Source of the DNA: Tomocerus qinae
Taxonomy: Eukaryota > Arthropoda > Collembola > Entomobryomorpha > Tomoceridae
Direction of reading: 5' to 3'
NCBI GenBank assembly: GCA_020055645.1
Contig: CM034546.1
Span: forward strand, 35,030,001 to 35,094,000
DNA length: 64,000 nt
Positions 1 to 64,000 of this stretch are shown piece after piece. Made by a program: the position numbers and the translations under genes. The notes below the pieces were generated by a model, which had not been told where the DNA came from, made no database searches, and saw only the letters and a program-made list of their open reading frames with translations. How positions within the stretch are numbered: the first letter of the stretch is position 1; every line of letters starts with the position of its first letter.

Positions 1-45
1 GCTAAGGATCTACGGTACTCTGAACAAACGACAAAGGAACAGGAA

Positions 46-455
46 GTGGTCAAGTCTGCCTTGAGTCACAAAGGATCACCTGATTGTCAAGTCTGCGCTT
101 TCGTCAATACAGAGAAGCTAATGGCCAAGTGTCCCCTATGGGCAATGGACCACAGTAAAATGTTAAGTCTGCGTTATTGGCAATGGACCGGTAAAAGGTC
201 AAGTTTGCATTATTGGCAATGGACCCGTACAAGGTGAAGTCTGCCTTATTGGCAATGAACCAACAAATGGTCAAGTGTGCCGTATTAGCAGTGGACCAAC
301 AAATGGTCAATTCTGCCGTATTAGCAGTGGACCAAAAAATGGTCAAGTCTGCCGTATTAGCAATGGATCAACATATAGTCAAGTCTGCTTTATTGGCAAT
401 GGACCAACAAATGGTCAAGTCTGCCTTATTTGGCAGAGCCTTTAAAACGGTCAAA
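46..455. repeat. Minisatellite, about 36-bp unit
   Basis: About ten degenerate copies of a unit containing ATGGTCAAGTCTGCC, TATTGGCA or TATTAGCA, and ATGGACCAAC. Copies near 303 and 339 are exactly 36 bp apart; those to the left are more diverged. Short open frames cross it on both strands only because 36 is a multiple of three. Confidence 0.85.
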
Positions 456-458
456 TAA

Positions 459-876
459 ATGTTTTATGGTAGTCGTAATGTGAAGAATGTTTAGTTAGCT
501 TTCAAAAAAACTGTTCTTGGAATAATAAAATAAAATAATTGTTAAATGTATCAACAAACTCTATCATATTATATATAGAATCCCAAAAGTCAATGAGTCC
601 AAAACTTTCTTGTCACAATAGCACAACAAAACTTCAATATGCGAGTGAAAATTAATAAGTACAACAAACGGTATACTTAATTGAAGGTAGAAATTTCTAA
701 TACCACGTCACACAACGGTGTATTTAAATTTAATAATTTTATCATACCTTGCCTTTAAAACGCGCAAGCGTGTATGCATAAATTAAGCAAGAGACCATTC
801 TGTTTTGAAACGTTATGGCTTGCTTGCCCTATTCTCGTAAATACATATAGACACATACAAACATACGTACATACAG
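459..876. other. Non-coding AT-rich stretch with a dispersed-repeat segment
   Basis: No credible gene is seen. About 661-870 resembles 58,896-59,140: both carry ACCACGTC(A/T)CACAAC, a run of TTTAATAATTTTATCA type, CGCGCAAGCGTGTATGCA, and then a string of ACATAC-type repeats. The two look like diverged copies of one interspersed repeat of unknown class. Confidence 0.5.
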
Positions 877-1027
877 ATGTTTTTAATAATGTACCCCAAA
901 GCAGTTGACCCGAAGTCCACTGTAATCAAAGTGCTTTTGTCAGGTAACTTCGGAAGGCATCAGACAAATGCACGTTGCGTGTGGTGGACATCGGGTAAAC
1001 TGCTTTGGGGTACATTATTAAAAACAT
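877..1027. mobile_element. Small inverted-repeat element (MITE-like)
   Basis: The 151-bp segment begins ATGTTTTTAATAATGTACCC and ends with its reverse complement. The inverted repeats continue through CCAAAGCAGTT.ACCCGA for roughly 40 bp with few mismatches. It is too short to code for anything. I could not identify a convincing target-site duplication. A truncated relative of its left end lies at 1,104-1,160. Confidence 0.6.
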
Positions 1028-1103
1028 TAATTATTCAATAGGCGTGCGCCAGTTTATCTTTATACTTTAGTCATGATGAGCTACATACAAAAAATAAGAA
1101 AAT

Positions 1104-1160
1104 GATGTTTTTAATAAAAAGTAGCAGCAGTATACCCGAAGTCCACTATAATCAAAGTGG
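1104..1160 (+). repeat. Truncated copy of the 877-1027 element end
   Basis: It starts ATGTTTTTAATAA and continues to ACCCGAAGTCCACT.TAATCAAAGTG, matching the left end of the inverted-repeat element about 230 bp upstream. The match stops where the CCGAAG-rich minisatellite starts. Confidence 0.55.
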
Positions 1161-1525
1161 GGAAATCCAGCTAGCCGAATCCGAAGAGTGATACCCGAAG
1201 GTCCAGGTAGCCGAAGCCGAAGGCCCAGCTAGCCAAATCCAAAGGTCTAGGTAGCCGAAGCCGAAAGTACCAGCTAGTCGAAGCCGAAGGGAACAGCTAG
1301 CCAAAGCCGAAGGTGGAAGGTACCAGCTAGCCAACTCGAAGGTCCAGCTACCAGAAGCCGACGGGTTAAGTCAATCTACCCGAAACCATAGTCCCAATGC
1401 CGAAGCACCACATACCCGATGCCGAAGTACCAGATACCCGATGCCGAAGTAGCAGCTAGCCGAAACCGAAGTATCAGCTAGCGGAAGCCGAAGGTCCAGC
1501 TAGCCGAAGTACCAGCTAATAAAAC
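1145..1525. repeat. Minisatellite, about 22-bp CCAGCTAGCCGAAGCCGAAGG unit
   Basis: Many imperfect copies of CCAGCTAGCCGAAGCCGAAG with variants (TACCAGATACCCGATGCCG, GTCCAGGTAGCCGAAG). Unit length drifts between about 18 and 24 bp. The array starts directly after the truncated inverted-repeat end at 1,104-1,160, whose own ACCCGAAGTCCA is similar in sequence. Confidence 0.8.
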
Positions 1526-1674
1526 TAAACTGCATCAAATAATAACCTACCAGCCCTTCGACGGCCCGTGAATTCGTCACAGTGGCAATTGTTTGAAAAC
1601 CAAAAAAGGAATATTTTCCGTTAATTCCTAGCCAACATATCCACCTATCCAATCATAAATATTTTTCAAGACGG

Positions 1675-1890
1675 CTCCACCTCCCCTACCTTTCTCCTCC
1701 CCCAAACGGAAGCAATATTTTTATCAGCTCCACGCAGCCTCCACCTCCCCACCCATTCCACTTCCCCAAACAAAAAGAATATTTTTTATCAGCTCTATGT
1801 AGACTCCACCCATTCCCCTCCCCCAAACAAAATAAATATTTTATCAGCTCCACGTAGTATCCACCTTCTCCACGTTTTTTTAGAAGTTTT
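1675..1890. repeat. Short tandem duplication, three copies of about 60-70 bp
   Basis: Three imperfect copies carry ATCAGCTCCACG(T/C)AG, then CTCCACC with CCCATTCC, then CCCCAAACAAA, then AATATTT. No coding potential is supported; the open frame on the minus strand follows the repeat. Confidence 0.6.
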
Positions 1891-2475
1891 TTAACCAATA
1901 TAGTTAATCAACTCAACATGGATAACGAAAACTTCAAATTATAAGGTTGCAGGCCATGATCACTGATCACAGATAACTGAAACTTGTGGCCCACGCTGCG
2001 TTGGTTTTGAACAATATCTTAGAATTTCATTTTCCATGGTTTAAAAATTTAAATTCAACAGACTAAGAAAATTATATTTTTGAATGTTATTTAATAATCC
2101 GGTCAATAATTACGTTGTACAATTTTCACTGTAAATGTAGTTGTCGGGATTTATTTTTGTGGATATCGTTTTATGGAAACTGCAAAAATAGAGCCCCTTA
2201 CTGAATTTTCAAAAATAAATGGTGGAAATTATGAGCATAAATGAAATTATGAGAATAAATATCTTTACCGAATTTCTTCCTGACCTACTCGACTTAATAA
2301 TGAAGACGGTACACTCCAGTTTTTTTATTTTTTAATAGAAAATATTTTGCCAGTGAATTTCAAATATTTGACAAAGCCCTTCAATTGGTTAATAATAAAT
2401 GTAACGGGGGTAGGTAGAAAATAGAAATAATATGGACGATTAAAATAGTGTTAACTAATTAAAATAACAGAGTTA
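1891..2475. other. Non-coding AT-rich stretch
   Basis: I see no gene, RNA gene or strong repeat here. Confidence 0.5.
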
Positions 2476-2479
2476 CTTA

Positions 2480-3065
2480 AAATGAAGAGGTGAATGAAAA
2501 TGACGTCTATTTAAAATGTGGGGTCATTTACAATGACGTCTATTTAAAATAACGGGGTCATTTACAATGATGTCTATTTAAAATGACAGGGTCATTTACA
2601 ATGACGTCTATTTAAAATTAAGGGGTAATTTACAATGACGGGATAATGTACAATGACGGGGTAATTTACAATGACGGGATAATGTACAATGACGGGGTAA
2701 TTTACAATGACAGGGTAATTTACAATGACGGGGTAATTTACAATGACGGGGTAATTTACAATGACGGGGTAATTTACAATGACGGGGTAATTTACAATGA
2801 CAGGGTCATTTACAATTACGTCTATTTAAAATGACGGGGTCATTTAGAACGACGTCTGATTAAAATGACGGGGTCATATAGAAGGACGTCTATTTAAAAT
2901 GACGGGGTCATTTACCAGGGCCGCAGCCAAAAAAAATTTAGGGGGGATGACAAATTATCAGAGAAAATATGAAAATTTTGAAAGTGACAGGGTTATTGAA
3001 AATGACGTGGTTTTCGTGGTTATTGAAAATGACGGCGAAAATTAAAATGACGGGTTTATTGAAAC
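2480..3065. repeat. Compound minisatellite, 18-bp core flanked by about 36-bp units
   Basis: The core at about 2,640-2,810 is an 18-bp unit, AATTTACAATGACGGGGT, repeated about nine times. On both sides it passes into longer units alternating ATGACGTCTATTTAAA with ATGACGGGGTCATTTAC, and from 2,990 into TTATTGAAAATGACG units. The short open frame through it is a by-product of an 18-bp period. Confidence 0.85.
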
Positions 3066-4355
3066 AGTCTCTTAAATTCGGGCCAATGCGCAGTCGCTAG
3101 AAATTTACTGATTTCAACATTTCCTAGCACACTTTATGTGCTAGGATTCAACTATATAACATACCTACAGAACATACTCCATACAAAGGGAATCATTTTA
3201 TGGTTTGTATCAACTCAACTGGGACGTAGTGGTAAATTAGGAAATTAAATTAGAGAGCAGATTTGAGCCAAATTTATTTGATTTAATTTCCCACATGGGA
3301 AATTAAATCGATTAATACCGAATGTCATCATAAAAACAGTATGATAAATGTTTACAATATATTTATGATTTATACTACTTTAAACATTATTAATAAATGA
3401 AATAACGAAATTTTAATTTACCAGCCAAGTTCCTAATCCAATTATTGGCATTTTATAACCACTATTTAATTCCTCTTCGTGATAACGACCCCACATTTTT
3501 AAAGAAGTCAACCGTTAATACAATCCAGGTGGTTTCAAAGAAACTAAATGACGTTAAAGGAAGCAGTGTATCATTTATTGTTTTATGTACCTCTATAAAT
3601 AAGACTGGGTAAAACGGAAAAAAACATTTCAACGAACTATATATTATATAACTGGGTATACGTTGTAGACTAGTAGGTATCAAAGGACCCCTTGGGTCAA
3701 AAGTAATCACCTGGGCCCCTTAGCAATGTAAATTTCAAATACAAAAATTTAGCTAGTTAGCCGTGGAAGATTGGGCCCCTCTCTTTCAAAAATAGTGAAG
3801 TGACTCATAAATATTGATATGGTGACAGTATGCATTTATTTAATTTCGAGTTGATGACTAGAATTTTTTTGTTTTACATTATACTACATTCGAAAGTATG
3901 AAGTAGGATGGAAGGCCTTACAGTCAAGTAAGTAGGGACGAGTACGGTATCAGTTGAGGTATTATGAAATGCAGTTTGCTATAAAATAAACCCAAATGCT
4001 CCACTCTACAGTCAACAGTCAAATACTCCAAATATTTATCATACTCATACTCTATTATTATGCTTAAAGATATCAATTATTTATTTTAAAATCAAAGTAA
4101 AAGTCAATACATCAAATGACATCAGTTTCAATGAAAACAGAATGCTCCGAACCAATGAGCTAGTGCAAATGGGTATGGAAAATAGTAAATAGAAATCAAA
4201 AGGCTTAAAAACTTTCGCAGAGTGACCACCAGTGGCAGCCAGTGAAGCAAATTCTTCAGTTGCGTGTGATGTCATACACAGGATTAGAGCAGACACAATT
4301 GTAGAAATTCGAAAAATGTCCCACATGGAAAAAATCTTATATTTAATATTAGGAT
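3066..4355. other. Intergenic stretch without a supported gene
   Basis: It contains one perfect hairpin, at 3,280-3,309 (13-nt arms GATTTAATTTCCC and its complement, loop ACAT). A minus-strand open frame at 4,081-4,326 (81 codons) starts with a hydrophobic, signal-peptide-like N-terminus (MWDIFRISTIVSALILCM). It has no recognisable domain and I do not call it a gene. Confidence 0.4.
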
Positions 4356-5504
4356 TTCAGTCAATTCACTGAGTTACATTTGTGTATGAATTTAAGAGAT
4401 GTGTATGAAAAAAAATTTGAAATTCGATATTGAATCTCAACTAATGATAACCTATGCAGAAAGGGGAATGTAAAAAACAGTTTCTTTCCGATTTTTGATG
4501 CACCGCCCCCTTCCCGCAGGACACACCCCCCGAAGGTCGAAAAGCATATACAAAAAATCTCAGCAACTACTGGACCGATTTGGATGAAATTTTTTTTAAA
4601 TTGAATGAGATAATATTTGCCCCAGGGGTTCTGCGATTCATTTCAAAATTCGAACTCCTTCATTCAAAATAAATTTCAAAATTTTGAAAAAAGTCGTTTT
4701 TTTGAAATTTATTGCTAATAGACCAAATCTTACTGTAATAGCTATACAAACAGCCAGTTATCATATTACATCAATTTGACCTCTGAAAATGTCAAAGGTC
4801 AACTTTTAGAAACGCTTCAATATATCTTGTGTGACCTATCAATCAGCATCTAAATAACTCGAGCAGAACGATTATGATGTAAAATGACACAAATTTTGTA
4901 CCAGTAATAGGTCAAAGGTCAATTTCTATAAAATAACAAAAATAACATTGTCACAAATTGATCTTTGACCTTTTACTAGTAAAAAATTTATGTCATTTTA
5001 CGTCACAATCGTTCTGCTCGAGTTATTTAGATGCTGATTGATAGGTCACACAAGATATATTGAAGCGTTTCAAAAAGTTGACCTTTGACATTTTCAGAGG
5101 TCAAATTGATGCAATATGATAACTAGCTGTTTCTATAGCTATTACAGTAAGATTTGGTCTATAAGCAATAAATTTCAAAAAAACGACTTTTTTCAAAATT
5201 TTGAAATTTATTTTGAATGAAGGAGTTCGAATTTTGAAATGAATCGCAGAACCCCTGGGGCAAATATTATCTCATTCAATTTAAAAAAAATTTCATCCAA
5301 ATCGGTCCAGTAGTTGCTGAGATTTTTTGTATATGCTTTTCGACCTTCGGGGGGTGTGTCCTGCGGGAAGGGGGCGGTGCATCAAAAATCGGAAAGAAAC
5401 TGTTTTTTATATTCCCCTTTCTGCATAGGTTATCATTAGTTGAGATTCAATATCGAATTTCAAATTTTTTTTCATACACATCTCTTAAATTCATACACAT
5501 TTGC
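4356..5504. mobile_element. Foldback palindrome, arms of about 545 bp
   Basis: Bases 4,381-4,926 are repeated in inverted orientation at 4,955-5,499 with only scattered mismatches, leaving a loop of about 28 bp. The arms include CCGCCCCCTTCCCGCAGG and GGACCGATTTGGATGAAAT. No protein is encoded. A perfect 9-bp direct repeat, TATTAGGAT, lies at 4,347-4,355 and 5,505-5,513 and may be a target-site duplication; if so, about 25 bp of the left end has no partner on the right. A foldback transposon or a hairpin-forming derivative is the likely class. Confidence 0.75.
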
Positions 5505-5575
5505 TATTAGGATCAAATCAACCACAATCGAGGAATAACCTTCCTAAAATACCGAAGGGTTAAAATAATCACTCC

Positions 5576-6520
5576 CAGTCCAAAAACTCACTCACACTCA
5601 CTCTAGGTCCAAAAACTCACTTGCACTTACTCACACTCACTCTAGGTCCAAAAACTCACTTGCACTTACTCACACTCACTCTAGGTCCAAAAACTCACTT
5701 GCACTTACTCACACTCACTCTAGGTCCAAAAACTCACTTGCAATTACTCACACTCACTCTAGGTCCAAAAACTCACTTGCACTTACTCACACTCACTCTA
5801 GGTCCAAAAATTCACTTGCAATTACTCACACTCACTCTAGGTCCAAAAACTCACTTGCACTTACTCACACTCACTCTAGGTCCAAAAACTCACTTGCACT
5901 TACTCACACTCACTCTAGGTCCAAAAACTCACTTGCACTTACTCACACTCACTCCTGGTCCAAAAACTTACTTGCACTTACTCACACTCACTCTAGGTCC
6001 AAAAACTCACTTGCACTTACTCACACTCACTCTAGGTCCAAAAACTCACTTGCACTTACTCACACTCACTCTAGGTCCAAAAACTCACTTGCACTTACTC
6101 ACACTCACTCTAGGTCCAAAAATTCACTTGCACTTACTCACACTCACTCTAGGTCCAAAAACTCACTTGCACTTACTCACACTCACTCTAGGTCCAAAAA
6201 CTCACTTGCACTTACTCACACTCACTCTAGGTCCAAAAACTCACTTGCACTTACTCACACTCACTCTAGGTCCAAAAATTCACTTGCACTTACTCACACT
6301 CACTCCTGGTCCAAAAACTTACTTGCACTTACTCACACTCACTCTAGGTCCAAAAACTCACTTGCACTTACTCACACTCACTCTAGGTCCAAAAACTCAC
6401 TTGCACTTACTCACACTCACTCTAGGTCCAAAAACTCACTTGCACTTACTCACACTCACTCCTGGTCCAAAAACTTACTTGCACTTACTCACACTCACTC
6501 CTGGTCCAAAAACTTACTAC
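5576..6520. repeat. 39-bp minisatellite, about 24 copies
   Basis: Exact 39-bp periodicity: CTCTAGGTCC recurs at 5,601 and 5,640. Each unit is CTCTAGGTCC, then AAAAACTCACTTGCACTTA, then CTCACACTCA. Only three variant sites are obvious (TCTAGG/TCCTGG, AACTCAC/AATTCAC/AACTTAC, GCACTT/GCAATT), so the array is young. Because 39 is a multiple of three, one frame stays open for 318 codons giving a 13-residue repeat; I treat this as non-coding. Confidence 0.92.
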
Positions 6521-6736
6521 CGGCACCATATGGAACCTACTAACTATGTGTTTATATGTGTAAATGATGGTTTGTAAATGATAGATTTTATCTATGCCAT
6601 TTACTGAACTTTCACAACATTACTATACAACTATTATCTTACAATAACCTGATTTACATATGAGAACATATAATATATAATACATATAATTGGAAAAGAT
6701 ATAAACATTGATGACGTGATTCTGTACAGTAAGCAT

Positions 6737-9235
6737 CTATTCATTCTCGTTTTCGGAAACTTCTTCCAAATCCTCACGATCAATTCCATCGGTGGCATTT
6801 AGGATGTTATCAGCAAGTCCCTTCTTTCTTTTCAGCAATTTATCTTTGTTGTATCTCGCGTATCCAAGGTACCACATTATGGAGGTTAGATGGCTACAGC
6901 AACCAACAACTCTGCTCCCGATTTTACACTTACAATAATAAGAGATGATAGCACTTATTCCCTGTTTAGAAGGATCATACTCTATCCAGCACTGATGGGC
7001 TTTTCCCGAGACAAAGCGGCTTTCTATTTTTCCTCTCACCAAGCATGGTAAATCTTTATGCAAATATATGCTATAGCTGCTGTCAGAGTCCAAATGTTGG
7101 CGAGTATAATTTTCAGCCATATTCTTTTGATATTCTCCTAGTGTCAAATAGGTTAGGTCTTCAAGGGTCAGTTTAGGGAAATCCTTAACTTCATCAGTAG
7201 CCAAAACCCATTGCACTCTTTTCTTTTCGAGACCCAGATCTTCAATTTTCGTTGCATTTCATTCATACGATCAAGCTTGACCAGGGCCATTTCAGCTAAT
7301 TTCACATGATTTTCAGTTTCTGTGAAGAAAGGCGTTCCATAAGCGTTAATTAATGCACAAGCTATTCTCACTAACGATCCTAGCTTCGGAAAGTATGAAA
7401 CTTCAATGACTGCATCAAAAAACTTCCACTTCTTTAGTCTTCCGTTCACTGCTTCAATTATCCAACGAACCATTGTAACCAATCTTGACTGATTCGCATC
7501 TTCAGTGGTGAATTGCTTTTGTTTTCTTGCTAAAAGTTTAGGCATGAAAACTTCATACTGTTTAGTTTCAAGTTCCTGAATTACATCACGGAACCCTCGA
7601 TCCAATACTAATTGATCATCTTCTTTAAAAAAGACGTGAAACCGTATGGACGATTGATTATGTTGTTCAAAATTTTTGCATCGTTATTATTATTATTGGC
7701 AAAAAATAGGCCTTCAGCCTCAAGTATGTAGCCATCCGTGAAAGCAATTAACATGGGCTTCAATAAGTTACGGTGTTTGTGACTAGAGAAGGTCATCTTC
7801 TGAAGTTCGTGATCCTTGGACTTTTGCACATACAAGTAGGTACCATCGATGACAACTGCTAAAGAATCCTCTTTTGAGTGAAGTAGTACATTTGCTTTCT
7901 TAGACTGATGAGTTTTAGCTTCTTCTCTACTGATGTGTTCATATCCTAAGTGTTTCGGTACAAAGAACTTTTCCATAGCAAGTCTTGCTGATTCAAAGAT
8001 TGCACTCACTTTCGGCAGACTATTTATCTCAAATAGAAATCCCAGGAATTGATGAGATAGATTTAATCGTAGCTTTACTAGAAATAGACCCAATGCATTA
8101 CGTGTACTACGGTTGACACTCTTTCTTAAATGCATACTAATCAGCAAATGCAAATCATTGAAGTCGTCTAAAGATAATCCAGTCAATTTTAGATAATCGT
8201 TTTCAGTTAATGGAGAATTTTCATTGAAGTCTAATTTTGAAAACGTAGACTTTTCTCTTTCATCAGTAAAAGCTTCAAAAAAGTTCTTCACATCTGCAGC
8301 TGAGAAGTTTGCACAATTTTTTGTAGCTGTAATTCTTTCCAGGGCCTCTTTTGTAAACGTGCCATCTCTGCCAATGTGTGAGGAACACACCCTATTTTTC
8401 ATTGGAACTAGGATGTTTTTCTTCAACCACACATTTATGATTGCAGCCTTTGGGATACGTGATCTCCCTTTTCCATTACACACAAAACATTTCTTTTCGG
8501 TTCTTGAGACGGTAGGAATTTGAATTCGAATTCTTGTATTTGCACTGGCCGAACAAGCTGGGTTGGCAGGCATTTGAAAAGCTGGTCCGGAAGAAAACTG
8601 ATCAACTTCAATTTCTTCACTATCTGACGATTCACTAATTGAATCTTCATATAGAGTGGACGCTTGTGAATCAACGTGAACGTTTCCATTAGGATATATA
8701 GTTATGCCATAATCTTCGTTTCTTTGCGGAGCTAAAGAATCCACGATGCGATTCAAAGATTGAGGGTTAGGTAGCATAGGTAGGTTGTGACTCTTTATTA
8801 GATCATAATTCCCATGCTTGACATTAACATGACAGTTTCCACATACTATGTCGGTAGAATCAAAGATTTTCCCAGCATATTGACAGTACGCAATAGCAAA
8901 GACTTCAAATGATCCTATCCCCATTCTTCTTGCGCTTCTTTTGTTTACAATGCGGATATGACATATATTACAATAGAGATTCGACCGAAAAACTGTTAGA
9001 AATAGTTAAAAGTATATTATAGTTAATTGATAATTAAGTTAAGTTAGTTTTTGAAGTAAGCTAATATTTTAATAGTCATACCCAAAGGAGCCATTTCCAC
9101 TGTTTGCAAGTTAATCAATTCACAAGTTGGCTTTTCAGTACGATTAATGCTGTTAAATGCAATCTGGACATGTTTAGGAATTCTTGTAATCGAAGTTTTT
9201 TCGTCTTGCTTTCTTACGCAAGCTAAAATATGCAT
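6737..9235 (-). pseudogene. DDE transposase (DDE_Tnp_4 type) with SWIM-like zinc finger, two frameshifts
   Basis: Transposase gene read right to left. Exon 1 (9,235-9,082) ends at a GTATGA donor; the 89-bp intron (9,081-8,993) ends CTAACAG; exon 2 runs 8,992-6,737 and the splice is in frame. In order the product shows a CxxC...CxxC zinc motif near the N-terminus (YCNIC, CGNCH), a second zinc motif (CFVCNGKG...CSSH), the first catalytic Asp in VIDGTYLY, the second in LDRGFRD, the Glu in WIIEAVNGRLKKW, and a C-terminal CKCKIGSRVVGCCSH SWIM-like finger. Two frame breaks each fit the loss of one base in a homopolymer: the A-run at 7,627-7,632 and the T-run at 7,246-7,249. Allowing for both, about 803 codons stay open with no other stop, so this is either a very young pseudogene or an intact gene with sequencing indels. 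Terminal inverted repeats were not found. Family assignment is from motif memory. Confidence 0.8.
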
Positions 9236-10762
9236 GTAAAAATACGTCTATGGAAACAAGCAAAGAATAAGACATGATATGATGGCCATGTCATATCTTG
9301 CATAAAGCAATACGCCCTTTATAGGGCTATACTATAAGGATAAGCACCTACATACTTAGTCGGTTTTGCAATAAAAATAATGTAAATTGATCTAAAGAGA
9401 GCCCGCACGTAATTTTTGGCTGATGTATAGTGTACACTTGGGGCTTTCGGCCAAAAAAAGAACCACTCGAAAAATTTTATGCGAACACAGTTTTATACCA
9501 TTTTGAAATAAATAAAATGATATTTCAATGCTATTCTTATGGGAAAAGGTGTATAGTTTCAACGCAATTTTTTCGGTAATTAAGCAGAGCCCGCATGTAA
9601 TACTCCTGTGATGGGTACATAAGACTATGGACTTTTAGTGGTAAAAGTTTCATTGTCTACATTTCATGCGAACTGGGTATAACGGGTAGCCTACCACAAA
9701 TAGGATTTCCCAAGGCATCCTTTTCTAAACATGTTAAGTCATAAGTAGAATTCCATTTATTATTCCCAAACAACGAGCACAATTATAGGTAGCACTTTTG
9801 GAACAAATACCAGGGAACAAAAACTAAACTTTTTTGACAAAATGGGATAATATATATATATTACTACTTCGTCTATTTCCACTGATACAACCAAGCCAAC
9901 TGTAGTTTATCCTTTAATGTGTCTATAATATTGTGTAAACCAAGGATATTTGATATAAAGTTCTGCCACTTCTCCTCATTAAAAATACAGAATTATTCAA
10001 ACTGCAATTTTTTGTTAAATTTTTGCTTTTTTAAATTTGTACACCACCGAAAAGAGGAAAAAAGGGTAAAATTCAAAAAAGGGCCATTTCTGTTTCCTGC
10101 GTTTAATAATACTGTTATCCTATTGCACAATAAGCTCTTTCACAAGAAATGTAAATTAATAAGTAGAAAGTGTTGCAATACCGCTAAAGTACAGGTTTCT
10201 AAGGACAATGTCAAATGTATAACTGACAGCAGTAAAATCTACATTGGAAATCTCTTACATAAAGGTCATAAAATATAATTCCTAACTAAAAATGGTTCCC
10301 TAGATATTTTACTTATTTTAACAGGCATTAAAACAATTCAGTAAAAATAATGATGCAATTACTAGTCGACAATAATAATTATGAATTACATAATAAATAA
10401 AAATTATTGAATTACCGTCCAGTAGAGAGTTGCACGGACTGACATTTAACGGCCTGTGTCCGAACGTGCTCGTAGCAAATGAGCCGCGCGGTTTCCGTAA
10501 AGATTTTGCATATACCCAAATCTAGCCCGCCCGTGCCTGTAATGAGTTTGAGAAATCGGCCCTTGGATATCCGCAGAAGTAAAATGAACATGCCGTATTT
10601 TCCGAATTATTTCACCCTGTTATTTCACCCAATAGTTGACCCTGAAGGGGTCAACTATTATATTTTCACGTTACCATGGGCGTTCATACATTAGTTGACC
10701 TCCTCGAAATAATTGACCCCCCTATTTAGTATAGTGGGAGATGATATGACACAGTATGCATA
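9236..10762. other. Intergenic, with a degenerate direct repeat and a short hairpin
   Basis: Two segments about 188 bp apart begin GAGCCCGCACGTAAT (9,399) and GAGCCCGCATGTAAT (9,587) and both continue to an ATGCGAAC motif (9,479 and 9,667), so the stretch holds two diverged copies of one unit. A hairpin lies at 10,631-10,659 (AATAGTTGACC and its complement). An open frame at 9,919-10,278 has no recognisable domain and low-complexity composition; I do not call it. Confidence 0.4.
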
Positions 10763-10988
10763 TATAGTCTCTTTTTAAGATAGAGCCTTGCAAATTCTAA
10801 GAGGTTTGCTGAAATAGATTGCAGAAATAATAAAATAAATAATAAAATTGTAATACGGCACTATGCTTCGTTTTTATCAAAATTATCAGATCGTCAAGGA
10901 TTTAAGACATTTTTGCAAAATTACATTTCAAAATTTAATACATGCAAAAGGCTATTTCCAAGGCTCTGTCTTAAAAAGATAGACTATA
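10763..10988. mobile_element. MITE, 226 bp, with TIRs of about 28 bp
   Basis: The left end reads TATAGTCTCTTTTTAAGATA and on to GAGCCTTG; the right end is its reverse complement with a 2-bp length difference and one or two mismatches. The interior is AT-rich and non-coding. Both ends carry TA, compatible with a TA target duplication (Tc1/mariner type), but TATA at the junction makes the exact boundary ambiguous. Confidence 0.65.
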
Positions 10989-11884
10989 GTTGAGTGTTAG
11001 CACGGAAAATTTGATGAATTGGAAATTAGGATTATTTTTAAATTATAATAGGTAATAATATAATTATAATCACTGCAGCTTAGCTTAAGTCACGGTACTA
11101 TCATTTTAGTGAAAATGTCTACCTCAGAAGGTCGTATCCAAACTACTCCTAAAAGACCAGTAAAATACAATTCTCATTTGGGAGTAATTATGATAAGCGA
11201 ATACAAAAAACAATTTAGCGGACCGCATACTGTAACTAAACGGCATATAAAGTAACAGCACAATTTAATTCTTCGCGAAGTCTACTAAGACTCCACGTGG
11301 AGGTAAATCGATTTTTGCCTAAGAAAGGGCCAAAGTTACATCTTTCTTCGAACGACTAATGGAAATAGACTGCCGATGCATATAACTGAATATATTCTTA
11401 ATAACTTTTAATTTACTTGTTCTTTACTTCATTTGACTTGCACTTTGTCCTTTCTATTCATTTAGACAAAAAAATAAAACAATTTAGCATGCGTTATAAA
11501 AACGCATTTATACGAAAATAACGTTTTTTGTGCGAGTTTGTTGAAACAAATCGCTTTTATAATTTTTAAGACTGGTTAGATGAGACAGTTTTATGTGTTC
11601 ATGTATGGATTATGATGGATTTTATTATTATGCTGGATGCTATTTAATATGGGACCTTGAAGTAATTTAGAATCCCTGAATAAAAATTTAAACGGTCATT
11701 TTTGATGGTGTCCCTGCGGATAATTTAAAACGTCCCTATAAATGTGCGCTCTGCATTCAGCGATTTGGTTGGTACATTCATGTCTTAATGTTAATATATA
11801 CTTAGAGTAAATGTACATTTAGGCTGCGTTATGATGACTTTGATTGGGCGAGGGGACATTCGGTATTTCGTAATGTGAGTCAAT
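10989..11884. other. Intergenic stretch; one small ORF noted
   Basis: A 46-codon frame at 11,115-11,255 (plus) begins MSTSEGRIQTTPKRPVKYN and is lysine-rich with a good AAAATGT start context. It matches nothing I recognise and is short enough to be chance. The rest holds no supported feature. Confidence 0.3.
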
Positions 11885-12620
11885 TAGACAGACTTATGTG
11901 GGACCTACTGGAGTGGAGACTAGAAACCCAAATGCTGTAGACCCCAAATCCGAATACTGTAGACCCGAAAACTGTAGACTCCCGAAAACGGTAGACTCGA
12001 AATCTTAATGTTGTAGACCCGAAAACCGTAATTGCAGACCCGAAAAGCCAGTGGGTGGTCAAATTGATGGTTTTTGGACATTTTTGGGTTTTCGGGAACT
12101 TTCGGGTGTCCGGGGTTCGGGTGGAGAGATTTTCGGGTCTAGGTTATTCGGTTTTCGGGTATAGAGTATTCGGATTTCTGGTCTACAGTATTCGAATTTC
12201 GGGTGTATAGCATTCGTGTTTACAGTATTCGAATTTCGGGTGTATAGCATTCGGGTTTACAGTATTCGGATTTCGGGTGTATAGCATTCGGGTTTATTCG
12301 GATTTCGGGTGTATAGCATTCGGGTTTACAGTATTCGGATTTCGGGTGTATAGCATTCGGGTTTACAGTATTCGGATTTCGGGTGTATAGCATTCGGATT
12401 TACAGTATTCGGATTTCGGGTGTATAGCATTCGGGTTTACAGTATTCGGATTTCGGATGTATAGCATTCGGGTTTACAGTATTCGGATTTCGGATGTATA
12501 GCATTCGGGTTTACAGTATTCGAATTTCGGATGTATAGCATTCGGGTTTACAGTATTCGGATTTCGGATGTATAGCATTCGGGTTTACAGTATTCGGATT
12601 CCGGGTCTACAGCATTCGTG
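11885..12620. repeat. 37-bp minisatellite with an inverted left end
   Basis: From about 12,130 to 12,610, units of ATTCGGATTTCGGGTGTAT plus AGCATTCGGGTTTACAGT repeat at 37 bp (GGGTGTATAG at 12,201 and GGGTGTATAG at 12,238). From about 11,930 to 12,060 the same vocabulary appears in reverse complement (CCGAATACTGTAGACCCGAA). The array is therefore head-to-head, with a switch point near 12,060-12,130. Not coding. Confidence 0.8.
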
Positions 12621-13750
12621 TCCCGATATTATGTAGTAGCAGGCGTCAATTAATTCTGCCGCCAAATGCCAGGTTTCATTTGTATTTGATAATCTCGCTG
12701 TTGTTGCAGCTTTAATCTGCCCCTTTACATCCTACATCATTATTATTCCAGCTTAACCTACATATATTTTCCTTGGGTGCCACATTTAATTATTAAATGT
12801 TTCTGAGCTCGTGTGTCAAATTAATCAATATCGCTTTTGTATTCTAACTAGACGGTCACCAGGACCTAGGTCCTATTATAATAAAGCTAGTGTATTCTGG
12901 GGCAATGGCTAAATTTTAAATTTTCACTCACATGAAATAATAAGAACCTTAAGCACACTGAAAGTTGGAAATAATATTTGCATACAGAATACATGAACTG
13001 ACTTGTTATGAAATAATATACGGTTTTGCCACATGTAGGTAAAGTTTAAGATTGGGTTCTGCTTAGCTGCGTTATCAGAGCGACAAATTTACACATGATG
13101 ATATAAACAAACATAACGACCTAAGGAATTTTTCACTGCGCAACTCGAACACGATTATACTATAGTAGTTATAAATATTTCCAGTAACTTTACACCGCAC
13201 CGTCCAAAAATTTGTGTTAAATTTTCTTATAATAAATTATATTTAAAAATATTTGTTTTATTTTTGTTCAATTCTGTACTTTCTTCAAAATCGGATAACC
13301 CTATTAAATTAATAATATATATTAAATTAAACCCTATTAAATAATGGCTGAAAATGACATTACATGAAAAATAAATACTTTCTACTAACAAAAACCAATT
13401 TGGAAACAACATAAATATATACCATACCTCTGTTTGTTCACCAAAGCAATTGTACAATTACTTCTTATTTTAAGGTAATTTAGTTAATAGTAATCCAACC
13501 ATATTATTATATGGTTGGATTACTATTACTACTGGGCCTCTAGTGCATCAAATCAAAAACAACTAATTTCTCAATTTCATATCACCATGAAATTAAATAC
13601 TAGACTGGTACAGCCATTGACTGGTCAACGCAACATTAGTGTCTTTTATAAATGACGTTGACTAACGTGGAAAAGTAATAATTTATAAATCACGTCCATA
13701 TATTTTCCTCATAGACAGTTTTTTCAGACTTGCTTTTTTTCACACAATAT
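12621..13750. other. Intergenic region downstream of the 13,751-15,451 gene
   Basis: Contains a dispersed-repeat fragment at 12,848-12,909 that resembles 50,722-50,790, and a perfect hairpin at 13,486-13,527 (19-nt arms AATAGTAATCCAACCATAT and complement, 4-nt loop). Otherwise AT-rich with no supported gene. The 3' UTR of the minus-strand gene must lie at its right edge; no single poly(A) signal stands out. Confidence 0.45.
13486..13527. other. Perfect 19-bp-arm hairpin
   Basis: AATAGTAATCCAACCATAT is followed by four bases and then its exact reverse complement. It lies 3' of the minus-strand gene; a terminal fold, a small MITE relic or an RNA hairpin are all possible, and nothing selects among them. 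Confidence 0.6.
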
Positions 13751-15451
13751 TCAACCCCTTTCTTTAAAGAATACTTTCACATTGTAATATTTGAGAACAC
13801 AAATGCGCATGAATGGAGGTTCCATTTTTGCCCTAAGAAATGCGAGAAGATCTTGGTCAACCATAATCTGAAAAAAGAACTTGCCAGGTTTGTGCTTTTG
13901 TTTCGTTACTCGGATCACAGTGATTTTGAAATGAGATTCGAATCCCGGGTTGCATTTTACTAAACCACGAAGAACTTCGGACATTTTAGGCAAGGCATCG
14001 CCTAAATGGGGCAGATTAGTCATCCACATGAAAGCATTAACCATGGGCCGCATATTCTTCATACTTGTTTTCATTGGCATTTCGGTAAACTTGTGTATTT
14101 TTTCAATAGTCCAGAGCGCCATTTGTTTGTTGGAGCAATTGAATTGTGCTTGACCGTTGGTAATTTTTTTGTACTCAAATCCCATGAAAAAATCAATTTT
14201 TTCGCTTTCCTCAAACATACACTGACCTAGATAATTGTTAAGGATGTTCAGATCTTCTGATGTTACTCGCCTTTCTCTGTCGTCACGGTGAATGACAAAC
14301 ACGTCTACACTGCCTGGAACTCGAGGAGGGTATTGCTTTCGCGGACGATCATTTCTGTGACTGAAATTCTCATTTCTGAAATTGAAGTTGTTAGGTGGAT
14401 TAGGTTGGTATCCACTAGCCTCGGATGTAGAACTGCTGGGTGTAGGCGTAGGTAAATACGTAGGTCGTCGAAGAGTATCGGATGCAAAGCTGTCGTTGGT
14501 AGCCGTCGAAGGGGATCTTTTCCAAAGTTTTGTACTTATAGCAATATCTCCAGTAGTTGAAAAACAAGAAGGATCAAATAACGGAGTAAATGACTGTGGA
14601 CGTGGGGGCGGAGGAAAAAAAGAATCGATTGGAGGCACTAACGGTTTGTCATTATCATATGAATTAACCGAAATGTTATCCGAAAACATTTCTTTTGCAT
14701 GGGCAGAAGAACCACAAAATTGTGACTCACTTGTGACTGTGGACGACGGAATGTTTTCAGGCTTCGAAAAAGGAATTCCTGGATGTCGGATTCCTCTTCC
14801 AGCAGTAGAAATATATGGTGGGTCAATATTTGAAGTTTTCTCGTTTCTTGACGATTTTTTCAACGTGGAATCGAACATGGGATTACGAAAATATCTAAAT
14901 TCCTGTGAGTCTAATTTATCAGAAGTAGACGAAGGGCCAGGAGCATTATTTAACGGTGTAACACTCGGGACGGTATCCAAGCAGATGACGTCTCCCGGAT
15001 CATCCTCGTCATCAACTGATATCACCTGGTTGTCGTTTTCGTCGTCTTCTATTGTAATTGGTTTGTCTCTGCTACCCATTGCCGATACGTCAATAGTCCA
15101 AGATCTGAAAAATAAAAATACAAAATTAAATGTTTTTCAGCTATGCTAGTATATATTACAGTTTTTATTATTGGAATTTCCATCGAGTGTTTGAATATTG
15201 TATAGGTCATGATGTATTGTAAACACCTGACACCGGACATTAATGCATATAAATAAAATTTTGTTTTTTGAAAATACAAATATGTATATAATGCATATGT
15301 TAGGTATGTACACATGGCCTTGTAACATATATATTGAACTGATATGAAATAAAATATTATTACAAAAGTTTATTTTGCAAAGTAGTCAACGTTGATACTT
15401 AAAACTTCAGATTATTAAAACAGTCACTTACGGTTCTTTCTTCACTTTCAT
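13751..15451 (-). CDS. Two-exon protein with DUF4780-like C-terminus and SUMO-motif N-terminus
   Basis: Exon 1 (15,451-15,432) encodes MKVKKEP and ends at a strong CC|GTAAGTG donor. The 327-bp intron ends TTTTTCAG; exon 2 runs 15,104-13,751 and joins in frame, giving 457 residues. The first 55 residues hold a sumoylation consensus (VKKE at 3-6) and three hydrophobic-acidic clusters like SUMO-interacting motifs (ITIEDD near 23, VISVDDEDD near 34, VICLD near 46). Residues of about 55-265 are Ser/Pro-rich and probably disordered. The last 190 or so (from VDVFVIHRDD) form a folded-looking block whose pattern (QFNCSNKQMALWTIEKI, then LVKCNPGFESHFKITVIRVT, then FFQIMVDQDLLAFL) resembles DUF4780, a domain of insect proteins often linked to retroelements; this is from memory and not certain. 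Function unknown; the SUMO-like motifs hint at a nuclear role. Opposite-strand frames here are shadows. Confidence 0.75.
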
Positions 15452-15689
15452 TGTTAACCTTTAATCTCAATAAATACTCCAATTAATAAATTAAACGGCT
15501 ATTTTTCTTTTTCAACTTCAATGGACCATTTCTGAGAATTTTCAGCCCAATAAAAGTAGAGAAGAGACAAATCAGTTTTGTCTTTCTGTTTGTTTACTTT
15601 ATGCCAAAACCAGCTTTAGCGCAACATGGTCACATGTCTCATTGAAACCTAAGGCAGCGCGTCATTTATTACATCGTCTCATGTATGTA
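15452..15689. other. Presumed promoter/5' region of the minus-strand gene
   Basis: About 240 bp lie between the start codon at 15,451 and the target duplication of the large inverted-repeat element. No clear TATA box or initiator is visible. The element's insertion site would fall within this upstream region. Confidence 0.35.
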
Positions 15690-15699
15690 CTAATCCAAC
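15690..15699 (+). repeat. Left 10-bp target-site duplication of the giant element
   Basis: CTAATCCAAC occurs here and again, same orientation, at 50,618-50,627, immediately outside the first and last bases of the 34.9-kb inverted repeat. Confidence 0.75.
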
Positions 15700-15755
15700 A
15701 CCTGTGTGAATAGTTAGACCTTTTTTTACCAATGGGATGTTATATTTCCCCCGAT
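15700..15755 (+). repeat. Left terminal inverted repeat (outer unique head)
   Basis: It runs from ACCTGTGTGAATAG through ACCAATGGGATGTT to the first 20-bp repeat unit. It matches the reverse complement of about 50,556-50,617 with a few single-base differences, including the length of the T run. Confidence 0.85.
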
Positions 15756-16856
15756 CACCTTAATTGAGATAAAATGCACCCCGATTAAATAAAATGCACC
15801 TCAATTAAATAAAATACACCTCAATTAAATAAAATACACTTTAATTAAATAAAATACACTTAATTAAATAAAATGCACTTAATTAAATAAAATGCAGCTC
15901 AATTAAATAAAATACACCTCAATTAAATAAAATGCCCCTTAATTAAAAAAAATACACGTAATTAAATAAAATGCACCTCAATTAAATAAAATACACCTTA
16001 ATTAAATAAAATGCACCTCAATTAAATATAATACACCTCAATTAAATATAATACACCTCAATTAAATAAAATGCCCCTTAATTAAATAAAATACACTTAA
16101 TTAAATAAAATGCACCTCAATGAAATAAAATACATATTAATTAAATAAAATATATATTAACTAAATAAAATACACCTTAATTATATAAAATGCACATTAA
16201 TTAAATAAAATACACATCAATTAAATAAAATGCACCTCTATTAAATAAAATACACTTCAATTAAATAAAATACACTTAATTAAATAAAATGCACCTCAAT
16301 TAAATAAAATAACCCTTAATTAAATAAAATGCACTTAATTAAATAAAATGCACTTAATTAAATAAAATGCACCTCAATGAAATAAAATACATATTAATTA
16401 AATAAAATACAATTGCATTAAATAAAATACCCCTTAATTAAATTAAATTTAACAAAATACACCTTAATTAAATAAAATACACATTGACTAAATAAAATAA
16501 GCCTTCTTTAAATAAAACGCCCCTCAATTAAATAAAATGTCCCTTAATTAAATTAAATTTAACAAAATACACCTTAATTAAATGAAATACACATTGACTA
16601 ATAAAAATAAGCCTTCATTAAATAAAACGCCCCTCAATTAAATAAAATGTCCCTTAATTAAATCAAATGAACGTTAATTAAATAATGTGCACTTCAGTAA
16701 AATAAAACGCAACCTCAATTAAATCAAATGAACATTAATTAAATAAAACGCACCTTAATTAAATGAAATGCACATAAATTAAGGAAAATACACCTTAATT
16801 AAATAAAACGCACCACAATTAAATAAAATTAACCTTAATTAAACCAAACGTACATC
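15756..16856 (-). repeat. Left 20-bp tandem array (about 55 copies)
   Basis: The unit is AATTAAATAAAATGCACCTC, with GCACC/ACACC/GCCCC variants and exact 20-bp spacing in well-kept stretches (15,784 onward). It is the reverse-complement counterpart of the array at 49,250-50,556. Confidence 0.92.
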
Positions 16857-16985
16857 ATTTATTTAAGGCAGACCTAACTTAACTAAATGATACTTGAATT
16901 AATTCAATGAGTTTCAAAACTATTTCACCAATAATTAAGTAAACATTATTTGACCCAAGGTACCAGGTTATACCAAATAAATAAA
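16857..16985 (-). repeat. Left linker between 20-bp and 171-bp arrays
   Basis: Non-repetitive segment with AGGCAGACCTAACTTAACTA, TTTGACCCAAGGTACC and CAAATAAATAAATTTT. The same sequence in reverse complement lies at 49,112-49,250, at the equivalent place in the other arm. Confidence 0.85.
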
Positions 16986-19900
16986 TTTTGCTTAAATTTA
17001 AATTCCATGAAATTCGAAACCATTTAAATTTACTAACCATTTCACGTTTATAATTTTTATTTCTAAAATCGATCTGCGCCATCACATCTGCTACCGCAGC
17101 ATTAACAACAGATCATTAGAGAGTGTCGCAGATATTATCTGACCTGATGTTAATGGTGTTATAAGAAAATGAAATTAAATTGAAATTAAATTCCATGCAA
17201 TTCGAAACCATTTCACGTTTATAATTTTTATTTCTAAAATCGATCTGCGCCATCACTTCTGCCACCGCAGCATTAACAAATGATCATTAGAGAGTGTCGC
17301 AGATATTACCTGACCTGAGGTCACTGGTGTTATAAGAAAATAAATTTCACTTGAAATTAAATTCCATGAAATTCGAATCCGGTTCACGTTTATAATTTTT
17401 ATTTCTAAAATCGATCTGCGCCATAACATCTGCCACCGCAGCATTAACAACAGATCATTAGAGAGTGTCGCAGATATAACCTGACCTGAGGTCACTGGTG
17501 TTATAAGAAAATAAATTTCACTTGAAATTAAATTCCATGAAATTCGAATCCGATTCACGTTTATAATTTTTATTTCTAAAATCGATCTGCGCCATCACAT
17601 CTGCCACCTAAGCATTAACAACAGATCATTAGAGAGTGTCGCAGATATTCCCTGACCTGAGGTCAGTGGTGTCATAAGAAAATGAATTTCTCTTGAAATT
17701 AAATTCCATGAAATTCGAATCCGATTCACGTTTATAATTTTTATTTCTAAAATCGATCTGCGCCATCACTTCTGCCACCGCAGCATTAACAAATGATCAT
17801 TAGAGAATGTCGCAGATGTTACCTGACCTGAGGTCACTGGTGTTATAAGAAAATAAATTTCACTTGAAATTAAATTCCATGAAATTCGAATCCGGTTCAC
17901 GTTTATAATTTTTATTTCTAAAATCGATCTGCGCCATCACATCTGCCACCGCAGCATTAACAACAGATCATTAGAGAGTGTCGCATATATTATCTGACCT
18001 GAGGTCCCTGGTGTTATAAGAAAATGAATTTCACTTGCAATTAAATTCCATGAAATTCGAATCCGATTCACGTTTATAATTTTTATTTCTAAAATCGATC
18101 TGCGCCATCACATCTGCCACCACAGCATTGACAAAGCATCATTAGAGAGTGTCGCAGATATAACCTGATCTGAGGTCACTGGTGTTATAAGAAAATAAAT
18201 TTCACTTGAAATGAAATTCCATGAAATTCGAATCCGATTCACGTTTATAATTTTTATTTCTAAAATCGATCTGCGCCATCACATCTGCCACCGCAGCGTT
18301 GACAAAGCATCATTAGAGAGTGTCGCAGATATAACCTGACCTGAGGTCACTGGTGTTATAAGAAAATAAATTTCACTTGAAATGAAATTCCATGAAATTC
18401 GAATCCGATTCACGTTTATAATTTTTATTTCTAAAATCAATCTGCGCCATCACTTCTGCCACCGCAGCATTAACAAATGATCATTAAAGAGTGTCGCAGA
18501 TGTTACTTGACCTGAGGTCAGTGGTGTTATAAGAAAATAAATTTCACTTGAAATGAAATTCCATAAAATTCGAATCCGGATCACGTTTATAATTTTTATT
18601 TCTAAAATCGATCTGCGCCATCACTTCTGCCACCGCAGCATTAACAACAGATCATTAGAGAGTGTCGCAGATATTATCTTACCTGAAGTCACTGGTGTTA
18701 TAAGAAAATGAATTTCATTTGAAATTAAATTCCATGAAATTCGAATCCGGTTCACGTTTATAATTTTTATTTCTAAAATCGATCTGATCCATCACTTCTG
18801 CCACCGCAGCATTAACAACAGATCAGTAGAGAGTGTCGCAGATATTACCTGACCTGAGGTCACTGGTGTTATAAGAAAATGAATTTCACTGGAAATTAAA
18901 TTCCATGAAATTCGAATCCGATTCACGTTTATAATTTTTATTTCTAAAATCGATCTGCGCCATCACTTCTGCCACCGCAGCATTAACAACAGATCATTAG
19001 AGAGTGTCGCAGATATTACCTGACCTGAGGTCACTGGTGTTATAAGAAAATAAATTTCACTTGAAATTAAATTCCATGAAATTCGAATCCGGTTCACATT
19101 TATAATTTTTATATCTAAAATCGTTCTGCGCCATCACATCTGCCACCGCAGCTTTGACAAAGCATCATTAGAGAGTGTCGCAGATATAACCTGACCTGAG
19201 GTCAGTGGTGTTATAAGAAAATAAATTTCACTTGAAATTAAATTCCATGAAATTCGAATCCGATTCACGTTTATAATTTTTATTTCTAAAATCGATCTGC
19301 GCCATCACATCTGCCACCGCAGCATTGACAAAGCATCATTAGAGAGCGTCGCAGATATAACCTGACTTGAGGTCACTGGTGTTATAAGAAAATAAATTTC
19401 ACTTGAAATGAAATTCCATGAAATTCGAATCCGATTCACGTTTATAATTTTTATTTCTAAAATCAATCTGCGCCATCACTTCTGCCACCGCAGCATTAAC
19501 AAATGATCATTAAAGAGTGTCGCAGATGTTACTTGACCTGAGGTCAGTGGTGTTATAAGAAAATAAATTTCACTTGAAATGAAATTCCATAAAATTCGAA
19601 TCCGGATCACGTTTATAATTTTTATTTCTAAAATCGATCTGCGCCATCACATCTGCCACCGCAGCATTGACAAAGCATCATTAGAGAGTGTCGCAGATAT
19701 AACCTGACCTGAGGTCACTGGTGTTATAAGAAAATAAATTTCACTTGAAATGAAATTCCATGAAATTCGAATCCGGTTCACGTTTATAATTTTTATTTCT
19801 AAAATCGATCTGCGCCATAACATCTGCCACCGCAGCATTAACAACAGATCATTAGAGAGTGTCGCAGATATAACCTGACCTGAGGTCACTGGTGTTATAA

Positions 19901-22900
19901 GAAAATAAATTTCACTTGAAATGAAATTCCATGAAATTCGAATCCGATTCACGTTCATAATTTTTATTTCTAAAATCGATCTGCGCCATCACATCTGCCA
20001 CCTAAGCATTAACAACAGATCATTAGAGAGTGTCGCAGATATTCCCTGACCTGAGGTCAGTGGTGTCATAAGAAAATGAATTTCTCTTGAAATTAAATTC
20101 CATGAAATTCGAATCCGATTCACGTTTATAATTTTTATTTCTAAAATCGATCTGCGGCATCACTTCTGCCACCGCAGCATTAACAAATGATCATTAGAGA
20201 ATGTCGCAGATGTTACCTGACCTGAGGTCACTGGTGTTATAAGAAAATAAATTTCACTTGAAATTAAATTCCATGAAATTCGAATCCGGTTCACGTTTAT
20301 AATTTTTATTTCTAAAATCGATCTGCGCCATCACATCTGCCACCGCAGCATTAACAACAGATCATTAGAGAGTGTCGCATATATTATCTGACCTGAGGTC
20401 CCTGGTGTTATAAGAAAATGAATTTCACTTGCAATTAAATTCCATGAAATTCGAATCCGATTCACGTTTATAATTTTTATTTCTAAAATCGATCTGCGCC
20501 ATCACATCTGCCACCGCAGCATTGACAAAGCATCATTAGAGAGTGTCGCAGATATAACCTGATCTGAGGTCACTGGTGTTATAAGAAAATAAATTTCACT
20601 TGAAATGAAATTCCATGAAATTCGAATCCGATTCACGTTTATAATTTTTATTTCTAAAATCAATCTGCGCCATCACTTCTGCCACCGCAGCATTAACAAA
20701 TGATCATTAAAGAGTGTCGCAGATGTTACTTGACCTGAGGTCAGTGGTGTTATAAGAAAATAAATTTCACTTGAAATGAAATTCCATAAAATTCGAATCC
20801 GGATCACGTTTATAATTTTTATTTCTAAAATCGATCTGCGCCATCACTTCTGCCACCGCAGCATTAACAACAGATCATTAGAGAGTGTCGCAGATATTAT
20901 CTTACCTGAAGTCACTGGTGTTATAAGAAAATGAATTTCATTTGAAATTAAATTCCATGAAATTCGAATCCGGTTCACGTTTATAATTTTTATTTCTAAA
21001 ATCGATCTGATCCATCACTTCTGCCACCGCAGCATTAACAACAGATCAGTAGAGAGTGTCGCAGATATTACCTGACCTGAGGTCACTGGTGTTATAAGAA
21101 AATGAATTTCACTGGAAATTAAATTCCATGAAATTCGAATCCGATTCACGTTTATAATTTTTATTTCTAAAATCGATCTGCGCCATCACTTCTGCCACCG
21201 CAGCATTAACAACAGATCATTAGAGAGTGTCGCAGATATTACCTGACCTGAGGTCACTGGTGTTATAAGAAAATAAATTTCACTTGAAATTAAATTCCAT
21301 GAAATTCGAATCCGGTTCACATTTATAATTTTTATATCTAAAATCGTTCTGCGCCATCACATCTGCCACCGCAGCTTTGACAAAGCATCATTAGAGAGTG
21401 TCGCAGATATAACCTGACCTGAGGTCAGTGGTGTTATAAGAAAATAAATTTCACTTGAAATTAAATTCCATGAAATTCGAATCCGATTCACGTTTATAAT
21501 TTTTATTTCTAAAATCGATCTGCGCCATCACATCTGCCACCGCAGCATTGACAAAGCATCATTAGAGAGCGTCGCAGATATAACCTGACTTGAGGTCACT
21601 GGTGTTATAAGAAAATAAATTTCACTTGAAATGAAATTCCATGAAATTCGAATCCGATTCACGTTTATAATTTTTATTTCTAAAATCAATCTGCGCCATC
21701 ACTTCTGCCACCGCAGCATTAACAAATGATCATTAAAGAGTGTCGCAGATGTTACTTGACCTGAGGTCAGTGGTGTAATAAGAAAATAAATTTCACTTGA
21801 AATGAAATTCCATAAAATTCGAATCCGGATCACGTTTATAATTTTTATTTCTAAAATCGATCTGCGCCATCACATCTGCCACCGCAGCATTGGCAAAGCA
21901 TCATTAGAGAGTGTCGCAGATATAACCTGACCTGAGGTCACTGGTGTTATAAGAAAATAAATTTCACTTGAAATGAAATTCCATGAAATTCGAATCCGGT
22001 TCACGTTTATAATTTTTATTTCTAAAATCGATCTGCGCCATAACATCTGCCACCGCAGCATTAACAACAGATCATTAGAGAGTGTCGCAGATATAACCTG
22101 ACCTGAGGTCACTGGTGTTATAAGAAAATAAATTTCACTTGAAATGAAATTCCATGAAATTCGAATCCGATTCACGTTCATAATTTTTATTTCTAAAATC
22201 GATCTGCGCCATCACATCTGCCACCTAAGCATTAACAACAGATCATTAGAGAGTGTCGCAGATATTCCCTGACCTGAGGTCAGTGGTGTCATAAGAAAAT
22301 GAATTTCTCTTGAAATTAAATTCCATGAAATTCGAATCCGATTCACGTTTATAATTTTTATTTCTAAAATCGATCTGCGGCATCACTTCTGCCACCGCAG
22401 CATTAACAAATGATCATTAGAGAATGTCGCAGATGTTACCTGACCTGAGGTCACTGGTGTTATAAGAAAATAAATTTCACTTGAAATTAAATTCCATGAA
22501 ATTCGAATCCGGTTCACGTTTATAATTTTTATTTCTAAAATCGATCTGCGCCATCACATCTGCCACCGCAGCATTAACAACAGATCATTAGAGAGTGTCG
22601 CATATATTATCTGACCTGAGGTCCCTGGTGTTATAAGAAAATGAATTTCACTTGCAATTAAATTCCATGAAATTCGAATCCGATTCACGTTTATAATTTT
22701 TATTTCTAAAATCGATCTGCGCCATCACATCTGCCACCGCAGCATTGACAAAGCATCATTAGAGAGTGTCGCAGATATAACCTGATCTGAGGTCACTGGT
22801 GTTATAAGAAAATAAATTTCACTTGAAATGAAATTCCATGAAATTCGAATCCGATTCACGTTTATAATTTTTATTTCTAAAATCGATCTGCGCCATCACA

Positions 22901-25900
22901 TCTGCCACCGCAGCATTGACAAAGCATCATTAGAGAGTGTCGCAGATATAACCTGACCTGAGGTCACTGGTGTTATAAGAAAATAAATTTCACTTGAAAT
23001 GAAATTCCATGAAATTCGAATCCGATTCACGTTTATAATTTTTATTTCTAAAATCAATCTGCGCCATCACTTCTGCCACCGCAGCATTAACAAATGATCA
23101 TTAAAGAGTGTCGCAGATGTTACTTGACCTGAGGTCAGTGGTGTTATAAGAAAATAAATTTCACTTGAAATGAAATTCCATAAAATTCGAATCCGGATCA
23201 CGTTTATAATTTTTATTTCTAAAATCGATCTGCGCCATCACTTCTGCCACCGCAGCATTAACAACAGATCATTAGAGAGTGTCGCAGATATTATCTTACC
23301 TGAAGTCACTGGTGTTATAAGAAAATGAATTTCACTTGAAATTAAATTCCATGAAATTCGAATCCGATTCACGTTTATAATTTTTATTTCTAAAATCGAT
23401 CTGATCCATCACTTCTGCCACCGCAGCATTAATAACAGATCAGTAGAGAGTGTCGCAGATATTACCTGACCTGAGGTCACTGGTGTTATAAGAAAATGAA
23501 TTTCACTGGAAATTAAATTCCATGAAATTCGAATCCGATTCACGTTTATAATTTTTATTTCTAAAATCGATCTGCGCCATCACTTCTGCCACCGCAGCAT
23601 TAACAACAGATCATTAGAGAGTGTCGCAGATATTACCTGACCTGAGGTCACTGGTGTTATAAGAAAATAAATTTCACTTGAAATTAAATTCCATGAAATT
23701 CGAATCCGGTTCACATTTATAATTTTTATATCTAAAATCGTTCTGCGCCATCACATCTGCCACCGCAGCTTTGACAAAGCATCATTAGAGAGTGTCGCAG
23801 ATATAACCTGACCTGAGGTCACTGGTGTTATAAGAAAATAAATTTCACTTGAAATTAAATTCCATGAAATTCGAATCCGATTCACGTTTATAATTTTTAT
23901 TTCTAAAATCGATCTGCGCCATCACATCTGCCACCGCAGCATTGACAAAGCATCATTAGAGAGCGTCGCAGATATAACCTGACCTGAGGTCACTGGTGTT
24001 ATAAGAAAATAAATTTCACTTGAAATGAAATTCCATGAAATTCGAATCCGATTCACGTTTATAATTTTTATTTCTAAAATCAATCTGCGCCATCACTTCT
24101 GCCACCGCAGCTTTGACAAAGCATCATTAGAGAGTGTCGCAGATATAACCTGACCTGAGGTCACTGGTGTTATAAGAAAATAAATTTCACTTGAAATGAA
24201 ATTCCATGAAATTCGAATCCGATTCACGTTTATAATTTTTATTTCTAAAATCGATCTGCGCCATCACATCTGCCACCGCAGCATTGACAAAGCATCATTA
24301 GAGAGCGTCGCAGATATAACCTGACCTGAGGTCACTGGTGTTATAAGAAAATAAATTTCACTTGAAATGAAATTCCATGAAATTCGAATCCGATTCACGT
24401 TTATAATTTTTATTTCTAAAAACAATCTGCGCCATCACTTCTGCCACCGCAGCATTAACAAATGATCATTAAAGAGTGTCGCAGATGTTACTTGACCTGA
24501 GGTCAGTGGTGTTATAAGAAAATAAATTTCACTTGAAATGAAATTCCATAAAATTCGAATCCGGATCACGTTTATAATTTTTATTTCTAAAATCGATCTG
24601 CGCCATCACATCTGCCACCGCAGCATTAACAACAGATCATTAGAGAGTGTCGCTGATATTATCTGACCTGAAGTCCCTGGTGTTATAAGAAAATGAATTT
24701 CACTTGCAATTAAATTCCATGAAATTCGAATCCGATTCACGTTTATAATTTTTATTTCTAAAATCGATCTGCGCCATCACTTCTGCCACCGCAGCATTAA
24801 CAATAGATCATTAGAGAGTGTCGCAGATATTACCTGACCTGAGGTCACTGGTGTTATAAGAAAATAAATTTCACTTGAAATTAAATTCCACGAAATTCGA
24901 ATCCGGTTCACATTTATAATTTTTATATCTAAAATCGATCTGCGCCATCACATCTGCCACCGCAGCTTTGACAAAGCATCATTAGAGAGTGTCGCAGATA
25001 TAACCTGACCTGAGGTCACTGGTGTTATAAGAAAATAAATTTCACTTGAAATGAAATTCCATGAAATTCGAATCCGATTCACGTTTATAATTTTTATTTC
25101 TAAAATCGATCTGCGCCATCACTTCTGCCACCGAAGCATTAACAACAGATCATTAGAGAGTTTCGCAGATATTACCTGACCTGAGGTCACTGGTGTTATA
25201 AGAAAATGAATTTCACTTGAAATTAAATTCCGTAAAATTCGAAACCATTTCACGTTTATAATTTTTATGTCTAAAATCGATCTGCGCCATCACATCTGCC
25301 ACCTAAGCATTGACAACAGATCATTAGAGAGTGTCGCAGATAATACCTGACCTGAGGTCAGTGGTGTTATAAGAAAATGAATTTCTCTTGAAATTAAATT
25401 CCATGAAATTCGAATCCGATTCACGTTTATAATTTTTATTTCTAAAATCGATCTGCGCCATCACATCTGCCACAGCAGCATTGACAACAGATCATTAGAC
25501 AGTGTCGCAGATATAACCTGACCTGAGGTCAGTGGTCTCATAAGAAAATGAATTTCTCTTGAAATTAAATTCCATGAAATTCGAATCCGATTCACGTTTG
25601 TAATTTTTATTTCTAAAATCGATCTGCGCCATCACATCTGCCACCGCAGCACTAACAACAGATCATTAGAGAGTGTCGCAGATATTATATGACCTGAGGT
25701 CACTGGTGTTATAAGAAAATGAATTTCACTTGAAATTAAATTCCATGAAATTCGAAACCATTTCACGTTTATAATTTTTATTTCTAAAATCGATCTGCGC
25801 CATCACTTGTGCCACCGCAGCATTAACAATAGATCATTAGAGAGTGTCGCAGATATTATCTGACCTGAGGTCAATGGTGTTATAAGAAAATGAATTTCAC

Positions 25901-28900
25901 TTGAAATTAAATTCCATGAAATTCGAATCCGATTCACGTTTATAATTTTTATTTCTAAAATCGATCTGCGCCATCATTTCTGCCACCGCAGCATTAACAA
26001 CAGATCATTAGAGAGTGTCGCAGATATTTCCTGACCTGAGGTCACTGGTGTTATAAGAAAATAAATTTCACTTGAAATGAAATTCCATGAAATTCGAATC
26101 CGATTCACGTTTATAATTTTTGTTTCTAAAATCGATCAGGGCCGTCACTTCTGCCACAGCAGCATGAACAACAGATTATTAGAAAGTGTCGCAGATATTA
26201 TCTGACCTGATGTCAATGGTGTTATAAGAAAATGAATTTCACTTGAAATTAAATTCCATGAAATTCGAAACCATATCACGTTTATAATTTTTATTTCTAA
26301 AATCGATCTGCGCCATCACATCTGCCACCTAAGAATTAACAACAGATCATTAGAGAGTGTCGCAGATATTCCCTGACCTGTGGTCAATGGTGTTATAAAA
26401 AAATGAATTTCACTTGAAATTAAATTCCATGAAATTCGAATCCGATCCACGTTTATAATTTTTATTTCTAAAATCGATCTGCGCCATCACATCTGCCACC
26501 TAAGCATTAACAACAGATCATTAGAGAGTGTCGCAGATATTCCCTTACCTGAGGTCAATGGTGTTATAAGAAAATGAATTTCACTTGAAATTAAATTCCA
26601 TGAAATTTGAATCCGATTCACGTTTATAATTTTTATTTCTAAAATCGATCTGCGCCATCACATCTGCCACCTAAGCATTAACAACAGATCATTAGAGAGT
26701 GTCGCAGATATTCCCTGACCTGAGGTCAATGGTGTTATAAGAAAATGAATTTCACTTGAAATTAAATTCCATGAAATTCGAATCCGATTCACGTTTATAA
26801 TTTTTATTTCTAAAATCGATCTGCGCCATCACATCTGCCACCGCTGCATTAACAACAGATCATTAGAGAGTGTCGCAGATATTATCTGACCTGAGGTCCC
26901 TGGTGTTATAAGAAAATGAATTTCACTTGCAATTAAATTCCATGAAAATCGAATCCGATTTACGTTTATAATTTTTATTTCTAAAATCGATCTGCGCCAT
27001 CACATCTGCCACCGCAGCATTGACAAAGCATCATTAGAGAGTGTCGCAGATGTTACTTGACCTGAGGTCCCTGGTGTTAAAAGAAAATAAATTTCACTTG
27101 AAATGAAATTCCATGAAATTCGAATCCGATTCACGTTTATAATTTTTATTTCTAAAATCGATCTGCGCCATCACTTCTGCCACCGCAGCATTAACAAATG
27201 ATCATTGAAGAGTGTCGCAGATGTTACTTGACCTGAGGTCAGTGGTGTTATAAGAAAATAAATTTCACTTGAAATGAAATTCCATAAAATTCGAATCCGG
27301 ATCACGTTTATAATTTTTATTTCTAAAATCGATCTGCGCCATCACTTCTGCCACCGCAGCATTAACAACAGATCATTAGAGAGTGTCGCAGATATTATCT
27401 TACCTGAAGTCACTGGTGTTATAAGAAAATAAATTTCACTTGAAATTAAATTCCATGAAATTCGAATCCGGTTCACGTTTATAATTTTTATTTCTAAAAT
27501 CGATCTGATCCATCACTTCTGCCACCGCAGCATTAACAACAGATCAGTAGAGAGTGTCGCAGATATTACCTGACCTGAGGTCACTGGTGTTATAAGAAAA
27601 TGAATTTCACTGGAAATTAAATTCCATGAAATTTGAATTCGATTCACGTTTATAATTTTTATTTCTAAAATCGATCTGCGCCATCACTTCTGCTACCGCA
27701 GCATTAACAACAGATCATTAGAGAGTGTCGCAGATATTACCTGACCTGAGGTCACTGGTGTTATAAGAAAATAAATTTCACTTGAAATTAAATTCCATGA
27801 AATTCGAATCCGGTTCACGTTTATAATTTTTATTTCTAAAATTGATCTGCGCCATAACATCTGCCACCGCAGCATTGACAAAGCATCATTAGGGAGTGTC
27901 GGAGATATAACCTGACCTGAGGTCACTGGTGTTATAAGAAAATAAATTTCACTTGAAATGAAATTCCATGAAATTCGAATCCGATTCACGTTTATAATTT
28001 TTATTTCTAAAATCGATCTGCGCCATCACTTCTGCCACCGCAGCATTAACAAATGATCATTAAAGAGTGTCGCAGATGTTACTTGACCTGAGGTCAGTGG
28101 TGTTATAAGAAAATAAATTTCACTTGAAATGAAATTCCATAAAATTCGAATCCGGATCACGTTTATAATTTTTATTTCTAAAATCGATCTGCGCCATCAC
28201 ATCTGCCACCGCAGCATTAACAACAGATCATTAGAGAGTGTCGCAGATATTATCTTACCTGAAGTCACTGGTGTTATAAGAAAATAAATTTCACTTGAAA
28301 TTAAATTCCATGAAATTCGAATCCGGTTCACGTTTATAATTTTTATTTCTAAAATCGATCTGATCCATCACTTCTGCCACCGCAGCATTAACAACAGATC
28401 AGTAGAGAGTGTCGCAGATATTACCTGACCTGAGGTCACTGGTGTTATAAGAAAATGAATTTCACTGGAAATTAAATTCCATGAAATTTGAATCCGATTC
28501 ACGTTTATAATTTTTATTTCTAAAATCGATCTGCGCCATCACTTCTGCTACCGCAGCATTAACAACAGATCATTAGAGAGTGTCGCAGATATTACCTGAC
28601 CTGAGGTCACTGGTGTTATAAGAAAATAAATTTCACTTGAAATTAAATTCCATGAAATTCGAATCCGGTTCACGTTTATAATTTTTATTTCTAAAATTGA
28701 TCTGCGCCATAACATCTGCCACCGCAGCATTGACAAAGCATCATTAGGGAGTGTCGCAGATATAACCTGACCTGAGGTCACTGGTGTTATAAGAAAATAA
28801 ATTTCACTTGAAATGAAATTCCATGAAATTCGAATCCGATTCACGTTTATAATTTTTATTTCTAAAATCGATCTGCGCCATCACTTCTGCCACCGCAGCA

Positions 28901-29010
28901 TTAACAACAGATCATTAGAGAGTGTCGCAGATATAACCTGACCTGAGGTCACTGGTGTTATAAGAATATAAACTTCACTTGAAATTAAATTCCATTAAAT
29001 TTGAAAATAT
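16986..29010 (-). repeat. Left 171-bp satellite array (about 70 monomers)
   Basis: The landmark GATCATTAGA falls at 17,111, 17,282, 17,453, 17,624, 17,795 and 17,966: exactly 171 bp each time. Every monomer carries the dyads TGACCTGAGGTCA and GAATCCGATTC, the segment AAAATCGATCTGCGCCATCA, and the segment GAGAGTGTCGCAGATAT. It is inverted relative to the right array. The frames of about 100 codons that cross it are satellite translations, not genes. From about 25,250 to 26,900 the monomers resemble right-arm variants. Confidence 0.95.
17624..24460 (-). repeat. Left-arm higher-order repeat of 13-14 monomers
   Basis: A marked monomer (CACCTAAGCATTAACAACAG followed by ATTCCCTGACC and GTGTCATAAG) sits at landmark 17,624, 20,018 and 22,241, intervals of 2,394 (14 x 171) and 2,223 (13 x 171). 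The order of the other variants (GACAAAGCATC, AAATGATCATT, GATCTGATCCATC, ATATCTAAAATCGTTCTG) repeats between them. The third copy loses register near 24,100-24,700. Confidence 0.8.
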
Positions 29011-31550
29011 TTGACTTATTTGACATATATTTCTAAATTCGGTCTCATGTGATCTAAATGTGATTTATTGTTTCATCTAAGGTCACTGGTGTTGAAAATA
29101 AATTTCATTTGAATTTAAATGTTGATGCTATAGCCCAAAAATGGTAAAATATGACGACGTTATTTATATATCAAAGTATAGTATATGAAAATTTATTCTA
29201 TCTCTTTTTGGATCATAGTTCTACATTTTTATGTATATTGTGATTTCAGAGTAAATGTAGACTGCAATTACAAATGAACCATTCTAATACCTACAATTTA
29301 TTACGGAAGGCAATAATTTTTACACAAATGTTGTTATATTTTAATCATTATATATTTGCAGACCTTAATTAATGTGACTGGTTGTCAAGCATTTTTTGTG
29401 TAGTCTGGTAGGGCACACAGCTGTGCGTTTTTATATTGGTTTATAAAAGCAAGTATTGATTGTGCGAAAAACATGTCTGCAATTTTTGATTTGCCTTGTA
29501 GTTAATTGAAGTTGTAACTCCGGTTTGGGCATAACCTATTTTAAAACTTTATTTTTTTAAAATTATGTTTAATTAACTATTAGAATTAAGTTTGTTATAG
29601 TTTACCTGTCCGAAAACACTTCCATCCTCTTTTGTTGCCATTGAGTCGTAATGTACCCAGGAGCAATGTTTTCCTAGGATTCTATGATCTCTATATATAA
29701 TCGCAGACTTGATAAATTTACCTGTCTATATATATTTATATATATATATGTATGTACGTGTGGTAGGGAGAACCTAGGGAACCTGCATATATTACGTAAA
29801 GCAAAACCCCCTCCCACATGTTTAACGCAAGTGCTGACTGCAACACTTTTGGGTATCCCCTCCTCCCATCAACTGCACACGGAATATATGCAGGCTCCTT
29901 AAAAGCAAAAAAAGTAAAATGCGCAAGCCCAATTTCTCTAAACCAATGAAATAAGTCGTTTCATATGATTGTTATAACATCTAATAGTTTACATAAGAAG
30001 GTTGAATGGTGACTGGGGATCGAATGGAAATGATTAGCGAAAGGGAACATTTCGTAATGATCGTAATGTGCGTATTAAATAGCATTTCAAAACTTCTAAC
30101 CCAAATTGGTTCTGCTATAATATCGAAAAACTTATTCAACATTTTTTAATAGAGCTAGGTTTACTTTTTACTACCCTCTTAATTCCTTTGTGCCAGTTGG
30201 GATATCTTTTTGTTGAATTAAATAACAGCACTGGGTAATTAACTATTCTTTAAAAATATTTATTCGTAAGTTGACTCATTGGGTTTGTACGTTTTTCCAA
30301 AATCCTAAAGGGAATCTTATTTTTTCGATTTTAAAAGTTTTGGTAACTTTGTGGGAGTTTTTTCGGAAATAGTCTTTCATTGTTCCCTGTATTTGATGCT
30401 ACGATCTACAGTTATTATTTTGGTTTAGGAAATTCCTTTTTATCAAGAAGTTGGGACTGCAGCTAATAAAAGGGAAAATAAATGTGTATTTATTTAAATG
30501 TACTTTGTATTTACAAAGTTAACAACCTAATGGGATGTTTTCGAAATTGTTTTTATTACTGTGATGGGTGGCCTGCTGAATTTCTCTTGAGTGCTAGATT
30601 TGCCCCCTTAGCTGGGTTCACTAGTAATGTATAATGGCAGTTGAATAAGACCAACATGTCTCGAGGACGTTCATACGTTCACATTTATCTCGGATGAAGT
30701 AGGTGACACATACACTCAAGCAAAATTAAAGAATAAATAATTATATTCATGAGTTATGTTGCATGGGAAAATGCATTTATTTGATAGAACAAATAGCTCC
30801 AAGCAGGCAAAATAGTCATCATATATAGTCCAATGTATAAGCGGAGAGCCAGGTAGAGTATAGCTTTGGTGCTCATTATTATTATATAGTAGCTAATAAC
30901 ATATTGCACGAGTGAACAATGTGAGTAAAAATATTGTTTACTTTTCTCAAGTGGTATTGAATTGTAAATATATAAAGAGTGGATTTCTGACATCTTTCTG
31001 CTTTCATTTCGACATGAATGTTTATTTATTTTTCACATGATGAACAGAACAGAACAAATAGAATGTAGCACATAATGTAAGTGTAATAATAGTCATGTGT
31101 ACAATGTGCAAGCATTCACAAGGTTTCGGGCTACATGGTAAAGTGTGTAATATGTTGGTATGTATAATAAATCAGATAAATTGGATTAATTTGATTTATT
31201 AAGGGGCTAAGTTGAACTATTTCATAGAAATAAATTTTCGGGAAGTCTAGTTTATCTGTACTAATTTGTCTAATCAATCGCTTAAATTTAACAATTTTTA
31301 CCATTCAGTACATTTCAACCATTCAACCATAACGTTATCATTCTAATCCTTTGATACAAAATTGTCGACGAAAACTTAATTCGTAAGATTTTTTTATTAC
31401 TACAGTTTTATATAGATATATTATGTGGTTGTAACTTATTAATTTATAACATGGTAAAACGATGAGCAACATTGGAAAAAAATTGCAAACAAACAATAAA
31501 AATGACAAATATTCTAATGCTAGTAGTTTAGTTTAAGTACCTTCGATAGC
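29011..31550. other. Central spacer of the giant element
   Basis: 29,011-29,120 is a decaying final monomer (TCACTGGTGTTGAAAATAAA still recognisable). About 2.4 kb of unique AT-rich DNA follows. It has no frame longer than 80 codons, no transposase motif and no clear RNA gene. A TATATA tract lies near 29,720-29,755. The spacer ends abruptly at the right array. Confidence 0.7.
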
Positions 31551-31564
31551 TAACCTAACCTAAC
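31551..31564 (+). repeat. Short CTAACC run at satellite junction
   Basis: TAACCTAACCTAAC, nearly three CCTAA units, directly abuts the first right-arm monomer. (TTAGG)n is the usual arthropod telomere repeat, but three units can arise by chance. Confidence 0.4.
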
Positions 31565-34500
31565 ACCATTGACATCAGGTCAGATAATATCTGCGACACT
31601 CTCTAATAATCTGTTGTTCATGCTGCGGTGGCAGAAGTGACGGCACTGATCGATTTTAGAAACAAAAATTATAAACGTGAATCGGATTCGAATTTCATGG
31701 AATTTAATTTCAAGTGAAATTTATTTTCTTATAACACCAGTGACTTCAGGTCAGGTAATATCTGCGACACTCTCTAATGATCTGTTGGTAATGCTTAGGT
31801 GGCAGATGTGATGGCGCAGATCGATTTTAGAAATAAAAATTAAAAAACGTGAATCGGATTCGAATTTCATGGAATTTAATTTCAAATAAAATTTATTTTC
31901 TTATAACACCAGTGACCTCAGGTCAGATAATATCTGCGACACTCTCTAATGATCTCTTATTAATGCTGCGGTGGCACAAGTGATGGCGCAGATCGATTTT
32001 AGAAATAAAAATTGTAAACGTGAATTAGATTCGAATTTCATGGAATTTAATTTCAAGAGAAATTCATTTTCTTATAACACCACTGACCTCAGGTCAGGTA
32101 ATATCTGCGACACTCTCTCACAATCTGTTGTTCATGCTGCGGGGGCAGAAGTGATGGCGCAGATCGATTTTAGAAATAAAAATTATAAACGTGGATCGGA
32201 TTCGAATTTCATGGAATTTAATTTCAAGTGAAATTCATTTTTTTATAACACCATTGACCACAGGTCAGGGAATATCTGCGACACTCTATAATAATCTGTT
32301 GTTCATGCTGCTGTGGCAGAAGTGACGGCACTGATCGATTTTAGAAACAAAAATTATAAACGTGAATCGGATTCGAATTTCATGGACTTTAATTTTAAGT
32401 GAAATTTATTTTCTTATAACACCAGTGACTTCAGGTCAGGTAATATCTGCGACACTCTCTAATGATCTGTTGGTAATGCTTAGGTGGCAGATGTGATGGC
32501 GCAGATCGATTTTAGAAATAAAAATTAAAAAACGTGAATCGGATTCGAATTTCATGGAATTTAATTTCAAATAAAATTTATTTTCTTATAACACCAGTGA
32601 CCTCAGGTCAGATAATATCTGCGACACTCTCTAATGATCTCTTGTTAATGCTGCGGTGGCACAAGTGATGGCGCAGATCGATTTTAGAAATAAAAATTGT
32701 AAACGTGAATTAGATTCGAATTTCATGGAATTTAATTTCAAGAGAAATTCATTTTCTTATAACACCACTGACCTCAGGTCAGGTAATATCTGCGACACTC
32801 TCTCACAATCTGTTGTTCATGCTGCGGGGGCAGAAGTGATGGCGCAGATCGATTTTAGAAATAAAAATTATAAACGTGGATCGGATTCGAATTTCATGGA
32901 ATTTAATTTCAAGTGAAATTCATTTTTTTATAACACCATTGACCACAGGTCAGGGAATATCTGCGACACTCTATAATAATCTGTTGTTCATGCTGCTGTG
33001 GCAGAAGTGACGGCACTGATCGATTTTAGAAACAAAAATTATAAACGTGAATCGGATTCGAATTTCATGGACTTTAATTTTAAGTGAAATTTATTTTCTT
33101 ATAACACCAGTGACCTCAGGTCAGGTAATATCTGCGACACTCTCTAACAATCTGTTGTTCATGCTGTGGGGGCAGAAGTGATGGCGCAGATCGATTTTAG
33201 AAATAAAAATTATAAACGTGAATCGGATTCGAATTTCATGGAATTTAATTTCAAGTGAAATTCATTTTCTTATAACACCACTAACCTCAGGTCAGGTAAT
33301 ATCTGCGACACTCTCTCTCAATCTGTTGTTCATGCTGCGGGGGCAGAAGTGATGGCGCAGATCGATTTTAGAAATAAAAATTATAAACGTGAATCGGATT
33401 CGAATTTCATGGAATTTAATTTCAAGTGAAATTCATTTTCTTATAACACCATTGACCTCAGGTCAGGGAATATCTGCGACACTCTCTAATGATCTGTTGT
33501 TAATGCTTAGGTGGCAGATGTGATGGCGCAGATCGATTTTAGAAATAAAAATTATAAACGTGAATCGGATTCAAATTTCATGGAATTTAATTTCAAGTGA
33601 AATTCATTTTCTTATAACACCATTGACCTCAGGTAAGGGAATATCTGCGACACTCTCTAATGATCTGTTGTTAATGCTTAGGTAGCAGATGTGATGGCGC
33701 AGATCGATTTTAGAAATAAAAATTATAAACGTGGATCGGATTCGAATTTCATGGAATTTAATTTCAAGTGAAATTCATTTTTTTATAACACCATTGACCA
33801 CAGGTCAGGGAATATCTGCGACACTCTCTAATGATCTGTTGTTAATGCTTAGGTGGCAGATGTGATGGCGCAGATCGATTTTAGAAATATAAATTATAAA
33901 CGTGAATCGGATTCGAATTTCATGGAATTTAATTTCAAGTGAAATTCATTTTCTTATAACACCACTGACCTCAGGTCAGGTAATATCTGCGTCACTCTCT
34001 AATGATCTGTTGTTAATGCTGCGGTGGCAGAAGTGATGGCGCAGATCGATTTTAGAAATAAAAATTATAAACGTGAAATGGTTTCGAATTTCATGGAATT
34101 TAATTTCAAGCGAAATTCATTTTCTTATAACACCATTGACATCAGGTCAGATAATATCTGCGACACTTTCTAATAATCTGTTGTTCATGCTGCTGTGGCA
34201 GAAGTGACGGCCCTGATCGATTTTAGAAACAAAAATTATAAACTTGAATCGGATTCGAATTTCATGGACTTTAATTTCAAGTGAAATTTATTTTCTTATA
34301 ACACCAGTGACCTCAGGTCAGGTAATATCTGCGACACTCTCTAATGATATGTTGTTAATGCTGCGGTGGCAGAAATGATGGCGCAGATCGATTTTAGAAA
34401 TAAAAATTATAAACGTGAATCGGATTCGAATTTCATGGAATTTAATTTCAAGTGAAATTCATTTTCTTATAACACCATTGACCTCAGGTCAGATAATATC

Positions 34501-37500
34501 TGCGACACTCTCTAATGATATGTTGTTAATGCTGCGGTGGCACAAGTGATGGCGCAGATCGATTTTAGAAATAAAAATTATAAACGTGAAATGGTTTCGA
34601 ATTTCATGGAATTTAATTTCAAGTGAAATTCATTTTCTTATAACACCAGTGACCTCAGGTCATATAATATCTGCGACACTCTCTAATGATCTGTTGTTAA
34701 TGCTGCGGTGGCAGATGTGATGGCGCAGATCGATTTTAGAAATAAAAATTACAAACGTGAATCGGATTCGAATTTCATGGAATTTAATTTCAAGAGAAAT
34801 TCATTTTCTTATGAGACCACTGACCTCAGGTCAGGTTATATATGCGACACTGTCTAATGATCTGTTGTCAATGCTGCTGTGGCGGATGTGATGGCGCAGA
34901 TCGATTTTAGAAATAAAAATTATAAACGTGGATCGGATTCGAATTTCATGGAATTTAATTTCAAGAGAAATTCATTTTCTTATAACACCACTGACCTCAG
35001 GTCAGGTAATATCTGCGACACTCTCTAATGATCTGTTGTCAATGCTTAGGTGGCAGATGTGATGGCGCAGATCGATTTTAGAAATAAAAATTATAAATGT
35101 GAAATGGTTTCGAATTTTACGGAATTTAATTTCAAGTGAAATTCATTTTCTTATAACACCAGTGACCTCAGGTCAGGTAATATCTGCGAAACTCTCTAAT
35201 GATCTGTTGTTAATGCTTCGGTGGCAGAAGTGATGGCGCAGATCGATTTTAGAAATAAAAATTATAAACGTGAATCGGATTCGAATTTCATGGAATTTAA
35301 TTTCAAGAGAAATTCATTTTCTTATGAGACCACTGACCTCAGGTCAGGTTATATCTGCGACACTGTCTAATGATCTGTTGTCAATGCTGCTGTGGCAGAT
35401 GTGATGGCGCAGATCGATTTTAGAAATAAAAATTATAAACGTGAATCGGATTCGAATTTCATGGAATTTAACTTCAAGAGAAATTCATTTTCTTATAACA
35501 CCACTGACCTCAGGTCAGGTAATATCTGCGACACTCTCTAATGATCTGTTGTCAATGCTTAGGTGGCAGATGTGATGGCGCAGATCGATTTTAGAAATAA
35601 AAATTATAAATGTGAAATGGTTTCGAATTTTACGGAATTTAATTTCAAGTGAAATTCATTTTCTTATAACACCAGTGACCTCAGGTCAGGTAATATCTGC
35701 GAAACTCTCTAATGAACTGTTGTTAATGCTTCGGTGGCAGAAGTGATGGCGCAGATCGATTTTAGAAATAAAAATTATAAACGTGAAATGATTTCGAATT
35801 TCATGGAATTTAATTTCAAGTGAAATTCATTTTCTTATAACACCATTGACCACAGGTCAGGGAATATCTGCGACACTCTCTAATGATCTGTTGTCAATGC
35901 TGCTGTGGCAGATGTGATGGCGCAGATCGATTTTAGAAATAAAAATTATAAACGTGAATCGGATTCGAATTTCATGGAATTTAACTTCAAGAGAAATTCA
36001 TTTTCTTATAACACCAGTGACGTCAGGTCAGGTAATATCTGCGTCACTCTCTAATGATCTGTTGTTAATGCTGCGGTGGCAGAAGTGATGGCGCAGATCG
36101 ATTTGAGAAACAAAAATTATAAACGTGAAATGGTTTCGAATTTCATGGAATTTAATTTCAAGTGAAATTCATTTTCTTATAACACCATTGACATCAGGTC
36201 AGATAATATCTGCGACACTTTCTAATAATCTGTTGTTCATGCTGCTGTGGCAGAAGTGACGGCACTGATCGATTTTAGAAACAAAAATTATAAACTTGAA
36301 TCGGATTCGAATTTCATGGACTTTAATTTTAAGTGAAATTTATTTTCTTATAACACCAGTGACCTCAGGTCAGGTAATATCTGCGACACTCTCTAATGAT
36401 CTGTTGTTAATGCTGCGGTGGCAGAAATGATGGCGCAGATCGATTTTAGAAATAAAAATTATAAACGTGAATCGGATTCGAATTTCATGGAATTTAATTT
36501 CAAGTGAAATTCATTTTCTTATAACACCATTGACCTCAGGTCAGATAATATCTGCGACACTCTCTAATGATCTGTTGTTAATGCTGCGGTGGCAGATGTG
36601 ATGGCGCAGATCGATTTTAGAAATAAAAATTATAAACGTGAATCGGATTCGAATTACATGGAATTTAATTTCAAGTGAAATTCATTTTCTTATAACACCA
36701 CTGACCTCAGGTCAGGTAATATCTGCGACACTCTCTAATGATCTGTTGTCAATGCTTAGGTGGCAGATGTGATGGCGCAGATCGATTTTAGAAATAAAAA
36801 TTATAAACGTGAAATGGTTTCCAATTTTATGGAATTTAATTTCAAGTGAAATTCATTTTCTTATAACACCAGTGACCTCAGGTCAGGTAATATCTGCGAA
36901 ACTCTCTAATGATCTGTTGTTAATGCTGCGGTGGCAGAAGTGATGGCGCAGATCGATTTTAGAAATAAAAATGATAAACGTGAAATGATTTCGAATTTCA
37001 TGGAATTTAATTTCAAGTGAAATTCATTTTCTTATAACACCACTGACCTCAGGTCAGGTAATATCTGCGACACTCTCTAATGATCTGTTGTCAATGCTTA
37101 GGTGGCAGATGTGATGGCGCAGATCGATTTTAGAAATAAAAATTATAAACGTGAAATGGTTTCGAATTTTATGGAATTTAATTTCAAGTGAAATTCATTT
37201 TCTTATAATACCAGTAACCTCAGGTCAGGTAATATCTGCGAAACTCTCTAATGATCTGTTGTTAATGCTTCGGTGGCAGAAGTGATGGCGCAGATCGATT
37301 TTAGAAATAAAAATTATAAACGTGAAATGATTTCGAATTTCATGGAATTTAATTTCAAGTGAAATTCATTTTCTTATAACACCATTGACCTCAGGTCAGG
37401 TAATATCTGCGACACTCTCTAATGATCTGTTGTCAATGCTGCTGTGGCAGATGTGATGGCGCAGATCGATTTTAGAAATAAAAATTATAAACGTGAATCG

Positions 37501-40500
37501 GATTCGAATTTCATGGAATTTAATTTCAAGTGAAATTCATTTTCTTATAACACCACTGACCTCAGGTCAGGTAATATCTGCGACACTCTCTAATGATCTG
37601 TTGTCAATGCTTAGGTGGCAGATGTGATGGCGCAGATCAATTTTAGAAATAAAAATTATAAACGTGAATCGGATTCGAATTTCATGGAATTTAATTTCAA
37701 GTGAAATTCATTTTCTTATAACACCATTGACCTCAGGTCAGATAATATCTGCGACACTCTCTAATGATCTGTTGTTAATGCTGCGGTGGCACAAGTGATG
37801 GCTCAGATCGATTTTAGAAATAAAAATTATAAACGTGAAATGGTTTCGAATTTCATGGAATTTAATTTCAAGAGAAATTCATTTTCTTATGACACCACTG
37901 ACCTCAGGTCAGGTTATATCTGCGACACTCTCTAATGATCTGTTGTCAATGCTGCTGTGGCAGATGTGATGGCGCAGATCGATTTTAGAAATAAAAATTA
38001 TAAACGTGAATCGGATTCGAATTTCATGGAATTTAATTTCAAGTGAAATTCATTTTCTTATAACACCACTGACCTCAGGTCAGGTAATATCTGCGACACT
38101 CTCTAATGATCTGTTGTCAATGCTTAGGTGGCAGATGTGATGGCGCAGATCAATTTTAGAAATAAAAATTATAAACGTGAAATGGTTTCGAATTTTATGG
38201 AATTTAATTTCAAGTGAAATTCATTTTCTTATAACACCAGTGACCTCAGGTCAGGTAATATCTGCGAAACTCTCTAATGATCTGTTGTTAATGCTGCGGT
38301 GGCAGAAGTGATGGCGCAGATCGATTTTAGAAATAAAAATTATAAACGTGAAATGATTTCGAATTTCATGGAATTTAATTTCAAGTGAAATTCATTTTCT
38401 TATAACACCATTGACCTCAGGTCAGATAATATCTGCGACACTCTCTAATGATCTGTTGTTAATGCTGCGGTGGCAGATGTGATGGCGCAGATCGATTTTA
38501 GAAATAAAAATTATAAACGTGAATCGGATTCGAATTTCATGGAATTTAATTTCAAGTGAAATTCATTTTCTTATAACACCACTGACCTCAGGTCAGGTAA
38601 TATCTGCGACACTCTCTAATGATCTGTTGTCAATGCTTAGGTGGCAGATGTGATGGCGCAGATCGATTTTAGAAATAAAAATTATAAACGTGAAATGGTT
38701 TCGAATTTTATGGAATTTAATTTCAAGTGAAATTCATTTTCTTATAACACCAGTGACCTCAGGTCAGGTAATATCTGCGAAACTCTCTAATGATCTGTTG
38801 TTAATGCTGCGGTGGCAGAAGTGATGGCGCAGATCGATTTTAGAAATAAAAATTATAAACGTGAAATGATTTCGAATTTCATGGAATTTAATTTCAAGTG
38901 AAATTCATTTTCTTATAACACCACTGACCTCAGGTCAGGTAATATCTGCGACACTCTCTAATGATCTGTTGTCAATGCTTAGGTGGCAGATGTGATGGCG
39001 CAGATCGATTTTAGAAATAAAAATTATAAACGTGAAATGGTTTCGAATTTTATGGAATTTAATTTCAAGTGAAATTCATTTTCTTATAATACCAGTAACC
39101 TCAGGTCAGTTAATATCTGCGAAACTCTCTAATGATCTGTTGTTAATGCTTCGGTGGCAGAAGTGATGGCGCAGATCGATTTTAGAAATAAAAATTATAA
39201 ACGTGAAATGATTTCGAATTTCATGGAATTTAATTTCAAGTGAAATTCATTTTCTTATAACACCATTGACCTCAGGTCAGGTAATATCTGCGACACTCTC
39301 TAATGATCTGTTGTCAATGCTGCTGTGGCAGATGTGATGGCGCAGATCGATTTTAGAAATAAAAATTATAAACGTGAATCGGATTCGAATTTCATGGAAT
39401 TTAATTTCAAGTGAAATTCATTTTCTTATAACACCACTGACCTCAGGTCAGGTAATATCTGCGACACTCTCTCTCAATCTGTTGTTCATGCTGCGGGGGC
39501 AGAAGTGATGGCGCAGATCGATTTTAGAAATAAAAATTATAAACGTGAATCGGATTCGAATTTCATGGAATTTAATTTCAAGTGAAATTCATTTTCTTAT
39601 AACACCATTGACCTCAGGTCAGGGAATATCTGCGACACTCTCTAATGATCTGTTGTTAATGCTTAGGTGGCAGATGTGATGGCGCAGATCGATTTTAGAA
39701 ATAAAAATTATAAACGTGAATCGGATTCAAATTTCATGGAATTTAATTTCAAGTGAAATTCATTTTCTTATAACACCATTGACCTCAGGTAAGGGAATAT
39801 CTGCGACACTCTCTAATGATCTGTTGTTAATGCTTAGGTAGCAGATGTGATGGCGCAGATCGATTTTAGAAATAAAAATTATAAACGTGGATCGGATTCG
39901 AATTTCATGGAATTTAATTTCAAGTGAAATTCATTTTTTTATAACACCATTGACCACAGGTCAGGGAATATCTGCGACACTCTCTAATGATCTGTTGTTA
40001 ATGCTTAGGTGGCAGATGTGATGGCGCAGATCGATTTTAGAAATATAAATTATAAACGTGAATCGGATTCGAATTTCATGGAATTTAATTTCAAGTGAAA
40101 TTCATTTTCTTATAACACCAGTGACCTCAGGTCAGGTAATATCTGCGTCACTCTCTAATGATCTGTTGTTAATGCTGCGGTGGCAGAAGTGATGGCGCAG
40201 ATCGATTTTAGAAATAAAAATTATAAACGTGAAATGGTTTCGAATTTCATGGAATTTAATTTCAAGCGAAATTCATTTTCTTATAACACCATTGACATCA
40301 GGTCAGATAATATCTGCGACACTTTCTAATAATCTGTTGTTCATGCTGCTGTGGCAGAAGTGACGGCCCTGATCGATTTTAGAAACAAAAATTATAAACT
40401 TGAATCGGATTCGAATTTCATGGACTTTAATTTCAAGTGAAATTTATTTTCTTATAACACCAGTGACCTCAGGTCAGGTAATATCTGCGACACTCTCTAA

Positions 40501-43500
40501 TGATATGTTGTTAATGCTGCGGTGGCAGAAATGATGGCGCAGATCGATTTTAGAAATAAAAATTATAAACGTGAATCGGATTCGAATTTCATGGAATTTA
40601 ATTTCAAGTGAAATTCATTTTCTTATAACACCATTGACCTCAGGTCAGATAATATCTGCGACACTCTCTAATGATATGTTGTTAATGCTGCGGTGGCACA
40701 AGTGATGGCGCAGATCGATTTTAGAAATAAAAATTATAAACGTGAAATGGTTTCGAATTTCATGGAATTTAATTTCAAGTGAAATTCATTTTCTTATAAC
40801 ACCAGTGACCTCAGGTCATATAATATCTGCGACACTCTCTAATGATCTGTTGTTAATGCTGCGGTGGCAGATGTGATGGCGCAGATCGATTTTAGAAATA
40901 AAAATTACAAACGTGAATCGGATTCGAATTTCATGGAATTTAATTTCAAGAGAAATTCATTTTCTTATGAGACCACTGACCTCAGGTCAGGTTATATATG
41001 CGACACTGTCTAATGATCTGTTGTCAATGCTGCTGTGGCGGATGTGATGGCGCAGATCGATTTTAGAAATAAAAATTATAAACGTGGATCGGATTCGAAT
41101 TTCATGGAATTTAATTTCAAGAGAAATTCATTTTTCTTATAACACCACTGACCTCAGGTCAGGTAATATCTGCGACACTCTCTAATGATCTGTTGTCAAT
41201 GCTTAGGTGGCAGATGTGATGGCGCAGATCGATTTTAGAAATAAAAATTATAAATGTGAAATGGTTTCGAATTTTACGGAATTTAATTTCAAGTGAAATT
41301 CATTTTCTTATAACACCAGTGACCTCAGGTCAGGTAATATCTGCGAAACTCTCTAATGATCTGTTGTTAATGCTTCGGTGGCAGAAGTGATGGCGCAGAT
41401 CGATTTTAGAAATAAAAATTATAAACGTGAATCGGATTCGAATTTCATGGAATTTAATTTCAAGAGAAATTCATTTTCTTATGAGACCACTGACCTCAGG
41501 TCAGGTTATATCTGCGACACTGTCTAATGATCTGTTGTCAATGCTGCTGTGGCAGATGTGATGGCGCAGATCGATTTTAGAAATAAAAATTATAAACGTG
41601 AATCGGATTCGAATTTCATGGAATTTAACTTCAAGAGAAATTCATTTTCTTATAACACCACTGACCTCAGGTCAGGTAATATCTGCGACACTCTCTAATG
41701 ATCTGTTGTCAATGCTTAGGTGGCAGATGTGATGGCGCAGATCGATTTTAGAAATAAAAATTATAAATGTGAAATGGTTTCGAATTTTACGGAATTTAAT
41801 TTCAAGTGAAATTCATTTTCTTATAACACCAGTGACCTCAGGTCAGGTAATATCTGCGAAACTCTCTAATGAACTGTTGTTAATGCTTCGGTGGCAGAAG
41901 TGATGGCGCAGATCGATTTTAGAAATAAAAATTATAAACGTGAAATGATTTCGAATTTCATGGAATTTAATTTCAAGTGAAATTCATTTTCTTATAACAC
42001 CATTGACCACAGGTCAGGGAATATCTGCGACACTCTCTAATGATCTGTTGTCAATGCTGCTGTGGCAGATGTGATGGCGCAGATCGATTTTAGAAATAAA
42101 AATTATAAACGTGAATCGGATTCGAATTTCATGGAATTTAACTTCAAGAGAAATTCATTTTCTTATAACACCAGTGACGTCAGGTCAGGTAATATCTGCG
42201 TCACTCTCTAATGATCTGTTGTTAATGCTGCGGTGGCAGAAGTGATGGCGCAGATCGATTTGAGAAACAAAAATTATAAACGTGAAATGGTTTCGAATTT
42301 CATGGAATTTAATTTCAAGTGAAATTCATTTTCTTATAACACCATTGACATCAGGTCAGATAATATCTGCGACACTTTCTAATAATCTGTTGTTCATGCT
42401 GCTGTGGCAGAAGTGACGGCACTGATCGATTTTAGAAACAAAAATTATAAACTTGAATCGGATTCGAATTTCATGGACTTTAATTTTAAGTGAAATTTAT
42501 TTTCTTATAACACCAGTGACCTCAGGTCAGGTAATATCTGCGACACTCTCTAATGATCTGTTGTTAATGCTGCGGTGGCAGAAATGATGGCGCAGATCGA
42601 TTTTAGAAATAAAAATTATAAACGTGAATCGGATTCGAATTTCATGGAATTTAATTTCAAGTGAAATTCATTTTCTTATAACACCATTGACCTCAGGTCA
42701 GATAATATCTGCGACACTCTCTAATGATCTGTTGTTAATGCTGCGGTGGCAGATGTGATGGCGCAGATCGATTTTAGAAATAAAAATTATAAACGTGAAT
42801 CGGATTCGAATTACATGGAATTTAATTTCAAGTGAAATTCATTTTCTTATAACACCACTGACCTCAGGTCAGGTAATATCTGCGACACTCTCTAATGATC
42901 TGTTGTCAATGCTTAGGTGGCAGATGTGATGGCGCAGATCGATTTTAGAAATAAAAATTATAAACGTGAAATGGTTTCCAATTTTATGGAATTTAATTTC
43001 AAGTGAAATTCATTTTCTTATAACACCAGTGACCTCAGGTCAGGTAATATCTGCGAAACTCTCTAATGATCTGTTGTTAATGCTGCGGTGGCAGAAGTGA
43101 TGGCGCAGATCGATTTTAGAAATAAAAATGATAAACGTGAAATGATTTCGAATTTCATGGAATTTAATTTCAAGTGAAATTCATTTTCTTATAACACCAC
43201 TGACCTCAGGTCAGGTAATATCTGCGACACTCTCTAATGATCTGTTGTCAATGCTTAGGTGGCAGATGTGATGGCGCAGATCGATTTTAGAAATAAAAAT
43301 TATAAACGTGAAATGGTTTCGAATTTTATGGAATTTAATTTCAAGTGAAATTCATTTTCTTATAATACCAGTAACCTCAGGTCAGGTAATATCTGCGAAA
43401 CTCTCTAATGATCTGTTGTTAATGCTTCGGTGGCAGAAGTGATGGCGCAGATCGATTTTAGAAATAAAAATTATAAACGTGAAATGATTTCGAATTTCAT

Positions 43501-46500
43501 GGAATTTAATTTCAAGTGAAATTCATTTTCTTATAACACCATTGACCTCAGGTCAGGTAATATCTGCGACACTCTCTAATGATCTGTTGTCAATGCTGCT
43601 GTGGCAGATGTGATGGCGCAGATCGATTTTAGAAATAAAAATTATAAACGTGAATCGGATTCGAATTTCATGGAATTTAATTTCAAGTGAAATTCATTTT
43701 CTTATAACACCACTGACCTCAGGTCAGGTAATATCTGCGACACTCTCTAATGATCTGTTGTCAATGCTTAGGTGGCAGATGTGATGGCGCAGATCAATTT
43801 TAGAAATAAAAATTATAAACGTGAATCGGATTCGAATTTCATGGAATTTAATTTCAAGTGAAATTCATTTTCTTATAACACCATTGACCTCAGGTCAGAT
43901 AATATCTGCGACACTCTCTAATGATCTGTTGTTAATGCTGCGGTGGCACAAGTGATGGCTCAGATCGATTTTAGAAATAAAAATTATAAACGTGAAATGG
44001 TTTCGAATTTCATGGAATTTAATTTCAAGAGAAATTCATTTTCTTATGACACCACTGACCTCAGGTCAGGTTATATCTGCGACACTCTCTAATGATCTGT
44101 TGTCAATGCTGCTGTGGCAGATGTGATGGCGCAGATCGATTTTAGAAATAAAAATTATAAACGTGAATCGGATTCGAATTTCATGGAATTTAATTTCAAG
44201 TGAAATTCATTTTCTTATAACACCACTGACCTCAGGTCAGGTAATATCTGCGACACTCTCTAATGATCTGTTGTCAATGCTTAGGTGGCAGATGTGATGG
44301 CGCAGATCAATTTTAGAAATAAAAATTATAAACGTGAAATGGTTTCGAATTTTATGGAATTTAATTTCAAGTGAAATTCATTTTCTTATAACACCAGTGA
44401 CCTCAGGTCAGGTAATATCTGCGAAACTCTCTAATGATCTGTTGTTAATGCTGCGGTGGCAGAAGTGATGGCGCAGATCGATTTTAGAAATAAAAATTAT
44501 AAACGTGAAATGATTTCGAATTTCATGGAATTTAATTTCAAGTGAAATTCATTTTCTTATAACACCATTGACCTCAGGTCAGATAATATCTGCGACACTC
44601 TCTAATGATCTGTTGTTAATGCTGCGGTGGCAGATGTGATGGCGCAGATCGATTTTAGAAATAAAAATTATAAACGTGAATCGGATTCGAATTTCATGGA
44701 ATTTAATTTCAAGTGAAATTCATTTTCTTATAACACCACTGACCTCAGGTCAGGTAATATCTGCGACACTCTCTAATGATCTGTTGTCAATGCTTAGGTG
44801 GCAGATGTGATGGCGCAGATCGATTTTAGAAATAAAAATTATAAACGTGAAATGGTTTCGAATTTTATGGAATTTAATTTCAAGTGAAATTCATTTTCTT
44901 ATAACACCAGTGACCTCAGGTCAGGTAATATCTGCGAAACTCTCTAATGATCTGTTGTTAATGCTGCGGTGGCAGAAGTGATGGCGCAGATCGATTTTAG
45001 AAATAAAAATTATAAACGTGAAATGATTTCGAATTTCATGGAATTTAATTTCAAGTGAAATTCATTTTCTTATAACACCACTGACCTCAGGTCAGGTAAT
45101 ATCTGCGACACTCTCTAATGATCTGTTGTCAATGCTTAGGTGGCAGATGTGATGGCGCAGATCGATTTTAGAAATAAAAATTATAAACGTGAAATGGTTT
45201 CGAATTTTATGGAATTTAATTTCAAGTGAAATTCATTTTCTTATAATACCAGTAACCTCAGGTCAGTTAATATCTGCGAAACTCTCTAATGATCTGTTGT
45301 TAATGCTTCGGTGGCAGAAGTGATGGCGCAGATCGATTTTAGAAATAAAAATTATAAACGTGAAATGATTTCGAATTTCATGGAATTTAATTTCAAGTGA
45401 AATTCATTTTCTTATAACACCATTGACCTCAGGTCAGGTAATATCTGCGACACTCTCTAATGATCTGTTGTCAATGCTGCTGTGGCAGATGTGATGGCGC
45501 AGATCGATTTTAGAAATAAAAATTATAAACGTGAATCGGATTCGAATTTCATGGAATTTAATTTCAAGTGAAATTCATTTTCTTATAACACCACTGACCT
45601 CAGGTCAGGTAATATCTGCGACACTCTCTCTCAATCTGTTGTTCATGCTGCGGGGGCAGAAGTGATGGCGCAGATCGATTTTAGAAATAAAAATTATAAA
45701 CGTGAATCGGATTCGAATTTCATGGAATTTAATTTCAAGTGAAATTCATTTTCTTATAACACCATTGACCTCAGGTCAGGGAATATCTGCGACACTCTCT
45801 AATGATCTGTTGTTAATGCTTAGGTGGCAGATGTGATGGCGCAGATCGATTTTAGAAATAAAAATTATAAACGTGAATCGGATTCAAATTTCATGGAATT
45901 TAATTTCAAGTGAAATTCATTTTCTTATAACACCATTGACCTCAGGTAAGGGAATATCTGCGACACTCTCTAATGATCTGTTGTTAATGCTTAGGTAGCA
46001 GATGTGATGGCGCAGATCGATTTTAGAAATAAAAATTATAAACGTGGATCGGATTCGAATTTCATGGAATTTAATTTCAAGTGAAATTCATTTTTTTATA
46101 ACACCATTGACCACAGGTCAGGGAATATCTGCGACACTCTCTAATGATCTGTTGTTAATGCTTAGGTGGCAGATGTGATGGCGCAGATCGATTTTAGAAA
46201 TATAAATTATAAACGTGAATCGGATTCGAATTTCATGGAATTTAATTTCAAGTGAAATTCATTTTCTTATAACACCAGTGACCTCAGGTCAGGTAATATC
46301 TGCGTCACTCTCTAATGATCTGTTGTTAATGCTGCGGTGGCAGAAGTGATGGCGCAGATCGATTTTAGAAATAAAAATTATAAACGTGAAATGGTTTCGA
46401 ATTTCATGGAATTTAATTTCAAGCGAAATTCATTTTCTTATAACACCATTGACATCAGGTCAGATAATATCTGCGACACTTTCTAATAATCTGTTGTTCA

Positions 46501-49106
46501 TGCTGCTGTGGCAGAAGTGACGGCCCTGATCGATTTTAGAAACAAAAATTATAAACTTGAATCGGATTCGAATTTCATGGACTTTAATTTCAAGTGAAAT
46601 TTATTTTCTTATAACACCAGTGACCTCAGGTCAGGTAATATCTGCGACACTCTCTAATGATATGTTGTTAATGCTGCGGTGGCAGAAATGATGGCGCAGA
46701 TCGATTTTAGAAATAAAAATTATAAACGTGAATCGGATTCGAATTTCATGGAATTTAATTTCAAGTGAAATTCATTTTCTTATAACACCATTGACCTCAG
46801 GTCAGATAATATCTGCGACACTCTCTAATGATATGTTGTTAATGCTGCGGTGGCACAAGTGATGGCGCAGATCGATTTTAGAAATAAAAATTATAAACGT
46901 GAAATGGTTTCGAATTTCATGGAATTTAATTTCAAGTGAAATTCATTTTCTTATAACACCAGTGACCTCAGGTCATATAATATCTGCGACACTCTCTAAT
47001 GATCTGTTGTTAATGCTGCGGTGGCAGAAATGATGGCGCAGATCGATTTTAGAAATAAAAATTATAAACGTGAATCGGATTCGAATTTCATGGAATTTAA
47101 TTTCAAGTGAAATTCATTTTCTTATAACACCATTGACCTCAGGTCAGATAATATCTGCGACACTCTCTAATGATCTGTTGTTAATGCTGCGGTGGCAGAT
47201 GTGATGGCGCAGATCGATTTTAGAAATAAAAATTATAAACGTGAATCGGATTCGAATTACATGGAATTTAATTTCAAGTGAAATTCATTTTCTTATAACA
47301 CCACTGACCTCAGGTCAGGTAATATCTGCGACACTCTCTAATGATCTGTTGTCAATGCTTAGGTGGCAGATGTGATGGCGCAGATCGATTTTAGAAATAA
47401 AAATTATAAACGTGAAATGGTTTCCAATTTTATGGAATTTAATTTCAAGTGAAATTCATTTTCTTATAACACCAGTGACCTCAGGTCAGGTAATATCTGC
47501 GAAACTCTCTAATGATCTGTTGTTAATGCTGCGGTGGCAGAAGTGATGGCGCAGATCGATTTTAGAAATAAAAATGATAAACGTGAAATGATTTCGAATT
47601 TCATGGAATTTAATTTCAAGTGAAATTCATTTTCTTATAACACCACTGACCTCAGGTCAGGTAATATCTGCGACACTCTCTAATGATCTGTTGTCAATGC
47701 TTAGGTGGCAGATGTGATGGCGCAGATCGATTTTAGAAATAAAAATTATAAACGTGAAATGGTTTCGAATTTTATGGAATTTAATTTCAAGTGAAATTCA
47801 TTTTCTTATAATACCAGTAACCTCAGGTCAGGTAATATCTGCGAAACTCTCTAATGATCTGTTGTTAATGCTTCGGTGGCAGAAGTGATGGCGCAGATCG
47901 ATTTTAGAAATAAAAATTATAAACGTGAAATGATTTCGAATTTCATGGAATTTAATTTCAAGTGAAATTCATTTTCTTATAACACCATTGACCTCAGGTC
48001 AGGTAATATCTGCGACACTCTCTAATGATCTGTTGTCAATGCTGCTGTGGCAGATGTGATGGCGCAGATCGATTTTAGAAATAAAAATTATAAACGTGAA
48101 TCGGATTCGAATTTCATGGAATTTAATTTCAAGTGAAATTCATTTTCTTATAACACCACTGACCTCAGGTCAGGTAATATCTGCGACACTCTCTAATGAT
48201 CTGTTGTCAATGCTTAGGTGGCAGATGTGATGGCGCAGATCAATTTTAGAAATAAAAATTATAAACGTGAAATGGTTTCGAATTTTATGGAATTTAATTT
48301 CAAGTGAAATTCATTTTCTTATAACACCAGTGACCTCAGGTCAGGTAATATCTGCGAAACTCTCTAATGATCTGTTGTTAATGCTGCGGTGGCAGAAGTG
48401 ATGGCGCAGATCGATTTTAGAAATAAAAATTATAAACGTGAAATGATTTCGAATTTCATGGAATTTAATTTCAAGTGAAATTCATTTTCTTATAACACCA
48501 TTGACCTCAGGTTAGGTAATATCTGCGACACTCTCTTATAATCTGTTGTTAATACTGCGGTGGCACAAGTGATGGCGCAGATCGATTTTAGAAATAAAAA
48601 TTATAAACGTGAAATGGTTTCGAATTTCATGGAATTTAATTTCATGTGAAATTCAATTTTCTTATAACACCACTGACCTCAGGTCAGGTTATATCTGCGA
48701 CACTCTCTAATGATCTGTTGTCAATGCTTAGGTGGCAGATGTGATGGCGCAGATCGATTTTAGAAATAAAAATTATAAACGTGAATCGGATTCGAATTTC
48801 ATGGAATTTAATTTCAAGTGAAATTTATTTTCTTATAACACCACTGACCTCAGGTCAGGTAATATCTGCGACACTCTCTAATGATCTGTTGTCAATGCTG
48901 CTGTGGCAGATGTGATGGCGCAGATCGATTTTAGAAATAAAAATTATAAACGTGAATCGGATTCGAATTTCATGGAATTTAATTTCAAGTGAAATTTATT
49001 TTCTTATAACACCATTGATCTCAGGTCAGATAATATCTGCGACACTCTCTAATGATTTATTGTTAATGCTTCGGTGGCAGAAGTAATGTCGCAGATCGAT
49101 TTTAGG
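31565..49106 (+). repeat. Right 171-bp satellite array (about 103 monomers)
   Basis: Same monomer as the left array in the opposite orientation, e.g. GCAGATCGATTTTAGAAATA, GAATCGGATTCGAATTTCAT, TGACCTCAGGTCA. Spacing is 171 bp with occasional one-base gains (31,840 region; 41,131). Near the inner edge a four-monomer block is duplicated (31,741 and 32,425), which yields two identical 86-codon chance frames. No gene is present. Confidence 0.95.
33321..48510 (+). repeat. Right-arm higher-order repeat: 36 monomers (6,156 bp), 2.6 copies
   Basis: The marker CTCTCTCAATCTGTTGTTCA occurs with landmark positions 33,321, 39,477 and 45,634: intervals of 6,156 (36 x 171) and 6,157 (one inserted T near 41,131). 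Copies 1 and 2 look almost identical base for base. Copy 3 lacks ten consecutive monomers: near 47,020 it jumps from the equivalent of 40,860 to that of 42,577. It diverges from the pattern at about 48,510. Confidence 0.88.
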
Positions 49107-49249
49107 ATTTTTTTTAAAATTTATTTATTTGGTATAACCAGGTACCTTGGGTCAAATAATGTTCGCTTAATTATTGGTGAAATAGTTTTGAAACTCATTG
49201 AATTTATTCAAGTATCATTTAGTTAAGTTAGGTCTGCCTTAAATAAATG
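49107..49249 (+). repeat. Right linker
   Basis: Reverse-complement counterpart of the left linker (GGTATAACCAGGTACCTTGG; AGTTAAGTTAGGTCTGCCTT), at the mirrored position. Confidence 0.85.
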
Positions 49250-50556
49250 ACGTACGTTTGATTTAATTAAGGTTAGTTTTATTTGATTGAGGTGCGTTTT
49301 ATTTAATTAAGGTGTATTTTCCTTAATTTATGTGCATTTCATTTATTAAGGTGCGTTTTATTTAATTAATGTTCATTTGATTTAATTGAGGTTGCGTTTT
49401 ATTTTACTGAAGTGCACATTATTTAATTAAGGTGCATTTGATTTAATTAAGGTACATTTTATTTAATTGAGGGGCGTTTTATTTAATGAAGTTTTATTTT
49501 ATTTAGTCAATGTGTATTTTATTTAATTAAGATGATTTTGTTAAATTTAATTTAATTAAGGGGTATTTTATTTAATTGAGGTGTATTTTATTTAATTAAT
49601 ATGTATTTTATTTTATTGAGGTGCATTTTATTTAATTAAGTGTATTTTATTTAATTAAGGGGTATTTTATTTAATTGAAGTGTATTTTATTTAATAGAGG
49701 TGCATTTTATTTAATTGAGGTGCATTTTATTTAATTAATGTGCATTTTATATAATTAAGGTGTATTTTATTTAATTAATATGTATTTTATTTAATTAATG
49801 TGCATTTTATTTAATCGAGGTGCATTTTATTTAATTAAGTGTATTTTATTTAATTAAAGTGTATTTTATTTAATTGAGGTGTATTTTATTTAATTGAGGT
49901 GTATTTTATTTAATTGAGGTGCATTTTATTTAATTAAAGTGTATTTTATTTAATTGAGGTGTATTTTATTTAATTGAGGTGTATTTTATTTAATTGAGGT
50001 GCATTTTATTTAATTAATGTGCATTTTATATAATTAAGGTGTATTTTATTTAATTAATATGTATTTTATTTAATTGAGGTGCATTTTAATTAATTAATGT
50101 GCATTTTATATAATTAAGGTGTATTTAATTTAATTAATATGTATTTTATTTAATTAATGTGCATGTTATATAATTAAGGTGTATTTTATTTAATTAATAT
50201 GCATTTTATTTAATTGAGGTGTATTTTATTTAATTAATGTGCATTTTATATAATTAAGGTGTATTTTATTTAATTAATATGTATTTTATATAATTGAGGT
50301 GTATTATATTTAATTGAGGTGCATTTTATTTAATTAAGGTGTATTTTATTTAATTGAGGTGCATTTTATTTAATTACGTGTATTTTTTTTTAATTAAGGG
50401 GCATTTTATTTAATTGAGGTGTATTTTATTTAATTGAGCTGCATTTTATTTAATTAAGTGTATTTTATTTAATTAAAGTGTATTTTATTTAATCGAGGTG
50501 TATTTTATTTAATTGAGGTGCATTTTATTTAATCGGGGTGCATTTTATCTCAATTA
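49250..50556 (+). repeat. Right 20-bp tandem array (about 65 copies)
   Basis: Units of GAGGTGCATTTTATTTAATT with TGTATT, TTAATG and TTAAGG variants at 20-bp spacing. Inverted partner of the left 20-bp array. Confidence 0.92.
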
Positions 50557-50617
50557 AGGTGATCGTGGGAAATATTAACATCCCATTGGTAAAAAAGGTC
50601 TAACTATTCACACAGGT
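50557..50617 (-). repeat. Right terminal inverted repeat (outer unique head)
   Basis: Ends CTATTCACACAGGT, the reverse complement of the element's first bases at 15,700. Confidence 0.85.
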
Positions 50618-50627
50618 CTAATCCAAC
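50618..50627 (+). repeat. Right 10-bp target-site duplication of the giant element
   Basis: CTAATCCAAC, identical to 15,690-15,699 and directly abutting the inverted repeat. Confidence 0.75.
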
Positions 50628-51180
50628 CACCACATACAAACGAATCCAAACAAAGGAGGTTTTGTTTTACATGAACTTTTCAGAATTTTGGATGTATAAA
50701 ATGTTCATAGATATAATATACTAGCCGGTCACAGGGCCCAGGCCCTGTTATAAATTAAGCTAGTGTGTATTCCAGGGCAATATTGCAAGATGGATAGAAT
50801 GTATTTCAGAAACTTATTTCCGTCACGCACCTGGTGCGTGAGGGGAAGCAGTTTATTTGCTTGGTCGGATAAAACAGATTAACACTTGGCAACATAGACG
50901 TAAGTTGTAGGTAAACATTCCATCCAATGCAAAAGATGGAACATCCAACCCTTTCCATCCCATCATCACCAAACACCCAAGAAAAGATCACCATCTTATC
51001 CAGCCCACCACCAATATTCAAATAAAGTAATCCATCTAATATAGCCCATCCCCAGTTCCCAAATGAAGTACCATTACAGCCATCACCAACACATCCCTTT
51101 CAGCCAATTCATACACCTGGATGGGGATGTTGGGTATAATGGATGGGATGCTTATATCTATGCTTGGCAGTATGCATAAT
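50628..51180. other. Gap between the giant element and the LTR element
   Basis: Holds a dispersed-repeat fragment at 50,722-50,790 (CTAGCCGGTCACAGGGCCCA) related to 12,848-12,909, and a small hairpin (CACGCACC TGGTGCGTG) near 50,824. Minus-strand open frames here show no recognisable domain. Confidence 0.45.
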
Positions 51181-51734
51181 TGTAAGACCCGTGGCACCAA
51201 ACAAATTAAACAAGTGATAAGATGACCTCGACAGTCTGACACCTAATTGTCATGCAATCTAATGAACTTCGCATTCCAATGGACAGCAGCTAAACTAACT
51301 CCTACCTTTTCCCATATCTTTACGTTTCTTAAGCTTAGCTAATTATAATTTGTTAGATAAAGATAATAGATATGATTTCCAATGTCACAGGCATTTTGTT
51401 TGATGTAATTGAATTGTCTCTGGTGCTCTGTGATCATTCTTGGTTCTGCTGGAGAGCTGAACACTTCAAGCTGACTGGAGAGTCTAGCAGTCTTATGCTG
51501 TGATAGCATTTGACCAACATTCGGCCTTACGGAAGATTGTATTTAGTATGTGTAAATGTTGATGAGTGAATGTGGTTTGCTTTGGTGTAAATAAAACTAG
51601 CCGTAGATTTTTACAAACCAATACCGTACTGCGAACCTTAAAATTTAATTCCATCTTTCCATTTCATTTCGTTTTCTCCTGAGCTGGTTGAGGGCTATTG
51701 TCTCTATACGATAGCCTGGCATCTAAACCTTACA
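51181..51734 (+). repeat. 5' LTR
   Basis: Starts TGTAAG and ends CTTACA (perfect 6-bp terminal inverted repeat with TG..CA). AATAAA lies at 51,590-51,595. Preceded by TAAT. Confidence 0.95.
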
Positions 51735-51741
51735 TATAGAG

Positions 51742-51759
51742 TGGCGCCCATACGAAATA
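51742..51759 (+). promoter_or_regulatory. Primer-binding site
   Basis: TGGCGCCCATACGAAATA starts 7 bp after the 5' LTR. A TGG start fits the CCA end of a primer tRNA; I cannot say which tRNA. Confidence 0.65.
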
Positions 51760-52054
51760 TCGGTACGGTTTTGTGAAAATTTTCGGTTAGTACTGTTTGT
51801 GCTTACATAATGGAACTTATGCTCAGTACACAGTGACTTCACAATTTGTTTCAATCATATTGAAGTCTCCATTTCATTTTCACGATTGTCAAGAGAATTT
51901 CTTCATTGCAGTAACTTCACTTCACTTGCTCTGCTACGTTTATTACTACTTAAAAAGGTTGGTACAATTTATATAACACTACTTATTATTTTGGTTTGCC
52001 ACGTGCGTTAAGTGTCTTTTCCAAATTTTGCCAAGCTGTGTGTATTAATTCATA

Positions 52055-53164
52055 ATGCCAGATACAGAGGATGCAAAGTCAGTTCAGAATGAGGAGGATG
52101 ATGATGAGGATGATGAGGTTGATGAAGATATTAAGGATATGAAAGATTCCATAGCCAAGTTAAGTCAGGAATTAGCAAAGCTAGTTAGTCAGCAGAAATC
52201 TGCAAATTCTGAATTTACAAAGTTGAAAAATAAATTTCCTGAAAATATCCCGAAAAATACTTCCGTTATTGTTGATTCATCTAGTTCGTTTGCTGTCCCC
52301 ACTTTCGATCCTACTAACATGACAGCTGCAGGTTTTCTTTTAGAAATGGAAGAATTTTTAACTTGGAAAGGGGCTCCTAAAGATTCGTGGATTTTCCTAA
52401 TTTCGAGAATGTTTGCTAAAGATTCTGATGCTGCTTGCTGGTGGCGTGAGAATCAGATCTCATGTAGGAGTTGGGCTATGTTTAAGCAACTTTTCATTGC
52501 GTATAACAAGTCAGGCCAGTCTAAAGACGCTCTTTTACAGAATTTATTTTCTATTAACCAGACTATTGATGAAGCTTTTGAGACCTATGCTTGGAAAATT
52601 AATAATCTATACAAGCAAGTTGATATTGCGTATCCAACATCGGAGATAATTGAGAGAATTATAAATTCCTGTTTACCAGAAATTTCGGTGCTTTTACGCA
52701 GTTCTACTTTTATAGGCGTGACTGAATTGATTATACGTGGGCGAGAGTTAATTTATGACTTGAACAAAATTCGAAAGTCTAAGAATCAGCAACTTCTACG
52801 TTCTCGGTCTTCGGATCCAGTTAGTAAACCTCCCACTCCCACAACAAAACCATTTAAAAAATTCTATTCTAATTATTCTAAACCTCAACAATCTGATAAA
52901 TCGGAGTCGGAAGTAAAAATAGCTCAGGTTACCCCATCTACTTCTCAATCAGCTCAGAGCGAATCTTCCCCATCTACTTCTGAGACTAATACTGATAAAT
53001 CTCATTTGTTCTGTAATTACTGTAAGAAGAAAGGTAGTCACACTATTGAGAATTGTCGAAAACGCATTTATGCCGAAAAGAGAAAGGCAGCCGCTGCGAG
53101 TGCAAATTCGCAATCTAATCCAACTCTCCAAGTTGTTCAGGCGGAAAACCAAGAAGGGAAGTAG
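52055..53164 (+). CDS. Retrotransposon Gag polyprotein
   Basis: 369-residue structural protein. It has an acidic N-terminus (a run of Asp/Glu at about 13-30), a short coiled-coil-like stretch (about 30-60), a helical capsid-like region (about 75-240, with WWREN and the CA-like pattern around QTIDEAFETYAWKINNLYKQ), a Ser/Pro-rich linker, and one zinc knuckle near residue 327. The knuckle is CNYCKKKGSHTIENC, spacing CX2CX5HX4C, one residue longer than the usual CX2CX4HX4C. The ATG is the first in the leader after the primer site. The C-terminus overlaps the open pol frame by 46 bp (53,119-53,164). Confidence 0.9.
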   Translation: MPDTEDAKSVQNEEDDDEDDEVDEDIKDMKDSIAKLSQELAKLVSQQKSANSEFTKLKNKFPENIPKNTSVIVDSSSSFAVPTFDPTNMTAAGFLLEMEEFLTWKGAPKDSWIFLISRMFAKDSDAACWWRENQISCRSWAMFKQLFIAYNKSGQSKDALLQNLFSINQTIDEAFETYAWKINNLYKQVDIAYPTSEIIERIINSCLPEISVLLRSSTFIGVTELIIRGRELIYDLNKIRKSKNQQLLRSRSSDPVSKPPTPTTKPFKKFYSNYSKPQQSDKSESEVKIAQVTPSTSQSAQSESSPSTSETNTDKSHLFCNYCKKKGSHTIENCRKRIYAEKRKAAAASANSQSNPTLQVVQAENQEGK

Positions 53165-56100
53165 CGAGTTCGGGGTCTCCTACTTTTCCAGAAAATTTAA
53201 TACCTAAAATTACACCCCAAGTTTCAGTTCGAGTTGGTAATCACAGTGTATTGGCTTTATTAGATGGTGGCGCTTCTAATACATTTATTAGTTATGATTG
53301 TGCTATGAATTTAAAATTGAAAATTTCTCCACCTAAAATTTCTAATGTTTTAATTGGCGATAATACCACTGTGTCACCACTCGGTTCATGTGAATTAAAA
53401 TTTAGATTAGCACAAAAGACATTTTTATTTCATTTCACTGTAATGCGATCTATGCCTTTTGATATTGTGTTTGGTACAGATTTTATGCACTTTGCTAAAA
53501 TGAAATTTGACTGGGAAAATTATACTTTTGCATTTCAAGACAACATTCATTTTCCATTTCAATTTTTAAATAGGGAGACTCTTTTGGCTCTACAAGGATT
53601 AAACTCAGATCAGAATGTAGAATTACAACAATTACTTCTTGCATTTTCAGATGTTCTTACTGACAGTCTTGGGTGTACAAATGTGGCTGTTTGTGAATTG
53701 GCAGTCTCCGGACCACCGATTGCACAAAAGCCGTATCATGTATCCCCGTTTAAACGTCAGCTCATTAAATCTATGATAAAAGAAATGCTGGAATTAGGAA
53801 TTATCCGTCCTTCCAAGTCAGAATGGGCTTCTCCTGTTCATCTTAATAAAGAGCGTGATAAATATCGGTTCACACTAGATTTTCGGAAATTAAATAGAGT
53901 AACTAAAAGCGATCCGTATTATTTTCATACTATTTTAGAATTAATCCATCGTCTCGGCGATGCTGCGTATATCTCCACCTTAGATTTAACCAAAGGTTAT
54001 TGGCAATTTCTTATGCATCCTAATTCTATAAAATATACTGCATTTATATGTTCAGAAGGTAAATTCGAATTTGTTCGAATGCCTTTTGGATTGAAATCAG
54101 CTCCAAGTATTTTCCAACGAGCTATGGACAATATTTTAGGTGATTGTAGGGGAGTTTTCGCTGATGCATTTCTTGATGATATTATTATTTACTCGAAAAC
54201 CTGGGAAGATCATAAATCTCATATTCAGCATGTACTTAGTCTTTTACGGAAGGCTAATTTGACTGTTAATATGAAAAAGTGTTGTTTCGGTAAATCAGAA
54301 GTTAAATACTTGGGTTTCATTATCTCTCCTAAAGGTGTAAAGACAGATCCAGAAAAAACTGCTCCAGTTGCTCACTATCCTCCCCCGCGCAATCCTAAGG
54401 AGATTAAGAAATTTTTGGGACTTTGTGGTTGGTATAGGCACTTTATTGAAAATTTTTCTCACATTGCAGCTCCATTAATTTCTTTACTAAGTAAGTCTAC
54501 AAAATTTGTCTGGGGCCCAGACCAACAATCTGCATTTGATAAATTAAAGCATATTATTTGCAATACAGTGACATTAGCTTTTCCAGATTTTAATCGCCCT
54601 TTCGTTCTTCGTACAGATAGTTCTGACTTAGGCTTAGGTGCTGTATTAGCACAGGTTTCTCCTAATGGCTATGAACGCCCAATCTCTTTTGCCAGTCGAA
54701 CTTTAACCAAGACTGAGAGATCATATCACGCCACAGAGAAAGAATGTTTGGCCATTGTATGGGCTCTGAAAAAGTTTTATCAATATTTAGAAGGTCAAGT
54801 CTTTTCTTTACAGACTGACAATAAAGCCCTTATTTGGTTAGATAAAATGCGTGAGGTAAACTCTAAGTTCATGAGGTGGTCTCTTCAAATTCAAGATTTT
54901 CAGGCTAATATTTCTCATATTAATGGTCGTTTGAATACTGTTAGCGACGCACTCTCTCGTTTTCCTGTTGGTGAAGCTGAAGAGGAAGAAGTTCGTGAGG
55001 AAATGTTTCCTCCGCTTAAAGTGTCTACTCCTTCATTTTTATTAACATTTACGGAAACAATTACTTTTGATTCAATAAGAGATGCCCAAGCTAAAGATCC
55101 GGAAGTTCAGGCATTATTGACTGACTTACCTCAGGATTTTCATTCTATCAACGGTATTTTATATAAATATGGGAAATATGGCGGAAAATTCCCTTACATT
55201 CCTCTTTCTTTGCGCTCGCAAATCTTACAGTACTTTCATGACAATCCAGTTAGTGGACATATGGGGTATCGTAAGACGATCTTAAGACTTATGCGTCGTG
55301 TTTTCTGGTTCAGGATGCACGACGACGTGCTTTCCTATGTTAAATCCTGTCATGTATGCCAATCTACAAAAAATCCTACAACGAAACCTTCTGGTGAATT
55401 GCAAAGTATTACACCCCGTGGTCCATGGGACTTGCTCTGTTTGGACATGGTGGGACCTTTACCTCGTACACAACACAGAAATACACAACTTCTTGTGGTT
55501 GTGGATCATTTTACTAAGTGGTGCGAGCTTTTTCCGTTGCCAGATGGTAAGGCTGAGAGGATTGCGAAAGTTGTACACAAAGAAGTATTCTGTAGATTTG
55601 GTGCTCCTGCTTATATTTTAACTGATAATGGTACTAATTTTAAATCTAGTACAGTGGATAAAATATGTCAACTGTGGAATATTAAAAGGAAATTCACTTC
55701 AACATACCATCCACAAACTAACATCGTTGAACGTGTAAATCGTAATATCAGGGCTATTCTTTCAGCTTATGTAAGTAGTAAACATTCCAAGTGGGATGAG
55801 TTTCTCCCTGAGACAGCTTTAGCTCTTCGCACTGCGATTAGCGATACTACCGGATTTAGCCCTTCTATGCTAAATTTTGGTCGTGAGATCAAATTACCTT
55901 TTGATCGCTGGATGGAGGCTAATAATAGTACTACACTACAATCTAAGGTATCATATGCGAATGAGTTAATAGATAAATTGTGTGAGGTTTACACAATAGC
56001 TCGGCAGAATTTGGAACAGGCACAGCAAACGCAGGCTAAATATTACAATAAACGACACAAAATTGTCAAATTTAACCAAAATGATTTAGTTCTGTTAAAG

Positions 56101-56343
56101 TCTCACTTTCTATCGAGCAAAGCAAAGAAGTTTATGAAGAAATTAGCTTTTCGGTGGCTAGGGCCATATAAGGTAACAAAGGTTTGTTCTTCCTTGACTT
56201 ATGAATTAGCCGAAATTAAATCTAATGAGTCTATAGGCATTCATAATGTTAAAAATCTTAAATTATATTATGATCGTGGCGATGAGGCTTGGATGTTGAT
56301 GAATTTATGCCCATGCCCGATTCGAGTAGAAATTATGTCATAA
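53119..56343 (+). CDS. Retrotransposon Pol polyprotein (PR-RT-RH-INT)
   Basis: Open for 1,074 codons in the -1 frame relative to gag, with no ATG near its beginning, so expression by ribosomal frameshifting in the 46-bp overlap is likely; no textbook slippery heptamer is obvious. Domains in order: an aspartic protease with LLDGGASNTFIS (DGG where DSG/DTG is usual); reverse transcriptase (LDLTKGYWQ, MPFGLKSAPSIFQ, catalytic FLDDIIIYS); RNase H (LRTDSSDLGLGAVLAQ, TEKECLAIVWALKKF, LQTDNKALIWL); integrase zinc-binding HHCC (GHMGYRKTI...CHVCQSTK); DDE core (LCLDMVGPLP, LTDNGTNF, NIVERVNRNI); and a C-terminal GPY/F-like module (RWLGPYKVTKV). All catalytic acidic residues of RT and integrase are present. 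Confidence 0.95.
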   Translation, partial: SNSPSCSGGKPRREVASSGSPTFPENLIPKITPQVSVRVGNHSVLALLDGGASNTFISYDCAMNLKLKISPPKISNVLIGDNTTVSPLGSCELKFRLAQKTFLFHFTVMRSMPFDIVFGTDFMHFAKMKFDWENYTFAFQDNIHFPFQFLNRETLLALQGLNSDQNVELQQLLLAFSDVLTDSLGCTNVAVCELAVSGPPIAQKPYHVSPFKRQLIKSMIKEMLELGIIRPSKSEWASPVHLNKERDKYRFTLDFRKLNRVTKSDPYYFHTILELIHRLGDAAYISTLDLTKGYWQFLMHPNSIKYTAFICSEGKFEFVRMPFGLKSAPSIFQRAMDNILGDCRGVFADAFLDDIIIYSKTWEDHKSHIQHVLSLLRKANLTVNMKKCCFGKSEVKYLGFIISPKGVKTDPEKTAPVAHYPPPRNPKEIKKFLGLCGWYRHFIENFSHIAAPLISLLSKSTKFVWGPDQQSAFDKLKHIICNTVTLAFPDFNRPFVLRTDSSDLGLGAVLAQVSPNGYERPISFASRTLTKTERSYHATEKECLAIVWALKKFYQYLEGQVFSLQTDNKALIWLDKMREVNSKFMRWSLQIQDFQANISHINGRLNTVSDALSRFPVGEAEEEEVREEMFPPLKVSTPSFLLTFTETITFDSIRDAQAKDPEVQALLTDLPQDFHSINGILYKYGKYGGKFPYIPLSLRSQILQYFHDNPVSGHMGYRKTILRLMRRVFWFRMHDDVLSYVKSCHVCQSTKNPTTKPSGELQSITPRGPWDLLCLDMVGPLPRTQHRNTQLLVVVDHFTKWCELFPLPDGKAERIAKVVHKEVFCRFGAPAYILTDNGTNFKSSTVDKICQLWNIKRKFTSTYHPQTNIVERVNRNIRAILSAYVSSKHSKWDEFLPETALALRTAISDTTGFSPSMLNFGREIKLPFDRWMEANNSTTLQSKVSYANELIDKLCEVYTIARQNLEQAQQTQAKYYNKRHKIVKFNQNDLVLLKSHFLSSKAKKFMKKLAFRWLGPYKVTKVCSSLTYELAEIKSNESIGIHNVKNLKLYYDRGDEAWMLMNLCPCPIRVEIMS

Positions 56344-56619
56344 TTACATGTTTTTATGATTTCTAACTCTGTACGTGTGATTAACTGCATACATTCCATT
56401 AAATAGTTTGATTTAAACCAAGATGTATGTTGTCTTTCCGTAGCACGTATCTAATTTTTTTTTTCTCTAAGAGTTCTTCTATTTTCACATATTGATGTGC
56501 TGTATATATCCTAATATCTAATTTGCTTTTCATTATCCTTGCGTATTTGTTATATGTTTACGAAACGTATGTTTACTGGCCAGGAACACGCATGTAGTAT
56601 GTATGTAATAAATAATGCT

Positions 56620-56648
56620 TTGGTAATTTATGCTGCTCTGTTTTAGAA
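56620..56648 (+). promoter_or_regulatory. Splice acceptor before ORF3
   Basis: TGCTGCTCTGTTTTAG directly precedes AAATG, the start of ORF3. A pyrimidine-rich 3' splice site at this place suggests ORF3 is made from a spliced subgenomic RNA, as env is in errantivirus-type elements. The matching donor was not pinned down. Confidence 0.6.
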
Positions 56649-57179
56649 ATGTCAACACAAGGTAAACCTGATTTTTTAACCTGGTGGGTTCAAAGAGAAG
56701 GTGAAAATTACTTGGACTTCTTTTGGAGAATGCAACAACGTCTGATGGAAATCTATCCAGACTATTCTATAGAGCGTATTGAGGATTTGATACGTCTCCG
56801 TGCATTTTCTGGACTTTTACCTACATACCAAGACCGGATTGACAAATCTAACCTTCCGAAGTCATTGAATGATTTAAAAGATATATTAGAAAGTGCTGTT
56901 TTATTTGAATCTTTTGCAGTTGACGCTGAACTTCCTAATTTGACTGTGGAATGTGCTACTACACCTCCCCGCATTGCTTTGCCTAAACCACCTTTCCGTC
57001 CAGACGTGCTTTGCTATAAATGCCGCCATTTTGGACATTATGCTTTGGAAGGAGAGTGGCGATGTCCAGCCAAACGGGACAACAAGGCTCAGCGGTTGGC
57101 TCAACAAGCTTTCAAGAGACGAAAGCGCTTGGGAGAGGGTATTGTAAGACCCGTGGCACCAAACAAATTAAACAAGTGA
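56649..57179 (+). CDS. ORF3: Gag-like protein with zinc knuckle in the env position
   Basis: 176 residues downstream of pol, where some Ty3/gypsy elements carry env. It has no signal peptide, transmembrane segment or furin-like site. Residues of about 15-95 (REGENYLDFFWRMQQRLM, LIRLRAFSGLL, LNDLKDILESA) look like the C-terminal half of a retroelement capsid. Residues 122-139 hold a zinc-knuckle-like CYKCRHFGHY...C with spacing CX2CX4HX8C. The basic tail (RRKRLG) continues into the 3' LTR, and the stop lies 37 bp inside it. It is not a copy of this element's own gag: sequence and knuckle spacing differ. It could be an acquired second gag, an accessory RNA-binding protein or a captured host gag-derived gene. 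Confidence 0.75.
   Translation: MSTQGKPDFLTWWVQREGENYLDFFWRMQQRLMEIYPDYSIERIEDLIRLRAFSGLLPTYQDRIDKSNLPKSLNDLKDILESAVLFESFAVDAELPNLTVECATTPPRIALPKPPFRPDVLCYKCRHFGHYALEGEWRCPAKRDNKAQRLAQQAFKRRKRLGEGIVRPVAPNKLNK
57131..57142 (+). promoter_or_regulatory. Polypurine tract
   Basis: GGGAGAGGGTAT ends at the 3' LTR boundary; it is the expected primer for plus-strand DNA synthesis. It also lies inside the ORF3 coding sequence. Confidence 0.65.
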
Positions 57180-57696
57180 TAAGATGACCTCGACAGTCTG
57201 ACACCTAATTGTCATGCAATCTAATGAACTTCGCATTCCAATGGACAGCAGCTAAACTAACTCCTACCTTTTCCCATATCTTTACGTTTCTTAAGCTTAG
57301 CTAATTATAATTTGTTAGATAAAGATAATAGATATGATTTCCAATGTCACAGGCATTTTGTTTGATGTAATTGAATTGTCTCTGGTGCTCTGTGATCATT
57401 CTTGGTTCTGCTGGAGAGCTGAACACTTCAAGCTGACTGGAGAGTCTAGCAGTCTTATGCTGTGATAGCATTTGACCAACATTCGGCCTTACGGAAGATT
57501 GTATTTAGTATGTGTAAATGTTGATGAGTGAATGTGGTTTGCTTTGGTGTAAATAAAACTAGCCGTAGATTTTTACAAACCAATACCGTACTGCGAACCT
57601 TAAAATTTAATTCCATCTTTCCATTTCATTTCGTTTTCTCCTGAGCTGGTTGAGGGCTATTGTCTCTATACGATAGCCTGGCATCTAAACCTTACA
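57143..57696 (+). repeat. 3' LTR
   Basis: 554 bp, offset 5,962 from the 5' LTR; no mismatch was noticed on reading both. Followed by TAAT, the same four bases that precede the 5' LTR. Confidence 0.95.
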
Positions 57697-57821
57697 TAAT
57701 GATGAGTCAGAGTAACGTAGACGTAACATTATACCCCAAGTCAAAAATGTGACCATAATGGGTGACCAGAGTAAGTATCGACAGTCACAATAAAATTCCA
57801 ACACAAAAACATTGGCCCTTG

Positions 57822-57829
57822 GTCGTAAT
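57822..57829 (+). repeat. Left 8-bp target-site duplication of hAT element
   Basis: GTCGTAAT, repeated at 58,448-58,455. Confidence 0.85.
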
Positions 57830-58447
57830 CAGTGTACAAAATTTACCACTTTTTAGCCTTTTTTACCATCACAGTGGTAAAAATGCACTTAATGGTAAAA
57901 ATGCATTTAATGGTAAAAATGGTAAATATTAGCGATTGATTAGACAGCTGATACACTAGATACACTAGACTAGATACACTAGTACAGATACACTAGACTT
58001 CCTAAAATATAAGTTTTAAAACTTTATTTTCTATGAAATATTTCCAATTAGCCCTTTAATCAATTAAATTAATCATATTGTACACCAAAAGTTATAAAAA
58101 ATGAAGAAAGAAAGATTGTATTTGGTATCGCTCATTAAAATTGATGCTAATTTAATTGCAATTAATTTCTCAATCGGCAAGGGTTGTTAGCACTCCCATT
58201 GGTTGAATCATACTCTGATTGATAACCACTTATCAATTTGGGACAACAATGATCATCTGCTACGCTATTTCATACTTTGGCACCGCATTTTATTCAAAAT
58301 TCCAACACGAAATTTAAACAAAACTATTTTTTACCATTTATACCATTTATACCACTTACTTTTACTTTTTAGGTAGTGGTATTTAACGTTAAATACCATT
58401 AAAAACCACTTACCACTGGTAAGTGGTAAATGGTATTTTGTACACTG
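57830..58447. mobile_element. Non-autonomous hAT element (618 bp)
   Basis: Ends CAGTGTACAAAAT and its reverse complement ATTTTGTACACTG, with a perfect 8-bp duplication (GTCGTAAT) on both sides, the hAT hallmark. Subterminal zones are packed with TACCA/TGGTA words (AATGGTAAAAATG on the left; TTATACCATTTATACCA on the right), as expected of transposase-binding sites. A small ACTAGATAC minisatellite lies at 57,949-57,996. No coding capacity. Confidence 0.88.
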
Positions 58448-58455
58448 GTCGTAAT
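58448..58455 (+). repeat. Right 8-bp target-site duplication of hAT element
   Basis: GTCGTAAT, matching 57,822-57,829. Confidence 0.85.
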
Positions 58456-61200
58456 GAGCTGAAGTTTTAGAAAATTTTGTTTTTTTGATTTGGAATAACT
58501 AATTACATATACTACGGTTGTATAGTGTCAATGCAAGGAAAATGTCAACTTCCATGACATTCATGACTATGACCAACGAAAATGGAATCACATTAAATAA
58601 ATATTCTACATTCATAAATATTCACCCACCTAAACTTTTTAAGGGCTACTTATACTCTTCCTAATCCTATCTTCATCACGATTTGTGACGTCATATTAGA
58701 AGTCATAATTTTATGATAATAAATCTCTTTAACACATAAGTGGCAGATTCAAAACGTACACATTTGAAATCAAAAATAGCTTACCACTTCATCCCGCTGT
58801 GAATATTTTCTATTTAAGAATGGACTTAGTTTTTCTATTTAAGACGTAGTTTTATTATGAATAGCCAATTTTTAAACTTTCCTGCGTATAAAGGTCACGG
58901 CACGGTGTATTAAATTGAAAGAAAGAGTATCAACTACCACGTCTCACAACAGTGACTTTCATAATTTTATCACCGCGCAAGCGTGTATGCAGTTAGTAAG
59001 TTTTATCTGGATGGAATTTAGCATCTTCAGCAAATAAACCAAATTGTGTTGTTAATACATTTTGAAATAACGTTACGGTGGCCGAGAAATAACACATTCA
59101 TAATTTCATACCATCCGTACACACAAACATACAACATACATTTCGATGACGTTTATATTATAGATTATATTTTATAGGTAACGAAAGATAGGGGAATGTA
59201 TATAAATATAAATTCGGAAATTAGATCATTTTGAGAATAAATGTTGAAGTGTTCACCAAAATAAATGACAATAATATTGTTTTATTATTTAACCGGAACT
59301 TACGCCGTTCAATCAATTAATTGCTCCAATCAAATTTTACTTCCTTTCTACTTACTGATTTCTGTTTGTCATTTATTTTGTATTGGTAGTGATCACTTTA
59401 GCAAAAATTGTCGAGCCCTGGCTGCAGCGATCAGCACGGAGTGTAAAACTAAAATTGTGTATTGCAATAACAATTCTGCCTTTTCGTGACAATAAAATGT
59501 TTCACTGTTTTATTTGCTGTTGAAATATGAGAAGTAATGCCACAAAATGTGTAAATCTTTACTGGATACGACGTAGCATATTTTCAGGACCAGGACATTT
59601 TATTTCATTTACAAATATGAGACAAAAGAAGTAAGAAAACTAATCACCAATGCAAATGCACTAAAAGCTTCCTGCTATAAATTTGCCAAATGAAACACCC
59701 TATATATGCAAAAATGATGACAAATTTTTCGGCCTTAATCGTAAACTAAATTTTTAGGATGAGTTTAATTATTGTAATATATACAGTGCAGAAATTGAGA
59801 AAATTTGACAGGTTTATATATAGTGACAAATTATATGCATTGCTAATATTTCTCTAAGTGAGTGAAACCATAGTCATTGCACTTGTCCTGACCTTGAAGT
59901 GTAACATGTTCACTTTAACCAGTTTATGCCCTACGGCTTTGCATGTTCGTGTATAATGAAATATAATTAGCCAAAAGTAGTAGCAATATATATTGAGTTC
60001 ACATGGAATATGTTGTATATTATTATCATGTTTCATAATATAACATCGTGCCCATTGGCAATTCGGAGTTATATAGTATAGAGACATGCAATCTACAGCA
60101 ACATGAATGACAAGATGTTTTCCATCTATATCTTTGTGATAATAAATATCATCATCCGAAGGCGCTTTACTCAAACAGAATTAGTCCAGACTTGAAACCG
60201 TAAAAACATTTAAAATTAATTTCACTTTTTTCAAATATTTATGACTCTCATCAGGAGTAAGCTGCCAATTTTTAAAAATATCGTATTTCTTATGCAGGAG
60301 GAAAAAGTAATTTTTCCAAGAACGAATGGAAAAAACAGCCAAAGGAATTAAACGACTGTAAACTTTATACATTGGTAAGAATAAGTTTCTGTATAAAACT
60401 ACAGTCCCGAAATATGTAAAACTACATCAGTTCCATGAAATGAATATACTAGTTAAATATGTATTTGTAATAATGTAGGCCGTAATGTTTCATTTCATTT
60501 GCTATAACGATCTAATCCACTATCCACTAAAAATATCACTCCCGAAATTTGAACAGAAAACTTGATATCAATGTTGTCCCTTTTTATTTTCGATTTTTAG
60601 ACGATCTGCACCAAACGTTAAGCAAGATTAGCTTTTAGATCTGATTTGACGTAGCTATCTGTGGTCACAAAGATAGATCTAAAGATTATATCTGACATTT
60701 TTCATTTCATCTTATTTTCATGGATTTTTTGTTCTACTTAGTAGTCAAAGTATAATACTTTTCCTTTACTAATGTAACACGAAACACGATATATTATACA
60801 TTATACAGTGTAGATAAGTTTGTAATAAATCTAATTTTTTAAAAAGAAAATGCAAGGAATGAGTATTAAAATAATGTATACCTAAAATCATTAGGTCGTT
60901 AGTTTTCTGATAAAATTAAAAATAACTTATATGCTTTAATAATACTGGAAAATAGTAATTATTGTATTTATGACAAACAAGTCGAAGAAAACGTGCCGGA
61001 AATAACAAAACCATTTTACCCCGGCGAACCACAAGTATAAAATTTTCCGATAATACAAAAGTTACTCAATATCTCTCTTCATATGTAAACAAAACTTGAT
61101 GAGTTTTGACATTGAACGATGTTCTGCTAAAGTGGAGTTTTACACCTATAGAAAATTGTATTCAGTGAAAGACCTATCTATCTACATCATACAATAAAAT
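58456..61200. other. Long AT-rich intergenic region
   Basis: 58,896-59,140 matches 661-870 in part (CGCGCAAGCGTGTATGCA, ACCACGTCTCACAAC). On the minus strand 60,372-59,854 is one reading frame of about 172 codons broken by a single stop at 60,183-60,181. It includes DIYYHKDIDGKHLVIHVAVD, but I recognise no family. No other gene is supported. Confidence 0.4.
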
Positions 61201-61259
61201 ATTTCAAACTGCATGTGAGTAAAGTTTCTACGATATTAAATGATTTAGGATATAAATTT

Positions 61260-61318
61260 GGCAACGCAAGTGATCAGAGGTCTGAAGTCGGAGACAACAA
61301 AACTCAGAATTCAGCAAG
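61260..61318 (+). other. Probable 5' UTR exon of the GH17 gene (end only)
   Basis: CAGCAAG|GTAAGTG at 61,318/61,319 is a consensus splice donor. The next exon probably starts at 61,452, after GATAGCAG. The transcription start was not located. Confidence 0.4.
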
Positions 61319-61481
61319 GTAAGTGAAAATGTGTAATTATATTGACTGACCATTTATAGTTGAACTAATTCATATTTTTATGAGAAAATTAATTACTAAA
61401 ATTATTAATATCGCAGTTTTCTAATTTAAGTGGAAGCCTTAGTGATAGCAGTTCAAGCTGGTAGATAAGTGAAGATAAACA

Positions 61482-63944
61482 ATGGGTTTTGAATATCTAC
61501 CAAAGCGAACGTTCTCGGTAAGAAAAATGATATTTTAGAAGTGCTTAAATCTACAGTATGGCACATTAAAAAGTTATCATAAGAGTTTGTATGTATCAGC
61601 AAAATATATGGCTATTTTACTACAGAATAATTTGACTTCCAATCTTTTACTAATCAGAGGTGCTCAATATCTTGTCCTGCAGTTGCAATGGATAAAGCTA
61701 ATTGCCCGTCCCAGTTCCTCCTTGTTTTTCCAGTTCCATATTATAACACTTAAGATGCAAGAGAACGACTGGTAACAATTAACCAGATTACGGAAACTAT
61801 GGAGTGATTCATGACTCATGAATCAATGATAGAGGATAGAAATTGAAAAGAAGAGTACAACTCAATCACGAGGTAGGCATCTCTCACACCACCGTACAAA
61901 GAATCTTATCCAAAGCCAAGTCTCCCCAAAAGTCATTGTTAATTGGGCAGGCTAAATGGTCGTCTCATTGGGCCTTAATTTTTTGATGCCATTGTAAACG
62001 AACACTGAGATGTCCGATCTCTTTTTGTGCATTGTAACTGCAGGACAAGATATTGAGCCCCTTTGAGTTGTAAGTCGAATTAGTCTGTAGTAAAATAACC
62101 ATGTACTGCTTATACATACAAACTCCTATGATAACTTTTTAATGTGCCATACTGTATTATGAACGACCAATTATGCTGCACATTAAGAAAGTAATTTTGA
62201 AATCTTTAGCTTATTGCATTTCTCTATTTGGTAAACTTTGGATATCTATACGAATTTGACAAAGACTACGTTGGAGTTGTCTTTTCTCCGCATGGTAAAC
62301 TACTTGAACATGGAAACTACCCACCGTGGAATAACTACTCATTTCAGGAAGTACAGGATCTCCTGTCAGTTGTTTCAACACGATTCAGCAACATTTCTAC
62401 GTATGGAATGGGAGTTACTAAAGGTAAGAAACAATTTTTATGCAAATTAATCAACAACAAGAAAATTTTAATACGCAATGAGTAATCAGTTTTCTAAACG
62501 TATTTTACCTCTGAAACTTTCATGCAAATAAATTTTCCAGCATACACAAATTTTCAAGGTATATTACGGTTTGCATGCAATTGCAACAATTTTTGAGGAA
62601 AACGTTAAAAAAACATTGAAATCACAGTAGATATAGCTGTTTAAGTATTGCCAGTCAGTCAGGAAGTTACACTTGCGGCTATTCGTGCAATGGTGTTGAA
62701 TAATTTTAAGGAAAATTTATTAGAAATTAGAAACGCGAGCCTACAAATTTCCAGAAACATTTTAAAACCATTCTAGTTTTTTGTTGCGAGTTTAAAACAA
62801 CAGGTGGCATTAGATTCAATTTACTTAAAATTTTATTTTTAATTCATTTGATAATGCGCAGTTGATGCCAAGTCTTGGGATGAAGGCGAAGCAGTTGGAA
62901 TGACCGGCATGGCTGCCGCAAGGCTTAATGAGCAACACAATAAAACGTTGATACGTGCATGTCTTGGTGTTTGGCATCATGACGACCTAAAATTGAATGC
63001 TGAAATAAGGATGGCAGTAAAAGTAGCCAGAGAAGCAAATGAGATTCATGAAGGGACCGTTTGGGGCATTACACTGACTAGCAATTACATTGACAATTTA
63101 TCAAAGGCACAAAGAGTACTTGATTTGATAACTTTTACAAGAAACTTAACAGAATTCTATGGCGAAAGTATTCAAATAGGAACTCGTATCAACAATTGCG
63201 AGAAATTAACGCACGTGAACGGAAATGTAAGTTTTCTCAACGATGTAATGAAAAATGTTGACTACGTTTTGTGCTCCAAAATGCCATTGGCATGGGCTGC
63301 TAAGGCAAGTGTCAAGTATGCTATAGAAAATAATCTAGATGATACTTTCAAACAAACAAAAATTGCCATGAGGCGTATCAATCCAGACATATCGGTCATT
63401 TTTGAAACTGGTTGGCCAAGCCAAGGTATCAGTAACATTGGATTGCCAACAACAATTGATAACTTGAGAGATTACTGGGAAGAAATGGGTACTTGGGCAA
63501 AAACGAACAAATTCCCAATCCATATGTTTGAAGCATTAGACCAACCGTGGAAAGCCAACATGGACATTTTTATTGACCAGTTCAAGAAAACGCGAGACAG
63601 GGAAAGTCCTTTTGGTGTTTGTGGATCAGAAGCCCATTTTGGGTGGTGGAGACGGACAGACAATTACAAAGCAGATGCAACTGTCTATGTGGAAAAGATT
63701 ACAGGTTTAAAAACTGCTTTATTTTATTATTATTTTCAAGTACATGAATATTGAAAGTTATATTGACTGTGAGTTATTGATACAAACTTTGCACTGAAAA
63801 TATTGTAGTTATATTTATAATTTACAATACAAGCATAAAATTAACTCAAATATAAAACATTGCATTTCCTGTTTAATTTAAGGTTGGCCGTCTATTTTTC
63901 TTAAACCGATCCCTAATTGCCTAATTATTATTGTACTAATATGA
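61482..63944 (+). CDS. Glycoside hydrolase family 17-like secreted protein
   Basis: Proposed exons: 61,482-61,517; 62,210-62,423; microexon 62,541-62,558; 62,862-63,704; 63,883-63,944. All joins keep frame and use GT/AG, giving about 390 residues. Without the last splice, exon 4 reads on to a stop at 63,756. The N-terminus (SLIAFLYLVNFGYLY across exons 1-2) looks like a signal peptide. GH17 marks: VVFSPHGKLLEHGNY, STYGMGV, FETGWPSQG (nucleophile Glu at about 271), MFEALDQPWKAN, GSEAHFGWW. The family hydrolyses beta-1,3-glucans of fungal and plant walls. The expected acid/base Glu appears as Asn in TSNYI (about 164) and the Glu of FEAxDEPWK appears as Gln (about 317), so activity is doubtful. 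The proposed C-terminus is hydrophobic (CLIIIVLI). GH17 is rare in animals; springtails are the case I recall. The last exon is the least certain. Confidence 0.8.
61552..62156 (+). mobile_element. Tc1/mariner deletion derivative in GH17 intron
   Basis: 605 bp with inverted repeats of about 140 bp at both ends (TACAGTATGGCACATTAAAA and its complement; later ATATCTTGTCCTGCAGTT on both arms), bounded by TA. Inside, 61,852-61,930 still reads QLNHEVGISHTTVQRILSKA, a helix-turn-helix segment typical of Tc1 transposases; the catalytic part is missing. It lies in the intron between the first two coding exons and leaves both splice sites intact. Confidence 0.8.
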
Positions 63945-64000
63945 CGTACGAATTTGTTTTCCTTGTGGTTTTTCATAGTGGCAACTTGCAGCCTTCTTTT

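What the first reader, a model, noticed from the sequence alone, without database searches (positions are those of the whole stretch)
15690..50627. A 34.9-kb satellite block with the anatomy of a transposon: mirror-image arms, terminal inverted repeats and a 10-bp target duplication
Both ends begin with the same inverted sequence (ACCTGTGTGAATAGTTAGAC...). From each end inwards the order is identical: 20-bp array, linker of about 130 bp, 171-bp satellite. CTAATCCAAC directly abuts the first and last base. A perfect 10-bp direct repeat exactly at both ends of a 35-kb inverted repeat is very unlikely by chance. Foldback (FB-like) elements have long inverted repeats made of tandem repeats, but I know of none this large or with nucleosome-length satellite arms. 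It suggests that a transposon end carries, spreads and orients a genomic satellite. The symmetry and the direct repeat are seen; movement is inferred.
Basis: partly seen in the sequence, partly recalled or inferred. Interest (0 to 1): 0.92.

Follow-up and report, generated by a model that had tools for sequence, protein, structure and literature searches.

The report
Jumping DNA built from satellite repeats
This is a large non-autonomous DNA transposon whose two mirror-image arms are made mostly of a 171-bp satellite repeat; other copies in the same genome have the same ends and arms, which suggests that satellite DNA can be carried to new places by a mobile element.

Summary
The element proper is 15,700-50,617 (34,918 bp), flanked by a perfect 10-bp duplication, with arms of 13.4 and 19.1 kb around a 2.4-kb spacer without a long reading frame. 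Nine of the 11 lead on to the same satellite in the same orientation; the other two run into an assembly gap and a contig end. Two further elements, split by assembly breaks, were re-paired through 9-bp duplications (CAGGGGAAT, GCAAGAGCA) plus shared arm sequence. Two insertions (C1:53.4 and 55.6 Mb) have 99% identical outer arms and share satellite blocks, so satellite was probably inside an element before copies separated. Arrays then change in place: the right arm has a 6,157-bp tandem duplication. A satellite-bearing relative and a sister element share an internal protein; DDE-like motifs recur in this protein's family. I read this as a foldback, probably Rehavkus-like, Mutator-group element. 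Tetris and Rehavkus-1_TC are precedents for satellite in inverted termini, so it is a new, unusually large variant of a known kind. Movement and the transposase assignment are inferred.

The parts
15690..15699 (+). left target-site duplication CTAATCCAAC
15700..15756 (+). left terminus (57 bp, begins ACCTGTGTGAATAGTTAGACC)
15757..16887 (+). left 20-bp tandem array
16888..17040 (+). left linker, its inner part a decayed edge monomer of the satellite
17041..29120 (+). left 171-bp satellite arm (70 copies by TRF to 29005; weaker match to 29120)
29121..31560 (.). spacer with no long reading frame; its left 570 bp is 94% identical to the same place in the copy at C1:53.4 Mb
31561..49105 (-). right 171-bp satellite arm, inverted (102.6 copies by TRF)
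33966..47028 (-). 6,157-bp (36-monomer) tandem duplication inside the right arm; exact runs of 5,897 and 1,013 bp
49106..49256 (-). right linker
49257..50560 (-). right 20-bp tandem array
50561..50617 (-). right terminus, inverted
50618..50627 (+). right target-site duplication CTAATCCAAC

Best explanation
The block is a single insertion of a non-autonomous cut-and-paste DNA transposon of the foldback kind. SHOWN: it has a fixed 57-bp terminus, subterminal 20-bp arrays, then long inverted arms of a 171-bp satellite around a spacer without a long frame. The same 20-bp end followed by the same kind of array recurs at 11 places, and by the same satellite wherever sequence allows; three elements in all have exact 9- or 10-bp flanking duplications. 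INFERRED: a transposase made elsewhere recognises the termini, possibly helped by repeated sites in the 20-bp arrays, cuts out or copies the whole unit and inserts it with a 9-10 bp duplication, so the satellite travels inside the transposon. After landing, the arrays grow, shrink and are homogenised by unequal exchange within and between arms. Old copies lose their ends and leave ordinary-looking satellite. The likely source of the transposase is a Rehavkus-like member of the Mutator group, pieces of whose relatives lie inside the E140 and S82 elements of this genome.
For: Fixed terminus: 11 exact 20-mers; the 40-bp flanks printed for them are unlike, except for ends of one insertion, the two back-to-back ends on C21, and a 9-of-10 match next to two ends. 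Same anatomy: 20-bp array after 11 of 11, satellite after 9 of 11, in the same orientation to its own end in those 9; the linker is found in 7 of those 9. Duplications: window 10 bp; C1:55568722 with C57:36112 share CAGGGGAAT; C1:16869843 with C21:122004 share GCAAGAGCA; about 0.0008 exact 9-bp matches expected over the 91 pairs compared. Independent support for the re-pairing: the second pair shares satellite runs up to 731 bp exactly; the third pair shows one visible difference in about 300 bp and an exact run of 251 bp. One lineage at two sites: C1:53425214 and C1:55568722 agree at 1583 of 1599 aligned positions in the first 1.8 kb (my sum rows) and share satellite runs up to 321 bp, while BLAST finds no match between their 2-kb outside flanks. 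In-place growth: 58 of 69 left-arm and 95 of 102 right-arm monomers find their best match in their own arm (the duplication itself adds to the right-arm figure), plus the 6,157-bp duplication. Internal gene: the E140 spacer and sister element S82 encode relatives (69-78% identity, E 6e-49); DDE-like and C-x-S-H motifs recur among S82, E140 and two other genomic relatives, no motif in all four.
Against: No empty site was seen; the query did not complete. No intact autonomous copy with exactly these termini was found. The E140 pair (C1:140244310 and C1:140257165), both ends present, has no matching duplication, and its outer bases are altered. C1:53425214, C42:38835 and C21:122014 remain unpaired. 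The linker is missing in the arms at C57, C1:60.58 and the left arm of E140. None of 59 Mutator-domain (PF10551) hits lies within 380 kb of these ends, and the internal protein pieces tested do not hit PF10551. Monomer order between the 53.4 and 55.6 Mb copies is only partly collinear, and later exchange between loci could also make them share blocks.
Confidence: 0.84

Rival explanations
1. A short element inserted and nearly all of the satellite grew afterwards in place; the satellite was hardly mobilised.
For: Monomers cluster by arm and locus; a very recent 6,157-bp duplication; arm lengths differ; a 0.74-kb copy at C1:138.88 Mb carries only a 67-bp piece of satellite.
Against: The 53.4 and 55.6 Mb insertions share satellite runs of up to 321 bp besides near-identical 20-bp arrays. 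The linker-to-satellite junction is shared among most, not all, copies. Both suggest satellite inside the element before it moved. How much of the 29.5 kb was there at insertion stays open.
Confidence: 0.3
2. It belongs to another transposase group with foldback members (Mutator proper such as Phantom, or the P group such as Galileo) rather than to Rehavkus.
For: Mutator-domain genes are present in this genome (59 hits); Tm1 is a foldback element with 9-bp duplications and a Mutator transposase whose best matches were aphid and mosquito proteins.
Against: Protein pieces found inside elements of this family do not hit PF10551 and share their own motif set. A P-type transposase was not searched for.
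Confidence: 0.3
3. No transposon: a satellite array was inverted and duplicated by break repair, and the 10-bp repeat is coincidence.
For: Satellite with a direct switch of orientation and no terminus in the stretches read exists at C1:138.69-138.76 Mb.
Against: The same end at 11 places and three exact duplications.
Confidence: 0.02
4. Assembly artefact: two unrelated half-elements were joined, or the right arm was falsely expanded.
For: Other copies are broken by gaps, and an exact 5,897-bp repeat is the kind of place where assemblers err.
Against: The 10-bp duplication ties the two ends together; the arms share exact runs of up to 335 bp with each other and none of 120 bp or more with the nine other arms or ends compared; the spacer's left end is shared with another copy.
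Confidence: 0.05

Closest known systems
Tetris (Drosophila virilis; PMC4079207: abstract and the first parts of Results and Discussion read)
   Same: Non-autonomous foldback element; terminal domain, then tandem repeats of about 220 bp in the inverted repeats; 8-10 bp duplications; repeats expand into satellite arrays inside the element.
   Different: Its inverted repeats reach 1,735 bp with few monomers; here the arms are 13.4 and 19.1 kb with about 70 and 103 monomers and an added outer 20-bp array. No sequence comparison was made.
Rehavkus, above all Rehavkus-1_TC of Tribolium (PMC10218199 and PMC6446971: passages seen)
   Same: 9-bp duplications, minisatellite near a terminus, arthropod hosts; [quoted passage not shown]
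   Different: There mostly 5 or 8 monomers; here about 70 and 103. A PHD finger and inverted repeats of 26-400 bp are given for Rehavkus; no PHD was reported in the protein pieces tested here, and the inverted arms are far longer.
Tm1 (root-knot nematodes; PMC3169594: abstract and two sections read)
   Same: Composite foldback inverted repeats with variable numbers of tandem motifs, 9-bp duplications, miniature and gene-bearing classes sharing ends.
   Different: Motifs mostly of 14 bp in 1-9 copies; the element with transposase is 2.6 kb; Mutator (Phantom) transposase.
FB/NOF elements of Drosophila melanogaster (recalled; not read here apart from mentions in the Tetris and Tm1 papers)
   Same: Long inverted repeats made of short tandem repeats, about 9-bp duplications (recalled).
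   Different: No 171-bp satellite tier; far shorter arms (recalled).
Arthropod Mutator-like elements surveyed in 2026 (PMC13359780: passages seen)
   Same: Cut-and-paste elements with inverted termini and target-site duplications.
   Different: Longest complete element 9,972 bp and longest inverted repeat 1,193 bp in that survey, against 34,918 bp and 13-19 kb here; the survey counted copies with an intact transposase, which the window element lacks.

Membership tests
DNA transposon with terminal inverted repeats | fixed inverted termini at every copy | tested here: met
   11 exact termini; 2 of them have a partial extra copy of the end just outside
DNA transposon with terminal inverted repeats | short target-site duplication | tested here: met
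   10 bp at the window, 9 bp at two others; the E140 pair has none
DNA transposon with terminal inverted repeats | empty site in another allele or strain | not testable with these tools
   the joined-flank query did not complete
Foldback (FB-like) element | long inverted repeats made largely of tandem repeats, around a variable middle | tested here: met
   the middle differs between copies
Foldback (FB-like) element | NOF-type transposase in full copies | not tested
Rehavkus | 9-bp duplications and minisatellite near a terminus | tested here: met
   9 bp in two elements, 10 bp in the window; arrays; criteria from PMC6446971
Rehavkus | terminal inverted repeats of 26-400 bp | tested here: not met
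   inverted arms of 13-19 kb; only the 57-bp non-repeated terminus would fit the range given in PMC6446971
Rehavkus | Rehavkus transposase with PHD finger | tested here: inconclusive
   Pfam reported no PHD in the pieces tested; pieces are incomplete, and no Rehavkus protein was at hand
Mutator (MULE) proper | PF10551 transposase domain in an element with these ends | tested here: not met
   internal protein pieces have no PF10551 hit; 59 genomic hits, none within 380 kb of these ends
Mutator group in the wide sense | DDE residues plus C/D-x-x-H motif | tested here: inconclusive
   among 4 sources (S82, E140, L055, L056): D[SA]TG in 3, CxSH in 3, TxGxxExF in 3, DFSxA in 1 by pattern and 2 more by eye; the motif's meaning is recalled, and no fold was modelled
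Tetris | sequence identity with Tetris | not tested
   no Tetris sequence at hand

The most novel reading that the evidence does not exclude
A mobile satellite: the transposition unit is the satellite itself capped by transposon ends, tens of kilobases long, able to jump whole and to seed oriented, mirror-image satellite arrays at new sites, where loss of the 57-bp end turns each copy into an ordinary satellite locus.
Probability: 0.35. Interest if true: 0.78.

Novelty: new variant of a known kind. Interest (0 to 1): 0.62.

Why it matters
How satellites reach new chromosomal sites is usually argued from short internal repeats or from decayed remains. Here a large satellite block has both ends, its insertion scar and siblings at several stages: near-identical arms, a 35-kb form, a 0.74-kb form with almost no satellite, and arrays without ends. 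That allows direct tests of whether satellite is carried at insertion or grows later, and how fast arms homogenise. It also suggests that Rehavkus or foldback ends be looked for wherever inverted satellite arrays occur.

Tried and rejected
Mutator transposase beside the ends: 59 PF10551 hits in the genome, none near an end. Other near-matches of the 20-bp end (18 loci, L020-L037): only L022 and L023 (the two ends of E140), L031 (E81) and L020 (79% over 48 bp, no 20-bp-array match in its 3 kb) match the 57-bp terminus; 20-bp-array matches occur in L022, L023, L031 and the sister-family loci L027 and L032. The satellite's 13-bp palindrome TGACCTGAGGTCA as a specially conserved box: its columns are not among the best conserved. 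Transposase in the window spacer: the matches between spacer and S82 lie outside the gene pieces and were not identified. NCBIfam gave nothing useful for the internal protein. Host identification: not achieved; an aphid was considered from chromosome sizes and papers, and no call names the organism. Structure prediction was not attempted, because proteins from this genome's loci are not on that tool's stated list. In the monomer comparison the arms of E81, E138 and E60 were left out: an earlier script stopped with an error at E138, where the anchor word found nothing; E81 gave only three irregular anchors, and E60 was not reached.
Full report
WHAT IS THERE. The window lies at C1:35,030,001-35,094,000 of an unnamed 334-Mb genome in 115 contigs. 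The element proper runs from 15,700 to 50,617. CTAATCCAAC flanks it on both sides and touches the first and last base; the chance of such a match at two fixed places is 2.4e-6. From each end inwards: a 57-bp terminus (outer 61 bp 95% identical between ends), a 20-bp array of 1.1 or 1.3 kb, a linker, and a 171-bp satellite. The linker's inner part aligns to the satellite consensus far above shuffles (47.5 against a maximum of 31 in 300), so it is a decayed edge monomer. The arms measure 13,421 and 19,057 bp and the spacer 2,440 bp; satellite makes up 29.5 kb.

OTHER COPIES. A pattern search found 11 exact copies of ACCTGTGTGAATAGTTAGAC: seven on C1 and four on small contigs (two on C21, one each on C42 and C57), none on C2-C6; with up to 3 mismatches there are 43 matches against 21 for the reversed control, and the tool calls its counts lower bounds. 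All 11 are followed inward by a 20-bp array (the window's two ends). In 2 of the 11 (C1:140257165, C1:60584692) a partial extra copy of the terminus, 17 and 7 bp, lies just outside. Nine reach the 171-bp satellite, in the same orientation relative to their own end. Of the other two, C1:16869843 stops at a gap after about 300 bp and C21:122014 ends with its contig. The linker is present in 7 of those 9 and missing at C57 and C1:60.58 Mb. Three weaker ends show a similar plan: C1:140244310 (no linker), C1:81220508 (satellite in both orientations), and a 0.74-kb copy at C1:138.88 Mb with 67 bp of satellite and its left end truncated.

INSERTION SCARS. I compared the flanks of 14 ends in all 91 pairs. 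Exact matches: the window pair (10 bp); C1:55568722 with C57:36112 (CAGGGGAAT, 9 bp); C1:16869843 with C21:122004 (GCAAGAGCA, 9 bp); and C21:122004 with C21:122014, which is automatic because those two ends stand back to back with the same 9 bp between them. About 0.0008 exact 9-bp matches are expected by chance. The two re-paired elements are broken by assembly gaps or contig ends, and independent sequence agrees with the pairing. C1:55.57 and C57 share satellite runs of up to 731 bp, while neither shares a run of 120 bp with the window arms (C57 also shares runs of up to 237 bp with the C1:53.43 copy). C1:16.87 and C21 show one visible difference in about 300 bp, where other copies are 80-92% identical to them. 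Against: the E140 pair (C1:140.244 and 140.257 Mb) has both ends but no matching flank, and three ends stay unpaired.

DID SATELLITE MOVE? The copies at C1:53.43 and 55.57 Mb have outside flanks of 2 kb with no BLAST match to each other, yet agree at 1583 of 1599 aligned positions in their first 1.8 kb (terminus, 20-bp array, linker, edge of satellite; sum rows, one-base row left out), with length differences of 179 and 20 bp. They share 29 exact runs of 120 bp or more, those in satellite up to 321 bp. Other pairs of copies, apart from C1:16.87 with C21, are 77-94% identical over the first 300 bp. The simplest reading is that an element already holding satellite gave rise to both; later exchange between the loci is not excluded. 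Monomer order is only partly collinear between them, so arrays are reshuffled. In the window 58 of 69 left and 95 of 102 right monomers match best within their own arm; the rest match the opposite arm, none another locus. The right arm holds a 36-monomer, 6,157-bp tandem duplication with 5,897 bp exact, either very recent or an assembly error; it adds to the right-arm figure. How much of the 29.5 kb was present at insertion is not settled.

SATELLITE ELSEWHERE. The linker search (145 matches, 40 of 253 candidates scored) met satellite only on C1, C21, C42, C57 and C93. At C1:138.69-138.76 Mb there are many satellite matches; I read two stretches of it. One has a 20-bp array and linker without the 57-bp end in front of satellite; the other has a direct switch of orientation with no spacer. 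This fits old elements that lost their ends, a route proposed for other elements with internal arrays (PMC12628747, passages). A genome-wide search with the monomer itself did not complete.

A POSSIBLE SOURCE OF THE TRANSPOSASE. A sister family begins ACCTGTGTGAATTT.TAGACCC (C1:82831818, C1:18912366, with one changed base C5:9068915). The C1:82.83 copy (S82) carries a 20-bp array of the same type; C1:18.91 has a related but different array, and the C5 end none. S82 has an inverted arm about 26 kb away whose outer bases are lost. Its interior encodes a 514-aa piece and downstream pieces of a protein also present in the spacer of the satellite-bearing E140 element (69-78% identity, E 6e-49), and two Ulp1-type protease frames (PF02902, E 1.7e-12 and 7.3e-10). 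Nine further matches to the 514-aa piece, two of them at one locus, lie elsewhere in the genome. Among four sources (S82, E140 and the loci L055 and L056) the blocks D[SA]TG, CxSH and TxGxxExF each occur in three; DFSxA occurs in one by pattern and by eye in two more. That these resemble the Mutator-group pattern is recalled. L055 and L056 have weak OTU matches below Pfam's cut-off. No piece tested hits the Mutator domain PF10551, and of 59 genomic PF10551 hits none lies within 380 kb of the ends.

COMPARISON. Satellite-length repeats in foldback termini are not new. Tetris has about 220-bp repeats in inverted repeats of up to 1,735 bp and 8-10 bp duplications (PMC4079207). Rehavkus has 9-bp duplications and a minisatellite near its end (PMC6446971), and Rehavkus-1_TC carries a 164-bp satellite in its inverted termini, mostly in 5 or 8 monomers (PMC10218199). 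A 2026 survey of arthropod Mutator-like elements gives 9,972 bp as the longest complete element and 1,193 bp as the longest inverted repeat (PMC13359780). The window element works like these but is several times larger, with two tiers of repeats. My searches around foldback, satellite-bearing and Rehavkus elements showed no larger one in the titles and abstract openings listed; they cover an open-licence library only, and most listed papers were not opened.

VERDICT. It is a new and very large variant of the foldback, probably Rehavkus-like, kind. Filing it formally as Rehavkus is not justified: no Rehavkus protein could be compared, no PHD finger was reported, and the arms exceed the range given for that group. 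On recheck I lowered the main confidence from 0.85 to 0.84, because 2 of 11 ends carry partial extra termini and the linker is missing in some arms.

Noticed in passing
window 51179-57698: LTR retrotransposon with two identical 558-bp repeats, so a recent insertion, about 550 bp right of the element; the frame at 53251-56343 looks Gypsy-like by eye.
   Followed up: partly
window 7168-8924 (-): Broken DDE_Tnp_4 / HTH_Tnp_4 transposase frames (Pfam); a 39-bp tandem repeat of 24 copies lies nearby at 5586-6518.
   Followed up: partly
window 62900-63754 (+): Frame matching glycosyl hydrolase family 17 (PF00332, E 2.5e-7), unexpected to me in an animal-like genome.
   Followed up: no
L039 4949-5071 (C21:121948-122070): Two elements back to back sharing one 9-bp GCAAGAGCA between their ends, as if the second inserted exactly at the first one's duplication.
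   Followed up: partly
window 15690-15699 and C1:53425204-53425213: The bases next to the left ends of two insertions agree at 9 of 10 (CTAATCCAAC, CTACTCCAAC) while the sequence directly further out differs; target preference or chance.
   Followed up: no
L038 9-683 and window 50719-50934: The far left flank of the C1:53.43 copy and the window's right flank share two stretches of about 100 bp (92% and 81%); a 480-bp match to the right flank also lies in L047, so probably a dispersed repeat.
   Followed up: no
G000 C1: All seven exact ends that lie on the large contigs are on C1 (140 of 334 Mb); none listed on C2-C6.
   Followed up: no
L050/L039 (C21:107000-120112): Looks by eye like a BEL/Pao retroelement with an envelope-like frame, beside the satellite of the element whose right end is C21:122004.
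   Followed up: no
L045 6733-7739 (C42): About 1 kb of GAGCAG and 13-bp repeats, themselves arranged as an inverted repeat, interrupts the 20-bp array of this copy.
   Followed up: no
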